Program-made: the position numbers and the translations under genes
Shown: positions 1 through 64,000 of the stretch, piece after piece
Layout: each line of letters begins with the position of its first letter
Numbering within the stretch: position 1 is the stretch's first letter
The notes under the pieces: generated by a model
What the model saw: the letters and a program-made list of their open reading frames with translations, nothing else
Databases searched by the model: none
What the model was told of the DNA's origin: nothing
Source of the DNA: Rhodoligotrophos appendicifer
Lineage (GTDB): Bacteria > Pseudomonadota > Alphaproteobacteria > Rhizobiales > Im1
NCBI RefSeq assembly: GCF_007474605.1
Contig: NZ_VHKL01000006.1
Span: forward strand, 1-64,000
Direction: 5' to 3'
DNA length: 64,000 bases

Positions 1-2
1 CA

Positions 3-729
3 GCCTAGCCAATGGACGGCTTTTACTCCGCCCGCACCGCCATCACGTCGGCGCTCCATGGCCTAATTTGTCACCGCCCTGCACAATCAAGGCGAGATTG
101 AAGCCTATGCCGCTCTGAAAGATCGCTTGGCGAAGTTTCAAATTCCGACATTCTTGATGATTGGCGGTCACGATTCCCGTGATCGGTTTTTTGAAGTTTT
201 CACGAACCACCCCCGAGACGAAAATGGTTATGCGCAGTTTACGCATCAGACCGCTGAGGCGTTTTGCATCTTCATAGACTCGGTCGGTCCGGAATCGAGT
301 GGAAGTGGTTATTGTGATCTCCGACTGAGTTGGCTCAGAGACCAACTTGAGAGCGCGCCAGACTTGCCTTTGTTGATCTTTAGTCACCACCCCCCGTTTG
401 ACGTGAACATTGCTCTTCCTGACGGAACAAGACTGGCAGACGGTGGTAAAATTGCAGAGCTTATTGCCGATCGCCCGGTTCACCACTTCTTCTTCGGACA
501 CGTGCATCGGCCGATGTTTTGCACATGGCAGGGGATCCTGTGCTCGGGCGTACCCGGGCTCGTTTATCAAGTCCCCCTGACACCCAGCAGCGTATCAAGC
601 TCATACAGCATAGAGCCTCCTATGTACGCCGTGATCAACATCAATGCCGAGGGGACAATGGTTCATTTTGATGCCTTTATGCATCGCAGTTCAGCTGAAT
701 CACCGGCGTATAGGACTCAAGCTGGTTAA
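3..729 (+). pseudogene. Broken calcineurin-like phosphodiesterase (CpdA/Icc type), 5' part disrupted
   Basis: The readable part from about position 67 resembles the C-terminal two thirds of a cyclic-nucleotide or glycerophosphodiester phosphodiesterase of the CpdA/Icc metallophosphoesterase family. It keeps the FSHHPPF histidine motif and the GHVHRP motif. The matching reading frame continues upstream of the TTG at 127 into codons resembling the usual GEIEAYAAL stretch, then meets TAA at 64-66. Family-like sequence (MDGFYSARTAI) continues in another frame from position 12, with a TAG at 6-8. The GD metal-ligand motif is lost at the frame change, and the usual GNHD is GGHD, so a key Asn is missing. 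Several independent lesions argue for a decayed gene. The N-terminus lies outside the window. A shorter protein could still be made from TTG 127, but it would lack half the metal site. Confidence 0.6.
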
Positions 730-744
730 GTGCCGAGAATGCTG

Positions 745-1026
745 CTAACGCGCCTGTTTTTCGATGTTGGGAATGCTGTCCTCGACCGAAACGGCCTCCG
801 TTCCCTTCATCTCGATTTCTTCGCCATCGCCGAAGATCGCAATGCATCCCTTCATGCAGATGTCGGATATCGTCTCACCTGGCGCGATCTCATAGGATTG
901 CTCTTCATCATCAGCAATGATCGTGACCGTCGTCAGGGTTGTGTCTTGGTTTTTTAAAGTCAGAGCTGCAAGTTCGCCGCCTGTGATCTGCAGCAGAAAA
1001 AGAGCCAAAACGACAGCAAATTTCAT
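745..1026 (-). CDS. Small exported protein of unknown function (93 aa)
   Basis: The start is ATG 1026, preceded by AAGGAG at good spacing; a longer frame running up to 1164 has no support. The first about 20 residues (MKFAVVLALFLLQITGG) form a signal peptide, so the mature product of about 72 residues is probably periplasmic. It is acidic, with a CMKGC pair at residues 57-61 that could form a disulfide or bind metal, and a segment rich in Glu and Asp (DGEEIEMKG). I do not recognise the family with certainty; similar short exported proteins occur in Hyphomicrobiales. It is the last gene of the minus-strand series after the substrate-binding protein, but a strong hairpin separates the two, so it may be transcribed separately. 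Confidence 0.75.
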   Translation of the reverse strand: MKFAVVLALFLLQITGGELAALTLKNQDTTLTTVTIIADDEEQSYEIAPGETISDICMKGCIAIFGDGEEIEMKGTEAVSVEDSIPNIEKQAR

Positions 1027-1077
1027 GACAATACTCCTTGGACGCCCGCGCCTCGGCGCCCGCCTGTCGAATGCAAA

Positions 1078-1104
1078 GCGCCTCTTCGAAACACGAAGAG
1101 GCGC
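1078..1104 (-). terminator. Stem-loop terminator after the substrate-binding protein gene
   Basis: A perfect 11-bp inverted repeat (GCGCCTCTTCG and its complement) encloses the loop AAACA. It begins 32 nt downstream of the stop codon at 1136 on the minus strand and is followed by a short T-containing stretch (TTTGCATT). It probably ends or attenuates the upstream operon before the small exported protein gene. Confidence 0.6.
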
Positions 1105-1135
1105 GGAAGTCATTGAGGGTCTTTGGAGAACGCTC

Positions 1136-2812
1136 TTACCCCTCGATGGCCAGGGTCTCCCCAAAGATGTAACGCGTCGGATGCATCTGGAAGCCCTTCA
1201 CCTTTTTATCATATACGACAAAAAGTGATCGCCATATCGGTTGGCAAAGGGGCCCTTCGTTTTGCATGAGGGTCTCGATCTGAGCCATGATTTTCTTACG
1301 TTCTGTTATGTCCAGAGTTCCCTCTGCCTTCGTCAGCAGACTCTCGAACTCCGGATTATTGAACTTGCTCTCGTTCCAGGCTCCATTTGCGCGATAGGCC
1401 AAAGCAAGAGTCATTGTGCCTAGAGGCCTGTGCACCCAGCTTGTAAAGCCCATAGGCACCGTGTTCCAGACTTCCCAATACTTGGCCGATGGAACCACGT
1501 TGATCTTTGCCCTGATATTGGCGTCCTTCCACTGCGAGACCATCGTTTCCACAGCCGTCTGCTCCCACGATGGATCCGGTTTGCAGTAAATTTCGATGTC
1601 GATTCCGTCCGCATGACCGGCTTCAGCCAGCAGGGCCTTTGCCTTGTCGAGATCCCGTTCGATCATCGGGATCTCCGCATAATCCGGCAACACGGGAGCA
1701 ACGTGATGATGTTCAGCAACTGCCCCTAATCCACGATGTGAGATGTCGAGCACTTGCTTTTGGTCGGTCGCATATCGCACCGCTTGGCGAACCTTGGGAT
1801 CCTTGAACCATTCATGATCCACCTGCATTCGAGCCACGCAGGTATCGGCCGTAACGACGTCATAGACCTGAATGTCCGGCATTTGCTTATAAATATCAAG
1901 CTGTTCGATATTGCCTTCATAGATTCCGTCAACCTGCTTCGATGCAATCGCCGCCGCGACCGCTGCCGGATTGTCGCCGAGATCGATGAACTCGATGGCA
2001 TCCAGATAAGGCCCGTCCCCGTAATAGTCGTTCCGTGCCTTGAGAAGCGCTCTGCGACCGACCTCGACCTCTGCAAGCTCGAAAGCCTCCGTTCCGTTGG
2101 AGCCTGCACCGAACTTGCCGCCCTCCTCCGGATCGAGAATACCGAAGGGATAATGGAACAGATGTTCTGGCACAGCGATCTGTGCTTCCTTCAGATTCAG
2201 CTTGAGAGTCTTGTCGTCAACGACTTCGATGGCATTGGCGTCCCACAGCTCTGTCGCCATGATGGGATTACCCTTGTCGTCCTTCTTACCGGTGTCGACC
2301 TCTTTAACCATATAGCTCATCAGGCCCAGAACCGATGAGCCCGTCTCCGGTTTCAGCCGATACGCTATGTTCCATGCAAGATCTTGAGCAGTCAGTGGCT
2401 TGCCCTTATGCCACTTCACATCGCGGACGCCGAGGGTCCAGGTTTTAAGATCTTCAGAGGGCGACCATTTTTCCAAAAGATGTGGACGTGTCACATTGTC
2501 GACGCCGGTCCTGCTCATATATCCGCAGACTTGGCGTAGGATATTGGAGTCGTAGATCCACGAATAAGTAGCTGGATTGTCGATCTTCGGCACCCGCATG
2601 GCAATCTTGAGGGTGCCGCCTTTCGGCATCGCCTGCGCCATGGCCGGCATCGCAATCGGATTTCCCGTGATCTTTCCAGCTAACATATAAGCCGAACCGG
2701 CAGATATCCCCAAAAGAGTAGAATATCGCAGGAACTCTCGGCGGGATATTTTACCATTGGACAGCTGGGTCTTTAGCGATAGTAGTCCAGGATGTTCATT
2801 TTTGTTTGTCAT
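1136..2812 (-). CDS. ABC transporter substrate-binding protein, family 5 (DppA/OppA type), Tat-exported
   Basis: This 558-residue protein is a periplasmic solute-binding protein of the peptide/opine/nickel family (SBP_bac_5), of normal length. The N-terminus carries a twin-arginine signal, SRREFLR at residues 23-29, followed by a hydrophobic stretch and an alanine-rich cleavage region near residue 60, so it is probably exported folded. ATG 2812 is preceded by GGGAG at 6 nt. Family-typical stretches include WHKGKPLTAQDLAWN and VRQAVRYATDQKQVLD. The gene follows the amidase and mttB genes on the same strand, which suggests that it binds the compound those enzymes process. No permease or ATPase gene is adjacent, so it must use a transporter encoded elsewhere or act as a receptor. 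The ligand cannot be inferred from the sequence. Confidence 0.88.
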   Translation of the reverse strand: MTNKNEHPGLLSLKTQLSNGKISRREFLRYSTLLGISAGSAYMLAGKITGNPIAMPAMAQAMPKGGTLKIAMRVPKIDNPATYSWIYDSNILRQVCGYMSRTGVDNVTRPHLLEKWSPSEDLKTWTLGVRDVKWHKGKPLTAQDLAWNIAYRLKPETGSSVLGLMSYMVKEVDTGKKDDKGNPIMATELWDANAIEVVDDKTLKLNLKEAQIAVPEHLFHYPFGILDPEEGGKFGAGSNGTEAFELAEVEVGRRALLKARNDYYGDGPYLDAIEFIDLGDNPAAVAAAIASKQVDGIYEGNIEQLDIYKQMPDIQVYDVVTADTCVARMQVDHEWFKDPKVRQAVRYATDQKQVLDISHRGLGAVAEHHHVAPVLPDYAEIPMIERDLDKAKALLAEAGHADGIDIEIYCKPDPSWEQTAVETMVSQWKDANIRAKINVVPSAKYWEVWNTVPMGFTSWVHRPLGTMTLALAYRANGAWNESKFNNPEFESLLTKAEGTLDITERKKIMAQIETLMQNEGPLCQPIWRSLFVVYDKKVKGFQMHPTRYIFGETLAIEG

Positions 2813-2965
2813 TATCCACTCCCATTTCCCCCTATTGCCCGATTACGGAGAAACCCCTCCCCTGTGTTTCGAGCCTTTAGGCCTCTTGGCATACGCGCGA
2901 ACGCGCAGCTCCCGATGAAGCCTAACACCCCGATTTTTGGCTGGGAACTATATTTACGGCAATGT

Positions 2966-4420
2966 TTAGCGGAATCCCGGCGGCGCTATGAACCCGCGAT
3001 ATTCGTGTTCGAGAAGTTCCGCGAACGCTATTGTAGAATAATCAAAGTATTGCGCTCCAATGATCTGAACGCCGATAGGCAGACCCATCGGATCTGAACC
3101 GATCGGCGCGATCGTACTCGGCAGATAAAAGCATCCCGAATAACCCGCCCAGAAGAGTTGATCAGTGGTTGGGACCCGTTTCGCATTCACTTCGATGGTG
3201 CGCTGATGCCGTTCCCCCACCTGGTCATGCGGGAATGCTGCAGAGGCAGCAGCGGGACAGAGCATGAGGTCCCATTCACGAAAAAAATCTGCCCAGGCGA
3301 GCCGCATGTGATGGCGGCGCTCATTGATCTTGAGCCATTCCCGATGCGGCAGAACATTGGCCCGCACCATTCTCGCGAAATAGCTCTGATCCTCAACGGG
3401 CAGTGACTGCGACAGCTCGACATTGCGAAGAAAATCTCGGCCGGTTTGCCGCCGACTGGTCGCCGCACGCAGGAGCGCGATGTAGACGTCGACGACCTCA
3501 GATGTCTCGAAGCGGGGCCGAGCTTTGAAATCGATTTTTGCACCCTGCTTCTCGAGAAATTCGGCAAGCTTGACAAGTTCGGCCTGAATCGACTGATCAA
3601 CGTCTGAGGCTTTGTCATTAAGCATCACCGCGATCTTTAAGTCTTTGAAATGTTTCTTCTGCGCCCTCGGCAGGACCAGGCGCCAGCCCATCGCATCAAT
3701 GTCTTCTGGCCCCTCAATAATTCCCAGCGCCAGCGACAGATCCGTTGCTGAGCGTGCCAGAGGGCCTGCGACGGTAATGTCAGACGTTGTCACCCCTCCC
3801 GGCAGGGCGTGCCCTCGATAGGACACGATCCCATAAGTGGGCTTATGCCCATAGACACCGCAATAATGTGCAGGGTTTCGGATCGATGCCCCAATGTCCG
3901 AACCGACGTCAAGGCCTGTCAGGCCGGCGGCAAGTGCGGCTGCGGAACCTCCTGAGGAACCTCCCGGCACTCGGGTGACATCCCAAGGATTATTGGTGGT
4001 CCCGTAGATGTCGTTGAAGCTCTGCCAGTCCGCCAACATCAGCGGCACATTCGTCTTTGCGAAAATAATCGCGCCCTGTGCCTTTAGGCGCTTGACGGCA
4101 TCGGCATCAGTGTCGGTGACATTGTCTCTAAAGGTTGGATCGCCCCAAGTGGTGGGTGAGCCAGCCAACTGAAACGATTCCTTGATTGTCATGGGCAGCC
4201 CGTCGAGAAGACCCAACGGAGTTCCTGAACTCAAACGTCGGTCAGCCGCCTCAGCAGCTGCTCGGGCAGCCTCGATGTCGCTCCAGATGATCGCGTTCAA
4301 TGCCGGATTAAATTTCTCAACCCTGGCCCAGAACATCTCCAGCAGCTCGCGGGAGGAGATGGCTCCCGAGTGCAAGGCGGAAACCAACGCCGTCGCCGAC
4401 GCGAAGCTATAATCACTCAT
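2966..4420 (-). CDS. Amidase signature family enzyme
   Basis: This 484-residue protein belongs to the amidase signature family (the family of GatA, AtzF and fatty acid amide hydrolase), which hydrolyses C-N amide bonds with a Ser-cisSer-Lys triad. The likely triad is visible: Lys80 in TIKE, the glycine/serine-rich GGSSGGS at about 153-159 holding the cis-Ser, and the nucleophile Ser179 in DIGASIRNPA. Length and motif order are normal for a complete enzyme. ATG 4420 has a strong GAGGAGG site. It lies 76 nt downstream of the first mttB gene and 153 nt upstream of the substrate-binding protein gene, all on the minus strand. I infer that it may release a methylated amine or betaine from an amide. 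It is not GatA: no gatB or gatC is nearby. The substrate is unknown. Confidence 0.85.
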   Translation of the reverse strand: MSDYSFASATALVSALHSGAISSRELLEMFWARVEKFNPALNAIIWSDIEAARAAAEAADRRLSSGTPLGLLDGLPMTIKESFQLAGSPTTWGDPTFRDNVTDTDADAVKRLKAQGAIIFAKTNVPLMLADWQSFNDIYGTTNNPWDVTRVPGGSSGGSAAALAAGLTGLDVGSDIGASIRNPAHYCGVYGHKPTYGIVSYRGHALPGGVTTSDITVAGPLARSATDLSLALGIIEGPEDIDAMGWRLVLPRAQKKHFKDLKIAVMLNDKASDVDQSIQAELVKLAEFLEKQGAKIDFKARPRFETSEVVDVYIALLRAATSRRQTGRDFLRNVELSQSLPVEDQSYFARMVRANVLPHREWLKINERRHHMRLAWADFFREWDLMLCPAAASAAFPHDQVGERHQRTIEVNAKRVPTTDQLFWAGYSGCFYLPSTIAPIGSDPMGLPIGVQIIGAQYFDYSTIAFAELLEHEYRGFIAPPGFR

Positions 4421-4496
4421 GAAACCTTGACCTCCTCAACCGACATTTGCCGCGTCATCCTACCGCACGTCAGCAAGGTAGATGTCAAGCTGAGGG

Positions 4497-6056
4497 TCAG
4501 GTCAGCGAATCCGGTAACACGGCTTTTCGGCTGGTCATGAAGGCCTGCAGCGCCTCATCAATACCGGGATCAAGAGCCGGGGCTTGATACTCCTTGAGCA
4601 TGCGTTTGTAACTGACGTTGGCGCGCTGAGCGGCATCTTTCTCGCCCTCCGCGAGCCATTGCTCAAAGGAGTTATTGTCCGCGATTGATGAGCGGTAAAA
4701 GGCCGTTTCGAAATTTGCCTGCGTATGGGCGCAACCAAGGAAGTGGCTTCCAGGCCCAACGTCGCGAATGGCATCCATGGCTTGCCCATTTTCCGATAAG
4801 TCAACGCCTTCAGCGAAGCGTTGCATCATACCAAGCTGATCTGCATCGATGATGAATTTCTCATAGGAGGAGACCAGTCCACCTTCTAACCATCCTGCTG
4901 CGTGGAGAACAAAGTTGACTCCTGCATAGAGGGTTGGGATCAGGGTTTGGGTGCTCTCGTGCGCGGCTTGAGCATCCGGGACTTTAGAGGCACAGAGGGA
5001 GCCGCCGGACCGAAAAGGGATGCCCAAGCGCCGAGCGAGCTGAGCCGCTCCATAGAGAACGTGGGAAGGCTCGGGCGATCCGAAAGTCGGCGCCCCCGAC
5101 TGCATGGATATCGAACTGGCGAAGGTACCGAATACGACGGGTGCCCCCGGCCGGCACAATTGGGAGAACGCGGCTCCGGCCATGGCCTCGGCCAGGATCG
5201 TCGTCAACGTTCCGATAACCGTCACCGGTGACATCGCCCCGGCCAGGATGAACGGTGAGATTATGGTGGCCTGATTGTTCCTCGCATAAACCTTGAGTGC
5301 ACCCAGCATCGTCGAATCGAAGACTAAGGGTGAGTTGGCGTTGATCAAGTTGATCAGGACGCAGTTCTGGTCGACAAAATCCGCACCAAACAGAAGTTTC
5401 GCCATTTCGACTGAATCTTCGGCCCGCTCTGGCGCAGTAACTGATCCCATGAAGGGCTTATCCGAATAGCGGATATGTGAATACACCATATCCAGATGCC
5501 GCTTGTGCACGGGCACATCGACCGGTTCGCAGACGGTGCCTCCCGAATGGTGCATTGCCGGGGCCAAATAAGCGAGTTTTACGAAGTTCCGAAAGTCCTC
5601 CAACGTGGCATAGCGGCGGCCTTCGTCGAGATTTCGAATAAAGGGTGGGCCGTACACGGGTGCAAAGACCGTGTTCTTTCCCCCGATAACCACATTGCGC
5701 TCGGGGTTGCGCGCATATTGTATGAACTCTCTCGGTGCCAATTTCAGGAGCTCACGGCACAGTCCATTTGGAAAGTGAACCCGTTCACCTTTCACATCGG
5801 CTCCGGCATCCCGCCACATCTGTAAGGCCTCGGGATCTTCCCTGAAGTCGACACCGATTTCTTCAAGGACAACGTCCGCATTTCGCTCGATGATCTGGAG
5901 ACCCTCTTCACTCAAGGTCTCGTAAAGAGGGATGTTTCGCGAAATGTTTTTGAGGCTTGGTAAGGCGCCACCCGAACGGCGTTGGCGCCTTTCGGCTGCT
6001 CCTCCGCCGCGCCGGGAATGACGATCGGTGGGTTCACTGGGGGTAACTTCGGTCAT
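4497..6056 (-). CDS. MttB-superfamily corrinoid methyltransferase, first paralogue (no pyrrolysine)
   Basis: This 519-residue protein belongs to the trimethylamine methyltransferase (MttB) superfamily, TIM-barrel enzymes that move a methyl group from a tertiary or quaternary amine to the Co(I) form of a corrinoid protein. The frame is open throughout with no internal amber codon, so it belongs to the non-pyrrolysine branch that includes the glycine betaine enzyme MtgB of Desulfitobacterium. Family-like stretches include RNPERNVVIGG near residue 120, SPFILAGAMSPVTVIG in the middle and LHAAGWLEGGL near residue 385. The first about 35 residues are rich in Arg and Gly and look disordered. ATG 6056 has GAGG 7 nt upstream. 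It heads a minus-strand series with an amidase and a substrate-binding protein. The substrate cannot be assigned; it differs clearly from the paralogue at 10,645-12,207. Confidence 0.88.
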   Translation of the reverse strand: MTEVTPSEPTDRHSRRGGGAAERRQRRSGGALPSLKNISRNIPLYETLSEEGLQIIERNADVVLEEIGVDFREDPEALQMWRDAGADVKGERVHFPNGLCRELLKLAPREFIQYARNPERNVVIGGKNTVFAPVYGPPFIRNLDEGRRYATLEDFRNFVKLAYLAPAMHHSGGTVCEPVDVPVHKRHLDMVYSHIRYSDKPFMGSVTAPERAEDSVEMAKLLFGADFVDQNCVLINLINANSPLVFDSTMLGALKVYARNNQATIISPFILAGAMSPVTVIGTLTTILAEAMAGAAFSQLCRPGAPVVFGTFASSISMQSGAPTFGSPEPSHVLYGAAQLARRLGIPFRSGGSLCASKVPDAQAAHESTQTLIPTLYAGVNFVLHAAGWLEGGLVSSYEKFIIDADQLGMMQRFAEGVDLSENGQAMDAIRDVGPGSHFLGCAHTQANFETAFYRSSIADNNSFEQWLAEGEKDAAQRANVSYKRMLKEYQAPALDPGIDEALQAFMTSRKAVLPDSLT

Positions 6057-6259
6057 GCTTCGACCTCGGAATGACTTTCAGCCTTAACTAGCGTCGAATG
6101 AGAGGGCTGACCGGCCCTGAAACGTCAACCGATGCACCATCAGCGACGCGCACCTCGAGCGCCGCGCTCCAAGCATCGTTAACCACCATCTGGGGTTGTA
6201 GTCGCCGTATCCCAATGACATATTGGACACATTGAGTTTTTCATTTTAGGACCTTTGCC

Positions 6260-6982
6260 ATGACGCCCAATCCCTCATTTCTTTTGCCAGCTGATCAGAG
6301 TTCGGACCCCGCCGCCCTCTCGGCGGGAAAATCTGTTCACAGCTTGGGCCCGGTACAACTTGTCTTGGGCGCGACTGTGGATGCGCCGACGGCATCCACC
6401 CGAGAATTCGGTCCTTCTCATACGGTTTCGGAGAAATGGACAGCGGGGTCACTGGTGCTGAACAACTCGCAGAGCGATGAACTGCAAGTGTTCAAACACG
6501 ATGGCGGCTTCAGCATTACGGGCCGGGTCGACGGCGGTCCCATTACGATCAACCTTTCCGGCGAAGGCATAAGCGGTATCGAGATCATCCAGTACGGTCC
6601 GTCGGTAATTGCACAGCTTCGGGGCGAATGGGCCGGAACAAAGTATGAGGCTAACACTGCCGGGACGCCCGAGGGAGCTCGCTACAACGGCGACGGCTAC
6701 ACTCCTTTTGATAAGCTCAACATTGAGGTTGTCGCCCAAGAAAATGGCACCTCATTGGCACAATCTATGAGCATTCTCGTGCCTCCGACAGAGGACCGGA
6801 TGGACCCTTCTTCTGTATTCTCGGCCACCCACGGGGGAGCCATACTGCAGATTTGCCCGCCGATGAATTCCGGCGAGCTGGCTCACATCGCTGACACTAG
6901 CGATTTATCGGCTTCCGAAAACATCGCATCCGCTGGAGGCAGGGGAGGTACAGCCATGGCCGAAGGCGATTTCCTACTTTAG
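6260..6982 (+). CDS. Hypothetical protein, 240 aa
   Basis: I do not recognise this protein. It is 240 residues long, has no signal peptide or membrane segment, and is rich in Gly, Ser and Thr with alternating polar and hydrophobic residues in the middle (roughly 80-160), which suggests beta structure. The C-terminus is low in complexity (GGRGGTAMAEGDFLL). A short acidic-hydrophobic end of this kind would be compatible with type I secretion, but no glycine-aspartate repeats or transporter genes are present. ATG 6260 starts shortly after an AT-rich stretch (about 6,225-6,250) that could hold its promoter. It lies divergently from mttB (203 nt apart) and upstream of the plus-strand methyl-transfer genes, so it may share their regulation. 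Coding is supported by length and a codon pattern like that of its neighbours. Confidence 0.6.
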   Translation: MTPNPSFLLPADQSSDPAALSAGKSVHSLGPVQLVLGATVDAPTASTREFGPSHTVSEKWTAGSLVLNNSQSDELQVFKHDGGFSITGRVDGGPITINLSGEGISGIEIIQYGPSVIAQLRGEWAGTKYEANTAGTPEGARYNGDGYTPFDKLNIEVVAQENGTSLAQSMSILVPPTEDRMDPSSVFSATHGGAILQICPPMNSGELAHIADTSDLSASENIASAGGRGGTAMAEGDFLL

Positions 6983-7108
6983 GCCTTCCCTAGGGCCTGT
7001 GTCGCTTTCAGATGACCGCACGTCGGAGGAATACGCGTTTGCGTTTGAATACGCCCCCATACCTGCTTTGGAAACCTATGTGCGTCACATGCCGGTGAGA
7101 GGCGTTCG

Positions 7109-7414
7109 ATGGCCGACCTGATCGTTGTTTACTGGCGGGATATCCCCGCCCAGGTGATCGTCAAGGCGGGACGTAAAACTGAAAAGCGGCAGCTCTCTGA
7201 CAAGTTTCAGGAAGCCATCGATATGGCAGCGATGCGAAGCGGAGCCGCCGGAACCGATGCGTATCTGGAGGAGTGGCGCCGCGCCGCGCCGCAACAGGTG
7301 GGTGACGACCTGGTCCTCGAGGCTGATAAGGCCGCAGCCGGTTTCGAGGCCGCCTATGACAGGACACTGATTAAGACACTCATCGATAACGGCGGCTGGG
7401 CTGAGCCTCGCTGA
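7109..7414 (+). CDS. 'Virulence factor' family protein (PF13769-like), 101 aa
   Basis: This small soluble protein matches from memory the family named 'virulence factor', whose members begin with a pattern like VYWRDIPAQVIVK followed by a basic KRQL segment and an AYLEEWRR helix; all three are present here (residues 6-18, 28-31 and about 50-57). The name is historical and the biochemical role is unknown. In alphaproteobacteria such genes often sit beside MttB-family and corrinoid genes, as here: it is 33 nt upstream of the pterin-binding methyltransferase on the same strand and probably cotranscribed with it. ATG 7109 follows a modest GGTGAGAGG sequence. I infer an accessory role in the methyl-transfer pathway rather than virulence. 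Confidence 0.75.
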   Translation: MADLIVVYWRDIPAQVIVKAGRKTEKRQLSDKFQEAIDMAAMRSGAAGTDAYLEEWRRAAPQQVGDDLVLEADKAAAGFEAAYDRTLIKTLIDNGGWAEPR

Positions 7415-7447
7415 TGTAAATCTATTGGCGCCATTCCGGAGATCTAA

Positions 7448-8386
7448 ATGACAGAGACGATTCTTGCTTCGGCGACCAAGGAAATTGTGATCGGGTTCGA
7501 TCGCCCCTTCTGTGTGATCGGAGAGCGTATTAACCCGACGGGGCGCAAAAAGCTGGCCGCGGAAATGAAGGCTGGCGACTATTCGACCGTGGAGCGGGAT
7601 GCCCTTGCCCAAGTGCAGGCGGGCGCGACGATGCTCGATGTCAACGCGGGCATACCCTTGGCGGACGAGCCCAGGATCTTGGCGGAAGCGATACAGCTCG
7701 TGCAAAGCCTCGTCGACGTGCCCCTCTCCATCGATAGCTCCATCATCGACGCTTTGGAGGCGGGCCTGGCCGTCTACAAGGGGCGCCCTCTCGTCAACTC
7801 GGTGACCGGAGAAGACGAAAGCTTGGACCGCGTATTGCCGCTCATCAAGAAATATGATTGTGCAGTGGTTGCCATATCCAACGATGAAACGGGCATCTCG
7901 GAAGACCCCAATGTACGTTTCGAGGTCGCCAGGAAGATCGTCAATCGCGCCTCAGACTATGGAATCAAGCCTCAGGACGTGGTCGTTGATCCTCTCGTCA
8001 TGCCGATTGGCGCCATGGGCACAGCCGGCCGCCAGGTTTTCGCGCTGCTGCGTCGGCTTAAGGACGAGTTAAAGGTAAATACCACGTGTGGCGCCTCTAA
8101 CATTTCCTTTGGGCTGCCGAACCGACGCCTGCTGAACGGTCATTTTTTGTCCATGGCGTCCTCCAATGGGATGACATCCGCCATTATGAATCCTCTCCAT
8201 GACGAGGACATGCACGCCATCATGGCGGCCAATGTCCTCAATGGAGTGGATCGCGACTGTCGGGCCTGGGTGCGCAAGTTTCGCGACCCCATACCCGAAG
8301 CGGTGACGGGGGCAGACGTCACGCCGGAAAGTGAATCCGATGCACGCCGTCGCGACCGTGAAAATCGTCGGCGCAGGCGTCTCTGA
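7448..8386 (+). CDS. Methyltetrahydrofolate:corrinoid methyltransferase (pterin-binding fold, AcsE/MtgA type)
   Basis: The 312-residue product has the dihydropteroate-synthase-like TIM barrel of methyltetrahydrofolate-corrinoid methyltransferases. Recognisable motifs are VIGERINPTGR near residue 22, MLDVNAGIP near 62 (the Asp and Asn that hold the pterin), PLSIDS near 95 and PLVNSVTGE near 118. Known relatives move a methyl group between the corrinoid protein and tetrahydrofolate; MtgA takes it from methyl-corrinoid to THF during glycine betaine demethylation. Here it would accept the methyl groups that the MttB paralogues put on the corrinoid protein. The last about 20 residues are strongly basic (DARRRDRENRRRRRL), which is unusual for the family. 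The next gene, the corrinoid activator, begins 29 nt downstream. Confidence 0.88.
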   Translation: MTETILASATKEIVIGFDRPFCVIGERINPTGRKKLAAEMKAGDYSTVERDALAQVQAGATMLDVNAGIPLADEPRILAEAIQLVQSLVDVPLSIDSSIIDALEAGLAVYKGRPLVNSVTGEDESLDRVLPLIKKYDCAVVAISNDETGISEDPNVRFEVARKIVNRASDYGIKPQDVVVDPLVMPIGAMGTAGRQVFALLRRLKDELKVNTTCGASNISFGLPNRRLLNGHFLSMASSNGMTSAIMNPLHDEDMHAIMAANVLNGVDRDCRAWVRKFRDPIPEAVTGADVTPESESDARRRDRENRRRRRL

Positions 8387-8415
8387 CGGCACACGTACCT
8401 GGAGTGAAAAAAAGT

Positions 8416-10485
8416 ATGAGCGTCGAAGCAGTGCTGGCGAACGCCTCGGCGAACACGGAAGAAGAAGCCGCGGACGAGGCCCTGATTGTCTTCACGCCTT
8501 CAGGCAAACGGGGTCGGTTTCCGATTGGCACGCCGGTACTTCAAGCGGCGCGTGCCCTTGGCGTGGACATTGACAGCGTCTGCGGTGGCCGAGCCATTTG
8601 CGGGCGCTGTCAGGTTCAGCTCTCGGAGGGCTCGTTCGCCAAGCACGGTTTGACCTCACGGTCCGACCATCTGACCCCGGTTTCGGCAACCGAACAGCGA
8701 TATGATGAAAAGCGCGGCCTCAAGCAGGGGCGCCGACTTTCTTGTCAGGTAAAACTTCTTGGCGACGTGGTGATTGACGTCCCTGCCGACAGCCAGGTCC
8801 ATAAACAAGTGGTTCGTAAGCGCGCCGAGGTCCGCGCCATCGAACTCGATCCGGTGACGCGACTTTATTATGTCGAGGTGGTCGAGCCAGACATGCATGC
8901 CCCCACGGGCGATCTCGAGCGTCTCTATACGGCGCTGCGGGAGCAATGGAACATTGCGGATGCCTACGCCGACCTTCGCACGATTCAACGCCTGCAGAAA
9001 GCTCTTCGGGAGGGCGACTGGAAGGTCACGGTCGCGGTTTATCACGGCGCCATTCGCAGCCGGAACCGCGTAGTTGCCGTGTGGCCACGGTTCCATGACA
9101 GGATTTACGGAGTCGCCATTGATATCGGCTCCACGACCATCGCGGCGCATCTGTGCGACCTGGCAACGGGCGATGTCATCGCCTCAGCGGGGCTCATGAA
9201 TCCCCAAATCAGGTTCGGCGAAGATCTCATGAGCCGGGTCTCCTATGTCATGATGAACCCGGGCGGCGACGTGGAGATGACGGCCGCGGTGCGTGACGCT
9301 TTGAATACGTTGATCGGACAGGTCGCGGCCGAAGCGGGCATTGAACGCACCAACATCGTCGAAGGGGTCTTTGTCGGCAATCCTGTCATGCACCACCTCC
9401 TGCTTGGGATCGACCCGATCGAACTGGGCGGAGCCCCTTTTGCCCTTGCGACCTCCACCTCGCAGACGCTATGGGCGAGTGAACTGGACGTGAGGATGCA
9501 TCCCGATGCACGCGTTTACATCCTTCCCTGCATCGCCGGTCACGTGGGAGCGGATGCGGCCGCTGTTGTGTTGTCCGAGGGTCCCTATCTCCAGGACGAG
9601 AACTGGCTAATAGTCGACGTCGGGACCAATGCGGAGATTGTGCTCGGAAACCGACATCGGTTGCTCGCCTGCTCCTCCCCCACGGGTCCAGCCTTTGAGG
9701 GCGCCCAGATTTCATCTGGCCAGCGGGCGGCCCCGGGAGCGATCGAACGCGTCCGCATCGACCCCTCAACCTTGGAGCCCCGCTACAAGGTCATCGGCAG
9801 CGATCTCTGGTCTGACGATCCCGCCTTCTCCGATGCGACCGCGTCCCTCGGCATCTCGGGCATATGCGGCTCCGGCATCATCGAAGCCATCGCCGAGATG
9901 TTTCTGGCAGGAATAGTCACCTCCGACGGCATGATTGACGGCAGCTTGGCGTCGGCGACGTCTCGCATCCAGCCCAACGGCCGGACATTCACCTATCTGC
10001 TTCGCGCAGGGGAGCCGGAAATCCGGGTTACGCAGAACGACATCCGGCAGATCCAGCTCGCCAAAGCTGCACTCTACGCCGGCGCACGCCTGCTGATGGA
10101 CCATCTTGAGATTGACGCCGTCGACCGCATCACTCTCGCCGGCGCCTTTGGCAGCCATATTGACGTGAAGCACGCCATGGTCCTGGGCATGATCCCCGAT
10201 TGCCCGTTGAACAAAGTGTCTTCCGCCGGCAACGCTGCCGGAACAGGCGCCCGCATTGCCCTCCTCAACGGCAAGGCTCGGCGAGAGATCGAGGACGTTG
10301 TCACCCGAATAGAGAAGATCGAGACCGCCATCGAGCCGAAGTTCCAGGAGCACTTCGTCAGTGCCATGGCCTTTCCTCACAAGACGGCGCTCTATCCCCA
10401 TCTCGCCCAGGTCGTCACTCTGCCTGAACAGAAGACTTCGGACGATGGTTCAGCCCGCCAGGGGCGGCGGCGGCGGCATCGCTAA
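8416..10485 (+). CDS. ASKHA-domain ferredoxin-like protein; reductive activator of corrinoid enzymes (RACE/RamA type)
   Basis: This 689-residue protein reactivates corrinoid proteins that have oxidised to Co(II), using ATP and an iron-sulfur cluster to restore Co(I). The N-terminal 2Fe-2S ferredoxin domain shows C56-x5-C62-x2-C65 and a fourth Cys near 110 in RRLSC. A linker follows, then the actin-like ATPase (ASKHA) domain from about 230, with the phosphate-binding VAIDIGSTTIAAHL and later DVGTNAEIVL and LAGAFGSHI. I chose ATG 8416 because GGAG lies 11 nt upstream; an in-frame GTG at 8404 overlaps that site. It directly follows the pterin-binding methyltransferase and is probably in one operon with it. 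A basic Arg-rich tail ends the protein. It converges with the second mttB gene 160 nt away. Confidence 0.9.
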   Translation: MSVEAVLANASANTEEEAADEALIVFTPSGKRGRFPIGTPVLQAARALGVDIDSVCGGRAICGRCQVQLSEGSFAKHGLTSRSDHLTPVSATEQRYDEKRGLKQGRRLSCQVKLLGDVVIDVPADSQVHKQVVRKRAEVRAIELDPVTRLYYVEVVEPDMHAPTGDLERLYTALREQWNIADAYADLRTIQRLQKALREGDWKVTVAVYHGAIRSRNRVVAVWPRFHDRIYGVAIDIGSTTIAAHLCDLATGDVIASAGLMNPQIRFGEDLMSRVSYVMMNPGGDVEMTAAVRDALNTLIGQVAAEAGIERTNIVEGVFVGNPVMHHLLLGIDPIELGGAPFALATSTSQTLWASELDVRMHPDARVYILPCIAGHVGADAAAVVLSEGPYLQDENWLIVDVGTNAEIVLGNRHRLLACSSPTGPAFEGAQISSGQRAAPGAIERVRIDPSTLEPRYKVIGSDLWSDDPAFSDATASLGISGICGSGIIEAIAEMFLAGIVTSDGMIDGSLASATSRIQPNGRTFTYLLRAGEPEIRVTQNDIRQIQLAKAALYAGARLLMDHLEIDAVDRITLAGAFGSHIDVKHAMVLGMIPDCPLNKVSSAGNAAGTGARIALLNGKARREIEDVVTRIEKIETAIEPKFQEHFVSAMAFPHKTALYPHLAQVVTLPEQKTSDDGSARQGRRRRHR

Positions 10486-10644
10486 CGACAGGCGCTGCCA
10501 GGCCGAAAGATGCCGCTTCCTAGGCACCTTCCTTCATGTTGATAAGATCGCCATTTGCGACATGAACGTCTCTGTATAACCGGTCATTCCCGGGGCGACC
10601 TGCGAGAGCGCTTCACGAGCTCTGCCTTCGAAGCCCTGTGTCCC

Positions 10645-12207
10645 TCAAAAATCCGTTGGTGCGCCACCCTCTCGCTTTCGACGTTCTACAAACGCGTCGA
10701 CCTCCTCCAGAATCCCTGGATCGATCGGTGGCGGAACGTAATCTGCAAGCGCTTGCTTGAACACGCGGTTTGCCTTCTGTGCCGCATCGGGGCTTCCGGC
10801 CTCGACCCAGCTTTGGTGATTGCGCCAATCAGAGAGAATGGGAGAGTAGAAGGCCGTCCGGTATCTTTCCTGGGTGTGCTGTGCCCCGAAGAAGTGCCCT
10901 CCGGGCCCGACCTCCCGCATGGCGTCCAGGGCAAGTTCCGCATCGCCACTGATGACCGGCTTCAGAAATTCGGTCACCATCTGAAGGAGGTCGACATCGA
11001 GAATGAATTTCTCGAACGAGGCGACGAGGCCGCCTTCCATCCATCCTGCGGCGTGCTTGATGAGATTGCCGCCTCCCATAACCGCTCCCCATAGCGAAAA
11101 GACGGACTCATAAGCTGCCTGCGCGTCCACTGTATTGGCAGCGCAGGTATTGGACGTGCGATAGGGCAGCTTATAGCGTCGCGCCAGCTGTCCGCCGATA
11201 ATGGCCGTCTTCATGTATTCGGGCGTGCCGAAGGCCGGCGCACCCGACTTCATGTCCACGTTCGAGGTAAAGGCGCCGTAGATCACAGGTGCGCCTTTTC
11301 GCACGATCTGCGTCATTGCAATGCCAGCCAAGGCCTCGGCATTCTGTTCGACGATGGCCCCGGCCAGCGTCACCGGTGCCATTGCCCCCGCAAGTGTGAA
11401 GGGTGTGATGCAGATCGCCTGGCCTTTTGCGGACATTTCCAGGATCCCGCCGAGCATTGGAGAATCGAGCCGGAGCGGCGAAGAGGTGTTGATGATTGAG
11501 ACCATAGACGGCTCTGACGCGAACTGCTCGTGTGATACGCCGCGCCCGAGCCGCCAGATTTCCATCCCGTCGACGATGCGCTCCTTCCCGAGTGAATAGG
11601 CATGGCCGACCTTGTCGCAAAGCACGATCTGAGCCCGCAAAGCATCCAGATGGCGGACGGAAGGATGCATATCGACGGGCTCGACGGGATAACCACCGAC
11701 CATGTGGATGGTGTTGAAATACTGTGCCAGCTTGAGGAGATTGCAGTAATCCTCCGTGTTGCCGATCCGTCTTCCTCGATCCATGTCTGACGCATTTGGC
11801 GGACTGGAGATGCAGGAGAAGACGATCGAATTCCCCCCCATTTCGATGTTCCGCTCTGGATTTCTGGCATGCAGCGTAAACCGCTCGGGTGCTGTCTTGA
11901 TCAGCTCCTCGATCAGGGCGGGATCGAACCTGACCCGCTCTGAATTTGGATCTACATCTGCACCCGCACGTCGTAGCAGGTCACGCGCCTCCGGCAGAAG
12001 GAAGTCCATCCCGATCTCCTTCAGGACGTCCAGCGAGGCACGGTGAATAGCCTCCACCTGGTCATCGGAGATGATGTGCATCGGCGCCACGGTGAGCTTC
12101 GGCTGCTGCCAGGGAAGCTGTGGCACGGCCTGTCCGGTGACATCGCTGGCCTCACGGTGCCGCCGACCTGACCGCTGACGTTTCGTAGCCTCTGCCGCTT
12201 CTTGCAT
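10645..12207 (-). CDS. MttB-superfamily corrinoid methyltransferase, second paralogue (no pyrrolysine)
   Basis: This is a second member of the trimethylamine methyltransferase superfamily, 520 residues from ATG 12207. That start has AGGA 10 nt upstream; two earlier in-frame starts (12243 and 12300) lack a ribosome site. There is no internal amber codon. It shares with the first paralogue the motifs RNPERNI, ITPFTLAGAMAPVTLAG and KHAAGWMEGGLVASFEKFI, but differs widely between them, so it probably acts on another substrate or methylation state. It is predicted to be a TIM barrel that methylates the shared corrinoid protein. It is convergent with the corrinoid activator gene and divergent from a DMT exporter gene. 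The N-terminus is basic and low in complexity for about 30 residues. Confidence 0.88.
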   Translation of the reverse strand: MQEAAEATKRQRSGRRHREASDVTGQAVPQLPWQQPKLTVAPMHIISDDQVEAIHRASLDVLKEIGMDFLLPEARDLLRRAGADVDPNSERVRFDPALIEELIKTAPERFTLHARNPERNIEMGGNSIVFSCISSPPNASDMDRGRRIGNTEDYCNLLKLAQYFNTIHMVGGYPVEPVDMHPSVRHLDALRAQIVLCDKVGHAYSLGKERIVDGMEIWRLGRGVSHEQFASEPSMVSIINTSSPLRLDSPMLGGILEMSAKGQAICITPFTLAGAMAPVTLAGAIVEQNAEALAGIAMTQIVRKGAPVIYGAFTSNVDMKSGAPAFGTPEYMKTAIIGGQLARRYKLPYRTSNTCAANTVDAQAAYESVFSLWGAVMGGGNLIKHAAGWMEGGLVASFEKFILDVDLLQMVTEFLKPVISGDAELALDAMREVGPGGHFFGAQHTQERYRTAFYSPILSDWRNHQSWVEAGSPDAAQKANRVFKQALADYVPPPIDPGILEEVDAFVERRKREGGAPTDF

Positions 12208-12487
12208 GGCGCTGCTTTCCTGTTTGCTCGGGCCTGAGTTCATACACCCACAGCGGTGAGCTGGCTTGCGCAGGCTCTTTGCAAAGCGGTCCTGCGTCAT
12301 TCGGATTGATGCACGGACGCAGCGTGCGAAGCCACAGCGATTCGAGCACCATCTGCAAAATTGCTGCGCCGAAGCAATCGACCCGTGGAATTCACAACCC
12401 AGCTATGTAGAGCCCGTCCTGCTTTCCACTTGGCCGTTCCTTGACTTCAGGCTATGGCTCATCGCATCAAGAGCAAATGGCCGCACC

Positions 12488-13441
12488 GTGACCGACTTAG
12501 CTACAGTAAAGATAGCCGGTGCGACGACCACTCCCGACACTCATCTTGTCGGTGGATTACGCCGGTCCCCCCGCAAAGCCATCCTTTTTGCTCTTGCCGC
12601 CATATTTTGCCTCTGCGTATTGGATGTGCTCGTCAAATGGCTTGCGGCGAGCTATTCGATCCCTCAGATAATCTTCCTCCGCTACATCGGCGGCTTGGCT
12701 CTCGCTCTGGTCGTCGCACAGCGCAGCGGCGGGTTCGCACAGCTGCGCACGAACCGAATATCCGGGCATCTCACACGGTCGCTCTTCAACCTGATCACGA
12801 TGCTTTTGTTTTACTATGCTCTGCGCATGCTGCCTCTGGCGGATGTGGTCGCCATTGCATTTGCAGCCCCGCTTTTCATGACGCTTCTGTCCATTCTTTT
12901 TCTCGGCGAGAAAGTGGGTCCTGCGCGCTGGCTGGCTTTGGCCATCGGAATGGTCGGGGTAATTGTCATCCTGCGACCTGGCGATGGAAGCTTGGGGCTC
13001 GGAGGAGCGCTCGCTTTGTGCTCGGCGCTTTTCTACGCCCTCACTCAAATCTCTGCGCGGCAGCTCAGCAGCACGGAATCGAGCGCAACGATTCTGTTTT
13101 ATTACAGTGCCGGTGTCCTGGTGATAACGATGTGCCTTCTGCCCTGGAATTGGCAGATGCCGAGCCTCTTTGACTGGGGGTTGTTCGTTCTCCTCTCTAT
13201 CTTCGGCAGCTATGGACAACTTTTTCTCAACCAAGCCTGTCGTTACGGTGAGGTCTCCATGTTAGCCTCCATTGAATATACCGGTCTCTTCTGGGCTGTC
13301 CTGTTCGGCTTCCTTGTCTGGGGTGACATTCCAACCTGGTCTGTCGTCATCGGGGCGGGAATCATCGTCGCCAGCACTCTCTTCATCACCCGTCGCGAGA
13401 TGATGCGGAAGGACATTCCCCTTAGGGAGTCCGCGGGGTGA
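12488..13441 (+). CDS. DMT-superfamily (EamA) transporter
   Basis: This is an inner-membrane protein of the drug/metabolite transporter superfamily with two EamA repeats and about ten hydrophobic segments, starting near AILFALAAIFCLCVLDVLVKW. Typical family sequence includes the end of the first repeat, LGEKVGPARWLALAIGMVGVIVILRPG. Members usually export amino acids or related small metabolites. The start is uncertain: GTG 12488 gives a normal length of 317 residues, whereas the frame stays open to 12266 through non-membrane sequence that looks non-coding. The stop overlaps the start of the next gene by 4 nt (GTGA), so the two are translationally coupled. It is divergent from mttB2 and may export a product of the methyl-transfer pathway, but its position is the only evidence. 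Confidence 0.8.
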   Translation: MTDLATVKIAGATTTPDTHLVGGLRRSPRKAILFALAAIFCLCVLDVLVKWLAASYSIPQIIFLRYIGGLALALVVAQRSGGFAQLRTNRISGHLTRSLFNLITMLLFYYALRMLPLADVVAIAFAAPLFMTLLSILFLGEKVGPARWLALAIGMVGVIVILRPGDGSLGLGGALALCSALFYALTQISARQLSSTESSATILFYYSAGVLVITMCLLPWNWQMPSLFDWGLFVLLSIFGSYGQLFLNQACRYGEVSMLASIEYTGLFWAVLFGFLVWGDIPTWSVVIGAGIIVASTLFITRREMMRKDIPLRESAG

Positions 13442-14127
13442 AGACGATATGGTCGGAGATCCAAGCCTCGGGCTTTGTGGCTTTGAGCTGGTTTCTGCCG
13501 ACTCCTGAGGATTTTCTTCCCGAATGGGAGGACAAGATCGCAACCGTGGTCTTGATCGGCAATGCTGGCCCCGGCATGTGGCAGCGCTTTATTTCCGATC
13601 GAGAGCCCGACAAGGACCTTCTGGACGACTGGACCCGGGACAAGGCCTCATCCTTGGCACGGGGCCTCGGGGCCCGCGCCGTATTCCCCTTTGACCGTCC
13701 TTATCTGCCGTTCCAGCGTTGGGCGGCCAAGGGAGGCAATGCGTTTTCCTCTCCGCTGGGTTTGACGATCCACCCCCTCTACGGGCTGTGGCATGCCTAC
13801 CGCGCTGCCCTCCTCTTCTCCCGGCCGCTGTCTCTGCCGGAGCCAGTCCGGCAAGACCACCCTTGCGAAAGCTGCCCCACGCGGCCTTGCCTGTCCGCCT
13901 GTCCGGTCGGCGCCTTCACCGGCACCGATTATGATGTGGAGGGCTGCGCCCGGCACGTGACAGGCCCTCAGGGTCAGCGCTGCTATGGGGGATGCCTCGC
14001 GCGCCGGGCCTGCCCTGTGGGTCGCGACTTCACCTATGCGCCTTCCCAGGCTAGGTTTCATATGCGCCATTTCATACAGGCCCGCGATCCGAATTGGGAG
14101 ATGACGAGTGATGGTCTCGAAGCGTGA
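13438..14127 (+). CDS. Iron-sulfur protein with eight cysteines, QueG-like C-terminal ferredoxin region
   Basis: The 229-residue protein begins at a GTG that overlaps the stop of the transporter gene. The C-terminal third has eight Cys in two groups, C143-x2-C146-x4-C151-x3-C155-P and C170, C182-x3-C186-x5-C192-P, consistent with two [4Fe-4S] clusters arranged as in the tail of epoxyqueuosine reductase (QueG). The N-terminal 130 residues resemble no domain I can name; in QueG, RdhA and MMACHC this position is a cobalamin-binding nitroreductase-like fold, but I cannot see a cobalamin motif. Given the corrinoid genes around it, a role in electron supply or corrinoid handling is possible but inferred. 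It overlaps the following GFA gene by 17 nt. Confidence 0.7.
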   Translation: MKTIWSEIQASGFVALSWFLPTPEDFLPEWEDKIATVVLIGNAGPGMWQRFISDREPDKDLLDDWTRDKASSLARGLGARAVFPFDRPYLPFQRWAAKGGNAFSSPLGLTIHPLYGLWHAYRAALLFSRPLSLPEPVRQDHPCESCPTRPCLSACPVGAFTGTDYDVEGCARHVTGPQGQRCYGGCLARRACPVGRDFTYAPSQARFHMRHFIQARDPNWEMTSDGLEA

Positions 14128-14584
14128 AGGCTCCTGTCTCTGCGGAGCGGTCCAGTTCACGGCGGGCGAGCCTCTGCGCCCCATCGTCTACTGCCACTGT
14201 CGTCAATGTCGGAAGCAAACCGGCCACTTTCTCGCGTCGACCGCGACAGCGTTGGATCGTTTTCAACTCACATGTGACCAGGGGCTCGCCTGGTATCGGG
14301 CCAGCGAGATCGCCACACGCGGCTTCTGCAGAATCTGCGGCTCGACCCTGTTCTGGCAGCGCGACGGAGCCGACGAGATCTCCATTGCCGCAGGCACCTT
14401 GGATGACAGCACCGGCCTCATCGAGGACGGGCACATTTTTTGCGCGGAGAAGGGCGGGTATTACGAGCCGGCCGGGGGCAAGTATCAGGTTCCGGGCTCA
14501 GACCGGCCGGCGACCCCTCAGCCGGAGGTCCTCGCCCTCAGGAAACCATCCATGTCGCCATATCCGGTGAAGCGGCGTTCATAG
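14111..14584 (+). CDS. GFA-family zinc-binding protein
   Basis: This 157-residue protein carries the Cys pattern of the glutathione-dependent formaldehyde-activating (GFA/CENP-V) family: CLC at 9-11, CHCRQC at 28-33 and CRIC near 79-82, which bind zinc. The founding member Gfa accelerates addition of glutathione to formaldehyde, but many GFA paralogues have other or unknown roles. Formaldehyde handling would make sense near demethylation genes; that is an inference. ATG 14111 is preferred over the adjoining GTG 14108. The first 17 nt lie inside the upstream iron-sulfur gene, indicating coupling. The last about 67 nt overlap the 3' end of the convergent DUF1638 gene; the zinc domain is complete before that overlap. 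Confidence 0.82.
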   Translation: MVSKREGSCLCGAVQFTAGEPLRPIVYCHCRQCRKQTGHFLASTATALDRFQLTCDQGLAWYRASEIATRGFCRICGSTLFWQRDGADEISIAAGTLDDSTGLIEDGHIFCAEKGGYYEPAGGKYQVPGSDRPATPQPEVLALRKPSMSPYPVKRRS

Positions 14585-15216
14585 CCGAGCCCCAGTCGCT
14601 TCGCCGCAGTCTCGGCTCTGGCGTCCAAGCCGGGATCGTTGACCTGGGCGAGATAAATGACCTTCTCGTAATTGCCAAAATAGAGCGGCAGAAGCTCAGG
14701 ATGGCGGTCGAGGCCCAGGCCCTCCCAAACCAGCTTGTCAAAGTGCCGGGCCAGATAATCGGTGAGATAGAAGCTTCTGAAGTCGGCGTCCTCGCGGCCG
14801 GCAAAGAGGTCATTGCCGGTGAAGAAGGAGTAGCAGTGCGGACCTGGGATCCGCTCGACGCCTTCTTCTTCCACCACACGATCCAAAAGGCCGCCGGTAC
14901 CACAGTCACCATAGAGCACGAAGATATTCTCGTAAGCACCTCGAGCTTCGCGGATTTTTTCGCGGACCGCCTCAGGGATCATCTCTGGATGATTGTGCAG
15001 CTTAGCGGGCAGGCACGCGAGATCGAACATCGCCCACTGATTGGCCTCGATGAGCGTGACGATTTCAGTGGCAAGGGCACCACAGGCGATCAGCAGGAGA
15101 CGACCCTCCCCTCTCCTGAAGCCGAACGTCTCTACCGTCTCCAAATTCATAGACTGACTATAGGGAGGATCGACGTCTGGCGAAAGGGCGCAGGCCTCGA
15201 CAAGGGCGTCAACCAT
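14518..15216 (-). CDS. DUF1638 domain protein
   Basis: This is a 232-residue protein of the DUF1638 family, recognised from LIACGALATEI near residue 43, the YGDCGTGG segment near 102, the PHCYSFFTG segment and a C-terminal ERRFTGYGDM. The function is unknown; the conserved Cys and His residues (CG, DCG, HC) could bind a metal or cofactor. Such genes recur beside MttB-family methyltransferases and corrinoid proteins, and here one lies between the two mttB genes and the corrinoid protein gene. I therefore regard it as part of the methyl-transfer system. ATG 15216 has GAGGA 11 nt upstream; ATG 15150 is an alternative. Its 3' end overlaps the GFA gene on the other strand. Confidence 0.85.
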   Translation of the reverse strand: MVDALVEACALSPDVDPPYSQSMNLETVETFGFRRGEGRLLLIACGALATEIVTLIEANQWAMFDLACLPAKLHNHPEMIPEAVREKIREARGAYENIFVLYGDCGTGGLLDRVVEEEGVERIPGPHCYSFFTGNDLFAGREDADFRSFYLTDYLARHFDKLVWEGLGLDRHPELLPLYFGNYEKVIYLAQVNDPGLDARAETAAKRLGLGYERRFTGYGDMDGFLRARTSG

Positions 15217-15252
15217 TCACTAACCATTCCTCTTAAAATTTGTTTTGGTGTG

Positions 15253-15281
15253 TTTCAATTTATCTCTCGTTATGATTGAAA
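15253..15281. promoter_or_regulatory. Inverted repeat in AT-rich leader
   Basis: TTTCAAT and its complement ATTGAAA are separated by 15 nt, giving 22 nt between repeat centres. The site lies in the AT-rich gap between the divergent DUF1638 gene and the 15,289 gene. The spacing of about two helical turns is compatible with an operator, but no regulator is encoded nearby. Confidence 0.3.
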
Positions 15282-15288
15282 TCGCATA

Positions 15289-15678
15289 GTGAAGGCCGAA
15301 GATGTCATTGGGTGCGTCATGGCCTGGTCGCTGATGAAAACTTTCTCCAAACGGAACCGACCTCGGCCGGCCCGGACACTTGAAGTCGAGGAGTTTGAAG
15401 CCCCTGAACGGCGGTGGGATGGCAGTTCTGCCCAAATAAGACTCCGAAGAGAGCTCAAGTTAATTCGCGTCCCAAATACCAAATTATCCTGGATTTCAAT
15501 GACAATATCCGATGATATTGCAGAGATAAAATCCGGCTCTCACAGTAATTTGGTTCATCATTTTCTTTCTGCAGAACACGTCAGTTATTTACTAGAGCAA
15601 CGAGGGTCTGATGTTTATATTCATCTATATTTAAATGCTGAGCGTGACAAATCGAGGACAAAATTTACTATAGTTTGA
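15289..15678 (+). CDS. Hypothetical protein in AT-rich patch
   Basis: The frame encodes up to 129 residues; GTG 15289, ATG 15319 and ATG 15334 are all possible starts and none has a clear ribosome site. The C-terminal two thirds alternates charged and hydrophobic residues (IHLYLNAERDKSRTKFTIV) like a small beta-rich domain. No signal peptide or family is recognised. Base composition is clearly more AT-rich than the surrounding genes, especially after 15,440, and codon use differs to match, which suggests acquired sequence. The gene ends 33 nt before the first of two paralogous small glycine-rich protein genes and may be cotranscribed with them, possibly as a partner or protective protein; this is speculation from position. 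Confidence 0.5.
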   Translation: MKAEDVIGCVMAWSLMKTFSKRNRPRPARTLEVEEFEAPERRWDGSSAQIRLRRELKLIRVPNTKLSWISMTISDDIAEIKSGSHSNLVHHFLSAEHVSYLLEQRGSDVYIHLYLNAERDKSRTKFTIV

Positions 15679-15711
15679 ATTATTTTCATAAAATTTCATG
15701 AGGAGTAAGTT

Positions 15712-16092
15712 ATGAGCTTTATCGGAAGCGCGATCAGTGCTGTGGGTGGAGTTGTCGGCAGTATATTCGGCGGTGTCGCAAATGCTGTTGGCGAGGCAGT
15801 CGTTGACGTTGGCCATGTCGCCCAGGCAGTCGTCGACGTACCCGTCCATCTCGTAAAGCATGCGGGCGAGACCATATCGAGCTTGGGTAACGGCAATGAC
15901 CATAACAACAATCACAGTAACGATGGCCCCTATACGCCGTCGCCGCTCGCCGTTGATCCCGGAACCCAACCCGGAGCGGGCCACGGCCCGGCGATCTCTC
16001 CTGCCCCGACCCCCATCATGGATCATGGTCCGGGTCCAGCGGCCGATCAAAATGACGGAATGATCTACCACAGCGGCGACCACATGATGTGA
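15712..16092 (+). CDS. Small glycine-rich amphipathic protein, copy 1 of a tandem pair
   Basis: This 126-residue protein starts at ATG 15712 behind GAGGAGT. Residues 1-60 are rich in Gly, Ala and Val with small residues spaced like a glycine zipper (SAVGGVVGSIFGG), then comes an Asn/His stretch (65-71), a Pro/Gly-rich linker and an acidic end with DGMIYH near residue 115. The second protein 338 nt downstream shares the MSFI start, the glycine-rich helix, the Pro-rich linker and the DG-[ML]-IYH end, so the two are paralogues. I do not recognise the family. The N-terminal half could insert into or lie on a membrane; there is no classical cleavable signal peptide. A bacteriocin-like, holin-like or matrix protein are all conceivable, none shown. 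Confidence 0.65.
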   Translation: MSFIGSAISAVGGVVGSIFGGVANAVGEAVVDVGHVAQAVVDVPVHLVKHAGETISSLGNGNDHNNNHSNDGPYTPSPLAVDPGTQPGAGHGPAISPAPTPIMDHGPGPAADQNDGMIYHSGDHMM

Positions 16093-16429
16093 CACGAAGC
16101 CTCGATGATCGCCAAGATCTCCACGATCATTGAGGCTGATCTCCGGGTCTGAGGGATCGGGCTCGCCCTTTCTTTACCGTCCCTCGACAACCTACAAGCC
16201 CTTATCAACTGATACACACTCTAGGGTTGCAATCCTGCCCTTTCGGCGATATAGGAACGACGATCAGAGTCGGAGACTTAGGCCAACATCTGGGGAGGAG
16301 GCCGTCGTTTTATCAATGTCGGGCCCCTCCTTCCTGGAGGTCGCAATACTCATACAACAGCAAAAAAATTTTCTCTCTCCGACCCATTAGAAGAAATTCT
16401 ATTTTCCTATAATAATTCGAGGATTTGAA
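16093..16429 (+). other. Spacer between the two small glycine-rich protein genes
   Basis: This 337-nt gap holds no convincing gene; the one frame of 86 codons (16,130-16,390) has no ribosome site and low-complexity composition. It starts with an imperfect stem-loop, and its last 80 nt are strongly AT-rich (around 16,360-16,420), including TATAAT-like sequence (CCTATAATAATTC), so it probably carries a separate promoter for the second copy. No degenerate third copy of the small gene was seen. Confidence 0.4.
16099..16136 (+). terminator. Imperfect stem-loop after small gene copy 1
   Basis: GCCTCGATGATCG (16,099-16,111) pairs with CGATCATTGAGGC (16,124-16,136) with one mismatch around a 12-nt loop. 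It begins 7 nt after the stop codon at 16,092. There is no U tract, so it could be a factor-dependent end or a transcript-stabilising hairpin rather than a true intrinsic terminator. Confidence 0.35.
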
Positions 16430-16741
16430 ATGAGTTTCATAGCAGATACTTTTAACGGAATAGCAAATATCGCAGCGAATCTTGTCGGCGGTGCTGTGGG
16501 TATATTGGGTGGCGCGGTCACGGGTGTTGGAAAAGTGGCGGATGCCATTGTCCATATCCCAATCGATGCGTCCAAAATTGCGGGCGATACTCTCACCAAT
16601 ATCGGTGATGAGCTGCGCGGCAACCATCATCCTCCGGCAGCCGGCGGACCGACCCCGGTCCCGCAACCGCCGGCTGAGAGCGATGACGGACTGATTTACC
16701 ACGCCACCAGCTCCAGCTCGATCACCGGTCACGTATCGTGA
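16430..16741 (+). CDS. Small glycine-rich amphipathic protein, copy 2 of a tandem pair
   Basis: This 103-residue paralogue of the preceding small protein starts at ATG 16430, 6 nt after GAGGA. It has the same layout: MSFI start, Gly/Ala/Val-rich segment with GGAVGILGGAVTG spacing (residues 20-35), a polar stretch, a Pro-rich linker (PTPVPQPP) and an acidic end with DGLIYH near residue 87, followed by a Ser-rich tail. The linker is shorter than in copy 1, and the sequences diverge outside the common features, so this is an old duplication. No family is recognised. A GC-rich hairpin follows the gene. Confidence 0.65.
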   Translation: MSFIADTFNGIANIAANLVGGAVGILGGAVTGVGKVADAIVHIPIDASKIAGDTLTNIGDELRGNHHPPAAGGPTPVPQPPAESDDGLIYHATSSSSITGHVS

Positions 16742-16758
16742 CGACCCATGAGATCTAG

Positions 16759-16787
16759 GGGCCGGCCGCTGACGCGCCGGCCCGTTT
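16759..16787 (+). terminator. Intrinsic terminator-like hairpin after small gene copy 2
   Basis: An 8-bp perfect stem, GGGCCGGC with GCCGGCCC, encloses a 9-nt loop (CGCTGACGC) and is followed by GTTTG. It lies 17 nt after the stop at 16,741, between the small gene and the convergent corrinoid protein gene, and could stop transcription from the plus strand. Confidence 0.5.
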
Positions 16788-16877
16788 GACAAGGGGGGAT
16801 ACCTCGCAGCCGATCATTTGGCGGCCGCGCGGTGGGATCCGGCGTTGTCGTCTAAAGGCGAAGCCGGCGAGAAAGGC

Positions 16878-17579
16878 TCAGGCGCTGGCACGCACATTGT
16901 GGCGGCGCTTGATCATCTCGCGCGCCGTTTCGACCGCCACGGCCGCATCCCGGCAATAGGCATCAGCGCCGATCGCCGTTGCGAACTCCTCGTTCAACGG
17001 CGCGCCTCCCACAAGCACAATGTAATCGTCGCGGATGCCCTTCTCCTTCAGCGCATCGATGACGACTTTCATATAGGGCATGGTTGTCGTCAGGAGCGCC
17101 GACATGCCCAGAATATCCGGCTGATGTTCCTCGATGGCCGCGAGATACTTCTCGACGGGGTTGTTGATTCCGAGATCGATCACATCGAATCCCGCCCCCT
17201 CCATCATCATCCCGACGAGGTTCTTGCCGATGTCGTGGATATCGCCCTTGACGGTGCCGATCACCATCTTTCCCTGCTTTGGCGCTCCTGTCTCCGCCAG
17301 CAGCGGGCGGAGAATGAACATTCCCGCCTTCATGGCATTGGCGGCAAGCAGAACTTCCGGCACGAACAGGATGCCGTCACGAAAGTCCACCCCGACGATG
17401 CGCATGCCCTCGACCAGCGCCTCGGTGAGGACGCGATAGGGCGTCCAACCCCGCCCGAGCAGGATGTTGACGGCAACCTCGATTTCCTCCTTGAGGCCGT
17501 CATAGAGATCGTCATGCATCTGCTGAACGAGCTCATCATCGTCCAAGGAATTGAGATCGAGTTCTTCTTCGTTGCTCAT
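16878..17579 (-). CDS. Corrinoid (cobalamin-binding) methyl-carrier protein, MttC/MtbC type
   Basis: This 233-residue carrier holds the cobalamin that shuttles methyl groups. A helical cap domain (about residues 10-95) with ILLGRGWTPYRVLTEALVEGM precedes the Rossmann-like B12 domain. That domain has the signature D113-x-H115-x2-G118 in KGDIHDIGKN, where His115 would replace the lower ligand of cobalt, then GMSALLTTTM near 162 and LVGGAPLNEEFA near 190. ATG 17579 has GGAG 6 nt upstream; an in-frame GTG four codons earlier is less likely. It is the only corrinoid protein gene in the window, so it probably serves both MttB paralogues and the pterin-binding methyltransferase. It is transcribed separately, with a 634-nt upstream region. 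Confidence 0.92.
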   Translation of the reverse strand: MSNEEELDLNSLDDDELVQQMHDDLYDGLKEEIEVAVNILLGRGWTPYRVLTEALVEGMRIVGVDFRDGILFVPEVLLAANAMKAGMFILRPLLAETGAPKQGKMVIGTVKGDIHDIGKNLVGMMMEGAGFDVIDLGINNPVEKYLAAIEEHQPDILGMSALLTTTMPYMKVVIDALKEKGIRDDYIVLVGGAPLNEEFATAIGADAYCRDAAVAVETAREMIKRRHNVRASA

Positions 17580-18213
17580 CCCACTCTCCACAAATCGTCA
17601 AGGCGGACACCCGCAGAATTGTCTTATCGACAACAGCTGGAAAGGCCGACGCCTCTTCTCCCGTTGCCGCAATCATTCCTGGCGCGACCGCAGCTCCAGC
17701 TATGGCATGTCCCCAGGTCCATGCATCGCACCCAGCGACCGGAACACGCTCGAAATCGACATGGCGCTCCAAAACGCACTGACATGCCTCTGCGCCTGCC
17801 GCCATCGTGACCGATGCGGGTTGTGAGGGCCGTGGAGCGCCGAGCGGACGCGTATGGTTTTAGTATATGTAGCGACCGATCGGCGCTCCACGCGTGCCGT
17901 TCCAGCCGACGCCTCTTCGCGATGCCTAAGCTGGTCTACCCAGCGGTCCGCCCCGTGAGGGATGGCCGTGCAGAACGCGATATGACGTGAGCCTTGTCCT
18001 GTTCCCGTTCGTTACACGGGATGACAGAAAGCCCCGCATCTCCGCGCATGCCGGCCGGTCCGGACAAGCCCCCCACGCGGCGAAGACAAGCGCAGTATGA
18101 CACGCGCTGGAGGCGCGGGGATAAGTCGGCGGGTGATGTAGCAGTTTCGGGTGCGAGGAGATCGAACCTCATCGATCCCGGCGCGTTCCCTCTGCCTTTT
18201 CCGTCATCCTCTC
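17580..18213 (-). other. Long intergenic region upstream of the corrinoid protein gene
   Basis: About 630 nt without a convincing gene. It holds a 13-bp inverted repeat with an AT-rich centre (17,831-17,892) and fragments similar to the CGGGATGAC palindromic intergenic repeat (around 18,015-18,025). It probably contains the promoter of the corrinoid protein gene and the 3' region of the methyltransferase gene. I looked for a cobalamin riboswitch box and did not find one. Confidence 0.45.
17831..17892. repeat. 13-bp perfect inverted repeat with AT-rich centre
   Basis: CGTGGAGCGCCGA (17,831-17,843) is repeated in inverted form at 17,880-17,892, separated by 36 nt whose middle is AT-rich (GGTTTTAGTATATG). 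ACGCGT also occurs in both flanks. It lies about 250 nt upstream of the corrinoid protein gene. It could be a long hairpin in a leader transcript, a pair of operator half-sites around a promoter, or the relic ends of a small mobile element. Confidence 0.5.
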
Positions 18214-19227
18214 TTAAGACGGTGCGCGGCGACGGCGGCGTTCGCTGGCTTCCGACCGGGCGGGAGCTGCACCATGAGCGAGGGCGGAGACTTCGCCGAG
18301 CTTTGCGGTGATCTCCTCGACGCTGGGACGGTCGCCTTTCTTATGCGCCTCCAGGGCCGAGCGCATGGCCGCGAGATGCTTTGGCTCGGTGCCACAACAG
18401 CCTCCGATGATGCGTGCGCCTGCATCGAGCGCCAAGCAGGCATAATCCGCCATGATTTCGGGAGTGCCGCTGTAATGGATATGACCACCGACGAACTGGG
18501 GTATGCCGCAATTGCCTTTGGCCACGACGACCGCATCGGGTCGTGCGGCGGTGATGCCGAGAACGGTTGCCACCAGCTCAGCGGCACCCGTCCCGCAATT
18601 GGCGCCGATACCCGCGGGCTGCTTGTCCAAGGCGGCTGTCATGGCGCCGAAAGCCGCAGGCGTGATTCCCATCATGGTTCGACCATTGGTATCGAAACTC
18701 ATGGTGGTCACAATCGGCAGTCCGGCCTGCGAAGCTCCTTCCATCGCCGCCTTGAGCTCCTCTTCCGACGAGATCGTCTCTATCCACAAGACGTCTGCAC
18801 CGCCCTCCGCCAGAGCCCTTGCCTGTTCAGCGAACGCGTCCGCTCCATCGGCAATGGAGAGGGGCCCCACGGGCTCGAAGATTTCTCCCGTGGGTCCCAT
18901 GGACCCGGCCACCAGCACAACACGACCGGCAGCATTTGCCTCTTCGCGAGCCAGCTCTGCTGCGCGCTTGTTGAGCTCATGAACCCTGTTTTGCGCATCA
19001 TGCAACTTCAGGCGGTAACGATTGCCGCCAAAGGAATTGGTCAGAATGAGATCCGCCCCGGCCTCGATGAACTGTCGGTGCAGCGATCGGACACGATCGG
19101 GATGATCGACATTCCAGAACTCCGGGGCGTCGCCCGACTGCAGGCCCATTTGGAAGTAGTTGGTGCCCGTAGCCCCGTCGGCCAGCAGCCATGGCCGCGA
19201 GGCGAGGAGATCGAGGAACTTCGACAT
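18214..19227 (-). CDS. Betaine/methyl donor:homocysteine S-methyltransferase (BHMT-like)
   Basis: This 337-residue TIM-barrel enzyme belongs to the zinc-dependent homocysteine S-methyltransferase family. It begins with LLADGATGTNYFQMG, typical of the family, and carries the zinc ligands in GANCGTG (about residue 205) and GGCCGT (about 271). Such enzymes pass a methyl group to homocysteine to form methionine; the best known donors are glycine betaine and S-methylmethionine. ATG 19227 has GGAG 7 nt upstream, so the longer frame to 19344 is not used. The C-terminal 30 residues are basic and low in complexity. It sits beyond the corrinoid protein gene on the same strand. It could use betaine directly, providing a second route for the substrate of the MttB system; the donor is not determined. 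Confidence 0.85.
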   Translation of the reverse strand: MSKFLDLLASRPWLLADGATGTNYFQMGLQSGDAPEFWNVDHPDRVRSLHRQFIEAGADLILTNSFGGNRYRLKLHDAQNRVHELNKRAAELAREEANAAGRVVLVAGSMGPTGEIFEPVGPLSIADGADAFAEQARALAEGGADVLWIETISSEEELKAAMEGASQAGLPIVTTMSFDTNGRTMMGITPAAFGAMTAALDKQPAGIGANCGTGAAELVATVLGITAARPDAVVVAKGNCGIPQFVGGHIHYSGTPEIMADYACLALDAGARIIGGCCGTEPKHLAAMRSALEAHKKGDRPSVEEITAKLGEVSALAHGAAPARSEASERRRRRAPS

Positions 19228-19480
19228 GTGGCAACTCCATGGAATTCCCGTTGAGGAGCCACAAAATGACCCTGGATGCAACTCTGATCCGCCGCAGCGC
19301 AGCATATACCACCCCTGGACCGCACGCGGGTTTGGAGCTACCACAATGACGCGAGCCGGCCGGTACTCTATCGGGACGATGGCATGACGATGGTGCTGGA
19401 ATCACATCGCCTGCCTGCTTCTCGGCCGCCCGATCCAAGCTCCTGCCCGGCCCGTGACAAGGGGTTTTTGGAGACAGAAC

Positions 19481-20599
19481 ATGTTGATTGGTGTGCCGAA
19501 GGAGATCAAGAATCAGGAGTTTCGCGTCGGTTTGACGCCTACCAGCGTCCGTGAGGTCTGCCACCACGGGCACAAGGTCCTGGTTCAGGCGACGGCCGGC
19601 GAAGGCATCGGGGCGAGTGATGCGGTCTATGCCGCGGCCGGTGCGGAAATCGTCGTCGATGCCTCGGAGATCTTCGCCCGCTCCGACATGATCGTGAAGG
19701 TGAAGGAGCCGCAGGCGGTCGAACGAAAGATGCTGCGGCCGGGCCAGGTGCTGTTTACCTATCTTCATCTCGCGCCCGATCCCGAACAGACCCGCGATCT
19801 CGTCGCCAGTGGTGCCATCTGCATCGCCTATGAAACGGTGACCGGGCCGCGCGGCGGTCTGCCGCTGCTGGCTCCCATGTCCCAGGTGGCGGGACGGATG
19901 TCGATCCAGGCTGGCGCTCACTGCCTGGAGAAGCGCCAGGGTGGAATGGGCCTCCTGCTCGGCGGTGTTCCGGGTGTCGCTCCTGCGCGGGTCGTCATTA
20001 TCGGCGGCGGGATGGTGGGCCAGCATGCCGCTGTCATGGCGACGGGGGCCGGCGCCGACGTGGTGATCCTCGAGAAGAGCGCCGAGACCATGCAGGCCCT
20101 CGACGCCCGCTTCGGCGCTCGGGTGAAGACCCTCTTCTCGAGCCGCGGGAGCGTCGAGGACGAAGTTGCGGCCGCTGATCTGGTGGTTGGTGCGGTGCTC
20201 ATCCCCGGGGCAGCAGCCCCCAAGCTCATCAATCGCGAGATGATCAGCGGCATGAAGACCGGCTCCGTCCTCGTCGATGTGGCCATCGACCAGGGCGGCT
20301 GCGCGGAGACTTCGCATGCCACGACCCATGCGGATCCGACCTACATCGTGGATGGCGTGGTCCATTACTGTGTCGCGAACATGCCGGGCGGCGTCGCCCG
20401 CACGTCGACCTTTGCGCTGAACAACGTCACCCTGCCCTTTGTGGTGGCTTTGGCGGACAAGGGCCATCGTCAGGCTCTTGCCGACGATCCTCATCTGCTC
20501 GCCGGATTGAATGTTGCCGGCGGAAAGGTCACCTACGAGGCCGTCGCGACCGCCTTGGGCTATGATTATGTGGAGCCTGACCGCGCTCTGGCGGCGTGA
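19481..20599 (+). CDS. ald: Alanine dehydrogenase
   Basis: This 372-residue enzyme, the normal family length, interconverts L-alanine and pyruvate plus ammonia with NAD. It opens with MLIGVPKEIKNQEFRVGLTP, diagnostic for the Ald/PNT family. The substrate residues are in this N-terminal block and in KVKEPQ near residue 75, and the NAD-binding Rossmann glycine motif is VIIGGGMVGQHA near residue 172. ATG 19481 follows GGAG 7 nt upstream. It is monocistronic in appearance, divergent from the homocysteine methyltransferase and convergent with a glutamine-synthetase-like gene. Its role is probably to use alanine as a carbon and nitrogen source, and it could recycle alanine formed by the omega-aminotransferase of the polyamine region. 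Confidence 0.93.
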   Translation: MLIGVPKEIKNQEFRVGLTPTSVREVCHHGHKVLVQATAGEGIGASDAVYAAAGAEIVVDASEIFARSDMIVKVKEPQAVERKMLRPGQVLFTYLHLAPDPEQTRDLVASGAICIAYETVTGPRGGLPLLAPMSQVAGRMSIQAGAHCLEKRQGGMGLLLGGVPGVAPARVVIIGGGMVGQHAAVMATGAGADVVILEKSAETMQALDARFGARVKTLFSSRGSVEDEVAAADLVVGAVLIPGAAAPKLINREMISGMKTGSVLVDVAIDQGGCAETSHATTHADPTYIVDGVVHYCVANMPGGVARTSTFALNNVTLPFVVALADKGHRQALADDPHLLAGLNVAGGKVTYEAVATALGYDYVEPDRALAA

Positions 20600-20627
20600 C
20601 GCCAGCGGCCGCTTTCCGCGTCTGCGA

Positions 20628-20720
20628 TCATCCCGGGGCTGCGCTGCTGCGAGCCTCGGGATCCGGTGGGTTCCTGCCGCACGAGATCCCGGCTCCGCGC
20701 TTCGCTCCGGCCGGGATGAC
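20628..20720. repeat. Palindromic intergenic repeat (CATCCCGG...CCGGGATG type)
   Basis: The spacer between ald and the convergent glutamine-synthetase-like gene starts with TCATCCCGG and ends with CCGGGATGA, and holds further inverted GGGATC/GATCCC pairs. Read on the minus strand it aligns with the repeat at 29,018 (GTCATCCCGGCCG, then AGCGC and CCGGGA). This is the kind of dispersed palindromic repeat common between genes in Hyphomicrobiales; it could also act as a bidirectional terminator here. Confidence 0.6.
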
Positions 20721-20731
20721 GGCAATGCCGT

Positions 20732-22084
20732 TCACACATTCAACAGCAGGAACTCTCGCTCCCAGGACGAGATCACCGTCCGGTATTGCTGCATCTCGTA
20801 TTCCTTCACGTCTTGGAAGGCAGTCACGAACCGCTCCCCGAACACCTGCTTGAGTGGCTTAGTGTAGTTGAGCTTCGACAGCGCTTCCTCCAGATGCAGC
20901 GGCAGGGTATGCGCATAACGATAGGCGCTGCCTTCGACCTTCGCCGTGGGTTCGAGCTCTTCGATCATGCCGAGATAGCCGCAGGCGAGCGAGGCGGCGA
21001 TGGCCAAATACGGGTTCGCGTCAGCCCCCGGGACCCGGTTCTCGACGCGCATATTGTTGGCATCCGCTGTGGGAACGCGGAAGCTGACGGTGCGGTTGTC
21101 GGTGCCCCAATGGACATTGGTGGGTGCGTCGGAATCCGGCACCAGGCGGCGGTAGGAATTCACATTCGGCGCACAGAAGGGCATCGCCGCGCCCATATAG
21201 CGCTGCAGGCCGCCAATGTGGTTGAGCAGGGCTTCCGATGGCTCACCGGTCTCCGTGGCGAAGATGTTGCGGCCTGTCGCGATATCGATCACCGACTGGT
21301 GAAGATGCATGGAGGAGCCCGGCTCCTTCTCATGCGGCTTGGCCATGAAGGTCGCATACATGTCGTGTTTCAGCGCCGCCTGCCGCACCGTCCGCTTGAA
21401 CAGGAACACCTGGTCGGCCAGCAGCAGTGGATCGCCATGGTTGAAGTTGATCTCGAGCTGGGCGGGTCCGCTCTCATGGCTCAGCGTATCGAGATCGATG
21501 TGCTGCGCCTCGCACCAGTCATAGATATCCTCCACGATGGGGTCGAAATCATTGGCGGCATCGATGCCATAGGCCTGTCCATAGGCCTCCTTGCGGCCCG
21601 ACCGTCCCACGGGCGGCTCGAGCGGATAGTCTGGATCCAGATTGCGCTTGACCAGATAGAATTCCAGTTCGGGTGCGACAATGGCCTTCCAGCCGCGTTC
21701 CTTGTAGAGCTCGAGCACCCGTTTCAGCACGTAGCGCGGCGCCATCTCCACCGGCCGGTCGTCGACATAGAAGCAGTCGCAGATGACCTCGGCCGTGGGC
21801 TCCGTATACCAGGGGACCGGCCGCAGCGTCTCCAGGTCGGGCTTGAGATAGATGTCGATGGCCGCATCGTCAAAGGCGTCGGTTTCCCACACATAGCGGC
21901 CGGTCACCGTGAGACTGAACACCTCCTCCGGCACCCTCAGGCCTCTGCTGTGGGATCCTTTGATGAATTTGGTGGCTGGCAGGATCTTGCCTCGCGCGGT
22001 GCCTGACATGTCGGCGACGAGACATTCGACCTCGTCGATCTTTTCCGCGCGTAGCCACTCTTCGAACGTCATTCCGGAAAGCAT
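20732..22084 (-). CDS. Glutamine-synthetase family enzyme, probable gamma-glutamyl-polyamine synthetase (PuuA-like), copy 1
   Basis: This 450-residue protein has the glutamine synthetase fold. Its signature motifs are APELEFYLVKR (metal-binding Glu residues), HESGPAQLEINF, the nucleotide-site stretch KPHEKEPGSSMHLHQS and NSYRRLVPDSDAPTNVHWGTDNRTVSFRVP. It lacks the adenylylation-site context of true GlnA and is shorter, as in PuuA and SpuI. These enzymes join glutamate to putrescine or other amines using ATP, the first step of the gamma-glutamyl polyamine pathway. ATG 22084 is chosen as the first plausible start; ATG 22072 is possible and neither has a strong ribosome site. It is divergent from a second copy, with which it shares a 184-nt promoter region. 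Confidence 0.85.
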   Translation of the reverse strand: MLSGMTFEEWLRAEKIDEVECLVADMSGTARGKILPATKFIKGSHSRGLRVPEEVFSLTVTGRYVWETDAFDDAAIDIYLKPDLETLRPVPWYTEPTAEVICDCFYVDDRPVEMAPRYVLKRVLELYKERGWKAIVAPELEFYLVKRNLDPDYPLEPPVGRSGRKEAYGQAYGIDAANDFDPIVEDIYDWCEAQHIDLDTLSHESGPAQLEINFNHGDPLLLADQVFLFKRTVRQAALKHDMYATFMAKPHEKEPGSSMHLHQSVIDIATGRNIFATETGEPSEALLNHIGGLQRYMGAAMPFCAPNVNSYRRLVPDSDAPTNVHWGTDNRTVSFRVPTADANNMRVENRVPGADANPYLAIAASLACGYLGMIEELEPTAKVEGSAYRYAHTLPLHLEEALSKLNYTKPLKQVFGERFVTAFQDVKEYEMQQYRTVISSWEREFLLLNV

Positions 22085-22268
22085 GGGAGAAAGCTCTTGT
22101 TGGATGAAGCCCCGTGATCGGCCCTGCTGCCGGTCTGACGCGACATTTGGGCTGCTCTGTGCGAAGGATAGGCCGGTTGCTTGACGAAAGGAACCGGCAT
22201 CTAAAGAATGGAGCCGGGCGGTCGCTGTCACGACCACCGTCCGCGGCGGAAATTTCAATTAGGGTATC

Positions 22269-23660
22269 ATGCTCAAACATAGTCCTGGCGCGACCGAAGC
22301 GGAGACGTTTTTGGCGGCGCATCCGGAAATCCTCGCCGTCGATATGCTGATCACGGACATGAACGGCATCCTCCGCGGCAAGCAATTGGCACGCAATTAC
22401 CTCGGCAAGCTTTACGACGACGACGGGGTCCGCCTGCCTGGTTCGATCTTCCTGCTCGATTCGACCGGCGCAAATGTTCTGACCTATGACTACGGCACGC
22501 GTGACGGCGACCCGGACTATTATTGCTATGCCGTCCCGGGCTTGCTGGCCCCGGTGCCTTGGAGCAAGCGCCCGACGGCGCAGGTGCTGGCCTCTATGTA
22601 TCACGACGACGGAACGCCCTTTTTCGCCGATCCCCGCCATGTGCTGTCGCGCACATTGGACCGACTCGCGGAGATCGGGCTGAAACCGGTGATCGCCATC
22701 GAATACGAATTTTACATTCTCGACGGGGAAGCGGCAGCCCAGGGCGTCTATCGCCCCGCAGCGTCACCGTCCTCCGCCTTCCGCGCGCATCAGACCAATG
22801 TCTATGGCGTGGATGATCTTTATGAGTTCGAGGATCTCCTGTCCGACATCCATGCGGCCTGCAAGCTCCAGGGACTTCCTGCCGAGACTTTCGTATCGGA
22901 ATATGCCGCCGGCCAGTTCGAGATCAACCTGCACCATTGCGACAACGCTTTGCTGGCCTGCGATCACGCAATCTTGTTGGAGCGCGCCATCAAGCAGGTC
23001 TGTCGCCGCCACGGGCTGGTCGCGACCTTCATGGCCAAGCCGTTTGCCGAAAGCGCAGGCTCTGGCCTCCACATCCATGCCAGCCTCTTGGATAAGGATG
23101 GCCGCAACGTCTTTGCAGGTCCCGTTGACGATCGCATCAACCGTCCGGTGAGCGATCTCATGCGTTTTGCCATCGGCGGGCTGGTGGAGACAATGCCGGA
23201 GGCCATGGCCATTTTTGCTCCGAACGCGAATTCCTATCGGCGACTGCGGCCCGGAACCTATGCTCCGACGCGCGCCAATTGGGGGGGCGACAACCGCACC
23301 GTATCTCTGCGCCTGCCGGGTACGGACGATAAATCCGCGCGCATCGAGCACCGTGTGGCCGGTGCCGACGCCAATCCCTACCTGGTGGCGACTGCCATGC
23401 TGGCCGGCATGCATCACGGCATCGTCAACAAGATCGAGCCACCGGATCCGGTGGTCGGCGATGCCTATTCCCAACCCGCCCAGGAAATGCCTGTGCGCTG
23501 GTCGTCGGCCCTCGATCACTTCCAGAATGGCAAGGTCATCCGCCATTATCTGGGTGATCGCTATTCCGAAGCCTTCGCCACTGCCCGGCGCTTCGAATGC
23601 GAGAACTACCACTATCAGATCCAGCCTTTGGATTATGAGTGGTATCTGAGGAACGCGTGA
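22269..23660 (+). CDS. Glutamine-synthetase family enzyme, probable gamma-glutamyl-polyamine synthetase (PuuA-like), copy 2
   Basis: This 463-residue member of the glutamine synthetase family carries AIEYEFYILDGE, FVSEYAAGQFEINLHH, KPFAESAGSGLHIHAS and NSYRRLRPGTYAPTRANWGGDNRTVSLRLP. It is clearly diverged from the copy encoded divergently next to it, so the two probably glutamylate different amines. The next gene, a PuuB-like oxidase, starts inside its stop codon (GTGA overlap), so this copy is tied to the oxidation of its own product. The start ATG 22269 has only a weak AGGGT upstream. Length is normal for PuuA. No puuC or puuD gene is present in the window, so the pathway must be completed elsewhere. 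Confidence 0.86.
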   Translation: MLKHSPGATEAETFLAAHPEILAVDMLITDMNGILRGKQLARNYLGKLYDDDGVRLPGSIFLLDSTGANVLTYDYGTRDGDPDYYCYAVPGLLAPVPWSKRPTAQVLASMYHDDGTPFFADPRHVLSRTLDRLAEIGLKPVIAIEYEFYILDGEAAAQGVYRPAASPSSAFRAHQTNVYGVDDLYEFEDLLSDIHAACKLQGLPAETFVSEYAAGQFEINLHHCDNALLACDHAILLERAIKQVCRRHGLVATFMAKPFAESAGSGLHIHASLLDKDGRNVFAGPVDDRINRPVSDLMRFAIGGLVETMPEAMAIFAPNANSYRRLRPGTYAPTRANWGGDNRTVSLRLPGTDDKSARIEHRVAGADANPYLVATAMLAGMHHGIVNKIEPPDPVVGDAYSQPAQEMPVRWSSALDHFQNGKVIRHYLGDRYSEAFATARRFECENYHYQIQPLDYEWYLRNA

Positions 23661-24952
23661 CCGCCGCAGCCGTGCAAGCTCCGATGGGTGATCCTCCGAC
23701 GTATTATCATGCGACGGCACATCCCCGTGCGTCGCGTCCATCCCTCATCGGCGAGCACGTGGCCGACGTCTGCGTGATCGGCGCGGGTCTCACCGGCCTT
23801 TCGGCGGCGCACGAACTGGCCAAGCGCGGTCTGAAGGTGATTGTGCTCGAGGCGGAGACGGTCGGTTGGGGCGCCTCCGGTCGCAATGGCGGCCAGATCT
23901 GCACCGGCTTCTCCAGCGGCATGGCCAAATTCGAAGCCCAGCTTGACCGGACTGAGGCACAGGCCTGCTTCGATGTCGCCGAGGAGGGAAAGACGATCAT
24001 CGCGACCAATGTCGCCGAGCACAAGATCGACTGCGATCTGACCTGGGGTTACCTCCATGTCGCTCCCAAGGCCGGCGATTTGGACGCTTTGAAGGAAATG
24101 CAGGAGGAATTCGCCGCCTATGGCTACGAGGATACTCGTATCATCAGCAAGCGGTCCGTCGAAGAGCGGCTCGGCACCACCCTCTACAAGGGCGCATTGC
24201 GCGAGGAGCGTGCCGGGCATTTTCATCCGCTGAATTATTGCTTGGGGATGGCGGCGGTCTGCGAGAGAGTTGGGGTGACGATCCATGAGCGCTCCCGCGC
24301 CACGAAGGTTGAGGGCGGTTCGCGGCCCAAGGTGACGACGGCCGCGGGGTCTGTCACCCCCCGCTTCATTGTCGTGGCGGGAAATGCCTATCTTGGCCGC
24401 CTGATCCCAAAACTCTATCGGGCCATCATGCCCGTGGGCTCCTTCGTGGTCACGACTGAGCCTCTCGGCGAGAACCGGGCACGCGCCTTGATCCGCGACA
24501 ATGAGGCGGTGGCGGATACAAACTTCATCCTCGACTACTTCCGCCTCACGGGAGACCAGCGTCTGCTGTTCGGCGGCCGCTGCAGCTATTCCGGTGCACT
24601 TCCTAAGGATGTCGGCAAGTCGATCCGGCCGCGCATGATGCGGGTCTTTCCGCAACTGGCGGATGTGCGCATCGAATATGGCTGGAGCGGCTATATCGAC
24701 ATCACCGCCAACCGCATGCCCGATATCGGACGGTTGGAGCAGACGGTCTATTATGCCCACGGTTTCTCAGGCCAGGGCGTTGCAGTCGGTGTTGCTTGCG
24801 GGCGCGTGCTGGCCGAGGCCATCACCGGCCAGGCCGGGCGGTTCGATGTCATGGCGAAAATCGAGCATCAGGCCTTTCCCGGCGGTCCCATCCGCATGCC
24901 GTTGCTGGTTCTTGCCATGGCGTGGTATCGCCTGCGCGACGCACTGGGATAA
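23657..24952 (+). CDS. puuB: FAD-dependent amine oxidase, gamma-glutamylputrescine oxidoreductase type
   Basis: This 431-residue flavoprotein of the DAO family would oxidise gamma-glutamyl-putrescine to the aldehyde. The FAD-binding glycine motif VIGAGLTGLSAAHELAKRG lies at about residues 40-58 and is followed by GASGRNGGQ, typical of the PuuB group, as is the N-terminal TYYHAT. The start is GTG 23657, overlapping the stop of the upstream synthetase gene and preceded by GAGG at 5 nt; this gives close to the 426 residues of E. coli PuuB. A C-terminal hydrophobic stretch (LLVLAMAWYRLRDAL) is usual for the group. Tight coupling with the glutamine-synthetase-like gene supports the polyamine assignment over other amine oxidases. 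Confidence 0.87.
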   Translation: MTAAAVQAPMGDPPTYYHATAHPRASRPSLIGEHVADVCVIGAGLTGLSAAHELAKRGLKVIVLEAETVGWGASGRNGGQICTGFSSGMAKFEAQLDRTEAQACFDVAEEGKTIIATNVAEHKIDCDLTWGYLHVAPKAGDLDALKEMQEEFAAYGYEDTRIISKRSVEERLGTTLYKGALREERAGHFHPLNYCLGMAAVCERVGVTIHERSRATKVEGGSRPKVTTAAGSVTPRFIVVAGNAYLGRLIPKLYRAIMPVGSFVVTTEPLGENRARALIRDNEAVADTNFILDYFRLTGDQRLLFGGRCSYSGALPKDVGKSIRPRMMRVFPQLADVRIEYGWSGYIDITANRMPDIGRLEQTVYYAHGFSGQGVAVGVACGRVLAEAITGQAGRFDVMAKIEHQAFPGGPIRMPLLVLAMAWYRLRDALG

Positions 24953-24979
24953 TGGCGTGGTTGGCGAAAAGTCAGCCGC

Positions 24980-25969
24980 CTACCCTTCCAGCGCCTGACC
25001 GCGAGCCCCGCGCTGATAGGCCCGCAGACACAGATACTCCAGAGCGATCATCGCGGCCGCATTGGCGGTGATCTCGGAGGTGTCGAAGGGAGGCGACACC
25101 TCCACCAGATCGGCCCCCACAAAATTCACGTTTTTCAGACGGCGCAGGATGGACAGCGCCTGGAAAGTTGACAGGCCCCCGGGGACCGGCGTCCCCGTGC
25201 CTGGCGCAAAGGCCGGATCGAGGAAATCGATGTCGAAGCTGAGATAGGCGGGCCCCGGTCCCACATGCGCGGAAATCATGTCGGCGACGGTCTGTGGGTC
25301 CTGCTCATGGACCGTATCCGCATAGATGATCTTGATCCCATGCGTCTGCTCTCCGTGATAGGTGGTCCGGATGCCGAGTTGCACCGAACGGGAAGGGTCT
25401 ATGATGCCGTCGCGGATGGCATAGCTGAACATGGTGCCGTGATCGATCCGGCCGCCGGGATCGGGCTCGACGTCACGATGGGCGTCGAACTGGATGAGCG
25501 CCAGTGGCCCGTGCTTGGCGGCATGCGCCTTCAGCAGCGGATAGCTGATATAGTGATCGCCGCCGAAGGTGAGCATCTCGACACCCTCTGCGAGGATCGT
25601 CTGCGCATGCGCCTCGATGGTATGCGTTACATCCTCCTTCTTGCCCCAGTCGAACCAGCAGTCGCCGTAATCGATCACGGCGAGCGTGTCGAAGGGATCG
25701 AAGAACCAGGGCCAGACGGCGCCCCAGGCATGCTGGGCAGATGCACGTCGGATCGCCTCGGGCCCGAAGCGGGTGCCGGGGCGGTTGGTGACCGCCTGGT
25801 CAAAGGGAATGCCGCTGACGGCGATGTCGACGCCCGCCAGGTCACGGGTATATTTCCGCCGCATGAAGGATTGCGCGCCCGAATAGGATGGCTCCAGTAC
25901 CGTGCCGAGCAGGCTCGTGCGCCGGAAGGCGTCATCCCCCGGAACCGCTTCATTCCCGTCTTCGGCCAT
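24980..25969 (-). CDS. speB: Agmatinase / ureohydrolase
   Basis: This 329-residue ureohydrolase has the binuclear manganese ligands in order: H139 in GGDHYIS, D162-x-H164-x-D166 in DAHRDV, and D246-x-D248 in SFDIDFLDP. The stretch PGTGTPVPGG is typical of agmatinases, which cleave agmatine to putrescine and urea. ATG 25969 has GGAG 8 nt upstream. It lies between the puuB-like gene and the Pot transporter, so putrescine could be imported or made from agmatine and then passed to the glutamyl pathway. Guanidinobutyrase or a related guanidino hydrolase is the main alternative, because these share all the motifs. Confidence 0.85.
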   Translation of the reverse strand: MAEDGNEAVPGDDAFRRTSLLGTVLEPSYSGAQSFMRRKYTRDLAGVDIAVSGIPFDQAVTNRPGTRFGPEAIRRASAQHAWGAVWPWFFDPFDTLAVIDYGDCWFDWGKKEDVTHTIEAHAQTILAEGVEMLTFGGDHYISYPLLKAHAAKHGPLALIQFDAHRDVEPDPGGRIDHGTMFSYAIRDGIIDPSRSVQLGIRTTYHGEQTHGIKIIYADTVHEQDPQTVADMISAHVGPGPAYLSFDIDFLDPAFAPGTGTPVPGGLSTFQALSILRRLKNVNFVGADLVEVSPPFDTSEITANAAAMIALEYLCLRAYQRGARGQALEG

Positions 25970-26081
25970 CTGTCGTTCTCCATGATGTCTCTGCCGCGCA
26001 ATCGCGGACCAGCGCGCGAGCGGTCGCCGAGGAATACTTTAAGCGGAAAGGACTCGCTACTGTGGCACGGCCCTTATTCCT

Positions 26082-27155
26082 TCAGCACGAGGGTGTCCTC
26101 CGCGCTCCACGACGCCCAGATCGGGTCCCCGCCCGGAACCCGGAATCGAGCCGCTGAGAGGAATTCTGCACATCCGCCGCCACCTCATGCCCCCCTTCCG
26201 TAACAAGAAAGATGTGGCTTGTATTGCCGAAATAGGCGACGTCCCGCACCCGGCCATTGACCATTATGACATCGCCCTGTGGCCTTTCGCGGGAGACGAT
26301 GAGCTTTTCCGGACGAACTGCGATCACAACCTCTCCCGTCATGCCCTTGGCTTGGCCGAGCCTGACGGAGCCAAGCGCTTGGCACTCGACGGAGGTCAAT
26401 CCTTCGTCCTCCCCCGCCACCCGCCCCTCGAACAGGTTCACCTTGCCGATGAAATCGGCGACGAACCGTGAGGTGGGATGCTCGTAAAGCTCTGCAGGTG
26501 TGGCGATCTGCGAGACCTTTCCGGCATTCATGACCGCGATTCGATTGGCCATGGACAGCGCTTCGTCCTGGTCGTGCGTGACGATGATGAAGGTGATCCC
26601 GACCATATGTTGGAGCCGGGTGAGTTCAAGCCGCATCTGATCCCGGAGCTTGGCATCGAGCGCCGACAGGGGTTCGTCCAGCAGCAGGACCTTGGGTCGC
26701 TTGACCAAAGCGCGCGCCAGTGCCACCCGCTGCCGTTGACCGCCGGAAAGCTGGTCAGGCTTGCGGTGGCCGAGATGGCCGAGCTGCACCATGGCGAGCG
26801 CCTCGGTCACCCGCGGCTCGATCTCGGACCGGGCGATCCCCGTCACCTTCAATCCATAGGCTACGTTATCGGCGACCGTCATATGCGGGAAGACCGCATA
26901 GGATTGGAACACCATGTTGACCGGCCGCTTGTTGGGCGGCGTCTGGGCCATGTCTTGTCCGTCGATGACGATCTGCCCGGAGCTTGGCATTTCGAGGCCG
27001 GCGATCATCCGCAGCAGGGTGGTCTTCCCGCAACCCGATGGTCCCAGCAAGGCAAAGAATTCGTTCTGGCGGATGTCGAAGGAGACGTCATCGACCGCCT
27101 TCACGCCCGGAAAGGCCTTGGTGAGATGGCGGATCGAGATGATGGCATCGCTCAA
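26082..27155 (-). CDS. potG: Polyamine ABC transporter ATP-binding protein (PotG/PotA type), C-terminus frameshifted
   Basis: The 357-residue ATPase has Walker [10 protein letters not shown] near residue 38, the ABC signature [15 protein letters not shown] near 138, Walker [13 protein letters not shown] and a C-terminal TOBE-like domain. It powers uptake of putrescine or spermidine by the adjacent permeases. The start is TTG 27155, supported by AGGAG 6 nt upstream; no better start exists. The last about 15 residues ([14 protein letters not shown]) look unlike the family. Inserting one G in the run at 26,127-26,130 would restore the ending [17 protein letters not shown] with a stop at 26,074. 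This is either a sequencing error in a homopolymer or a recent lesion; the ATPase core is unaffected. Confidence 0.88.
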
Positions 27156-27171
27156 GGCCGGCTCCTGGGTT

Positions 27172-28062
27172 TCATGCAGCGGTCTTGGCCGGCGACTGCA
27201 GCCGCACAGCGAAGATGGTGGCGATCACGGTGATGACGATGAGGATGGTCGACGCGGCATTGACCTCCGGGGTCACGGAAAACCGGACCATGGAGTAGAT
27301 TTTCACCGGAAAGGTGATCGCATTCGGGCCTGAGGTGAAGAAGGTGATGACGAAATCGTCCAGCGATAGGGTGAAGGCCAGGAGCGCGCCGGCCACCAGG
27401 CCCGGCTTGAGGAACGGGATGATGACGTAGCGAAAGGTCTGCCACTCGCTGGCGCCGAGATCCTTCGAGGCTTCTTCGAGTTCGCGGTTGAAGCCCACGA
27501 GCCGTGAGCGCACCACGATCGCGACGAACGGAAAGCAGAAGGCGATATGCGCGATGATGATCGCCGAAAGGTTGAGCGGCCACGGCCCTCCGGCGGGCCA
27601 GGAGATCGCCGAGAAGAACGCCATCATGGCAACCCCCATGCAGATTTCCGGGATCACGATGGGCAGCGCCATGAAGCCCTCATAGACCGGTTTCAGCGGG
27701 AACCGGAAACGCCACAGCATGAGCGCCACCATGGACCCGATCACGGTGGAAACGAGAGTTGCGATGATCGCGATGGTAAGCGAGTTGGTAAAGGCTTCGA
27801 ACAGGGAGGCGTTGTTCCAGGCCCGCACATAATAATCGGTGGTGAAGCCCTGCCAGACGATGTTCCGCCGCGAATTGTTGAAGGAGAACACCATCAGCGA
27901 CAGGAGCGGAATATACAGGAACAGGAGCGTCGCGCCGGCGATGGCCCACAGCCATTTACGCCGGTGAAATTCGAGCGGGCCGACAGGGCTGCGCGACCGC
28001 TCCGCCTCCTGGACGGCGATCACCTCCGCTTCGGCACTGCTATAGAGCACAGGGGAGGCCAT
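27172..28062 (-). CDS. potI: Polyamine ABC transporter permease (PotI type)
   Basis: This 296-residue inner-membrane permease has about six transmembrane segments and the EAA loop that docks on the ATPase, [25 protein letters not shown], near residue 210. The N-terminal 30 residues are cytoplasmic and hydrophilic. It matches PotI/PotC permeases of the putrescine and spermidine transporters in sequence (SFNNSRR near residue 60) and length. ATG 28062 lies 3 nt beyond the end of the upstream permease gene and the ATPase gene begins 17 nt after its stop, so all are in one operon: binding protein, PotH, PotI, ATPase. Confidence 0.88.
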
Positions 28063-28065
28063 GGG

Positions 28066-28983
28066 TTACACTGCCTCCCTCTCGCCCCGGCCCGCGAACA
28101 GCGAGCGAAGCGCCAGCGCGAGGAAAGTCACATACATCAAGAGGAAGGACAACGCGCTGCCGAACGGCCAGTCATTGGCTTCCTTGAACTGCCGCGTGAT
28201 GACATTGCCGATCATCTGCGCATTGGTTCCGCCGAGCAGGTCCGGAATGAGAAAGCTTCCCAGGCAGGGAATGAAAACCAGAATGATGCCGGAGACCACA
28301 CCGGGCATGGTCAAAGGCAAGGTCACGGAGAAAAAGGTGCGGAACTGGCTGGCGCCGAGATCGAGGCTGGCTTCGAGATAGGATTTGTCGAGGCGTTCGA
28401 TGGTGGCATAGAGCGGGAGCACCATGAAGGGCAGGAAGACGTAGACGAGCCCCACCATGAGCGCGAAGGTGTTGTAGAGCATCGGCACCGGCTCGAAGCT
28501 CGACCCAAGGAGCTGGTAGGAACCGAGACCAACGGCTCCGAGCACCGAGTTGCCGATCGTCCACAGCCATTCCAGCACAAAATTCACGTATCCGTTGCGT
28601 CGGAACACGGCGATGAGCGCATAGGTGCGGATCAGCATGTTGATCCAGAACGGCAGGATCACGGCCAGCATGAGCAGGGTCTTGAGCCGCGGCGGCAGGA
28701 ACGAGATCAGGAAGGCGATGGGATAGGCGATGGCCAGACACAGCGCGGTCGCAAACGCGCTGATCCATACGGATTTCCAGATGATCTCAAGATAGATGGG
28801 CTCGAGCGCCCGGGCATAGTTTTGCGTGGTCCAGGTGACCGCGATATCAACGATCGAGGTCTTCTCGCCGAAGGAAAGGGTCCAGACGATGGCGAGCGGA
28901 ACCAGGAAGAAAACCAGAAGCCAGAAGCTGCCGGGTAGCGCCAGCACGGCGAAGACCCAGGGATTGCGCCTCCAGCTTTCCAT
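28066..28983 (-). CDS. potH: Polyamine ABC transporter permease (PotH type)
   Basis: The 305-residue protein is the first permease of the transporter, with about six membrane segments and the EAA loop LEASLDLGASQFRTFFSVTLPLTMPG near residue 190. The start region WVFAVLALPGSFWLLVFFLVPLAIV is the first membrane helix, and TQNYARALEP follows in the periplasm as in PotH/PotB. It pairs with the PotI-type protein encoded 3 nt downstream. ATG 28983 has a GGGGAG sequence about 12 nt upstream. The 141-nt gap to the binding protein gene contains a dispersed palindromic repeat. Confidence 0.88.
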   Translation of the reverse strand: MESWRRNPWVFAVLALPGSFWLLVFFLVPLAIVWTLSFGEKTSIVDIAVTWTTQNYARALEPIYLEIIWKSVWISAFATALCLAIAYPIAFLISFLPPRLKTLLMLAVILPFWINMLIRTYALIAVFRRNGYVNFVLEWLWTIGNSVLGAVGLGSYQLLGSSFEPVPMLYNTFALMVGLVYVFLPFMVLPLYATIERLDKSYLEASLDLGASQFRTFFSVTLPLTMPGVVSGIILVFIPCLGSFLIPDLLGGTNAQMIGNVITRQFKEANDWPFGSALSFLLMYVTFLALALRSLFAGRGEREAV

Positions 28984-29017
28984 GATCTGCTGTCTACTCC
29001 CCGCATCCTAATCAACT

Positions 29018-29075
29018 GTCATCCCGGCCGAAGCTCAGCGCAGATCCGGGACCTCACCCCGCCAGCCGTGCAGGA
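29018..29075. repeat. Palindromic intergenic repeat, second copy
   Basis: The gap between the binding protein and permease genes contains GTCATCCCGGCCG, then AAGCTCAGCGCAGATCCGGGA. This matches the reverse complement of the repeat beside ald (GTCATCCCGGCCG, AGCGC, CCGGGA). It lies within an operon, where such elements can form a transcript hairpin that makes the binding protein more abundant than the permeases. Confidence 0.55.
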
Positions 29076-29124
29076 TCTGCGTTGCATCCTTTGCCCGAGA
29101 CGCCTCCGAATGACCCCAGGGATG

Positions 29125-30204
29125 TCAGGCGGCGTTGATGCGCGTCCACGCCTCATCATAAAGCCTGGTGATATCCTCCCCGAGATAGAGCCCCGCCTCG
29201 CATTTCGCCAGCGCCTCCTCAGATGGGAAGATCGCCGGATTTCCCGTATAGCTCTCCGGCATCAGCTTCTTTGCGGCAGCGTTCGGCGTTGCAAACTGAA
29301 TGGCTTCAGCGATCGCCGCATTGACCTTGGGCTCGTTGATGAAGTTGAGGAAGGCATGCGCATTCTGCGGGTGTGGCGCACCGCTTGGGATCGCCACGCA
29401 ATCCTGCCAGAGCAGTCCCCCCTCCTTGGGTAGCGCATAATCGAGATTGTCGTCTTCGCCCATCACCTGCAGGATGTCCCCATTCCACTCCTCGCACATG
29501 ACGACTTCCCCGGAGGCCAGCAGATCCTGGCCGTTATCGTCGGCAAAGACTTTGATCCTGGGCTTCTGCGCGATGATCAGTTCCTCCGCCTGCTTGATCT
29601 GGGCCGGGTCTTTCGTGTTGAGGGAAAAGCCAAGATATTTGAGCGCTGGCTGGATCACATTCTGGGCATCGCCGAGCAGGGAGATGCGCCCGGCATATTC
29701 GTCCGAATCGAACAGAGGCTTCCAGCTGACAGGTGCTGACTTCACATCCTTCTTGCTGTAGCCGATGCCGACTGTCCCCCACATATACGGCAGCGAGTAT
29801 TTACGGCCGGGGTCAAACTCGGCATCCTGGAAGCGCTTCTCGAGATTGGTGAAATTAGGGATCTTGTCGAGATCGAGCTGCATCAGCATGTTGGCAGCGA
29901 TCATGCGCTCGACATAGTCATTGGTCGGCACGATCACGTCATATCCGGGGTTGCCCCCCTTCAGCTTCGCGAACAGCTCATCATTGTCGGCGAAGAGGTC
30001 CATCTTGACCTCGATGCCGCTCGCGTCGTTGAAATCAGAGAGGGTGTCGGGGCCGATATAGGTGTCCCAGTTATAGAGGGTCAGTGCCTTCTCTTCCTCG
30101 GAAAAAGCACCGCGGCTGCCGAAAGTCAGTCCGGCAGCCATAATGGCGGTGCCGGCAAGGAACGAGCGGCGAGAGGGACGCAAGCGCGATTTCCGAACGA
30201 CCAT
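29125..30204 (-). CDS. potF: Polyamine ABC transporter periplasmic binding protein (PotF/PotD type), Tat signal
   Basis: This 359-residue solute-binding protein starts with SRRSFLAG at residues 12-19, a twin-arginine signal, and the mature part opens with LTLYNWDTYIGPDTLSDF, diagnostic for PotD/PotF polyamine receptors. Other family features are YDVIVPTNDYVERMI and the acidic binding-pocket residues that follow. It delivers putrescine or spermidine to the PotHI-ATPase complex. ATG 30204 has AGGAG 11 nt upstream. It follows the aminotransferase gene on the same strand with a 108-nt gap, so one promoter upstream of the aminotransferase may serve the whole series. Confidence 0.88.
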   Translation of the reverse strand: MVVRKSRLRPSRRSFLAGTAIMAAGLTFGSRGAFSEEEKALTLYNWDTYIGPDTLSDFNDASGIEVKMDLFADNDELFAKLKGGNPGYDVIVPTNDYVERMIAANMLMQLDLDKIPNFTNLEKRFQDAEFDPGRKYSLPYMWGTVGIGYSKKDVKSAPVSWKPLFDSDEYAGRISLLGDAQNVIQPALKYLGFSLNTKDPAQIKQAEELIIAQKPRIKVFADDNGQDLLASGEVVMCEEWNGDILQVMGEDDNLDYALPKEGGLLWQDCVAIPSGAPHPQNAHAFLNFINEPKVNAAIAEAIQFATPNAAAKKLMPESYTGNPAIFPSEEALAKCEAGLYLGEDITRLYDEAWTRINAA

Positions 30205-30312
30205 GGCAGATCAATCTCCTGGCTGGGGGCGCCTTCGGCGCCGAAGGCTCTGAATCCGAGTATTCAATGCCTTGGCTTCGGCATCAATGCTCAATTCGTA
30301 GCCAGATGGGAT

Positions 30313-31698
30313 TTATGCCATTTCCTTGCTCACATCTGCGTAGGTGAGATCGAAGGCAAGACGCGCCAGCCTCACCATTTCATCGATTTCTGCCTCAGTG
30401 ATGACGAAGGGCGGCGCGGCGACCATGGTGTCGTAACAAGAGCGCATGATGAGATTGTTCTGGAAGCAGTGGTCGCGACAGATCAGGCCGACCCGGCCGG
30501 GCTTGTCGAAACGGCTCCGGGTGGCCTTGTCGCGCGTGAGTTCGACCGCACCGATCAGTCCCACGGACCGCACCTCGCCGACGATGGGATGGTCGGCGAG
30601 CGTCTTGAGCTTTTCGTTGAAATAGGGAGCGAGCTTCTGCACCCGTTCGACGAGCTTTTCCTCTTCCAGAATGCGGATATTCTCCAGCGCCACCGCGCAA
30701 GCGGCGGGATGCCCTGAATAGGTGTAGCCATGATAGAATTCGCCGCCATACTCATAGAGATAGTCGGCGATCTCGTCGGAGATGGCGACGGCTCCAATGG
30801 GCAGATAGCCTGAGGAGAGCCCCTTGGCCATAGGGACGATGTCGGCCTCGATTCCGAAGGTGTCGAGCCCGAACCATTCCCCCGTCCGGCCGAAGCCGCA
30901 GATCACCTCGTCCGCGATCAGCAGAACGCCGTATTTTTTGCAGATGCGATTGATTTCCGGCCAATAGGTCGAGGGTGGGATGATGACGCCGCCCGCACCC
31001 TGGATCGGCTCGCCGATAAAGGCTGCGACGTTTTCCGCGCCCAATTCGAGGATCTTGTCCTCGACCGCCTGCGCAGCCTTCAGCCCGAATTCCTCCGGCG
31101 ACAGCTCCCCGCCGAGATCGTACCAATAAGGCTGCATGACGTGGTGGATGCCCGGCAGCGGCAGGTCGCCCTGGCCATGCATTCCCGCCATCCCGCCGAG
31201 GCTTGCCGAGACCACGGTCGAGCCGTGATAGGCGTTCTGCCGGGCGATGAATGCCTTCTTCGACGGCATCCCCTTCACGTTGAAGTAGTGGCGCACGAGG
31301 CGATAGATGGTGTCATTGGCCTCAGACCCTGAACCCACGAAGAACACCTTGTTGAACCGCTCCGGCAACAGGCTCGCAACCTTTGCGGCAAGCTCGATCG
31401 CCGGCACATGCGCGGTCTTGAAGAACGTGTTGTAATAGGGCAGTTCCAGCATCTGGTCATAGGCCGCTTGGGCGATGCTTTTGCGGCCATAGCCGACATT
31501 GACGCACCAGAGCCCGGACATGGCGTCCAGCATCTTGTTGCCGGCCGAGTCCCACAGATAGATCCGGTCGGAATGGGTGATGATCCGCGAACCGCCTTCC
31601 GCCTGCAGCGATTTGTGATCGGTGAAGGGGTGCATGTGATGCGCATGGTCGAGGGCGCGCAATTCGTCAATATTGAGGTTTCGGGAATGAACGGTCAT
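30313..31698 (-). CDS. Class III omega-aminotransferase, probably putrescine/polyamine:pyruvate
   Basis: This 461-residue PLP enzyme is a class III aminotransferase. The pyridoxal lysine is about K292 in MAKGLSSGYLPIGAV, the cofactor aspartate is in LLIADEVICGFGRTGEWFG, and GSGSEANDTIYRLVRHY near residue 115 binds the PLP phosphate. ATG 31698 has AGGAG 7 nt upstream; the upstream in-frame extension is not used. The first residues, with HAHHMHPFTDH, are typical of the SpuC/omega-amino acid:pyruvate group. Location at the head of the Pot operon suggests putrescine or a gamma-glutamyl amine as the amino donor and pyruvate as acceptor, giving an alternative to the PuuB route. Substrate specificity cannot be fixed from sequence. 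Confidence 0.85.
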   Translation of the reverse strand: MTVHSRNLNIDELRALDHAHHMHPFTDHKSLQAEGGSRIITHSDRIYLWDSAGNKMLDAMSGLWCVNVGYGRKSIAQAAYDQMLELPYYNTFFKTAHVPAIELAAKVASLLPERFNKVFFVGSGSEANDTIYRLVRHYFNVKGMPSKKAFIARQNAYHGSTVVSASLGGMAGMHGQGDLPLPGIHHVMQPYWYDLGGELSPEEFGLKAAQAVEDKILELGAENVAAFIGEPIQGAGGVIIPPSTYWPEINRICKKYGVLLIADEVICGFGRTGEWFGLDTFGIEADIVPMAKGLSSGYLPIGAVAISDEIADYLYEYGGEFYHGYTYSGHPAACAVALENIRILEEEKLVERVQKLAPYFNEKLKTLADHPIVGEVRSVGLIGAVELTRDKATRSRFDKPGRVGLICRDHCFQNNLIMRSCYDTMVAAPPFVITEAEIDEMVRLARLAFDLTYADVSKEMA

Positions 31699-32146
31699 GG
31701 GGTGGCTCCTGGCTAATCCGGAAAAAACCGAAGCACGGCTTCGGCGAGGCAAGGGGCGGATAAGCAGGAGACGGCTACGGATTGTAGCCCATGCGCGCGC
31801 ACAGGATCATGATCTCGTCATGCGCCGTGCGCGAGGTCAATATGGCGGCTGCGGTCGGAATTAGAGAACGGCCTCACATTGGTGGCGTCGGACCGGAGTT
31901 TCCTGCCGATCGCCCGTTGCCGTCAAGTCTGCACCCAAGCATAGTCTTCATATATCAGGCTGCCGTGTTCTCCTCCGTCCTGTTGCGACAGCCCATTTCG
32001 AGGCGTTTTGGCCCAAGGCCAACCTTCCGCAGATCACCTTATTTGTCGCAAGCAAGATCACGACGAGACGGATAACGGGCAGTTTTGCCATGCATGTGCC
32101 AATGCCATTTGCACCCCGCAGCCGATCCGGCTATCCCTCCCCCGGA
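31699..32146. promoter_or_regulatory. Intergenic region between polyamine and hopanoid loci
   Basis: This 448-nt divergent region separates the aminotransferase (minus) from hpnC (plus) and must hold the promoters of both operons. A 10-bp palindrome GATCATGATC lies near 31,806-31,815 and could be an operator. No clear -35/-10 pair or RNA motif was recognised. The hpnC start is uncertain, so part of the right end may be coding. Confidence 0.4.
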
Positions 32147-33004
32147 ATGAATACCATCGCACCATCGATTGAAGCCCCTTCCGGTAAAGGCGCCGCAGAC
32201 GAGAATTTTCCCGTCGGCTCCTGGTTGCTGCCAGCGCGGCTGCGGCCGCATGTCGCCCGGTATTACGCATTTGCGCGGGCAATCGACGACATCGCCGACG
32301 ACCCTCTTCTGGCTGCCGACGACAAGATCAATCGCTTGGATTTGTTTGCCCGCGCCCTCCGCGACCCCACCCTTGCGCGACAGCCAGGCCTCGAAAAGGC
32401 GGCTGCCGCGCGCGCCATGTTGGACGAGACCGGCATCCCCGACCGTCACTGTCTCGATCTGATCTCGGCCTTCAAGCAGGATGCGGTGAAGCTTCGCTAT
32501 GAGAGCTGGGATGAACTGATCGATTATTGCGACCGCTCGGCCTCGCCCGTGGGCCGGTTTCTGTTGGATCTGCATGGCGAGGATCGCGCCGGATATGTCT
32601 CATCCGATGCGCTCTGCAATGCGCTCCAGGTGATCAATCACCTGCAGGATTGCGGCAAGGACCGAGCGGCGCTCGACCGGGTCTACCTGCCGACTGACTG
32701 GTTGAGCTCTGCCGGCGAGCACGTCGAGGCGCTCGATCGACCCAGATCGAGCCCTGGCCTGCGCCGCGTTCTTGACCAGTGCCTGGAAGGAACGCGCGGT
32801 CTGCTGCTGGAGGCCGACCGCCTCGCCGGCAGACTGAGATCGCGAAGGCTCGCCATGGAGTCAGCCGTCATCGTCGCGGTGGCGTGGCGGCTGGTGGACG
32901 AGCTGTCCCGGCGCGACCCCCTGGCGGAACGCGTCGTTTTGACCAAGCCGCAATTCCTTGCTTGTGGCGCGAAAGGGGTAGCCAAGGCGCTCCTGGCGCG
33001 CTAG
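32147..33004 (+). CDS. hpnC: Hydroxysqualene synthase (squalene synthase-like HpnC)
   Basis: HpnC converts presqualene diphosphate to hydroxysqualene in the three-enzyme bacterial route to squalene. The 285-residue protein has the ENFPVGSWLLPARLRPHV start typical of HpnC, the first aspartate-rich motif DDIADD at 47-52, and a second region N164-HLQD-CGKD172 in which the usual NILRD pattern is altered, as is normal for HpnC. YCDRSASPVGRFLL near 125 is family-specific. ATG 32147 is a choice by homology; ATG 32090 would add 19 residues, and neither has a good ribosome site. Unusually, dxs rather than hpnD follows. Confidence 0.88.
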   Translation: MNTIAPSIEAPSGKGAADENFPVGSWLLPARLRPHVARYYAFARAIDDIADDPLLAADDKINRLDLFARALRDPTLARQPGLEKAAAARAMLDETGIPDRHCLDLISAFKQDAVKLRYESWDELIDYCDRSASPVGRFLLDLHGEDRAGYVSSDALCNALQVINHLQDCGKDRAALDRVYLPTDWLSSAGEHVEALDRPRSSPGLRRVLDQCLEGTRGLLLEADRLAGRLRSRRLAMESAVIVAVAWRLVDELSRRDPLAERVVLTKPQFLACGAKGVAKALLAR

Positions 33005-33261
33005 TGGGCGCAGTCTGCATGGGGTGCAGGCGAATGCATCGTTTGGATCGCGACTATGGCAATCAGGTCACAGATCCAAACCGAGTTAACCCATAACCCC
33101 CTTTCCTTACACGCATTCTAGGGAAAGCGTTTTGCCGGTGCTCCTGCGGATGTTAAGGTCTTGTCGGAGGGAGCAGGATCTGCAAAGCGGGGCAATACAT
33201 TTGCTGTTGCGGCGTCGGACGGCTACTTCGTTGGGGGCGCGCAGAACAAGATTGAGGCGAA

Positions 33262-35181
33262 ATGGCTGTTACACCGCTTCTTGATACGGTTGCTTGTCCG
33301 GAAGATCTGCGCAAGATCGACAAGCGTGACCTTCGCCAATTGGCTGATGAGTTGCGTGCGGAGACGATCGACGCGGCATCGACGACGGGCGGCCATTTTG
33401 GGGCCGGTCTGGGCGTTATTGAGCTCACGGTAGCCCTCCATTATGTCTTCAATACGCCGGAAGACCGTCTCATTTGGGACGTCAGCCATCAGACATATCC
33501 GCACAAGATTCTGACCCAGCGGCGTGAGAAGATCCGCAGCATCCGTCAGAAGGATGGGTTGCACGGATTCACCAAGCGGGCCGAGAGCGAATATGATCCT
33601 TTCGGGACCGCCCATAGCTCGACCTCGATTTCCGCGGGGCTTGGCATGGCCGTGGCCCGTGACTTGGCCGAGAAGGACAATCATGTCGTCGCGGTGATCG
33701 GCGATGGCGCCATGAGTGCCGGCATGGCCTATGAGGCCATGAACAATGCCGGCGCGCTGGACTCGCGCCTTGTTGTCATCTTGAACGACAATGGCATGTC
33801 GATTGCGCCGGCCGTAGGAGCGTTGACGAATTACCTCTCCTGGCTGATTTCCTCCCGGCCCTTCCTGTCCTTGCGGGATATCGGCAAGCAACTGGCCCGC
33901 CGCTTTCCCAAGAGCTTCCAGACGGCGGCGGCGCGCGCGGATGAATATGCCCGCGGCATGGTGTTTGGCGGCACGCTCTTCGAGGAGCTGGGCTTCTATT
34001 ATGTCGGCCCTGTCGACGGCCATGACATTGATACCCTGGTTCCGATCCTGCAGAATGTGCGCGAGGCGGACACTCTGGGCCCCATCCTGCTGCATGTGGT
34101 CACCGAGAAGGGCAAGGGTCATCCTTTCCCGAAGCCGCATTCCGAAAAATATCATGCAGTCGGCAAGTTCGATCCCGTCACCTTCGAGCTGAAGAAGGTC
34201 GCCTCGAATCACCCGACCTATACCCAGGTCTTTGCGGATGCCCTGGTCAAGGAGGCCGAGAAGGACGAGCGCATCGTCGCCATCACGGCCGCCATGCCGG
34301 CCGGCACCGGCCTCGACAAATTCGCCGAGCGCTTCCCGAGACGCTGTTTCGACGTCGGCATTGCCGAGCAGCATGCGGTGACCTTCGCCGGCGGGCTCGC
34401 CAGCGAAGGAATGAAGCCCTTCACGGCGATTTATTCGACCTTTCTGCAACGCGCCTTCGACCAAGTGGTCCATGACATCGCCCTGCAGCATTTGCCGGTG
34501 CGCTTTGCCATCGACCGCGCCGGCCTGGTGGGCCAGGACGGCCCGACCCATGCTGGCAGCTACGACGTGGCCTATCTGGCATGCCTGCCCGACTTCGTGG
34601 TCATGGCCGCGGCTGATGAGGCCGACCTGGTCCACATGGTGGCAACGGCCGCCGAGATCGACGATCGCCCGAGTGCATTCCGCTATCCCCGCGGCGAGGG
34701 TATCGGCATCGACATCCCTGAGCATGGCGTTCCGCTGGCGATCGGCAAGGGTCGGATTCTCGAGGAGGGGACGAAGGTTGCCCTGCTCTCCTTTGGGGGC
34801 CGTCTGGCAGAGTGCCGCAAGGCCGCTGCTGAACTGAAGGCGCTAGGCCTGTCGACCACGGTTGCGGATGCGCGATTTGCGAAGCCTTTGGACACCGACC
34901 TGATCAGGCGGCTCGTGTTGAACCACGAAGTCTTGATCACCATTGAGGAAGGCTCCATCGGCGGCTTTGGGTCTCACGTCCTCCAATATCTCGCAATGAA
35001 CAATTTGCTGGATCGCGGCGCCCGGATTCGCCCTATGTGCCTGCCCGACCGCTTCATCCTCCATGGCTCTCCGACCGAGCAGTATGATGACGCGGGTCTC
35101 GAGGCTCGCCATATCGTGGCCGAGGTGTTTAAGGCGATCGATCAGGAGCATCGCGTATTCGAGCTTAAGGCCAAGGCCTGA
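33262..35181 (+). CDS. dxs: 1-deoxy-D-xylulose-5-phosphate synthase
   Basis: This 639-residue enzyme joins pyruvate and glyceraldehyde 3-phosphate to make DXP, the first step of the MEP pathway to isoprenoids. Length is normal. Thiamine diphosphate binding is shown by [18 protein letters not shown] from residue 147. HIGHLIGHT motifs include [16 protein letters not shown] near 75, the pyrimidine-domain [17 protein letters not shown] near 365 and [18 protein letters not shown] near 420. ATG 33262 has GAGGCGAA directly upstream. It lies between hpnC and hpnD with only 16 nt to the hpnD start, so it is expressed with the hopanoid genes, presumably to raise precursor supply. Whether a second dxs exists elsewhere cannot be seen. 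Confidence 0.95.
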
Positions 35182-35197
35182 CGGTCCTGAATTTGTG

Positions 35198-36091
35198 ATG
35201 GTAGCCGCGGGCCCAACTTCGATAGACATCGCCGAACCGGACATCGTCAATCGTGCGGAGGTCGAGGCGGTCGTGCGCAACGCCTCCTCCTCGTTCTTTT
35301 GGGCGATGCGGATTCTGCCGCGGCAGAAGCGCGAAGCCATCTTTGCTGTCTATGCCTTCTGTCGCGATGTCGACGATATCGCCGACGAGGAGGCCCCGTT
35401 GATGGAGAAGCGGGCCGGTCTCAATCGTTGGCGGACGGAGATCGATGCCCTGTTCACCGGTCGCGCTTTGCATCACCCCCTGGCGCGCGCCCTTGCCGAC
35501 CCCATCCGCCTCTATGATCTGCAACGTGTCGATTTTGATGCCGTGATCGACGGCATGGAAATGGATGCCGGCGCCCCGATCTTCGCTCCTCCCCAGGCCG
35601 AGCTTGATCTGTATTGCGACAGGGTTGCTTGTGCTGTGGGAAGGCTCTGCGTGCATATCTTCGGAGAGCCGAACGCGCGCGGCCGCAAGGTGGCCGATGC
35701 CCTGGGCCGGGCGCTGCAGCTCACGAACATCCTGCGCGACGTCCAGGAGGATGCCGACCGGGGCAGGCTCTATCTGCCGAAGGAACTTCTCGACCATCAT
35801 GGCATTGCTGTCCATTCAGCCCCGGCGATCACCGGTCATCCCGCCTATCCTGCGCTGTGGCGGGACCTCGCGCTCCAGGCGGACCATGCTTTTGCACGAG
35901 CCAAGCAGGCCCTGGCTGACTGCAACTACCGTAAGATGCGACCGGCACGCATCATGATGGAGGTTTATCGTCGCGATTTTGATCGCATGCGAGCCCTCTC
36001 CGATGCCGACCTCGTCGATCCTGCGATTTCCAAGCGTCTGGTGAGCAAGGGTGAAAAGCTTCTGATCGCCTTGCGATATGCGGTGCTGTAG
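35198..36091 (+). CDS. hpnD: Presqualene diphosphate synthase
   Basis: HpnD condenses two farnesyl diphosphates to presqualene diphosphate. The 297-residue protein has both magnesium-binding motifs of the squalene/phytoene synthase family: D57-VDDIAD63 and N177-ILRD181-VQED. VRNASSSFFWAMRILPRQKREAIFAVYAFCR is the usual N-terminal helix pair. I use ATG 35198, just after dxs; the frame is open upstream inside dxs, but that part is the shadow of dxs. Its product goes to HpnC and then HpnE. It is one of a chain of closely spaced plus-strand genes with hpnE starting 50 nt downstream. Confidence 0.92.
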   Translation: MVAAGPTSIDIAEPDIVNRAEVEAVVRNASSSFFWAMRILPRQKREAIFAVYAFCRDVDDIADEEAPLMEKRAGLNRWRTEIDALFTGRALHHPLARALADPIRLYDLQRVDFDAVIDGMEMDAGAPIFAPPQAELDLYCDRVACAVGRLCVHIFGEPNARGRKVADALGRALQLTNILRDVQEDADRGRLYLPKELLDHHGIAVHSAPAITGHPAYPALWRDLALQADHAFARAKQALADCNYRKMRPARIMMEVYRRDFDRMRALSDADLVDPAISKRLVSKGEKLLIALRYAVL

Positions 36092-36141
36092 AAGCACTTC
36101 GTCTGAACCTTCGCACCTGAGCCTGTCCTGAGAATTGTCGA

Positions 36142-37485
36142 ATGCCCCTCGTCCACATCATTGGCGCCGGCTTGGCCGGCCTATCTGCTGGGGTCGAGCT
36201 TGCCAAAGCAGGACACCAGGTTCAGCTCTGGGAACAGGCCGTGCGTGCCGGAGGTCGGTGCCGCTCGTTTCATGATGCCGCTCTCGACTGCGTCATCGAC
36301 AATGGCAATCACATGCTCCTATCGGGCAACCGCTCGGCCATGGCCTATCTGCAGACCATCGGCGCCGAGGACCGGTTGATCGGCCCCGATGCGGCGCGGT
36401 TTCCGTTTCTCGACGTCCGCAATGGCAACCGCTGGACCATCGCGCCCAACAGCGGCAAGCTGCCTTGGTGGATGTTCAGCCGCCATCGCCGGGCTCCCGG
36501 CACCAGCGCCTTTGACTATCTTGCCGGATTGCGGCTTCTGAACGCGGATGCGACGTCGACCGTCAGCGAGGTGCTCAAAGTCGACGCAGCCGTCATGGAA
36601 CTCTATTGGGAGCCCTTGGTCGTCGCCGTCCTCAACGCGCCACCGGACACTGCCGCCGCAATTTTGCTCAAGCCGGTCTTGTTGGAGATTTTCGCGCAGG
36701 GGGCTGCGGCGAGCCGGCCGCGCATCGCCCGCCACGGCTTGTCGGACACCTTCATCGATCCTGCATTGGAATACATCACCGACCGCGGTGGGAACATCCG
36801 CCACGGATCCCGCCTCCTGTCCTTGGATCGCGACGGAGACCGTGTCACCGGCCTTACTTTCGCGCGTGAGACGGTCGCGTTGAACCCTGGAGATCAGGTG
36901 GTTCTGAGCGTGCCTCCCACCGTTGCCAGTGATCTTCTGCCCGGTCTCACCGTCCCCGACGCCTTTGCTCCCATCGTCAATGCGCATTTCCGCCTGGACC
37001 ATCCGATCATGATACAGGATGACATGCCGGTGATTGGAATTGTCGGCGGCACCGCGCAGTGGATCTTTTTGCGTGATGACGTGGCATCCGTTACTGTCAG
37101 TGCCGCCGAGGCTCTGGCCGACAGCCCGGCGGAGACTGTGGCGGAAGCGGTGTGGCGAGACGTCGCTATGGCTCTTTCCATGGCCTCCGCTCCGCTGCCA
37201 CGTTGGCGTATCATTAAGGAGCGACGGGCGACCTTCGCTCAAACACCGGCTCAGATTGCCAGGCGTCCGGGTTCACGGACGGCCTATGCCAACTTGGTTT
37301 TGGCGGGTGACTGGACCGCGACCGGATTGCCGGCGACCATCGAGGGGGCGATCAGATCGGGCGCCACCGCGGCCGCAAACGTGTTATCAACAAACTTAGG
37401 TCAGCTTGACAAATTCGCGGCAACGATCAAGTCAAACAGTAGCCACACTGACGAACTTGCATCCCGGGTTGAAGGACGACGATGA
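36142..37485 (+). CDS. hpnE: Hydroxysqualene dehydroxylase
   Basis: HpnE is the flavoprotein that reduces hydroxysqualene to squalene. The 447-residue protein begins with an FAD-binding Rossmann motif, IIGAGLAGLSAGVELAKAG (residues 6-24), followed by a phytoene-desaturase-like GGRCRSF segment near 42. A C-terminal LVLAGDWTATGLPATIEGAIRSGATAA is the second FAD contact typical of the amine oxidase/desaturase group. The stop codon overlaps the shc start (ATGA at 37,482-37,485), so the two are translationally coupled. Its place between hpnD and shc supports the specific assignment over general desaturases. Confidence 0.92.
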   Translation: MPLVHIIGAGLAGLSAGVELAKAGHQVQLWEQAVRAGGRCRSFHDAALDCVIDNGNHMLLSGNRSAMAYLQTIGAEDRLIGPDAARFPFLDVRNGNRWTIAPNSGKLPWWMFSRHRRAPGTSAFDYLAGLRLLNADATSTVSEVLKVDAAVMELYWEPLVVAVLNAPPDTAAAILLKPVLLEIFAQGAAASRPRIARHGLSDTFIDPALEYITDRGGNIRHGSRLLSLDRDGDRVTGLTFARETVALNPGDQVVLSVPPTVASDLLPGLTVPDAFAPIVNAHFRLDHPIMIQDDMPVIGIVGGTAQWIFLRDDVASVTVSAAEALADSPAETVAEAVWRDVAMALSMASAPLPRWRIIKERRATFAQTPAQIARRPGSRTAYANLVLAGDWTATGLPATIEGAIRSGATAAANVLSTNLGQLDKFAATIKSNSSHTDELASRVEGRR

Positions 37486-39485
37486 CGATTGCAATATCGG
37501 AGCGCAGTTTCCATGCCGAGACGCGGGGCGTTCCCGGTTACTCGGATGTGGATTTCTACGATCGTCTTGACGCTACGATTGCCGATGCTGCCTCGGCCCT
37601 CTCCGCACTCCAGCAGCGTGACGGACATATTCTCTTTGAGCTGGAAGCTGACGCAACCATCCCGTCGGAATATATCTTCTTCAACCACTTCATGGATGAA
37701 CTCGATCCCGCGCTCGAAGCGGAGCTGGGTGAATATCTGCGTCTCATCCAGTCTGACAAGCATGACGGCTGGTCGCTCTACTATGATGGCGACTTCAATA
37801 TCTCCGCCTCCGTGAAGGCCTATTTCGCCCTCAAGCTCATCGGCGAGGACGCTGATGCCCCTCACATGGTGCGGGCTCGCAACGCGATTTTGGCACATGG
37901 CGGCGCGGAGACCGCGAATGTCTTCACGCGCTATACCCTGACCTTGTTTGGGCAGGTACCGTGGCATGCGATCCCCGCCATGCCGATCGAGCTCATGCTG
38001 ATGCCGCGATGGTTTCCGGTGAACATCTGGAAATTTGCCTACTGGTCGCGCACCGTGATCGCGCCCTTGCTGCTCCTGGCGGCAATGCGGCCTCGAGCGT
38101 CCAATCCGACCGGCGGGTCCTGCCGTGAGATCTTCAAGAACGATCCTGCGACCATCACCCAGTGGCAGACCAATCCGACGGGCAAGCTGTGGGGCGAATT
38201 CTTCCTTAAGCTCGACAGGTTGCTCCATCCCGCCGAACGCCACATCTTCCCAAGGCTCTTCACGCGCAAGCGCGCCATTAAGGCGGCTGTCGACTTTATC
38301 GTCCCCCGCCTGAACGGCGAGGACGGCCTTGGCGCGATCTTTCCGGCCATGGCCTATTCCGGCATGGCCTTCAAGGCTTTGGGCTATCCTAAGGATCATC
38401 CTTATCAGGTCATGGTTCGCCAATCCGTCGACAAGCTCGTCGTCGATCATCGCGAAACCCGCAACGACCGTCCTCGCTATGTGCAACCCTGCGTCTCTCC
38501 GATCTGGGACACGGCACTTGCCGGTCACGCCCTGCGCGAGGCAGCGACCGAGGACAGCGGAAAGCGCATTGATCATGCATGTGAGTGGCTTGTCGGCAGA
38601 CAGATCAACGATGTGAAGGGTGACTGGGCCATCAATGCTCCTGATCTGGAGCCCGGTGGTTGGGCCTTTCAGTATCGCAATGATTATTACCCCGATGTCG
38701 ACGACACGGCGGTGGTCGGTATGCTGCTGCACCGCATTGACGCCGAGGCCCACAAGCCGGCGATCGACCGCGCCCTCGTCTGGATCGAGGGCATGCAAAG
38801 CAAGAACGGGGGATGGGGCGCCTTCGACATCGACAACAATGCCGATTTCCTCAACTCGATTCCATTCGCCGATCACGGGGCCTTGCTTGATCCGCCAACG
38901 GCCGACGTGACCGCCCGCTGCTTGGGTTTCCTAGCCCAGGCGGGATATGCCAGTGACCATCCCATCGTCGCTCGCGGCATCAAGTTCCTCAAGGACGAGC
39001 AAGAAGAAGACGGCTCGTGGTTTGGACGCTGGGGCACGAATTACATCTACGGAACCTGGTCCGTCCTCTGCGCGCTGAATGCCGTGGGGGAGGACATGCA
39101 GGCACCCTATGTTCGCAAGGCGGTTGACTGGCTGCTCGCGTGTCAGCGCGAAGATGGAGGTTGGGGAGAGGACGGCGCCAGCTATTGGAAAGAGCGCAGA
39201 TTCGAAACCAAGGAATCCACGGCCTCACAGACGGCATGGGCGCTGCTCGGTCTGATGGCGGCCGGCGAAGTCGACCATCCATCGGTGGAGCGCGGCGTGA
39301 AGCACATTCTTGCCACCCCCCGTGACGGCGCCAACTGGAAGGAACCCTGGTATACGGCCGTAGGCTTCCCCCGGGTCTTTTATCTCCGGTATCACGGCTA
39401 CAGTTCCTATTTCCCCATCTGGGCCCTGTCCCGCTTCCGCAATTTGAAGCGGGGGAATTCGAAACAGGTGGTCTGGGGACTGTGA
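37482..39485 (+). CDS. shc: Squalene-hopene cyclase
   Basis: Shc folds squalene into hopene or hopanol on the inner membrane. The 667-residue protein has the catalytic motif D405-V-D407-D408-T-A, whose middle Asp is the proton donor in known cyclases. It also shows several QW repeats, for example GGWGAFDIDNN near 445, EDGSWFGRWGTNYIYGTW near 510 and GGWGEDGASY near 560. The C-terminal WYTAVGFPRVFYLRYHGYSSYFP is typical. ATG 37482 overlaps the hpnE stop. The length and all motifs are intact. A gap of 135 nt follows before hpnG. Confidence 0.95.
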   Translation: MTIAISERSFHAETRGVPGYSDVDFYDRLDATIADAASALSALQQRDGHILFELEADATIPSEYIFFNHFMDELDPALEAELGEYLRLIQSDKHDGWSLYYDGDFNISASVKAYFALKLIGEDADAPHMVRARNAILAHGGAETANVFTRYTLTLFGQVPWHAIPAMPIELMLMPRWFPVNIWKFAYWSRTVIAPLLLLAAMRPRASNPTGGSCREIFKNDPATITQWQTNPTGKLWGEFFLKLDRLLHPAERHIFPRLFTRKRAIKAAVDFIVPRLNGEDGLGAIFPAMAYSGMAFKALGYPKDHPYQVMVRQSVDKLVVDHRETRNDRPRYVQPCVSPIWDTALAGHALREAATEDSGKRIDHACEWLVGRQINDVKGDWAINAPDLEPGGWAFQYRNDYYPDVDDTAVVGMLLHRIDAEAHKPAIDRALVWIEGMQSKNGGWGAFDIDNNADFLNSIPFADHGALLDPPTADVTARCLGFLAQAGYASDHPIVARGIKFLKDEQEEDGSWFGRWGTNYIYGTWSVLCALNAVGEDMQAPYVRKAVDWLLACQREDGGWGEDGASYWKERRFETKESTASQTAWALLGLMAAGEVDHPSVERGVKHILATPRDGANWKEPWYTAVGFPRVFYLRYHGYSSYFPIWALSRFRNLKRGNSKQVVWGL

Positions 39486-39620
39486 GGCTGGGCCAGCTCA
39501 CATCCAGGCGCGGCAAAGCGATTCTGAGATCTCAATCATCGTTTCGATGGATCGATCGAGCATACCTCAGCGCTCGCATCGCAGGGGAAAGGGTCGTGGA
39601 GGCCGGCGAGGAGTAATCGC

Positions 39621-40298
39621 ATGGCGCTGCCCGCCTCCCCCGGCTTCATTACAGGCTTGGTCTTCGAGGCCGATATCCTGCGTGCAGCTGGCCATCTTCA
39701 TGTCGCCTGCCATGGGCCGGGCCAGGCCCGCGCTCAAGCCGCGGCCGAGGCACTGGTCGCGCGGAACTGTGATGGACTGGTCAGTTTCGGCGTGGCCGGC
39801 GCCCTCGCGCCCGGATGGCAGACGGCGCGAATCATCATCCCCGAAATACTTCTCGACGAGCAGCACCGTCACTATGTGTGCGACGGACCATGGCGCGTCC
39901 GGATGAGCGGTGCCGTCCCCGAAGGCGCACCTGTGGCAAGCCTGTTGAGCGTTCTCCAACCGGCATTGACGCCGGAGGAGAAGCAGAGGCTCCATCGCAA
40001 CACGGGTGCCGTTGCCATCGACATGGAATCTGCAGCGATAGCCACGGTCGCAGAGCGACACGGCCTGCCATTCATCGTCCTGCGGGTGATTCTCGACGAG
40101 ATGGACGCGGTCGTACCGCCTTCGGCCATGAAGGGCATGCGCTCCGATGGCACGATAGATGCGATGGCGACGGTCCGGGGGCTGTTGCGCCACCCCCGAG
40201 ACCTTCCGGCATTGCTCCGACTTGCGCGAGCGAACTCCCGCGCAGCCCGGTCACTAGCTCGCCTTGCTCATCTCGCGATTGGCGGTCGTGTTGACTAG
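39621..40298 (+). CDS. hpnG: Adenosylhopane nucleosidase/phosphorylase HpnG
   Basis: HpnG removes adenine from adenosylhopane, made by HpnH, to give the ribosyl-hopane precursor of bacteriohopanetetrol. The 225-residue protein has the nucleoside phosphorylase fold features: the [16 protein letters not shown] segment near 55 and the substrate-binding [34 protein letters not shown] stretch near 132-165, with the Met-Glu-Ser typical of the family. ATG 39621 follows GAGGAG 8 nt upstream. The 3' end overlaps the convergent hpnH gene by 45 nt, so both transcripts run into each other. A protein of about 220-250 residues is normal for HpnG. Confidence 0.88.
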
Positions 40299-41444
40299 GG
40301 TTACCTTCGGCCGCTTTGGCGGAGTTGGGTTCTCGTGGATCTCAGCCAACGCCTTCGTGACATGGGTCTCGAACACATATTCCGCCGGCCGCTGATTGGA
40401 GAGCGAGATCTCTGGTGCCATGTCTCCCTCGGTCTTGAAGCCTCCCAACCAGACTTTGAGGGCTTTCAGAGGATGGGCGACCGTATCGTTGACGGCGGTC
40501 GGCTCGAAGCCGCAATGCACCATGCAATTGGCGCATTTTTCGTACTTTCCGGTGCCGTAGCTGTCCCAGTCGGTGGTCTCCATCAGCTCCTTGAAGGAGC
40601 CGACATAGCCCTCTCCAATGAGGTAGCAGGGCTTCTGCCAGCCGAATACGTTGCGGGTTGGATTACCCCATGGCGTACAGGAGTAGTCCTGATTACCGGC
40701 GAGGAAGTCCAGATAGAGACTTGACTGGTTGAAGACCCACTTGCGGCTGCTCTCCTTGCCGCGCCGGAAGACGTCGCGAAACAGGTTCTTTGTTTCTTGC
40801 CGCTTCAGGAAGTGATCCTGTGCTGGAGCCCGCTCATAGGCATAGCCGGGAGAGACCGTGACGCCCTCCACACCCAGCCCCATGACGAAGTCGAAGAACT
40901 CCGCAGCCTTGTCAGCCCGAGCATTGTTGAACAGCGTACAGTTCACCGTCACGCGGAATCCGCGCTTCACGGCCTCTTTAATGGCCTCGACTGCTCGATC
41001 GAAAGTCCCGGGCTGCGCCACGGCATGGTCATGCTCTTCCTTCAGCCCGTCGAGATGGATCGACAGCGTCAGATAGGGGCTGGGCTTGAACAGATCGAGT
41101 TTCTTCTTGAGCAGCAGAGCGTTCGTGCAGAGATAGACGAACTTCTTGCGTGCCACGATCCCCTCGACGATCTGATCGATCTCCTTGTGGATCAGTGGCT
41201 CGCCCCCGGGGATGGAAACGATGGGCGCCCCGCATTCGTCGACGGCCTTGAGGCATTCCTCCACGGACAGACGCTTGTCGAGGATGGGTTTTGGATAATC
41301 GATCTTGCCGCAGCCCGGGCATGCGAGATTGCACTTGAACAAGGGCTCGAGCATCAGGACCAGCGGATATCGCTTGTTCCCCAGGATCTTCTGCTTGAGG
41401 ATATAGCCCCCAACGCGCGCTTGCTGGATAAACGGTACCGCCAC
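40254..41444 (-). CDS. hpnH: Adenosyl-hopene transferase, radical SAM (HpnH)
   Basis: HpnH is a radical SAM enzyme that adds the 5'-deoxyadenosyl group to diploptene, the first step in extending the hopanoid side chain. The 396-residue protein has the cluster motif C38-x3-C42-x2-C45 ([10 protein letters not shown]) and the [10 protein letters not shown] segment near 96. The C-terminal region with [29 protein letters not shown] and KVWLG is the accessory domain typical of HpnH. The start is GTG 41444 with GAAAGGGG just upstream. It runs against the rest of the hopanoid operon, and its 3' end overlaps that of hpnG. Confidence 0.93.
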
Positions 41445-41655
41445 AGCAGCCCCTTTCTCAATGTTCCCCGAGGGAACGGGTTGGAGACGTTATTGTGCAC
41501 GCGCACAAGTCCGCAGCGTCCCCGCATTAATCTCCAGCATTGAGGGAAAAGGACGAGCAGCGTCAAGTACTGGCGGGGTGCCATCGCGCCACATGCTTGC
41601 CATAGAATGAAATCTCGTCCTGATTGTGTCTTTGCAGTCGCAATGCGACGCCCTG

Positions 41656-44214
41656 TCAGCGGCGACGGCTGGGCAGAGTCCAGTAGACGAGAGTTGGGAG
41701 CACGATGAAAGTGCAAGCAGTGAGCAGGGCCAATCCGGCGATCAGGATCTTACCCAGTAGGATCGGTGCAGCCAGCGGGGCTGTCAGCAGCGTTGCCGCA
41801 CCGACCATGATGGCGAGAGTCGTCCAGAGAATAGCGCGCGGCGTGCTCGGGCGAGCAGCATTGTTGTACCGCACACTCTCCCGAGCGCGCATCAGCAGCT
41901 TGATGCCGTTGCCCACTCCAAGACCGATCAGCAGTGGCACGGCCAATGCGGTGAGCGGGACCACCGGCAAATCGAGAAGGACCATGGCGCCGGCCAGAAT
42001 GAGCAGCGCGAGCGTCACCGGGATCGCGACGAGCAAGACATCGTAGAATCGCGGAAGGAGGCTGATCAGCAAAAGTGCAATGACACCGGCCGATACGGCC
42101 AGCACCTGGAGGAGGGCTTGCCTGAGTGTGACGGCGGTTTCATAGGCGTCGACAGCGGGACCCGAGGCCTGCGGAGCCACGCTTTGGACGGCGGTGACGA
42201 AATTTTTGAGGTTGCCACGGTCGCTCAGGTCGCTTTTAGCGCTGATGTCGATGAGAAACTGCCCATTGGGAGCGAGATACCGGCGCTTCAATTCGGGATC
42301 GAGAGTATCGAGCGAGATACGGCTCGCATCGGCAAGCATGCGCAGACGGGCGATGGTTGGCGACAGGCTAGTCAGAAGCGCGGTCTCAAGCTCGGCGATG
42401 GCCGCTTCCCCCGTACCCTTTGAGGCCGCAAACTCCCTGAGCGTCGCTTCCACCGTTTGAGCGGCGGCACGTGCTGTCTCCGGCGCGTTGGATGAAGCGA
42501 TGCTGTTGAGCGCGCGTTCCAGCTGTCCGATGGATCCGCGTTCGGCCTGCTCCGCGCTCGTCTGCGGCGTACCTTCGAGCGCCGGCGGAAGACTTCCTTG
42601 GACGTCGCCGAGGATCGCAAGTTTTGTGTCCTGCCCGCTGGGCACGAAATTGAACACGCTGATGGCGGCTCCGACTTCGGGCAGCGCCTCGATGGCTTTG
42701 TACAGCGACCGCGCCTGCTGCTCTCCCGTCACCATCACCTGTGCTGCGCCCGTCATGGGCTGAGCGACAATTCTCGCATCCCGCTCGAACTCCACATCCC
42801 GCAGCAAGAGGACGCTGGCGGCGGCGGCGGCGACAATCGGCAGGGTAACCAGAAAGCGCACCGGCTGCGAGGTCAGCACTCCTGCGATGGTGGCGAGCAC
42901 CTGGCTTGACGCGGGTCGGCCTCGCCGCGGGTTGATGGGCAGCAGCACGAGCAGCGCAGGAACCAGCAGATGGCCGGCAAGCAGCATGATCGCCAGCGTG
43001 GCCGCGACCACCAAGCCGATCTCGGCGACGCCCACGAGATCCGTCGACCAGAAGGCGAGAAAGGCAATGGTCATCGCGACGAATGCCAGTGCCGATGGGA
43101 GGCCGCAGGATTTTGCAGCGACGGCGAGTGCGCGCGCCTGATCCCGTCCGCCGAGTCTTTCCTCGCGGAACCTCAGTGCGAAGAGCATTGGCAGGTCCAT
43201 CAGCACACCGGCCAGGAGGGCGGCGACGACGATGGCAGGAAGTCCAACCGATCCGAGAATGGCTGCTCCCGCCGCCGCGGCAAAGGCCAGTGTTGCAGCC
43301 CAGGTGGCGACGCAAACCAAGAAGAGCCGCATCGATCGAAGGCCCAACAGGGCAACGAGGCAGCCGCCCGCGAGAATCATGGCAAAAGCTAATGGCAGCC
43401 AGGCTGCGACCGTGTTGACCGCGTCGCCCTTAGACGCGGGTCCCCCCACCAGGCGGATTTTCGCGACACCTCGGGTAATAGCGGGATCAGCGATCAAGGC
43501 CCTCGCTGCCGCGACCGACTCGGGCCCCGGAGTAGGCTTGACGGAGATCGCCCAGCTTTGCCGGTTGCGGCTGAGGTCTCCGACCAAAGTGCTTTGCCAG
43601 TCGAGCATCGCCGGCTTGTTGTCGATGAGGCTCTGCCCCACCCGGTCGATCTCCGTGAGCAATGTGATCGCCTCGGGCGGAAAAATCTTCATCCTGGTGG
43701 CGATTGCCAACTGATCGAGGCCTGTCGCCAGCCCGACCAGATCTGGTTGGCGCGACAGGATCTGCATGAGCGGCATCGCCCGCTGCAGTCTCACGGCAAC
43801 GGTCTGGATGTCCGTTGGCGGCATCATCATCAGGGCATTCTGATCGTAAAATGAACCCAGCCCCGGGGCGAAGATCTCGCTGAAGAGTTCGGGCCGCGCG
43901 CGGAACGCATCCGCAACCCGGTCGGCTGTCACCCGCGCCACCGTTGGATCGTCGGCTTCGACGATTGCCGTCATCGACTGCTCGACGGCGGGGAAGACGC
44001 TGTGAACCGCCTGCGCTGCCTGCTTGAACGGTGCCTGGGACGAGATCAGCCCGGCATCGTCGAGATCCACAGTCAAGGTACTGTAGGCGTAGATTCCGGC
44101 ACCGCACGCAGCGATCATCACCAGCCCCAGCACCAAGGCCGCATGCCGCGCCGACCACGAGGCGTAGGCAGCGACCATGCTACCGAAACTCAGTTCCAAT
44201 CGTGAACGCAGCAT
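41656..44214 (-). CDS. hpnN: Hopanoid transporter, RND/MMPL family (HpnN)
   Basis: HpnN is an inner-membrane RND-type protein that moves hopanoids to the outer membrane. The 852-residue protein has a membrane helix near residue 25 followed by a large periplasmic domain (about 50-280). A block of five or six helices follows from about 275 (FAMILAGGCLVALLGL), then a second periplasmic domain and a last helix block from about 720 (VIALLLISLLPRFYDVLLVAIPV). The duplicated layout is typical of the superfamily. ATG 44214 and the adjoining GTG 44217 are both possible starts. It is 211 nt upstream of hpnH on the same strand, so the two may be cotranscribed. Confidence 0.9.
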   Translation of the reverse strand: MLRSRLELSFGSMVAAYASWSARHAALVLGLVMIAACGAGIYAYSTLTVDLDDAGLISSQAPFKQAAQAVHSVFPAVEQSMTAIVEADDPTVARVTADRVADAFRARPELFSEIFAPGLGSFYDQNALMMMPPTDIQTVAVRLQRAMPLMQILSRQPDLVGLATGLDQLAIATRMKIFPPEAITLLTEIDRVGQSLIDNKPAMLDWQSTLVGDLSRNRQSWAISVKPTPGPESVAAARALIADPAITRGVAKIRLVGGPASKGDAVNTVAAWLPLAFAMILAGGCLVALLGLRSMRLFLVCVATWAATLAFAAAAGAAILGSVGLPAIVVAALLAGVLMDLPMLFALRFREERLGGRDQARALAVAAKSCGLPSALAFVAMTIAFLAFWSTDLVGVAEIGLVVAATLAIMLLAGHLLVPALLVLLPINPRRGRPASSQVLATIAGVLTSQPVRFLVTLPIVAAAAASVLLLRDVEFERDARIVAQPMTGAAQVMVTGEQQARSLYKAIEALPEVGAAISVFNFVPSGQDTKLAILGDVQGSLPPALEGTPQTSAEQAERGSIGQLERALNSIASSNAPETARAAAQTVEATLREFAASKGTGEAAIAELETALLTSLSPTIARLRMLADASRISLDTLDPELKRRYLAPNGQFLIDISAKSDLSDRGNLKNFVTAVQSVAPQASGPAVDAYETAVTLRQALLQVLAVSAGVIALLLISLLPRFYDVLLVAIPVTLALLILAGAMVLLDLPVVPLTALAVPLLIGLGVGNGIKLLMRARESVRYNNAARPSTPRAILWTTLAIMVGAATLLTAPLAAPILLGKILIAGLALLTACTFIVLPTLVYWTLPSRRR

Positions 44215-44316
44215 CACCTCGATTTCCCCGACCGTCTCACCGAACTGCGTGGGTTAGCATGTTCGCGACAAATCGGACACGCCCCTCTCGGGAAAGAGCG
44301 GCAAGATGGCAATTGT

Positions 44317-44347
44317 TTGACCCCATTTCCTGTGTCGCCATTATAAT
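44317..44347 (+). promoter_or_regulatory. Probable sigma-70 promoter of the cysteine-rich exported protein gene
   Basis: TTGACC (44,317-44,322) and a perfect TATAAT (44,342-44,347) are separated by 19 nt, slightly longer than usual. The -10 box lies 27 nt before the ATG at 44,375, giving a leader of about 20 nt that carries AGGA. Confidence 0.55.
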
Positions 44348-44374
44348 CCGTCGACCGTACAGGATGGCGTCCCC

Positions 44375-44716
44375 ATGAGGAAAGACTGGCTTGCCGGAAG
44401 TGTAGCGCTGCTGTTGTCCCTGCCTGCGCCGGGGGCTTTCGCCGTGGAACTCGAGGACAGCCCGCAGGGACAGTGCTGGTCGGCCTTCACCCAATGCACG
44501 GAGGCAGCCTTTGGCGAGGAGGCCTGGCGCAGTGCCTGTTACGCAGATCTCACCATCTGCCTGCGGCCTCTGCAACCGGGGCAATGTCAGCCCGCATCCG
44601 CGAATCTTTGCGATGAGTTTGTCTCCCGCTGCAACGAAGTGATGGGAAATGATCCTCAGCCTCGCGCCCAGTGCAAGGCCGATCACGACGCCTGCCGATT
44701 AAGTTTCGGGTGCTGA
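44375..44716 (+). CDS. Small exported protein with four C-x6-C motifs
   Basis: This 113-residue protein has a clear signal peptide (MRKDWLAGSVALLLSLPAPGAFA, cleavage near residue 23). The mature part of about 90 residues has ten Cys, eight of them in four C-x6-C pairs: CWSAFTQC, CYADLTIC, CDEFVSRC and CKADHDAC. Such spacing places both Cys of a pair on adjacent turns of helices, so a compact disulfide-linked helical protein in the periplasm is likely. I do not recognise a family. ATG 44375 has AGGA 10 nt upstream and a good promoter. It lies divergent from hpnN and overlaps the end of pssA by 18 nt, so a role in the cell envelope is possible but unproven. Confidence 0.72.
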   Translation: MRKDWLAGSVALLLSLPAPGAFAVELEDSPQGQCWSAFTQCTEAAFGEEAWRSACYADLTICLRPLQPGQCQPASANLCDEFVSRCNEVMGNDPQPRAQCKADHDACRLSFGC

Positions 44717-45547
44717 GCCAGGCTCTTCTGGCGCTGCGGCCCGACGATGCGCTGCACGTTGCCGGAGATAGCTCCGATAGCCGAGTGGGAGCATGACGAG
44801 ATAGGCTGCGGCGAGAGCCGTCAGCACCTGCCAGGGAAAGCTTGCCAGGACGGCAATGAAGAGCACCATCACCAACAAGACGGGCAGCACCACGTCGCGA
44901 GAGATCCGCGATCCCAGGGTCTTTCCCGAAAGCGTTGGCACCTTGCTGACCATGAGAAAGCCGATGACGGCCACATAGGGAAGGATGAACCAGGCGGCTG
45001 CCGGTCCGTTGGGGATGACGCCGAGGAAGCCGAGAAAGAGGGGCAGCAGCGCCAAACCCGCACCGGCGGGGGCCGGCACCCCGGTGAAGAAGTTGGCCAT
45101 GTAGGCCGGCCGGTCCGGATCGTCCAGGGCGACGTTGAACCGGGCGAGCCTGAGAGCACAGCAAATGGCCAGCACCAGACAGACGATCCAGCCCAGGCTT
45201 TTCAGCTCGTGCAGCGACCACAGATAGAGAAGCACTGCCGGCGCCACGCCGAAATCCACGAAATCCGCCAACGAATCGAGCTCTGCTCCGAAACGCGAGG
45301 TGCCTTTGAGCAGTCGCGCGATTCGGCCGTCCAGGGCATCGAGAAGAATGGCGATGATGATACCCGCGACGGCCAGTTCGAAGCGTCCTTCGATACCCAG
45401 CCTGATGGCGGTCACGCCGGCGCACATCGCCAGCAGCGTGATCAGGTTCGGCAGCAGGAACCGCACCGGCACCTGCTTGAACCGGCGCATCCGCTGTTCG
45501 CGCGATCTTTGCCGTGGATCCAGCGACTCGCTGCCGCGCCATCCCAT
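44699..45547 (-). CDS. pssA: CDP-diacylglycerol-serine O-phosphatidyltransferase
   Basis: This 282-residue membrane enzyme makes phosphatidylserine from CDP-diacylglycerol and serine. The CDP-alcohol phosphotransferase motif is complete: D73-G74-x2-A77-R78-x8-G87-x3-D91-x3-D95. About eight hydrophobic segments follow. I chose ATG 45547 because AAGGAG lies 6 nt upstream; the GTG at 45,565 precedes that site. It is 40 nt downstream of psd, the next enzyme of the pathway, and the pair forms an operon for phosphatidylethanolamine synthesis. The 3' end overlaps the small exported protein gene on the other strand. Confidence 0.93.
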   Translation of the reverse strand: MGWRGSESLDPRQRSREQRMRRFKQVPVRFLLPNLITLLAMCAGVTAIRLGIEGRFELAVAGIIIAILLDALDGRIARLLKGTSRFGAELDSLADFVDFGVAPAVLLYLWSLHELKSLGWIVCLVLAICCALRLARFNVALDDPDRPAYMANFFTGVPAPAGAGLALLPLFLGFLGVIPNGPAAAWFILPYVAVIGFLMVSKVPTLSGKTLGSRISRDVVLPVLLVMVLFIAVLASFPWQVLTALAAAYLVMLPLGYRSYLRQRAAHRRAAAPEEPGSAPET

Positions 45548-45587
45548 CCGCTTCTCCTTTGTCACGCAACCGACAGGATACTAACGC

Positions 45588-46292
45588 CTATCCGAGCCGA
45601 GCGATCCGCTCCGGCTCGACGGAACGAAGGTCGGCGAACACCGTCTCGCCCGCAATAGCACGCTGGCCGATCGAGACCAGCGGAGTCTTGCCCACCGGAA
45701 GAAAGACGTCGACGCGACTGCCGAAGCGGATGAGGCCGATGCGCTCTCCCACGAACACCTGGGTCTCGGGTCTGACAAAGGGCACGATTCGCCGCGCAAC
45801 CAGGCCGGCGATCTGCACGACCCCCAGCTCCTCGCCATCGGCCATCAGGATGGCGAACGCCTGACGTTCATTGTCTTCGCTGGCCTTGTCGAGTTCGGCA
45901 TTGATGAACTTGCCCGGGATATAGGTCATTCGAGTGATCCGTCCGGCCACGGGAGCGCGATTCACATGCACGTCGAAGACATTCATGAAAACCGAAATCC
46001 GAATCCTTGGTTCGTGCGAAAAACCGAGCTCCGGCGGCGGCACCACGGATTGGATGGCGCTGATGCGGCCATCCGCCGGACTGATCACCAGACCCTCACG
46101 AAGCGGTGTCACCCGGTCGGGATTGCGGAAGAAATAAGCGCACCAGAGGGTCAGGACGACTCCGATCCAACCCAGCGTATCGGAGACGAACAGAAACAAA
46201 ATGAGTGTGATGGCGGCGAAGATCGCGACGAATCGATACCCCTCGCGATGGACGGGTGTCAGCGTCGCGCGGATGGTGGCCAGAATGTCCAA
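45588..46292 (-). CDS. psd: Phosphatidylserine decarboxylase proenzyme
   Basis: Psd decarboxylates phosphatidylserine to phosphatidylethanolamine. The 234-residue proenzyme is the short form usual in alphaproteobacteria. The self-cleavage site is G191-S192 in [10 protein letters not shown], where the Ser becomes the pyruvoyl group, and D74 (SPADG) and H109 (FDVHVNR) are the other catalytic residues. Two hydrophobic segments at about 20-55 anchor it in the inner membrane. ATG 46292 follows GAGCAAAG. It is directly upstream of pssA on the same strand. Confidence 0.94.
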
Positions 46293-46376
46293 TCTTTGCT
46301 CCTGAGGTCATGTTGATGGAGCCCCGCGGCTCCGCTGTTGTCTGTTGAGGATGGCTCCGCAACCCGGAGGCACTCC

Positions 46377-48332
46377 TTACCGCACCACCTCGACGAAGGC
46401 TCTGTCCTCCTGATCCTCGCCGAGCTCATCCTCCACGGCAAGCAGTCCTGCTGCAACCGGCGTTTGTGTGAACACCGTCTCGGCTCGGATTTCCGCCTCT
46501 TCCTCAGCCTCGCGCTGACGGTTCCACATGCTGGCATAGACCCCATCACGCGCCAGTAGCTCGCCATGACGTCCCCGCTCGACGATTCGCCCATCGGCCA
46601 AGACGATGATCTCATCCGCATCCACCACGGTCGACAGCCGATGGGCGATCACTAGGGTGGTTCGGTCTTTCGACACGAGCTTCAAGGCCGATTGGATCTC
46701 CCGCTCGGTATGGGTATCGAGCGCCGACGTCGCCTCGTCCAGAACCAGGATCGGCGGCGCTTTGAGGATCGTGCGCGCGATCGCCACCCGCTGTTTTTCG
46801 CCGCCCGAGAGCTTCAGCCCCCTTTCGCCGACGATCGTTGCATAACCCTGAGGCAAGCTGATGATGAAATCATGGATCTGGGCACTATGCGCAGCGGCGA
46901 TGATCTCCGCATCGCTGGCCCCGGGCCGCCCATATTCGATGTTGTAGCGGATCGTGTCGTTGAACAGCACCGTATCCTGCGGGACCATGCCGATTGCCTG
47001 CCGCAGACTGACTTGCGTCACCTCATCGATCCGCTGGTCGTCAATGGTGATCCCGCCGCTACTGACGTCGTAAAACCGGTAGAGCAGTCGCGAAATCGTC
47101 GATTTCCCGGCACCGGAAGGACCCACGATGGCCAAGGTCCGCCCTGCGGGCACGCGAAAGCTCACATCCTTGAGGATCGCTCGTTCTGGATCATAGGCGA
47201 ACTGCACGTGATCAAACACGATCTCCCCGCGGTGGACCCCGAGAGCGGTCGCATGAGGGGCATCCTTGATCTCGGGCGGCACATCCAGCAGTTGGAACAT
47301 GGACTCGATGTCGATGAGACCCTGCTTGATGTCCCGGTAGGTCGAGCCGAGGAAGTTCAATGGCATGTAGAGCTGGATCAGGAATGCGTTGATCAGCACG
47401 AAATCGCCGACGGTCATGGCTCCCTGGGCGACGCCCCGCGCGGCCATCAGCGTAATGATGGCAAGCCCGATGGTGAAGATGACGATTTGGCCGGAGTTGA
47501 GCACCGCCAGGGACGTCATTGTCTTCGTGGCAGCGGTCTCGTAACGCGCCATGGACTGATCGAAACGCCGCGCTTCATGCTCCTCGTTGGCGAAATACTT
47601 CACGGTCTCGAAATTGAGCAGGCTGTCGATGGCTTTGGTAGTCGCCTCCGTGTCGGCATCATTCATCCTGCGCCGCAAATTGAGCCGCCATTCGGTGGCA
47701 CGGTAGGTAAAGCCGATGTAGAGGAGCACTGTAATGCCGGTGACCACGGCATAGATCCAGCCGAATTCCCACGCCAGAATTCCGCAGACGAGACTGAGCT
47801 CGACGAGGGTCGGAAAGGTATTGAAGACCGAGAACCGAAGGATCGTCTCGATGCCTTTGGTGCCGCGCTCGATGATCCGGCTCAAGCCCCCCGTCCGCCG
47901 GTCCAGGTGGAACCGCAGCGACAAGGCATGGAGATGCCGGAAGGTTCGGTCGGCCAGCCGCCGGACGGCATTCTGACCGACGCTGGCAAACAGGCCGTCA
48001 CGCACCTGCGCAAAGAGGACCATGGCGACCCGTCCAGCAGCATAGGCAAGGATCAGCGCCAGCGGCACGGCAACCGCTGTTGCCGCGATCGCCCCTCGTT
48101 CACTGTCCGCCACGCTGATCGGCGCCAGCGCATCCACGGCATATTTGAAGGCGTAAGGAGTGGCGACGGTGGTGATCTTGGCAATGATCAAGGCCACGAC
48201 GGCGAACACGACCCGCAGCTGCAAATCCAGCCGCTCAGAGGGCCAGAGATAGGGCAGCACGGCTTTCATCGTTCCCCAATGGCCCGAGGGGGCTGCGGGG
48301 GAAGCGGCGGCATCGTTGATCGGGGCGGTCAT
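46377..48332 (-). CDS. ABC exporter, fused permease and ATPase, Atm1/ABCB7 type
   Basis: The 651-residue half-transporter has six membrane helices in the first 360 residues, then an ATPase domain. That domain has Walker A GPSGAGKST, the signature LSGGEKQRVAIARTIL and Walker B ILVLDEATSALD. The stretch FTYRATEWRLNLRRRMNDADTEATTKAIDSLLNFETVKYF is characteristic of Atm1-like exporters, which move glutathione-linked sulfur or iron-sulfur precursors and heavy-metal conjugates. It would act as a homodimer in the inner membrane. ATG 48332 has AGGA 4 nt upstream. It lies 84 nt upstream of psd and could be cotranscribed with psd and pssA. Confidence 0.88.
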   Translation of the reverse strand: MTAPINDAAASPAAPSGHWGTMKAVLPYLWPSERLDLQLRVVFAVVALIIAKITTVATPYAFKYAVDALAPISVADSERGAIAATAVAVPLALILAYAAGRVAMVLFAQVRDGLFASVGQNAVRRLADRTFRHLHALSLRFHLDRRTGGLSRIIERGTKGIETILRFSVFNTFPTLVELSLVCGILAWEFGWIYAVVTGITVLLYIGFTYRATEWRLNLRRRMNDADTEATTKAIDSLLNFETVKYFANEEHEARRFDQSMARYETAATKTMTSLAVLNSGQIVIFTIGLAIITLMAARGVAQGAMTVGDFVLINAFLIQLYMPLNFLGSTYRDIKQGLIDIESMFQLLDVPPEIKDAPHATALGVHRGEIVFDHVQFAYDPERAILKDVSFRVPAGRTLAIVGPSGAGKSTISRLLYRFYDVSSGGITIDDQRIDEVTQVSLRQAIGMVPQDTVLFNDTIRYNIEYGRPGASDAEIIAAAHSAQIHDFIISLPQGYATIVGERGLKLSGGEKQRVAIARTILKAPPILVLDEATSALDTHTEREIQSALKLVSKDRTTLVIAHRLSTVVDADEIIVLADGRIVERGRHGELLARDGVYASMWNRQREAEEEAEIRAETVFTQTPVAAGLLAVEDELGEDQEDRAFVEVVR

Positions 48333-48479
48333 CAATTCCTGGAAAGCGGCACGGCACGCGGAGAAACATTTCCCGCGCGTGTCGCCTACTTAGTGATCTT
48401 TGACCCGTCGATCAAATCATGCCCGAAAATATCTGGTTCCGGGACCTCGAATGCCGCTCCACCAAAAGCTAATTCCGGC

Positions 48480-50381
48480 TCAGTTTGGAGTTTGCGGAGG
48501 CTCGAAAGGGTCGCGTCGACTGGGCGGGATGACAGCGGGCGGCGTGGCTCCCGGTGTGTTGAAGATCTGCCCCGGATAAATCAGGTCGGGATTGCGAATC
48601 TGCATCTGGTTGGCCTGGTAGATCACCGAATACTGGACGCCCTTGCCATAGACCACGCGGGCGATGCGCCACAAATTGTTCCCCGGCTGGATGATGACTT
48701 GCCCCCGCGCCTGTGCGGGAGTGGCCGGCGGCAACTCGCCAGTAGCCGTCTGCGCGCCTGATGGGGCCGTGGCTGTCTGTGGTGATGAAGGAGCCAATCC
48801 TGTGATCTTGGGTGCCGGGGCTGATCCTGATTGTGCCGTAGCGGACCCCTGATTCGTGACGTTTCCCGGAGCAGTGGATGGCCCCTGCCCCGTCACGATG
48901 GATGGCGCTGTGGCGGGCCCCTGCCCGGTCACAGCGGATGGCGCGGTGGCGGTCTTCTGTCCCGTCACGCCGGAGGACGCAGGCGGCGCGACATTTTGTG
49001 AGCTTCCGGCGACTCCGGATCCGGTCTGGGCGGGCGTCTCCACCATGGCTGCCGGCGCGCCGCTACGGGAATTCTTGGCCTCGCCGACGACGCCGGCACC
49101 CGAGCCGTTCTCTTCGGTAGCGGCCCCGCCTCCCGTGGCCGGCAGGCGTTCGGCGCTCTTGCCGCTGGCACCGGCAGCGTCCGATTGGGTCGCGCCAATC
49201 TGCGCCTCGGCGACCGTCTTGCTCTCGGGCTGAGCGGCAGGCGCGCCTGCCGGAGCTTGTGCCGCTGCCCGTTGCTTCAGGAGTTGGGCGACCATTTCCT
49301 CATCGGCCCGTTCGAAGGGGAGCTCCACACGCTTTTCAACCCTGCCATTTGGCAACAGCTGATCGACGCGCAAATGGTGCTTGCCCGATGCGATGGTCCC
49401 TTCATTTTCGAGGACCCAGCGGCCGTCGGCCTGGGTCACGGCGTCGGCGACATGCTTGTTGTCGATATAGAGCCTGACCCTGGAACCGGCGGGCGCGGTG
49501 CCCGAGAAGATCATCTGCCCGCGATCACTATAGTCGACGGTTTCCAATTGCAGCGGCTTTTCGGCGGCAGTGGTCTCTGCCGCGGTCTGTGCCATCGGCT
49601 CTGGCGCCTGGATCACCTTGCTTGGCTTGTCGGGTTCCGTCGCCACGATCAGGGGCCTCTCTTCGCCTGGGGGCGCAAGGGCGAGAGCCACGGTCTGGTC
49701 TGAGACCACCGCCTTTTGCCCAGGCTCCTTGGAAACGACGGACAGGTCATGGTCGCCGGGCGGAATCGGCTTGTCGATCACCACGACCCACTCACCCCGC
49801 TCATTGGCTTCGGTCTCGCTCAAGGTGGTTGAATCGAGCATGACGGTGACGGTCGCCTTCGGCTTGGCCCGGCCGGCGATCACGGCGGTACCGTCCTCCT
49901 CAACGCGGACGATGTCGAAACTGGGTTTCTCTTCGGCCGCGCCAGCCAGCGGCTCGGGCGTATCCGTCCCCGGCGTAGAAGCATCGCTGCCCCCCGGCGT
50001 CGGCGCGGTCATCCCGGCCAGTGGCTCTTCAATCTTTTGGCTCTGCGGGGCACCGAGGGCTGCCTGCTGCTGGTTCGCTGCAGTTTGCGACTGCCCCCCG
50101 ACCGAGGGTTCGGAGGCGGCTCGCTCCGGGGTAGAGAGGCCTGGGGACTGTGGCTGGCCCTCGGCCACGTCGCTGCCGCCCGACTGCGGCGCCTTAATGT
50201 CGGGAGCGGTCGCGGTGGAACTCTGACCCTGGCCGGATGTCGATCCCTGCGGTGCGATGGCATCTTCCGCAGGCAGTGTCGCCCATTGCCGCCAGCGATC
50301 CCACTTATCGCTGTTGACGTAAAGCAACACACCTAAAGCCACCAGCACGAACGCCACCACGATGGCGAGCGGATTCTTCAT
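48480..50381 (-). CDS. Membrane-anchored LysM-domain protein with internal tandem repeats
   Basis: This 633-residue protein starts with one hydrophobic segment (AIVVAFVLVALGVLLYV) that anchors it in the inner membrane. Long Pro/Ala/Gly-rich, probably disordered stretches follow. In the middle are two Ig-like beta segments (VVIAGRAKPKATVTVML near 165 and MIFSGTAPAGSRVRLYI near 290). The last 60 residues hold a LysM peptidoglycan-binding domain (VIIQPGNNLWRIARVVYGKGVQYSVIYQAN). Four 12-residue repeats of the type VTGQGPATAPS precede it. The domain order is that of the alphaproteobacterial LysM proteins of unknown function, and a role linking membrane and cell wall is likely. Its gene is separate from its neighbours. 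Confidence 0.85.
   Translation of the reverse strand: MKNPLAIVVAFVLVALGVLLYVNSDKWDRWRQWATLPAEDAIAPQGSTSGQGQSSTATAPDIKAPQSGGSDVAEGQPQSPGLSTPERAASEPSVGGQSQTAANQQQAALGAPQSQKIEEPLAGMTAPTPGGSDASTPGTDTPEPLAGAAEEKPSFDIVRVEEDGTAVIAGRAKPKATVTVMLDSTTLSETEANERGEWVVVIDKPIPPGDHDLSVVSKEPGQKAVVSDQTVALALAPPGEERPLIVATEPDKPSKVIQAPEPMAQTAAETTAAEKPLQLETVDYSDRGQMIFSGTAPAGSRVRLYIDNKHVADAVTQADGRWVLENEGTIASGKHHLRVDQLLPNGRVEKRVELPFERADEEMVAQLLKQRAAAQAPAGAPAAQPESKTVAEAQIGATQSDAAGASGKSAERLPATGGGAATEENGSGAGVVGEAKNSRSGAPAAMVETPAQTGSGVAGSSQNVAPPASSGVTGQKTATAPSAVTGQGPATAPSIVTGQGPSTAPGNVTNQGSATAQSGSAPAPKITGLAPSSPQTATAPSGAQTATGELPPATPAQARGQVIIQPGNNLWRIARVVYGKGVQYSVIYQANQMQIRNPDLIYPGQIFNTPGATPPAVIPPSRRDPFEPPQTPN
48826..48969 (-). 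repeat. 36-bp tandem repeat, four units, inside the LysM gene
   Basis: Four consecutive 36-nt units encode VTGQKTATAPSA, VTGQGPATAPSI, VTGQGPSTAPGN and VTNQGSATAQSG. The units are in frame, so gain or loss of one unit would change the linker length without a frameshift. Confidence 0.8.
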
Positions 50382-50629
50382 CGACTAAATCCGTAATGTT
50401 CCAGATTTTCACGACTATACGAGCTCTTTGACCTTGCTCCGCCGGAAACTCTTCACTTCTTGCATGAAGTGCTACGCGCAGCAAGCATATGGATGTCGCA
50501 ATGTTCTGATCTGATTGATGAACCGTAACCTGCCTCAGCTTGTCGGGAGCGTTTGCAGCACCCATTATGAGACAGGTCTTCGCAGGCACTATTTCTCACC
50601 CTGACCCGTTAACGTTAACAAAGTTGCAA

Positions 50630-51229
50630 ATGTCTTCGATTCGATCAGTCTGTGTTTATTGTGGTTCGAGCCGCGGCCGCAATCCGGCCTATGCCGAAGC
50701 CGCCCGCATCTTGGGCGAGGAGCTGGCCGCCAGCGGCATCGGCCTCGTCTATGGCGGTGGTGGCCTGGGCCTCATGGGGGAGGTTGCGAAAGGCAGCCTG
50801 TCGGGTGGTGGCCGGGTCACCGGCATCATCCCGGAATTTCTGGTGCAGAAGGAACGCATGCTCGACGAGGTCACGGACCTCGTGGTCACGCAGAACATGC
50901 ATGAGCGCAAGATGACGATGTTCGAGCGCTCGGATGCCTTCGTGGCTCTGCCGGGCGGGATCGGCACCCTTGAGGAACTCGTGGAAATTTCGACGTGGTC
51001 CCAGCTCGGCCAGCACACGAAACCGATCGTGCTGCTGAACGTGGCGGGGTTCTGGGCTCCTTTATTGGAGCTCCTGCGGCATATGCGCGAAGAGGCGTTC
51101 CTGCGGCCGGGGCTCGACGTGTCTTTCGGCGTCGTCGACACGCCCCAGGAGGTGCTGCCCTATCTCCAGGCCGAAGCCGAGCGGCGTCGCGAGACGGTCC
51201 CTCTCCGTCCTGTCCGCCAGATCATGTGA
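50630..51229 (+). CDS. LOG-family (TIGR00730) Rossmann protein, cytokinin riboside monophosphate phosphoribohydrolase type
   Basis: The 199-residue protein starts with VCVYCGSSRGRNPAY, has GLVYGGGGLGLMG near residue 38, and carries the family signature P108-GGIGTLEE116 with HERK at 91-94. LOG enzymes cleave nucleoside 5'-monophosphates, releasing free cytokinin bases or adenine. In bacteria they are often housekeeping nucleotide hydrolases, so a plant hormone role should not be assumed. ATG 50630 starts the conserved part; the frame is open upstream to 50,540 without family similarity. It stands alone between two minus-strand genes and converges on rarD with a 13-nt gap. Confidence 0.88.
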   Translation: MSSIRSVCVYCGSSRGRNPAYAEAARILGEELAASGIGLVYGGGGLGLMGEVAKGSLSGGGRVTGIIPEFLVQKERMLDEVTDLVVTQNMHERKMTMFERSDAFVALPGGIGTLEELVEISTWSQLGQHTKPIVLLNVAGFWAPLLELLRHMREEAFLRPGLDVSFGVVDTPQEVLPYLQAEAERRRETVPLRPVRQIM

Positions 51230-51242
51230 AGACCGCACGGAC

Positions 51243-52178
51243 TCAGCTGGGCGGTATGTCGACTGCCGGCCGGTCCCGTCGCAAGGCCGACCAGGAGAAG
51301 AGCGCCAGCGCCACCCAGATCAAGATGAAAGTGATCAGCCGCACCGTGGTCAGCGGCTCATGGAACCAGAAGACACCGAAGAGAAAGCCGATCGAGGGGC
51401 CGATATACTGCATCAGTCCGAGGGTCGACAGCCGAAGGCGCCGGGCGGCTGCCGCAAACAGCATCAGCGGGGCCCCGGTCACGACGGCACCGACAATGAG
51501 ATAGAGCGCATCCAGCGGTGCGGTGAACAAATGCCCCTGCCCCGTAACCTCGAACCAGACGATGGCGCCGACCGCCACCGGCGTCATCACCATGGCCTCC
51601 ACCAGGAAGCCCTCGACCGCTCCCACAGGAACCTGTTTGCGCAGATAGCCATAGGTCGCGAAGCTCGACGCCAGCGCAAGGGCGAGCCACGGAAACACTC
51701 CCTCGGCCGTGGTCTGGAAGACGACCGCGACGGCGGCGATGCCAATCGCGAGCCCCTGTGCCCGCGTCAGCCGCTCCCCCAGCAAGGCGAAGCCGAGCGC
51801 CACGCTGATCAGCGGATTGATGTAATACGCTAGGCTTGATTCGAGGATGCGGTCATTGGCGACCGCCCAGATGAACAGGCTCCAATTAATGGCAATGATG
51901 GTCGCGGTGAACATCAGCACCCGCATGATCCGCCAGGTCCGCAGGATCGATCCCACCGTTGCACCGCCGCCCAACACCATCAGGACGACAACGGCGAACG
52001 GCACGGCCCAGGCCGCACGGTGGGCTACGATTTCCAGCGGCGGTATATGGGGCGCGAGCTTGTAATAGACGGTGACGAAGCCCCAAATCACATAGGCGGC
52101 AAGGCCGCAGAAAAAGCCTTTTCGGCTTTCTGCGAGTGCCCGTTCATGGGCCGTGATCTCGAGTTGGATGGACGCCAT
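51243..52178 (-). CDS. rarD: RarD-type EamA transporter
   Basis: This 311-residue inner-membrane protein of the drug/metabolite superfamily belongs to the RarD (chloramphenicol-sensitive) group. That group is recognised by the N-terminal GFFCGLAAYVIWGFVTVYYKL and the following VAHRAAWAVPFA, and by NWSLFIWAVANDRILESSLAYYINPL near residue 105. There are about ten membrane segments. The substrate of RarD is unknown. ATG 52178 is preferred over the adjoining GTG. It lies 133 nt from cimA on the same strand and is not obviously in its operon. Confidence 0.86.
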   Translation of the reverse strand: MASIQLEITAHERALAESRKGFFCGLAAYVIWGFVTVYYKLAPHIPPLEIVAHRAAWAVPFAVVVLMVLGGGATVGSILRTWRIMRVLMFTATIIAINWSLFIWAVANDRILESSLAYYINPLISVALGFALLGERLTRAQGLAIGIAAVAVVFQTTAEGVFPWLALALASSFATYGYLRKQVPVGAVEGFLVEAMVMTPVAVGAIVWFEVTGQGHLFTAPLDALYLIVGAVVTGAPLMLFAAAARRLRLSTLGLMQYIGPSIGFLFGVFWFHEPLTTVRLITFILIWVALALFSWSALRRDRPAVDIPPS

Positions 52179-52310
52179 CACACTGTTCCCATGCAGGAAC
52201 GGGCGCCTGCGCGAGCGGCCGCATTGGTCTCACGAAGCGCCTGCCGGCACAACCATGGCGCGCCCATAGCCGCCATGCGGCAAGCGCATGGCGTGGAACG
52301 GCCCCATCGG

Positions 52311-53912
52311 CTAAGAGGCCGGGGCCCGGTCGCGCATCAGCTTGAAGGTGATGGAGTCAATGAGCGCTTGGAACGAGGCATCGACGATGTTGGGCGAGAC
52401 TCCCACCGTGAACCAGCGCTCGCCCTGGGCATCGCCGGATTCGATGAGGACGCGCGTCGTCGCCGCGGTCGTGCCGTTGAGGATCCGCACTTTGAAGTCG
52501 ACCAGCTCCAAATCCGCCAAGTAAGGGGAATATTTTCCCAGATCCTTGCGCAACGCCATGTCCAGCGCATTGATCGGACCATTGCCCTCCCCCACCGACA
52601 TCAGGATCTCACCATCGACTTTGATCTTGACCGTGGCCTCGGACATCGTGACGAGGTCGCCGAGCGCATTGTGGCGACGCTCCACCATCACCCGAAAACT
52701 CTCCACATCGAAGAAATGCGGCACGGATCCGAGCGTCTGCCGGGCCAGGAGCTCGAAGGAGGCATCCGCGCCCTCATAGGCGTAGCCCTCGGCCTCGCGC
52801 CGCTTCACCTCGTCCAGGAGCCGGTCGAGACGTTTGTCCTTGGCCTCCACATCGAGTCCGATGCGGGCGAGTTCGGCCAACAGATTGGAGCGCCCCGCCT
52901 GATCCGACACGAGGACCCGTCGCCGGTTGCCGACGATCTCCGGCGCCACATGCTCGTAGGTGCGGGGATCCTTCATGATCGCCGAAGCGTGGATGCCGGC
53001 CTTGGTGGCGAAGGCGGCCTCTCCCACATAGGGCGCCTGCCGATCGGGGGCCCGGTTCAGCAACTCGTCGAAGACCCGTGAGACATGGGTCAGAGTGGCC
53101 AGCGCCTCGGGAGCGACCCCCGTGACGAAGCGGTCCGCATAGGATGGTTTGAGCGCCAGGGTCGGGATCAGCGATACGAGATTGGCGTTTCCGCAGCGCT
53201 CGCCGATGCCGTTGAGCGTGCCCTGAATCTGTCGCGCCCCGGCCCGCACCGCCGCCAGCGAATTCGCCACCGCCTGCTCAGTGTCGTTATGGGCGTGGAT
53301 CCCGAGATGATCCCCGGGAATATGGCGGCAGACAGCACTCACGATGGTTTCGATCTCGTCCGGGAGCCTGCCGCCATTCGTATCGCACAGGACGACCCAG
53401 CGGGCGCCGGCCGCATAGGCTGCCTGGGCGCAACTGAGGGCATAGTCGGGATTGGCTTTGTAGCCGTCGAAGAAATGCTCGCAATCGACCAGCACCTCCC
53501 GTCCACGCGCAGCGGCGGCCTCCACGGATTGGCGAATGCTCTCGAGATTCTCCTCGTTCGTACAGCCGAGCGCCACCTCCACATGATAGTCCCAGGCCTT
53601 GGCGACGAAGCAGACGGCATCCGCATCCGCATCCAACAAGGCGGCAAGGCCGGGATCATTCGCGGCCGAACGGCCCGCCCGCTTTGTCATGCCGAACGCG
53701 GTGAAGCGGGCATGGGTGAGCTTCGGCCGTTTCGCAAACAGCGCGCTGTCGGTAGGGTTGGCGCCCGGATAGCCGCCTTCCACATAGTCGACGCCGAGCT
53801 TGTCGAGCAGACTGGCGATGGCGCGCTTGTCCTCGACGGAGAAGTCGATGCCCGGCGTCTGCTGGCCATCGCGAAGAGTGGTATCGAACAGGAACAGCCG
53901 TTCGCGGGTCAT
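52311..53912 (-). CDS. cimA: Citramalate synthase
   Basis: CimA condenses acetyl-CoA and pyruvate to (R)-citramalate, opening a threonine-independent route to isoleucine. The 533-residue protein has the LeuA-like TIM barrel start LFDTTLRDGQQTPGIDFSVEDK, with the divalent metal-binding DTTLRD, the GGYPGANPTD segment near residue 43 and HIPGDHLGIHAHNDTEQAVANS near 195 with its metal histidines. A C-terminal regulatory domain follows from about 400. The length fits the long CimA form. Its ATG overlaps the stop of a short upstream frame, which in turn overlaps cysS, suggesting one transcript. Confidence 0.9.
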   Translation of the reverse strand: MTRERLFLFDTTLRDGQQTPGIDFSVEDKRAIASLLDKLGVDYVEGGYPGANPTDSALFAKRPKLTHARFTAFGMTKRAGRSAANDPGLAALLDADADAVCFVAKAWDYHVEVALGCTNEENLESIRQSVEAAAARGREVLVDCEHFFDGYKANPDYALSCAQAAYAAGARWVVLCDTNGGRLPDEIETIVSAVCRHIPGDHLGIHAHNDTEQAVANSLAAVRAGARQIQGTLNGIGERCGNANLVSLIPTLALKPSYADRFVTGVAPEALATLTHVSRVFDELLNRAPDRQAPYVGEAAFATKAGIHASAIMKDPRTYEHVAPEIVGNRRRVLVSDQAGRSNLLAELARIGLDVEAKDKRLDRLLDEVKRREAEGYAYEGADASFELLARQTLGSVPHFFDVESFRVMVERRHNALGDLVTMSEATVKIKVDGEILMSVGEGNGPINALDMALRKDLGKYSPYLADLELVDFKVRILNGTTAATTRVLIESGDAQGERWFTVGVSPNIVDASFQALIDSITFKLMRDRAPAS

Positions 53913-54076
53913 CGGCGTCTGGCTCCCTTGCCCCGCGCCTCGGGCGACAGGCGACGGCCGATCAACAGCGGGGCCCCCTCCTCTTTCCTCTCTCCCCCTG
54001 CGGGAGAGGGAGGGGTCTTATCGCTGGGAGGCTGAGGGGCAGTCTCAAGGCTCTCCTCAGTTTTGCCGGTGCTCAT
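53909..54076 (-). CDS. Short frame linking cysS and cimA (55 aa), uncertain
   Basis: A 55-codon frame starts at ATG 54076, overlapping the cysS stop as ATGA, and ends overlapping the cimA start as ATGA. This double overlap is what translational coupling would produce. The peptide is hydrophilic, rich in Pro, Gly, Glu and Arg, and matches no family I know. Much of it is encoded by a palindromic repeat, so it may be a repeat that happens to be open and keeps ribosomes moving from cysS to cimA rather than a functional protein. Confidence 0.4.
53980..54036. repeat. CTCTCCC/GGGAGAG palindromic repeat
   Basis: CTCTCCC at 53,990-53,996 pairs with GGGAGAG at 54,002-54,008 around a 5-nt loop, inside a longer C-rich then G-rich stretch (CCCCCTCCTC and GGGAGGCTGAGGGGC). 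It resembles the common alphaproteobacterial intergenic repeat built on CTCCCCCTGCGGGAGAGGG. It interrupts the space between cysS and cimA without breaking a reading frame. Confidence 0.55.
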
Positions 54077-55479
54077 CGGGCGACCTCCCAGGTGGTGACG
54101 GGCTCGCCCGTTCGCGGATCCTTGACATCCTTGAGGGCGATGCCTTCGGCCAGGAGCACGTCGCGTATGCGGTCTGCCTCGGCCCAATCCTTCTCCTTGC
54201 GCGCCCTCAATCGCTCACCGATCAAGGCGCGGATCCTCGGCTGGTCAACACCGGCGCGCTGCCAGCTCTCCTCGAACCATTCTTTCGCCGACCGCGACAT
54301 GAGCCCCAGCCCTTGGACCGATGCCTTGAAGATCCGCCGCTGGTCTCCCATTCCCGACTCACCGAGATCGCCCAATTGGGCAAACAAGGCGTGCAGCCGG
54401 GCGATGGCACGCGGCGTATTGAGGTCATCGGAAAGCGCCTCGAGCACCTCCTCGTCGAGGGCCGCCGCCTCAGGCGCGTTCACATCGGCCTGATACCAGT
54501 AGTCGAGCGTCTTGCTGCTCTCCTCCAGCCCTTTGAGGGTCCAGTCGATCGGCTGCCGGTAATGCGTCTTCAGCATGTTGAGACGCACCACCTCCGCTGG
54601 CCAGTCCCCCAAGACATCTCGGATCGTCACGAAATTCCCCAGGGACTTGGACATCTTCTGCCCTTCGACCTGGAGGAAGCCGTTATGCATCCAGATATTG
54701 GCCATGACGTCGGTGCCGAAAGCGCACGTGGTCTGGGCGAGTTCGTTCTCGTGATGGGGAAAAACCAGGTCGATCCCCCCGCCATGGATGTCGAAGCGCT
54801 CGCCCAAATAGCGCCAGCTCATGGCCGAGCATTCGATATGCCACCCTGGGCGGCCGCGGCCCCAGGGGCTATCCCAACCGGGTTCCCCCTCATTCGAAGG
54901 CTTCCACAGGACGAAATCCATGGGATCTTGCTTGTAAGGCGCGACCTCGACCCTGGCACCGGCCTGCATCTCTTTCAACGGCCGCTGCGACAGCAGACCG
55001 TAATGCGTGTCGCTGGGCACGTTGAACAGCACATGCCCCTCCGCCACATAAGCATGGCCACGCGCAATCAGCCGCTCGATGATTTCGATCATCTGCGGGA
55101 TGTTATCCGTCGCCCGCGGCTGATGAGTGGGCTCGAGGCAGCCCAATGCTGTGACGTCCGCCTGGAACTGGGCGTTCGTCTCGGCCGTGACTTTGGCGAT
55201 CGCCTCGTTCAGCGGCAGCCCGGGATGGTCCTGGGCGGCCCGGGCGTTGATCTTGTCGTCGACATCGGTGATGTTGCGCACATAGGTGACGTGGCTCTCG
55301 CCGTAGAGATGGCGCACCAGACGGTACAACACGTCGAAAATGATTACCGGCCGCGCATTGCCGATATGAGCGAAGTCATAGACCGTGGGCCCGCAGACAT
55401 ACATCCGCACATTGGATGGATCGATGGGCCGGAACTGGTCCTTGCTCCGGGTCAGCGTATTGTAAAGCTTGAGCGTCAT
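54073..55479 (-). CDS. cysS: Cysteinyl-tRNA synthetase
   Basis: CysS charges tRNA-Cys. The 468-residue class I synthetase has the zinc Cys29 in [19 protein letters not shown], the HIGN motif at 38-41 and the KMSKS motif near residue 276 in [26 protein letters not shown] near 232 contains the other zinc ligands. The C-terminal helical domain ends normally. The start is ATG 55479. It is followed by a short coupled frame and cimA on the same strand. No unusual feature apart from this arrangement. Confidence 0.96.
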
Positions 55480-55667
55480 GGCCTATGCGTCCTGGCGCTG
55501 GCCTGGGCGGGTGCTCTTCGTATGTCGGTGAAGATCGAGCGGCCGCAGCGCCAGCGAGATTGCTAGCGGATAATAATGCTGCCGCGGCAGGCGGCATTGG
55601 TGGCGGCGGTTGTCATGGGCGCCACCATGCGCAAAGCTTGCAGCCCACGTCAAGATGCTTCGTGACC

Positions 55668-55674
55668 AAAGGAG
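55668..55674 (+). promoter_or_regulatory. Ribosome binding site that indicates a CTG start
   Basis: AAAGGAG lies 6 nt upstream of CTG 55681, the ideal distance. The frame is closed by TGA at 55,663, and there is no ATG, GTG or TTG codon until 55,795, well inside conserved sequence. Confidence 0.6.
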
Positions 55675-55680
55675 ATCACC

Positions 55681-56625
55681 CTGCCCCCGCTTCACACCAG
55701 CCTCGCCGAGCCACCGACGATCCTCACCGATGGTGGAATCGAAACGCGGCTGATTTACGAGTTCAATCTCGACCTTCCCGAATTTGCTTCGTTCTTGCCC
55801 CTGGTCCGGCCGGGCCAACGCTGGGCCCTGGAAGCGATCTATCGCAGTTACTTGGAGATCGCTGCAGAGACACAGCTGCCGATGCAGCTTGGCACCCCCA
55901 CGTGGCGCGCCCATCCCGACTGCCTGGCCCGGCTTGGCTTTGGCCATGCCGACGATCTCGCGCGCATCAATGGCGCCGCCGTCCGCCTGCTTCATGATCT
56001 GCGCCGCGACATGGGCCTCGAATATCTAATTGCCATCGCCGGGGTAATCGGTCCACGCCGCGATGGCTACGATCCCGCGGAGGCCCCGTCCCCCGAAGTC
56101 GCTCGAGCCTATCACTCGATCCAGGCCGAGATGCTGGCGGAGCTTGGCGTTGACCTTCTCTACGCCCCGACTTTCGCCAGCGCCGCCGAGCTGGAGGGGG
56201 TTGCTGCCGCCATGGCGGCAGCAGGCCTGCCCTATGCTCTTGCTCCGATCATCGATGCGGGCGCACGCATGCTGGATGGGACGCCTCTTGCCGAGGCGAT
56301 TGCCCGGATCGACGCGAGGGTGAAGCCTGCACCGCAGCACTATCTGATCGGCTGCGTCCACCCGACGCTGTTCCGAGAGGCCTATCAGAACGGTCCCAGT
56401 CTGACGGCCGCAGTGGCTGGACGCATCGCCGGACTTAAAGCCAATGCCTCAACCCTGCCGCCGGATCAGCTCGACAGGCTGGACCATCTCGAGGCGGGCC
56501 TTCCGCAACTCTTCGGCGAGCAGATGGCTGATCTCCATAGGCGCTACGGCCTCACCGTGCTCGGCGGCTGCTGCGGAACGGATCATCGCCACATCCGCGC
56601 CATCGCCGAGGCGCTGCTGGGGTAA
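55681..56625 (+). CDS. Homocysteine S-methyltransferase family protein, apparent CTG start
   Basis: This 314-residue zinc enzyme belongs to the homocysteine S-methyltransferase family. The N-terminal ILTDGGIETRLIYEFNLDLPEF is conserved in the family and lies upstream of the first normal start codon (TTG 55795), so translation must begin at CTG 55681, behind AAAGGAG, or the sequence has an error there. Zinc ligands are in IGCVHPTLF (about residue 223) and LGGCCGTDHRHIRAIAEAL near the end. It is distinct from the enzyme at 18,214-19,227 and belongs to the shorter group found with housekeeping genes. The methyl donor is unknown; S-methylmethionine or a betaine are typical of relatives. Confidence 0.8.
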   Translation: MPPLHTSLAEPPTILTDGGIETRLIYEFNLDLPEFASFLPLVRPGQRWALEAIYRSYLEIAAETQLPMQLGTPTWRAHPDCLARLGFGHADDLARINGAAVRLLHDLRRDMGLEYLIAIAGVIGPRRDGYDPAEAPSPEVARAYHSIQAEMLAELGVDLLYAPTFASAAELEGVAAAMAAAGLPYALAPIIDAGARMLDGTPLAEAIARIDARVKPAPQHYLIGCVHPTLFREAYQNGPSLTAAVAGRIAGLKANASTLPPDQLDRLDHLEAGLPQLFGEQMADLHRRYGLTVLGGCCGTDHRHIRAIAEALLG

Positions 56626-56647
56626 AGGATCGGACGCAGCTGGGGCC

Positions 56648-58039
56648 CTACTCAGCGGCGTCCAGGCTCTCGACTTCTTGAGGCTTGAATGCGGACTCTT
56701 TCTTGAGCTGTTCGGCGATCAGGAAAGCCAGCTCCAAGGCCTGGTCCGCGTTCAGGCGGGGATCGCAGAAGCTGTGATAACGATCCGACAGATCAGCCTC
56801 CGTCACCAGTTGTGCGCCGCCCGTGCATTCGGTGACGTTCTTCCCCGTCATCTCGACATGGATTCCGCCGGCATGGGTACCCTCGGCCTGATGCACCGCC
56901 ATGAACCGCTTCACCTCGCCCATGATCTGATCGAAGGGCCGCGTCTTGTAGCCGGTGGAAGCCTTGATCGTGTTGCCATGCATGGGATCGCAGGACCACA
57001 CCACATGCCGACCGGCGCGCGTGACCGCTCGGATCAGGCCGGGCAGATGCGCCTCCACCTTGTCGACCCCGTAGCGGCAGATGAGCGTCAGCCGGCCTGC
57101 CTCGTTGGACGGATTGAGAATATCGATCAGCCGCAGCAGCTCATCAGGTGTCAGGCTCGGTCCGCATTTGAGGCCGATCGGGTTCTGAACACCCCGGGCG
57201 AACTCTACATGCGCCCCCTCCGGCTGGCGCGTGCGATCGCCGATCCACAGCATGTGGCCCGATGTTGCATACCAGTCGCCTGACGTCGAATCGACCCGGG
57301 TCAACGCCTGCTCATAACCGAGCAGCAACGCCTCATGGCTGGTGAAGAAATCGGTCTGCCTGAGCTGTGGTGCAGTATCGGCATTGATGCCGATGGCGCG
57401 CATGAAGTTCAGCGTTTCTGTCAGCCGGTCGGCAAGCGCCTGATAGCGCGCGCTCGCCGGACTGTCGCGCAGGAAGCCGAGCGTCCAATTATGCACATGT
57501 TCGAGATTGGCATAACCGCCCTGGGCGAAGGCGCGCAGCAGGTTCAACGTGGCCGCCGACTGCCGATAGGCCATCAATTGCCTCTCGGGATCCGGGATGC
57601 GGCCCTCGGGCGTGAAATCGTTGGAATTGATGATGTCGCCGCGATAGGCGGGCAGCGTCACGCCGTCGACTGTCTCGTTCGGTGCCGAGCGTGGTTTGGC
57701 GAACTGGCCGGCGATCCGGCCGACCTTGACCACCGGCGAGGAGGCGCCGAAGGTCAGCACGATCGCCATCTGCAGAAACACCCGGAAGAAGTCGCGGATA
57801 TTGTCGGCAGAATGTTCTTCGAAGCTCTCAGCGCAATCGCCGCCCTGGAGCAGGAAGCCTTTCCCCTCCGCCACCTTGGCGAGTTTGCGCTTCAGCTTTC
57901 GCGCTTCTCCAGCAAAGACCAGCGGAGGAAATCCCTTCAGCTGCGCCTCGACGGCAGCCAGCTTCGCGGCATCCGGATAGTCCGGCATCTGGACCACCGG
58001 CAGAGTGCGCCATGTGTCGGGTGTCCAATGCTGTGCCAT
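56648..58039 (-). CDS. aroG: Class II 3-deoxy-D-arabino-heptulosonate 7-phosphate synthase
   Basis: This 463-residue protein is a class II (plant-like) DAHP synthase, the first enzyme of the shikimate pathway, joining phosphoenolpyruvate and erythrose 4-phosphate. Diagnostic segments are [14 protein letters not shown] near the start, [11 protein letters not shown] near 80 with the metal Cys, and [14 protein letters not shown] near 295. [14 protein letters not shown] near 355 and [12 protein letters not shown] near 400 hold further metal ligands. ATG 58039 has GGAG 8 nt upstream; the frame upstream of it is open to 58,243 but has no family similarity. It converges with the homocysteine methyltransferase gene, 22 nt apart. 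Confidence 0.94.
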
Positions 58040-58346
58040 GTCAACAACTCCAAAACCGAGCGGACGATCATGTCGGCCCTCGAAAGGTGACGTCCCTATG
58101 AATGTTTCCTGGCGGCGGTGACCCTGGACTGGCTTCCGCACCGTGCCCCCTTGATATGGCCGTCGGCCGGCAGGCACCCAATCGACGCCGGGATCTATAC
58201 ACGCCCGCCGCTCACGTGGCCAGTCGCTCTGGATATCCTTCAAATCACGAACTCAACCTGAGTCTGTCACATTTTAGGCCCCTGCCCCATCGACTTTCTT
58301 CGAATTCCTGCATCTAGGAATCATGCTCATCCAGAGGAGACGTATA
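58040..58346. other. Intergenic region, no gene seen
   Basis: This divergent 307-nt region lies between the DAHP synthase gene (minus) and the small gene at 58,347 (plus). The open frame on the minus strand is an upstream extension of the synthase frame with low-complexity translation. Promoters for both directions are expected, but I could not single out convincing boxes or an RNA structure. Confidence 0.4.
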
Positions 58347-58595
58347 ATGAGCAACATCGATCCAGCGAATGAAGAGGCGACGTCGGCAGTTGTTCTCGAA
58401 CAGCTCAAGCTCGTCGTTGAGCGGATACAGCACCATGTCTGTGACGCGAACAGCACCTTGGGATCCAGCACCGATCCGGAGATCGTCGCCATCGTGAACC
58501 GCCTTCAGCCCATCTTCTGCACGGAGGAAGCGCGCGGCTTTGCCAACAGCAGCGACTTCCATCCCAATCCCGCCGCGATCGAAGCTTTTCTTTAG
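58347..58595 (+). CDS. Small hypothetical protein, 82 aa
   Basis: The 82-residue product starts at ATG 58347 behind GAGGAGA. It is acidic, soluble and predicted to be mainly helical, with two Cys (residues 32 and 58) but no recognised motif. It is followed after 9 nt by another small gene, and then by a YbdK-type ligase, so the three may form an operon. I do not recognise a family. Good ribosome site and spacing support it as a real gene. Confidence 0.65.
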   Translation: MSNIDPANEEATSAVVLEQLKLVVERIQHHVCDANSTLGSSTDPEIVAIVNRLQPIFCTEEARGFANSSDFHPNPAAIEAFL

Positions 58596-58604
58596 GAGGG
58601 GCCG

Positions 58605-58823
58605 ATGAAGGAAGAGAGATATGCGGAGCAACTCAAGCAATTTAAGATCGCCTTCGCCCGCTTCAAGGAGAAGTTTTGCGAGCCGGAGACCGACTTTCTC
58701 CATACCCTTGATGACGTGGAGCGCCAGGCGGTTGAGACCGCGAGGCCCGTTGTTTGTGCGATCGAGGATGGAGCGAGCCTCGACATAAGGTCGACGCAAG
58801 CAGTCGCGGATGTCTTCTTCTAG
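58605..58823 (+). CDS. Small hypothetical protein, 72 aa
   Basis: The 72-residue product starts at ATG 58605 behind AGGAGGGG. It is mostly helical, with a charged N-terminal half (EERYAEQLKQFKIAFARFKEKF) that could form an amphipathic or coiled helix and two Cys (residues 25 and 46). It matches no family I know. The 9-nt gap from the upstream small gene and the 73-nt gap to the YbdK-type ligase suggest a joint transcript. No signal peptide. Confidence 0.6.
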   Translation: MKEERYAEQLKQFKIAFARFKEKFCEPETDFLHTLDDVERQAVETARPVVCAIEDGASLDIRSTQAVADVFF

Positions 58824-58896
58824 GTAATCGGTCGCACCGATCGCCCCTGCGTCCGTGGCCCCTTGTTGGTCGCCCTGGCATCGGCCAAGATCCGGC

Positions 58897-60042
58897 ATGG
58901 CCCATGCTTTGATCGAACCCAGCTTCTCCCTTGGCATCGAAGAGGAATATCTCCTCGTCGATGCCAAGACCCGAGACCTCATTCACGAGGCCCCGAAAGG
59001 ACTTCTGGCCGCGTGCGAGCGCCGCCTGTTGGGACAGGTCAGTCCCGAATTCCTGCAGTGTCAGATCGAGGTCGGCACGCGGGTCTGCTCGACCATGGAC
59101 GAGGCCCGAACCGACTTGGCGCATCTGCGCCGGACCATCGCCGATACGGCCCGAGATCACGGTCTTGCGCCGATCGCCGCCTCCACCCATCCCTTTGCCC
59201 GTTGGGATGATCAGCGCCACACCCACCGTGATCGCTACGAGATTCTGGCCAAGGATCTGCAGGTGGTGGTTCAGCGCATGCTCATCTGTGGCATGCATGT
59301 CCATGTAGCCGTGGAGGATGAGGACCTCCGCATCGATCTCTTCAACCAGCTTGTCTACTTCCTACCGCATCTTCTGATGCTAACGACCTCTTCGCCCTTC
59401 TGGCAGGGCCGCAATACGGGGCTTGCCTCCTATCGGCTCATTGTCTTCGATAGCCTTCCTCGCACCGGCCTGCCGCCGCAATTCTCGAGCTTTGCCGATT
59501 ACCAGCGCACGGTGGCGACGCTGACGTCGCTGGCGATCGTCGAGGATGCAACGAAGATCTGGTGGGATCTGCGACCTTCTGGGCGCTTCCCCACGCTGGA
59601 ACTTCGCATCTGTGACGTCTGCACCCGTCTCGACGACGCCATCGCCGTGGCCGCCTTGTTTCGCTGCTTGGTGAGGATGTTGTTCCGCCTGCGCCGGGAC
59701 AATCAGCGGTGGCGGTCTTATGAACGATTTCTCGTCAATGAGAACCGCTGGCGCGCCTTGCGCTACGGTGCATCGCAAGGGCTGATTGACTTCGGCCGAG
59801 GCGAAATTGTGCCTTCCGAGGGCTTGCTTGAGGAGTTGCTCATCCTGGTGCGGCCGGACGCCGAGCACTTCGGCGGTGTCGCTGAGGTGGAGCACTGCCG
59901 GACCATTCTCCAGCGGGGAACGAGTGCGGTTCGCCAGATCTCAGTGTTCGAGGCCGCAAAACGGCGCGGCCTTGCAGAGGATGAAGCTCTTGCGGCCGTG
60001 GTGGACGACTTGATTTCCCAGACGGTTGCCGATTTCGGCTGA
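58897..60042 (+). CDS. YbdK-type carboxylate-amine ligase (glutamate-cysteine ligase family 2)
   Basis: The 381-residue protein belongs to the ATP-dependent carboxylate-amine ligases of the YbdK/GCS2 family. It opens with SFSLGIEEEYLLVD (residues 9-22), the metal and glutamate binding strand of the family. It also has HVHVAVEDEDLRIDLFNQ near 140, WQGRNTGLASYR near 170 and the C-terminal stretch KIWWDLRPSGRFPTLELRICDVCT near 225. E. coli YbdK has weak glutamate-cysteine ligase activity, and the physiological substrates of most members are unknown. ATG 58897 is chosen by homology; the ribosome site is weak. It follows two small hypothetical genes. Confidence 0.85.
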   Translation: MAHALIEPSFSLGIEEEYLLVDAKTRDLIHEAPKGLLAACERRLLGQVSPEFLQCQIEVGTRVCSTMDEARTDLAHLRRTIADTARDHGLAPIAASTHPFARWDDQRHTHRDRYEILAKDLQVVVQRMLICGMHVHVAVEDEDLRIDLFNQLVYFLPHLLMLTTSSPFWQGRNTGLASYRLIVFDSLPRTGLPPQFSSFADYQRTVATLTSLAIVEDATKIWWDLRPSGRFPTLELRICDVCTRLDDAIAVAALFRCLVRMLFRLRRDNQRWRSYERFLVNENRWRALRYGASQGLIDFGRGEIVPSEGLLEELLILVRPDAEHFGGVAEVEHCRTILQRGTSAVRQISVFEAAKRRGLAEDEALAAVVDDLISQTVADFG

Positions 60043-60081
60043 GAAAGCGAATCATCACGGTCCGAGCCCAGCCAGAGCCGC

Positions 60082-60303
60082 TTACGACCCCTGCAGTTCG
60101 AGATAGCGCTTCATAGAGGTCTCGGCATCGGCATACACTTCCTGCTTCTCCACGCTCCAGTACCGCACGAGGTCCATCGGAATCGGTACGCCTGTAATCG
60201 AGCAGCGAACGAAATCGCCGGGCACGACGACTTGGTAGTCGCCATCGAGGTACCGCAGCTTAGCTTCGCGGCCACCCACGAAACCTGGTTCGTATCTATT
60301 CAT
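60082..60303 (-). CDS. DUF2093 family protein
   Basis: This 73-residue protein is of the DUF2093 family, recognised from the whole length: NRYEPGFVGGREAKLRYLDG, then FVRCSITGVPIPMDLVRYWSVEKQEVYA. The function is unknown. ATG 60303 has GGAG 8 nt upstream; an in-frame TTG one codon earlier is less likely. In Hyphomicrobiales this gene commonly follows xseA, as here (94 nt gap), with purD divergent beyond. It may share the xseA transcript. Confidence 0.85.
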   Translation of the reverse strand: MNRYEPGFVGGREAKLRYLDGDYQVVVPGDFVRCSITGVPIPMDLVRYWSVEKQEVYADAETSMKRYLELQGS

Positions 60304-60396
60304 CAAATTCGCTCCGACCCCCGACTGCCCCGGGGTATTCTGAAGGGCGCCAACCTATCATGGATCATGTCCAAGCTTAAGCGTTGCGAGCCCGCC

Positions 60397-61995
60397 TTAG
60401 AACAGCTCGCCCTGGCTTTTCGCCGCAGCCCGTCCCCGGTTTATGCGTCGCGGTCCGGCAAGTCCGACGCCGCTGGTAATGACGGCACCGCTCTCTCCAT
60501 CATGGAAGCGGAGGCTGACGGCCTCGCCGGGTTCGGTCTCCGCTGCCGAGCGCACCGGATGGCCCCCCTTCAGCACCAGCGCATAACCGCGCTCCAGCAC
60601 TGCCTTGTACCCGAGGGAGGCGAATAACTTTCCCTGTGACTGAAGTTGCTGCCCAAGGCTTTCAAGACGCCGTATGATCGCGCGCCGCGACTGAACGGAA
60701 CAGGCGTTCAGCCGTTCGCGCCCCTGGTTCGCCAGTGCGCGGGTACTGCGCGGCGATAGTCGAGCTTCGATGCGCGCGTATTCGGCCCGGTGGTGGCGGA
60801 GATTTGTACCCAGGGCGCGCCCGAGGCGATGGCCTTGTGCGTCGAGACGCTGCCCATCCCGTGCGCAGCGCACCAGCATCAGCCGGGGCTGCAGCTTTGC
60901 CGCCGACATGATGAAGCTGGCGCGGTGATGATGAGTGTTGGCTCGCAAGGCGCTGGTGAGCCGCCCGGCTGCTGTGTCGAATTTCTGTCGCGCCAGCCCC
61001 AGCATGTCCTCGGGCTTCGGCAATCCACGCGCGGCCGACAGAACCCGCACGCGCCTTTCCTCCACCATGCGCCGCGCCGCCCGTCGCTGCCGATAGCCGA
61101 GATCATCCACGGTCGCGATCAGGTCCGCCCGCACCGGCACCGCACATTCCGCGGCGGCGGTGGGTGTTGGACAGCGCCGGTCGGCGGCATGATCGATGAG
61201 GGTCGTATCCGTCTCGTGGCCCACGGCTGAGATCAGCGGAATGTCGCTCCCGGCTGCCGCCCTGACGACATCTTCCTCGTTGAAGCCCCACAGATCTTCG
61301 AGCGATCCTCCGCCACGGGCGACGATGATCACGTCTGGCCGCGGCACAGGGCCGCCGGCTGGTAGCGCGTTGAAGCCGCGGATGGCCGCGGCCACTTCCG
61401 CCGCACAGGTCTCCCCCTGCACCCGCACTGGCCACACCAGCACATGGCGTGGGAACCGATCCGAGAGCCGGTGGAGAATATCGCGGATCACCGCACCCGT
61501 TGGCGAAGTGACGACACCGATGACGCGCGGCAGAAACGGGATCGCCACCTTGCGCTCTGTCGCGAACAGCCCCTCGGCGGTCAGCTTTCGCCTCCGCTCG
61601 TCGAGAAGGGCCATGAGCGCACCGATACCGGCCGGTTCCAGCTGCTCGATGACGATCTGATATTTGGACGAGCCAGGGAAGGTGGTCAACTTCCCCGTGG
61701 CAATGACTTCGAGGCCCTCCTGCGGCTTGAACCGCAGCTTGGCCACGGCCGTGCGCCAGATGACCGCCTCCAGCTTGGCGGCATCATCCTTGAGCGCGAA
61801 ATAGCAATGACCGGAGGAATGCTGCCCGCGAAAGCCGCTGATCTCACCGCGCACCCTCACGAAGGCGAAGGCATCCTCGACCGTTCTTTTGAGTGCGAAG
61901 GAGAGTTCGCTGACGGAGAACTCCACGACGTTTGCGGTCCCGCCGCGCTGGGACGGATCGAGTGGCCAGCCATTCGCCGGCAGTTCCTTGGGCAT
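60397..61995 (-). CDS. xseA: Exodeoxyribonuclease VII large subunit
   Basis: XseA is the large subunit of exonuclease VII, which degrades single-stranded DNA from both ends in repair. The 532-residue protein has the N-terminal OB-fold (residues about 27-125, VSELSFALKRTVEDAF to GLEVIATGKL). The catalytic core follows with IGVVTSPTGAVIRDILHRL near 160, GGGSLEDLWGFNEEDVVRA near 230 and VGHETDTTLIDHAADRRCPTPTAAAE near 258. The long C-terminal part is helical and Arg-rich. xseB is not in the window. It is divergent from purD and upstream of the DUF2093 gene. Confidence 0.93.
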   Translation of the reverse strand: MPKELPANGWPLDPSQRGGTANVVEFSVSELSFALKRTVEDAFAFVRVRGEISGFRGQHSSGHCYFALKDDAAKLEAVIWRTAVAKLRFKPQEGLEVIATGKLTTFPGSSKYQIVIEQLEPAGIGALMALLDERRRKLTAEGLFATERKVAIPFLPRVIGVVTSPTGAVIRDILHRLSDRFPRHVLVWPVRVQGETCAAEVAAAIRGFNALPAGGPVPRPDVIIVARGGGSLEDLWGFNEEDVVRAAAGSDIPLISAVGHETDTTLIDHAADRRCPTPTAAAECAVPVRADLIATVDDLGYRQRRAARRMVEERRVRVLSAARGLPKPEDMLGLARQKFDTAAGRLTSALRANTHHHRASFIMSAAKLQPRLMLVRCARDGQRLDAQGHRLGRALGTNLRHHRAEYARIEARLSPRSTRALANQGRERLNACSVQSRRAIIRRLESLGQQLQSQGKLFASLGYKAVLERGYALVLKGGHPVRSAAETEPGEAVSLRFHDGESGAVITSGVGLAGPRRINRGRAAAKSQGELF

Positions 61996-62085
61996 TGATC
62001 GAATCCTCTTTTCAGCCGCCTATCTGATGCTAAGAAGGCAGCGCATTCAAGGCGGGGCCCATCTTACGACCTCTGAAGGAGCGAC

Positions 62086-63354
62086 ATGAACGTCCTGGTG
62101 ATCGGCTCCGGCGGCCGCGAACACGCCCTCTGCTGGGCGATTGGCGCGAGCCCTCTGGTAAATAGGCTCTTTTGCGCCCCCGGCAATGGCGGCATTGCGG
62201 CGGTTGCAACCTGCGTAGAGCTCCCCGTCACCGATCATGCCGCCCTGATTGAGTTCTGCCGCGCGGAGACAATCGGCTTTGTCGTCGTCGGTCCGGAGAT
62301 CCCGCTCGTGGCAGGCCTCGTCGATGATCTTGAGGCTGCGGGGATCAAGGCCTTCGGGCCCACCGCCTTGGCAGCACGGCTTGAGGGCTCGAAGGCCTTC
62401 ACCAAGGAGCTCTGCGCCAGACAGAACATACCGACTGCAGGTTTTGCCCGGTTCACCGATCTTGTCGCCGCGAAAGCCTATCTCGCCGACCGGGCCCCGA
62501 TTGTGATCAAGGCGGATGGGCTGGCAGCCGGCAAGGGCGTGGTCGTCGCCATGACCAGCGAGGAGGCCCACGCGGCAGTGGCCGACATGCTCGGCGGCCA
62601 GTTCGGTGAAGCCGGCGCAGAGGTGGTCATCGAGGAGTATCTGGAGGGCGAGGAGGCGAGCTTTTTTGTCCTCGTTGATGGGAGCCACGCGCTGCCTCTT
62701 GAGACGGCGCAGGATCACAAGCGCGTCGGCGATGGCGATACGGGGCCGAACACCGGCGGCATGGGTGCCTATTCGCCCGCCCCTGTGATGACACGCGAGA
62801 TGATCGAGCGAACCATGCGCGAGATCATCCTGCCGACGGTCAACGGCATGGCCGAGGCCGGCACACCGTTCAAGGGCGTGCTCTATGCCGGCCTGATGAT
62901 CACCGCCGAGGGCCCCAAGCTCATCGAATACAATGTCCGCTTCGGCGATCCCGAATGCCAGGTGCTGATGATGCGACTCAAATCCGACATCGTCCCCGCC
63001 CTTATCGCGAGCCGCGATGGGGAGCTCGCCAATTTCGACTTGCGCTGGCATGCCGAGCCGGCTCTGACCGTGGTCATGGCGGCGAAGGGCTATCCCGGAG
63101 ATTTCCAGCGACGCACACCGATCACAGGTCTGGAGGAGGCCGGCAAAGTTGAAGGCGTGCAGATCTTCCATGCGGGCACGGTGCGGGAAGGTGACAGGAT
63201 CCTTGCCAATGGCGGCCGGGTCCTGAACGTGACCGCGACGGGCGGAACCCTCGCTGAGGCCCAGGCGCGCGCCTACCGGGCGGTGGATCTCATCGACTGG
63301 CCGGAAGGCTTTTGTCGTCGCGATATCGGTTGGCGCGCCGTCTCCTTGGGATAG
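62086..63354 (+). CDS. purD: Phosphoribosylamine-glycine ligase
   Basis: PurD makes glycinamide ribonucleotide in purine synthesis, using phosphoribosylamine, glycine and ATP. The 422-residue ATP-grasp enzyme starts with [19 protein letters not shown] and has [10 protein letters not shown] near 66. The ATP-grasp lid is [19 protein letters not shown] near 140, with [24 protein letters not shown] near 212 and [12 protein letters not shown] near 285. ATG 62086 follows GAAGGAG at 6 nt. It is divergent from xseA (90 nt) and the next gene starts 33 nt downstream with its own ribosome site. Confidence 0.95.
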
Positions 63355-63387
63355 ACAGAAATAGGCAGCCGTTGCAGAAGGAGTGTC

Positions 63388-64000
63388 ATGGAGGAACTTT
63401 TTCCCGGCTTTGAGGAACGTCGCGTCGAGACTTTCGGCGCGGAGATCAACTTGCGGGTCGGTGGCTCGGGGCCTCCTCTGGTGCTGCTGCACGGCTATCC
63501 CCAGACCCACGCCTGCTGGCATGGGGTGGCAGCGAGGCTTGCTGACCGCTTCACATTGGTTCTCCCGGATCTCCGCGGTTATGGCAAATCCTCCTGTCCC
63601 ACCAACGACCCGGATAACTTCACCTATTCCAAGCGCGCCATGGCGCAAGACATCCTGCAGGTCATGCACAAGCTGGGCTTCGAGCGCTTCGGCGTCGTGG
63701 GCCATGATCGCGGTGCCCGCGTGGCCTACCGCCTGGCCCTTGATGAGCCGGCTGCAATATCCGGTCTTGCCGTCCTCGACATCGTGCCCACTTTGGAGAC
63801 ATGGGAATCCATGAAGGGCGCCGGGGCCGCGGCCATGGGCGCCTACCACTGGCTGTTCCTCGCTCAGCCCTTTCCTCTGCCTGAAATGCTCATCGAGCAG
63901 CGGGCGACGGAGTTCCTCGACTACACGCTTGCAAGCTGGTCGGGCACTAAGGATCTGAGCCCCTTCAATGCCGTGGCACTCGCCAGCTACCGCCTCGCAT
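63388..64000 (+). CDS. Alpha/beta hydrolase, fluoroacetate/haloacetate dehalogenase-like, truncated by window end
   Basis: The visible 204 residues form the first two thirds of an alpha/beta hydrolase closely resembling fluoroacetate dehalogenase. The oxyanion motif HGYPQTH is at 35-41. The nucleophile D107 lies in GHDRGARV, with R108 and R111 in the positions that bind the substrate carboxylate. The acid D131 is in LDIVPT and the halide-binding H154-W155 in YHWLFLAQP. The catalytic His and the third halide ligand lie beyond the window. ATG 63388 follows GAAGGAG at 5 nt. The matching residues make dehalogenase activity plausible, but many proteins annotated this way act on other esters or epoxides. 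It follows purD on the same strand. Confidence 0.8.
   Translation, partial: MEELFPGFEERRVETFGAEINLRVGGSGPPLVLLHGYPQTHACWHGVAARLADRFTLVLPDLRGYGKSSCPTNDPDNFTYSKRAMAQDILQVMHKLGFERFGVVGHDRGARVAYRLALDEPAAISGLAVLDIVPTLETWESMKGAGAAAMGAYHWLFLAQPFPLPEMLIEQRATEFLDYTLASWSGTKDLSPFNAVALASYRLA

Follow-up and report, generated by a model that had tools for sequence, protein, structure and literature searches.

A corrinoid methyl-transfer gene cluster in Rhodoligotrophos appendicifer as a probable aerobic MtgBCDE hub

Genes of the locus

The window analysed here is a stretch of 64,000 nucleotides (positions 1 to 64,000 of contig NZ_VHKL01000006.1) from the alphaproteobacterium Rhodoligotrophos appendicifer. 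An earlier note had read part of it as a gene region for corrinoid methyl transfer, with chemistry like that of MtgB/MtgA, and this reading was right: every family that it named was confirmed at 4.5-19.2 kb in intact open reading frames (ORFs) scoring far above curated cut-offs, and the relatives of the organism include aerobes. Five of the cluster genes lie on the reverse strand: MttB1 (4497..6056; PF06253, E 1.9e-233), which is an MtgB of the Sinorhizobium meliloti/Azoarcus type; MttB2, a second non-pyrrolysine MttB (10645..12300; PF06253, E 2.9e-200); a DUF1638 protein (14518..15216; PF07796, E 3e-27); the corrinoid protein MtgC (16878..17591; PF02607 and PF02310), in which the D-x-H-x-x-G motif reads DIHDIG; and MtgE, a homocysteine S-methyltransferase module also referred to as ‘bmt’ (18214..19227, counted from an ATG, with an alternative GTG at 19344; PF02574, and PRK07534 over its cut-off), in which the NCG and GGCC cysteines are present. 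The forward strand carries a small protein of the PF13769 ‘virulence factor’ family (7109..7414; E 8e-22), the methyl-corrinoid/tetrahydrofolate methyltransferase MtgD (7448..8386; PF00809, and PRK07535 with E 4e-111, over its cut-off), a RACo/RamA-type ATP-dependent corrinoid reductive activator with a 2Fe-2S domain at its N-terminus (8404..10485; PF14574, PF17651, PF17650 and Fer2), an EamA transporter (12266..13441; PF00892), an iron-sulfur (Fe-S) protein with eight cysteines (13438..14127; assigned by alignment, AF2 model and Foldseek) and a GFA-family protein (14108..14584; PF04828).

Next to MttB1, and also on the reverse strand, are genes for an SBP_bac_5 solute-binding protein (SBP5; 1136..2812; PF00496, E 4e-63) and an amidase (2966..4420; PF01425, and PRK06170 over its cut-off). 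A 240-aa ORF at 6260-6982 gave no family match in profile searches. From 19.4 kb on follow AlaDH, two GS-like, DAO, agmatinase-like, ABC and aminotransferase genes, and we judged these polyamine genes to be a separate neighbourhood. Control of the cluster by a B12 riboswitch was considered and rejected, as the window gave no Rfam match.

Conservation and known counterparts

To describe the neighbourhood in relatives, genes within about 10 kb were counted at 63 full-length MttB1 loci from named alphaproteobacterial genomes, including S. medicae. MtgC is found near MttB1 in 59 of the 63 loci, DUF1638 in 58, MtgD and RACo in 57 each, the PF13769 and Fe-S proteins in 56 each and MtgE in 48, and because the gene set recurs in this way, its clustering is not due to chance. 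The PF13769 protein, for which a sequence search of the PDB gave no match, is thus a conserved member of the cluster. The same neighbourhood is present in Paracoccus aminovorans and in annotated S. meliloti, where ‘bmt’ and a glycine betaine (GB) ABC transporter gene are close by, and two congeners (L146 and L147) keep the gene set, with MttB1 identities of 88% and 85%. In these congeners the amidase also adjoins MttB1 (72-73%), and its link to the pathway is uncertain. EamA is likewise kept in the congeners but occurs in only 1 of the 63 loci elsewhere; beyond this family it does not travel with the cluster, and it is probably a family-specific neighbour and not part of the core. The GFA gene, found at six further loci, is a recurrent but optional neighbour. 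An SBP5 homologue flanks MttB1 at two other loci and adjoins MttB2 at four, and the SBP_bac_5 protein is a possible but unproven import partner.

In many aerobic bacteria, among them proteobacteria such as the plant symbiont Sinorhizobium, the MtgBCDE set serves both as a GB demethylase and as a methionine synthase split over several proteins, and hands the methyl groups on to folate and methionine (Mausz 2025, PMC12478193; Price 2018, PMC5764234). Mutants of the aerobe Ruegeria pomeroyi in mtgC or mtgD lose growth on GB as well as methionine synthesis, genetics and proteomics established that the set is needed for both processes, and the same genes have been mapped in S. meliloti (Mausz 2025, PMC12478193). 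The earlier statements that these family roles are established mainly in anaerobes and that the substrate is not evident are therefore outdated. MtgB, MtgC, MtgD, MtgE, RamA and DUF1638 are common to the present locus and to the R. pomeroyi MtgBCDE/Phaeobacter inhibens split methionine synthase systems, and the predicted division of labour is the same; the differences are that most of the genes here form one 15-kb locus with two MttBs inside, that a full MetH is also present and that metF2 is not in the locus. The mtg/bmt locus of S. meliloti (SMc04325 ‘bmt’) has the same genes in close synteny, including MttB1 followed by the Fe-S protein, and MetH is present in both organisms, but it also contains metF2/metF-C and a formyltransferase, whereas the window instead has MttB2, EamA and GFA and a rearranged gene order. 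More distant is MtgABC of Desulfitobacterium hafniense, which likewise combines a non-pyrrolysine MttB (MtgB, DSY3156, PDB 2QNE; MttB1 is about 46% identical) with a corrinoid protein and a folate methyltransferase, but belongs to an anaerobe and has no reported MtgE, DUF1638 or Fe-S partner. In addition, the MtgC proteins of aerobes are phylogenetically distinct (Mausz 2025). Taken together, we hold it to be highly probable that the region encodes MtgBCDE of the aerobic type, organised as a hub, in which MttB1 most likely acts on GB. Such a system was mostly explained by the work of 2018 and 2025, and the new point is the Fe-S protein.

The two MttB proteins and their substrates

A pyrrolysine MttB identity was rejected for both proteins, as neither frame has an in-frame stop and their TIGR02369 scores fall far short of the cut-off. 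In the tree, MttB1 groups with MtgB and not with pyrrolysine MttB, MtgB itself falling outside both window clades, and MttB2 forms a clade separate from MttB1. Against the PDB, MttB1 scores 865.7 bits to 4yyc and 439 bits to the GB methyltransferase 9yce/2qne; it is 74% identical to the S. meliloti MttB and 46% to MtgB, with which it shares the YG.P (YGPP in MttB1, YGAP in MtgB), GG.L and FVLH.AG motifs. The active-site motifs of MtgB are thus kept in MttB1 but not in MttB2, in which the pocket sites read SSPP, SN-C and LIKHAAG.

In the betaproteobacterium Azoarcus KH32C, the MttB1 orthologue (71% identical) adjoins betA, betB, a gene for a choline-binding ABC protein and folD, and because of these choline-to-betaine and choline import genes GB is the best guess for the MttB1 substrate. 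MttB1 is accordingly annotated as a predicted GB:corrinoid methyltransferase of the S. meliloti MtgB type; we found no published substrate assay for any alphaproteobacterial MttB in the literature. For MttB2, orthologues in its sister clade stand before a dimethylglycine-dehydrogenase-like (DMGDH) gene, a neighbourhood that suggests a betaine yielding dimethylglycine as its substrate.

A third MttB, on contig C2, adjoins an operon of OpuAC-ProV-permease ABC and DMGDH genes, the only betaine-importer/DMGDH operon seen next to an MttB, and it may be this protein, not MttB1, that handles most of the betaine. MttB1 and MttB2 would then act mainly on other substrates imported by SBP5 (e.g. proline betaine, carnitine, dimethylated amino acids or methylamines that the amidase releases from amide linkage), as might be read from the SBP5 and amidase genes beside MttB1, from the SBP5 transporters that adjoin MttB2 in four other genera and from the lack of MtgB-type pocket motifs in MttB2. 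We regard this as rather unlikely, given the Azoarcus gene order, the fact that in S. meliloti it is the MttB1 orthologue that has stayed beside mtgC/bmt, and the DMGDH genes beside the sister-clade MttB2 orthologues, which again point to betaine or dimethylglycine.

The shared hub, its outlets and the upkeep of Co(I)

The genome encodes five MttBs but only one RACo, one DUF1638 and one MtgC, the latter being its only free-standing B12-binding_2 protein of MtgC size, and the cluster is for this reason a shared hub and not a self-contained pathway. The earlier note had proposed the latter, including dedicated genes for import and output; in the stretches scanned, neither a quaternary-amine importer nor a dimethylglycine/sarcosine dehydrogenase was seen, and the sole import gene near the cluster is that for one peptide-type solute-binding protein. 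The BHMT-like enzyme is the homocysteine module MtgE and not a stand-alone betaine enzyme: its match to methionine synthase (1.2e-42) is stronger than that to human BHMT (2.6e-17).

Most aerobic carriers of MtgBCDE are without MetH, a tendency and not a definition, to which Hyphomicrobiales are a known exception. R. appendicifer has a complete MetH (a 1277-aa ORF with the MetH activation domain), and MtgE is therefore dispensable for basic methionine synthesis. It appears improbable that the cluster is foremost a split methionine synthase (MtgC-MtgD-MtgE-RACo-DUF1638) with demethylation secondary: five of these genes form or support such an enzyme in P. inhibens and mtgE is in the cluster here, but MetH brings its own activation domain, the hub is common to five MttBs, and in R. 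pomeroyi GB raises MtgB, MtgC and MtgD but not MtgE (Mausz 2025, PMC12478193). A hidden MetF2 was also considered and rejected, since neither MetF2 nor MetF-C had a match in the window or in the two congeners, and the single clear MetF of the genome lies at C5. MetF2 beside MtgD is common, although not universal, in MtgBCDE systems, and because the metF2/metF-C pair is absent from the window, the methyl-folate outlet may be weaker than, or different from, that in S. meliloti and Paracoccus. This absence and the metabolic redundancy with MetH could be taken to mark the cluster as a relic or redundant, without current function, which we consider very improbable indeed: the ORFs are all intact, the cofactor motifs are retained, and the gene set is kept in both congeners.

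Under the preferred MtgBCDE reading, MttB1 would demethylate a quaternary amine, most likely GB, and load the methyl group onto the Co(I) form of MtgC, from which MtgD would pass it to tetrahydrofolate, to be oxidised or used there, and MtgE to homocysteine, giving methionine; flux would probably run in this direction. MttB2 and the three MttBs elsewhere in the genome would supply this one MtgC with methyl groups from further methylated amines. The RACo/RamA activator, driven by ATP, and DUF1638 would jointly reduce again any corrinoid that slips to Co(II), and the Fe-S protein would probably give electrons to the cobalamin, or prepare it. The functions of MtgC and MtgD and the involvement of RamA and DUF1638 have been shown by others in relatives; in Phaeobacter, the B12-dependent route to methionine does not work without DUF1638 (Price 2018, PMC5764234). 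The DUF1638 model is confident (pLDDT 86) and had no significant match in the PDB or to a known fold.

The Fe-S protein is only about 230 aa long and has eight cysteines in near-invariant columns, two of which are missing in one homologue. It is present in 38 of 40 MttB-positive alphaproteobacterial genomes, its presence tracking that of MttB. The top Foldseek matches of its AF2 model (pLDDT 77) are B12 proteins only (QueG, 2.8e-5; MMACHC, 6e-4; RdhA, 0.016), with TM-scores of only 0.44-0.52 to QueG/MMACHC; QueG, MMACHC and reductive dehalogenases all bind B12. Pfam MMACHC is a sub-threshold match in 14 of 35 sequences. A likeness to QueG and MMACHC may be read from the predicted fold and the region of the HP.(Y/F)G.W motif, and one to QueG from a cysteine pattern that could serve two [4Fe-4S] clusters, but identity is 15-18% and the remaining domains of QueG are absent. 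The protein is a candidate for an extra cobalamin reductase or handling protein. We put forward, tentatively and at somewhat below even chances, that it is the first member of a family, not described before, of minimal QueG/MMACHC-like cobalamin proteins. It would then be a third and hitherto overlooked part of aerobic corrinoid reactivation that, with RACo and DUF1638, reduces or prepares cobalamin for MtgC and so enables Co(I) methyl transfer in air. How Co(I) is kept up in air had been called not evident; RamA and DUF1638 already gave part of the answer, and the Fe-S gene adds a candidate.

A puzzling cluster can now be assigned to a pathway found widely in both soil and sea, with two readings corrected on the way, from ‘BHMT’ to a methionine-synthase module and from a self-contained pathway to a shared hub. 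Two MttB clades have been told apart, and their substrates are now open to assay. Finally, the Fe-S protein is a testable candidate for a factor that helps aerobes to sustain Co(I) corrinoid chemistry.

The mtg cluster and its known relatives

The corrinoid methyl-transfer genes named in the earlier note are all intact ORFs with strong family matches, and the homocysteine methyltransferase has its ATG at position 19227, given there as the cluster end. The region belongs to the known MtgBCDE kind, as all components of the systems described in Mausz 2025 (PMC12478193) and in the available passages of Price 2018 (PMC5764234) are found in the window. In the aerobic Ruegeria pomeroyi, growth on glycine betaine depends on both the corrinoid protein MtgC and the pterin-binding methyltransferase MtgD, as does methionine synthesis, and two PF06253 proteins (MtgB), the corrinoid activator RamA and DUF1638 go up on betaine (PMC12478193). 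In S. meliloti, the annotated locus matches the window in gene content; there an Fe-S protein gene comes directly after MttB, with bmt (the homocysteine module, MtgE) and a glycine-betaine ABC gene close by; Paracoccus aminovorans also has the same genes, without bmt in the stretch shown. In S. meliloti Ak57 (CP090106.1), the bmt and mtg locus is held by a 3.7-Mb record named plasmid pSymB, which, as it carries this locus, is probably a mislabelled chromosome.

Clustering of the mtg genes is conserved far above chance. Among the 63 full-length loci of the closest relatives of MttB1 (4497-6056, minus strand), MtgC is present in 59, DUF1638 (14518-15216, minus strand, in the window) in 58, MtgD and the activator RACo in 57 each, the small PF13769 ‘virulence factor’ protein and the Fe-S protein in 56 each, and MtgE in 48. 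In the methionine and folate branch, the genome has one clear copy of MetF and no MetE. The metF2 pair present in S. meliloti and Paracoccus was not found in the window or its two congeners.

Between DUF1638 and MtgC lie two small Gly/Ala-rich ORFs that are alike in look and start with MSFI (15712-16092 and 16430-16741); neither has a family match. Directly after the mtg region, positions 19454-31752 hold polyamine/agmatine-type catabolism genes (two glutamine-synthetase-like genes, a DAO oxidase, an arginase family member, ABC transporter parts and a class-III aminotransferase), followed at 32090-39485 by hopanoid synthesis genes, namely squalene/phytoene synthases, DXS, an amine-oxidase-type FAD enzyme and squalene-hopene cyclase.

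Candidate MttB substrates and a probably shared corrinoid protein

MttB1 shares 74% identity with its S. meliloti counterpart and about 46% with the glycine betaine methyltransferase MtgB, with which it also has motifs in common at the positions corresponding to Gly110, Pyl334 and Tyr364 of the pyrrolysine enzyme. Its orthologue in Azoarcus KH32C (71%) has betA, betB, a choline-binding protein gene and folD as neighbours. From the identity, the motifs and the betA/betB neighbourhood, we infer glycine betaine as the best guess for its substrate.

MttB2 (10645-12300, minus strand) falls into a well-supported clade apart from MttB1 (99/98) and differs in its motifs from those common to MttB1 and MtgB. 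Among the 20 loci examined from its sister clade, 11 carry a DAO-FAO_M-GCV_T gene (dimethylglycine-dehydrogenase-like) after MttB; the nearest relatives of the window MttB2 are without this neighbour, and MttB2 is therefore not assigned the substrate context of the sister clade. Its closest relatives (loci L124, L125, L126, L127, L128 and L129) have a LysR-type regulator gene upstream, as well as another MttB that is very distantly related (22-25% identity).

The genome encodes five MttB copies and a single corrinoid protein of MtgC size, while the remaining PF02607 matches belong to MetH and to two further types of ORF; RACo and DUF1638 are likewise each present in one copy. Given five MttBs to one MtgC, one RACo and one DUF1638, several MttBs probably charge the single MtgC. 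The region had been read in the earlier note as a self-contained pathway, which does not hold, since genes for betaine import and later demethylation sit elsewhere in the genome, in a run on another contig (L143:2468-12694) where a third MttB is accompanied by genes for an OpuAC binding protein, an ABC ATPase and a permease and by DMGDH-like genes. A full-length MetH is encoded ~16 kb from this third MttB.

The Fe-S protein of the mtg cluster

The Fe-S protein gene (13438-14127, plus strand) starts 18-500 bp past MttB1 in 49 of the 63 loci, and its presence follows that of MttB. Among 61 relatives it occurs in 21 of 29 MttB genomes versus 1 of 32 non-MttB genomes (Fisher 9e-9, uncorrected for phylogeny), and among 399 genomes of the phylum in 38 of 42 MttB genomes versus 21 of 357 others, again uncorrected. 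Within the Alphaproteobacteria, the two occur together in 38 genomes and each alone in 2, also without phylogenetic correction, and the co-occurrence still holds in family f60, where the Fe-S gene does not lie close to the mtg genes.

The eight cysteines of the protein fall in near-invariant alignment columns. Its best sequence match is weak (QueG, E 0.0084), and 14 of 35 members match the Pfam family MMACHC, at a sub-threshold level. The AlphaFold model (pLDDT 77) has as top structure matches QueG (2.8e-5), MMACHC (6e-4) and reductive dehalogenases (0.016-0.1), all of which are cobalamin binders. As the TM-scores are 0.44-0.52, the modelled resemblance is a hint, not proof, of a QueG/MMACHC-like cobalamin-binding fold. 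A distant homologue (32%) on a plasmid of Methylibium petroleiphilum PM1 (L101:9872-10492) is the final gene of a cobalamin synthesis operon, preceded by cobO, cbiB, cobQ, cobT and cobS, with no MttB nearby.

A strict need for the Fe-S gene is disfavoured, because at least 8 MttB genomes are without it, a distant subfamily (f81) is found without MttB, and no such gene is among the methionine-fitness genes in the available passages of Price 2018 (PMC5764234). Nor was any mention of it found in the main text of Mausz 2025 (PMC12478193) or in those passages, and the S. meliloti and Paracoccus aminovorans records annotate it as just ‘ferredoxin’ or hypothetical. The published parts for maintaining Co(I) in air are RACo and DUF1638 (PMC12478193; passages of PMC5764234), and the Fe-S protein is a further candidate for this role. 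It is this protein, together with the MttB2 clade, that gives the region its added interest.

Follow-up and report, generated by a model that had tools for sequence, protein, structure and literature searches.

Two tandem paralogous small-protein genes without detected relatives elsewhere, in a corrinoid methyl-transfer region

The window analysed here (the whole stretch of DNA, 64,000 nucleotides) carries on its + strand, surrounded by corrinoid methyl-transfer genes, two adjacent small-protein genes, A and B, that are paralogues of each other and have no other detected relative. They are real but probably ordinary species-specific genes, with a putative function; species-restricted genes for small hydrophobic proteins are common. 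Our tentative reading, which as a whole we hold at a probability of about 0.4, is that of a species-restricted, tandem-duplicated pair gained in about 1.2 kb between a genus-specific gene and a corrinoid gene, whose products would join a membrane-attaching or self-assembling helical half, a linker and a docking tail. The genes concerned are as follows.

14518-15216, - strand: DUF1638 gene
15319-15678, + strand: third gene, 119 aa, genus-restricted, with the ATG start that alignment to the congeners favours over the GTG at 15289
15679-16877, no strand: segment of about 1.2 kb with the pair, missing from both congeners
15712-16092, + strand: gene A, 126-aa orphan paralogue
16430-16741, + strand: gene B, 103-aa orphan paralogue with a Ser-rich end
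16878-17591, - strand: corrinoid protein gene
18214-19344, - strand: S-methyltransferase gene
Further members of the cluster: two MttB-family genes and a RACo-like activator gene

Two paralogous reading frames and the search for relatives

The first-pass annotation placed two adjacent genes of the same layout at this locus, and the two open reading frames are indeed found there and are true paralogues. Their proteins are 31% identical over 121 columns (BLASTP, E 9e-14), with a Smith-Waterman score of 153, where 2000 shuffles averaged 37.5 (sd 7.2, maximum 72). With the MSFI start and the tail removed, the core scores 101 versus 32 (sd 6), 11 sd over the shuffles. Among all frame pairs tested, similarity was highest in the sense-sense frame; the antisense ORFs at 15631-16095 and 16313-16792, considered as the coding strand, were rejected because their mutual score is 43 versus 153 for the sense pair. 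Aligned codons differ 42, 34 and 62 times at positions 1, 2 and 3, and 21 of the 37 residues identical between the two proteins are encoded by different codons, a pattern to be expected where selection on the protein has preserved the genes. Ribosome-binding-like sequences lie upstream of 15712 (GAGGAG) and 16430 (GAGGA). Together, the paralogy scores, the frame, the codon pattern and these Shine-Dalgarno-like sites argue well for A and B being translated genes, duplicated long ago and both retained.

No relatives of the pair turned up in the remaining genomes of the family, in genome samples of the order (398), class (385) and phylum (399), in phage or plasmid collections or in the PDB. None was found in IMG/VR, and the sole match in the GTDB genome contigs was to a SecA-like tail, both scans using a few short patterns that distant relatives may escape. 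Pfam, NCBIfam, PHROG and PADLOC gave no match at the curated cut-off or E<0.001. The earlier remark that the proteins match no family is thus supported by every search made, including profile searches. Absence of homologues with conserved reading frames had been named as grounds for rejecting the genes; such homologues are absent outside the genome but not within it, because A and B are each other's conserved-frame homologues.

Several candidate relatives were rejected. The GTDB match, 43% identical to the tail, lies in a lake MAG (L046:1003-3669, + strand), in the Pro-rich C-terminal linker of a SecA-like protein that contains SDDGMIYHG; given this position, we take the likeness as probable convergence. 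Marginal profile matches in G176, G013 and G597 fall in long frames (586-793 aa), that of G597 being a TonB-receptor-like ORF. A match in the genome itself (C6:264455) is weak (E 0.03) and falls in a frame of 235 aa that has adaptor-like DNA next to it. Pfam Dicistro_VP4 and CBM46 stayed below cut-off, and no PHROG match was better than E 0.003, all of them covering portions of large families.

Presence and absence of the segment

The pair was correctly described as lying inside a methyl-transfer region, with DUF1638, corrinoid, S-methyltransferase, MttB-family and RACo-like genes around it. A part in methyl transfer is improbable for the pair, and no evidence was found that links it to that process. 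A 240-aa ORF between methyltransferase genes (6260-6982, + strand) has no Pfam match. Both congeners lack the pair: there the DUF1638 gene is followed by a relative of the third gene, which ends about 6 bases from the corrinoid gene. The pair thus constitutes an extra stretch of about 1.2 kb in this genome, and divergence of the flanking third gene keeps the exact ends of the stretch from being placed. The segment is present in one of four family genomes and missing from the three closest. Comparison of these genomes suggests that it was gained; loss by the relatives is less likely, gain being simpler than repeated loss. In another genus of the family, the same intergenic spot holds a gene read by eye as HAD-like (L045:1706-2566, - strand), so what lies next to the corrinoid gene at this site varies within the family.

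Such presence and absence is also what speaks for passenger ORFs, non-functional or recently acquired remnants of a mobile element or phage, as do the weak PHROG matches and codon adaptation that is lower in the two genes (0.634 and 0.578) than in their neighbours (0.61-0.81). However, the excess of differences at third positions and the conservation of one particular frame indicate that selection acted after duplication, the PHROG matches are only the partial ones described above, and at the locus no tRNA, RNA family or clear flanking repeat was found and no integrase was seen, which leaves passengers an unlikely account.

The third gene has relatives in 3/3 genomes of the genus and 0/147 others, in every case flanked by the DUF1638 and corrinoid genes (congener copies L043:2425-2868 and L044:1508-2014). 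It is fast-evolving, its protein being 35-40% identical between species; in a comparison with one congener, identity is 91% for the corrinoid protein and 65% for the DUF1638 protein. The third gene has a third-position GC of 0.42 here versus 0.68-0.69 in the congeners, and its maximum hydropathy is 0.47. The first-pass annotation had proposed that recurrent co-occurrence of the pair with this gene, then started at 15,289, would support a system of three genes; a toxin pair with an antidote would be one example. The three genes are adjacent, on one strand and all below their surroundings in GC, but both other congeners carry the third gene in the same place without the pair. The three genes are therefore not a conserved unit, and the proposed system is largely refuted and scarcely credible.

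The same annotation spoke of an AT-rich patch, and the dip at 15220-16790 is real (GC 0.512 versus 0.608, sd 0.030, for the window; within the bottom 0.6% of equally long windows). It comes mostly from the third gene (0.446) and the spacers (0.21-0.49), with gene A at 0.593 and gene B at 0.564, so an AT-rich island carrying the pair is only partly right. A second low-GC stretch occupies the start of the window (1-2300, GC 0.52-0.54). Hairpins follow both genes.

16098-16165, + strand: two strong hairpins 3' of gene A (z -2.5), the second followed by CCCTTTCTTT
16759-16783, + strand: GC-rich hairpin GGGCCGGC...GCCGGCCC 3' of gene B (z -2.0), with a weak T-run

The former are a probable transcription end or processing signal; the latter is a possible terminator for gene B and, on the other strand, for the corrinoid gene. 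Terminator-like sites in the region were not above chance, and a promoter scan gave nothing above chance.

Protein architecture and possible function

Proteins A and B both start with MSFI, have an N-terminal half that is hydrophobic and made up largely of Gly, Ala and Val, and carry DG[ML]IYH behind a Pro-rich linker. What their alignment conserves is MSFI, G/A/V at scattered positions as far as residue ~59, a GG at 20-21 that is invariant, and the DG[ML]IYH tail; the linker differs in length and sequence. In protein A, the hydrophobic G/A/V stretch covers the N-terminal ~60 residues and the linker is N/H/D-rich, then P/G/H-rich. The tail motif is encoded at two places.

16054-16071, + strand: DGMIYH codons of gene A (residues 115-120 of protein A)
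16685-16702, + strand: DGLIYH codons of gene B (residues 86-91 of protein B)

The DNA of these copies is 90% identical, and the corresponding DNA pattern occurs twice in four family genomes, only in genes A and B (reversed pattern as control, 0 occurrences). The N-terminal halves consist of G/A/V/I to 58-60%, contain no Cys and no K/R before residue 49 or 35, and reach a maximum hydropathy of 1.6-1.7, which is borderline transmembrane. Both are strongly acidic (charges +1/-11 and +3/-9), the highest 18-residue helical moment is 0.44, and no signal peptide features or clear membrane anchor were seen in either. The predicted structure, of low confidence (pLDDT 51), has helices at 3-41 and 45-63 and coil afterwards, so the helices are a tendency and not a result. 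The glycine-zipper-like segment noted earlier holds in that both proteins contain GxxxGxxxG, but in different register (GxxxGxxxGxxxG at residues 20-32 of B, a zipper only at 12-20 of A) and at a frequency near that given by glycine content (no excess in A, P 0.16; marginal in B, P 0.02).

The acidic charge, the uncharged helical half and the disordered tail suggest membrane or self-association combined with a docking motif. The N-terminal ~60 residues, amphipathic, helical and weakly hydrophobic, may serve in membrane attachment or self-association; the Pro-rich linker would be disordered; and DG[ML]IYH would be a short docking motif for a putative partner. The diverged copies A and B may form a mixed assembly. 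The same acidity, helical moment and lack of signal peptide features also agree with cytoplasmic surface-binding proteins, phasin- or synuclein-like, whose amphipathic half would coat a storage granule or the inner membrane while the acidic, disordered tail keeps them soluble. The likeness is physical only, with no phasin or other Pfam or NCBIfam match, and we consider this alternative improbable.

If functional, the pair would be a compact species-specific gene family, duplicated, with one short tail motif kept while the rest drifted, so the motif and its partner would be open to direct test. For now, its main contribution is one further orphan family with good support.

Comparison with bacteriocins and orphan genes

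The nearest known analogue is the Cdz-type two-protein bacteriocin. In Caulobacter, CdzC and CdzD are two small glycine-zipper proteins that kill on contact (PMC5380434, also the source of the Cdz features compared here). The pair resembles Cdz in its alphaproteobacterial host, in having two adjacent small Gly/Ala/Val-rich proteins with helices and GxxxGxxxG (103 and 126 aa, within the Cdz range of 60-151 residues), in its patchy distribution, which Cdz-like loci share (PMC5380434), and in the lack of BLAST relatives. Cdz leaders end in G[G/A/S]; the invariant GG of A and B could end a leader, but the stretch before it is hydrophobic without K/R. A Cdz or class IIb two-protein bacteriocin would be exported by type I secretion, would insert a glycine-rich helix into neighbours' membranes and would be accompanied by an immunity gene, and the genome does have two type I HlyD adaptors over the curated cut-off.

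The differences nevertheless leave a bacteriocin of either kind doubtful. A Cdz zipper follows the leader and is free of Pro and charge; B has its zipper at residues 20-32, but that of A precedes the GG, inside the would-be leader, and the later glycines of A are interrupted by E28, D32 and H35. The zipper register is not conserved, and the helix is broken by charged and polar residues. Cdz ends are short and polar, whereas A and B have a Pro-rich, N/H/P-rich tail of ~40-65 residues with DG[ML]IYH. The pair lacks a linked type I secretion system: none was seen within 10 kb, the larger neighbouring ORFs scanned from ~3 to 27 kb encoding methyltransferases, amidase, EamA, GFA, GlnA, DAO, arginase and an importer-type ATPase, and the nearest HlyD over cut-off (C6:66262) is ~50 kb away. 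No small transmembrane, CdzI-like immunity ORF was found in the sense frames of the segment, and only one ORF between 15200 and 16900 is strongly hydrophobic, running antisense to gene A. By eye, no similar small proteins accompany type I secretion loci in other parts of the genome; one such locus, on contig C10, adjoins a gene for a collagen-like Gly-x-y repeat protein (L062:10311-11771, - strand). With class IIb bacteriocins, known to us partly as general background, the pair shares paired genes, GxxxG helices and a possible GG site, and differs in its longer acidic tails and in lacking a charged double-glycine leader, a linked immunity gene and an exporter.

The membrane-active or bacteriocin-like role first suggested is nonetheless compatible with the sequences, and the proteins could insert into membranes even if they are no Cdz system. 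It appears very unlikely that they are paired membrane-active proteins of a new kind, with the two diverged copies acting together, DG[ML]IYH as an addressing or anchoring tag on a disordered linker and export by an unlinked system. The pair can also be set beside taxonomically restricted, or orphan, bacterial genes (for example PMC1824705). It is like them in being short, in occurring in one species of those examined and in occupying a variable site, and it differs in that its diverged tandem paralogues give evidence of coding and selection within a single genome, which single orphans lack.

Follow-up and report, generated by a model that had tools for sequence, protein, structure and literature searches.

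Initiation of translation at CTG codons has been studied in several bacterial systems. Ribosome profiling in Caulobacter crescentus placed CTG starts at 0.7% of the mapped coding sequences (PMC4117421), and 20 of nearly 85,000 annotated genes, i.e. 0.024%, are reported in PMC11983097 to carry one; a preliminary description of the DNA studied here had called CTG starts rare in bacteria. PMC11983097 also describes the rep gene of the F-plasmid FIB replicon, whose CTG start was proven both by mutation and by analysis of the N-terminus and which is usually misannotated at a downstream GTG, as well as an E. coli reporter in which the output from CTG was roughly tenfold lower than that from TTG (PMC11983097). 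Initiation complexes on CUG are reported to be less stable (PMC11497404), and a CUG with a Shine-Dalgarno (SD) sequence upstream of the Caulobacter dnaA gene gave a toeprint, yet was, by the account in PMC8443254, unused in vivo.

The DNA analysed here (the window) is a stretch of 64,000 nucleotides from Rhodoligotrophos appendicifer, in which a gene of the homocysteine S-methyltransferase family stands alone between the genes for cysteine--tRNA ligase and class II DAHP synthase (Table 1). The gene forms one open frame with neither stops nor frameshifts, and its product, when read from the CTG codon at 55681, matches PF02574 over its whole length (profile positions 2-283) at 111.3-111.4 bits, with a gathering cut-off of 22. 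C225, C297 and C298 are invariant in the five aligned sequences, and the cysteines of GCVHP and GGCCGTD are kept; we take these three residues to be the zinc-binding cysteines of PF02574, one in the middle of the protein and a C-terminal CC pair. By its sequence, the gene encodes an intact PF02574 methyltransferase on the chromosome. The name homocysteine methyltransferase used in the preliminary description holds at the family level but not for a specific enzyme, since the product reaches none of the NCBIfam equivalog cut-offs, the betaine-homocysteine methyltransferase model PRK07534 scoring 60.5 bits against a cut-off of 338. A paralog with 39% identity is encoded on contig C23 of the same genome. 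Elsewhere in the window, the region 16878-19344 contains a clear betaine-homocysteine S-methyltransferase gene (NF005718, 520 bits, cut-off 338) and, near it, a separate gene for a corrinoid-binding protein whose best match, the MtgC-like NF047996, lies below cut-off; the proximity of these two genes suggests a B12-dependent methyl-transfer cluster. Searches for Rfam RNA elements at 55000-56700 and for a sigma-70-like promoter at 55400-56700 found none.

Table 1. Features of the methyltransferase locus and its proposed start region
Feature	Position	Strand	Basis
cysS (cysteine--tRNA ligase), divergent neighbour	54073..55479	-	
29-codon ATG frame with its stop, in frame with the gene, without coding signal	55576..55665	+	
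TGA stop closing the frame 5' of the gene	55663..55665	+	sequence
AAAGGAG, SD-like, complementary over 7 nt to the usual 3' tail of 16S rRNA	55668..55674	+	
CTG, proposed start codon, at the position of the ATG in orthologs L025-L028	55681..55683	+	
PF02574 gene of the homocysteine S-methyltransferase family; 314-residue product if read from CTG, stop codon included in the coordinates	55681..56625	+	
TTG, first in-frame conventional start; TDGG segment deleted if used	55795..55797	+	
Class II DAHP synthase, convergent neighbour	56648..58039	-	

From 55663 the start region reads TGA CCA AAG GAG ATC ACC CTG CCC CCG. As had been described before, AAAGGAG is separated from CTG 55681 by a 6-nt spacer, the frame is closed at 55663, and no ATG, GTG or TTG occurs between the stop and the conserved coding region or anywhere before 55795. 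It had also been claimed that a start at TTG 55795 would remove the TDGG segment (TDGG-IET), which is correct because the TDGG codons occupy 55726-55737; the truncated product in addition loses PF02574 profile positions 2-32, its match falling to 102.3 bits and starting only at profile position 33. Upstream of TDGG, no codon besides CTG 55681 has a usable ribosome-binding site: no SD match is visible by eye before ACG 55717 or ATC 55720, and ATC 55675 directly adjoins AAAGGAG with a spacer of 0. The N-terminus of a product read from CTG 55681 would be (M)PPLHTSLAEPPTILTDGG. The 29-codon ATG frame, identified by eye, ends 15 nt upstream of the CTG in the same frame, and might form a coupled leader of the methyltransferase gene.

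Coding signal was scored as codon log-odds, with a model for which 108,288 codons of a sample of the same genome served as training set. Codons 55681-55794 score +9.5 in frame; among 885 windows of 38 codons sampled from genes, this is the 37th percentile. The other forward frames scored -17.6 and -12.0, and the reverse frames +8.1, -7.0 and -8.1; given the reverse frame at +8.1, the model is not decisive on the strand, which is decided by homology. The 18 codons from the CTG (55681-55734) alone scored +3.6, and the two remaining forward frames -7.4 and -5.0, so that among the forward frames only that of the gene looks coding here, whereas the upstream segment 55576-55662 scored -0.7 over 29 codons and is not coding-like.

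A scan of named genomes with the single protein as query returned no relatives, and one with a three-sequence alignment returned ten homologues with identities of 41-64%. Their starts were compared by counting the residues that separate the start codon from the first residue, D or E, of the conserved D/E-G motif, the choice among several possible starts being ours and the distances in L026, L028 and L030-L033 being counted by eye from the translations. For CTG 55681 this distance, up to the D of DG, is 16 residues, and precisely the same value is found for an ATG in four of the ten homologues (L025-L028, identity 59-62%), so that relatives of the kind that the preliminary description had considered supportive do exist. 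This ATG is preceded by a clearly SD-like GGAGG or GGAGGT at 3-5 nt in L025-L027, and only by GGAG at 11 nt in L028. The other six homologues and both congeners start at different distances, with ATG at 17 residues in L029, at 22 in L024 and at 15 or 22 in L030, and with a start at 12 residues in each of L031 (TTG), L032 (ATG) and L033 (GTG).

Each of the two congeneric genomes has one strong ortholog (65% identity in G001 and 63% in G002), with a GTG 28 or an ATG 3 residues before the motif in G001, and a TTG 29, an ATG 6 or a GTG 4 residues before it in G002. Neither has a start at the column of CTG 55681, and the longer of their possible N-termini are without coding signal, from which it follows that the N-termini vary within the genus. 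At the congeneric loci, the candidate starts are a GTG and a very short ATG (1447 and 1522) in L010, and a TTG and an ATG (1444 and 1513) on the reverse strand in L011. Beyond these, a fourth genome of the family had no ortholog at E 1e-70. At E 1e-60, 6 of 297 genomes from the order gave a match, half of these 6 being of the same genus, and at E 1e-55 the matching genomes numbered 15 of 385 from the class, R. appendicifer included; neither set contained a close ortholog outside the genus. Since CTG is needed by none of the orthologs examined, it appears to be a derived state in R. appendicifer, and the CTG start looks private to this genome.

CTG use was also surveyed in a genome sample of 864 kb, made up of 40 stretches of 20 kb and the window, with 559 predicted genes. 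The conventional starts chosen for these were ATG in 443, GTG in 83 and TTG in 33, the methyltransferase gene being forced to a conventional one. Among 223 codon positions that precede the first usual start and are joined to it by a coding-like stretch, six, spread over three genes, have an SD of at least 6 nt at 5-9 nt. CTG 55681 is the only CTG among the six, and the adjacent codon, CCC 55684, uses the same SD; the other four positions (L065 and L081) were judged by eye to lie in spurious frames. The methyltransferase gene is the only one of the 559 with a strong SD and a CTG before its first usual start, and there is no sign of wide CTG use in the genome, in a survey that underestimates CTG starts because a gene is counted only where 15 codons or more are free of any usual start.

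AAAGGAG is complementary to what is presumably the usual 3' tail of the 16S rRNA (the anti-SD sequence). In the 33-contig assembly, no match to a longer tail pattern and no SSU match was found; a lone 14-mer match to the 16S tail (L089) was rejected as the 16S 3' end, not being rRNA by Rfam, and a full match to the alphaproteobacterial tmRNA (alpha_tmRNA) lies on contig C5. In the genome sample, 19 of the 559 chosen starts have an SD of at least 7 nt, and a 7-mer of the anti-SD complement is found 5-9 nt ahead of 5,791 of 1,725,294 positions (0.34%). By itself the motif AAAGGAG-N6-CTG is no rarer than chance, with 8 matches in the 5.59-Mb genome versus 19 for the reversed pattern. RNA folding of 55641-55740 is not stronger than that of shuffled sequences (z = +1.15), and the leader is predicted to be weakly structured or open. 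The weight lies in the coincidence of the motif with the closed frame, the coding signal and a position that matches the ATGs of orthologs.

Initiation at CTG 55681 is the best explanation of this locus, and a very probable one; the earlier proposal that the gene starts there is supported by the ATG of relatives at this position, by the coding signal and by the lack of a rival ribosome-binding site upstream of TDGG, and the codon is probably genuine as a start, of a rare but unremarkable type. Two alternatives are unlikely, and equally so. In the first, a sequencing or assembly error conceals an ATG, GTG or TTG in an entirely ordinary gene. CTG is indeed one base from each usual start, relatives have ATG there, and the genome is a draft of a single strain, but the intact frame gives no sign of poor sequence, and isolated base errors are rare in draft assemblies. 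In the second, a recent change from ATG to CTG has abolished expression of the gene, or almost so, and decay is setting in. The confinement of CTG to this genome is consistent with such a loss, and the C23 paralog and the betaine-homocysteine methyltransferase of the window are possible replacements; on the other side, the frame and the family-invariant residues are intact, the strong SD is kept, and in the reporter mentioned above CTG retains a low level of initiation (PMC11983097). Least probable of all is a start elsewhere, at ATC 55720 or ACG 55717 (which keep TDGG) or by read-through or reinitiation from the nearby upstream ATG frame. In its favour are the alignment of ATG 1522 of G001 with ATC 55720, the ATG of G002 close to the same place, and the presence of that ATG frame 15 nt upstream; opposed to it are the missing SD before 55717 and 55720, the missing spacer at ATC 55675, the coding signal of 55681-55734 and the lack of one in 55576-55662.

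For the CTG start, the single start codon of the gene would have arisen by substitution of one base in the ATG (or GTG or TTG) that relatives have, the strong AAAGGAG would position the ribosome in the weakly structured leader, and initiator fMet-tRNA would read CUG despite the first-position mismatch. We infer from the sequence all three of initiation at CUG, a protein beginning with (f)Met, and an output that is probably lower than from ATG. It is very unlikely that selection has kept the weak start as a low-output or regulated switch, e.g. one sensitive to IF3 or to the supply of fMet-tRNA; on this reading, weak starts might characterize the gene throughout the genus, as the orthologs of the congeners can also be read from GTG (G001) and TTG (G002). 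Gene finders that admit only ATG, GTG and TTG would put the start at TTG 55795, and thereby drop the first strand and the TDGG segment; the methyltransferase gene is a clean case for adding CTG starts to alphaproteobacterial annotation, and leaves the knowledge of initiation itself unchanged.

A CTG start of this kind is rare but already known in Alphaproteobacteria. The CTG-initiated genes of C. crescentus in PMC4117421 are likewise alphaproteobacterial and chromosomal, but their starts were measured by ribosome profiling, whereas that of the methyltransferase gene is deduced from sequence. Like the methyltransferase gene, the FIB rep gene starts at a CTG that follows a good ribosome-binding site (PMC11983097); however, it is a plasmid replication gene whose CTG is common to related replicons, whereas the methyltransferase gene is metabolic and has its CTG in one genome.
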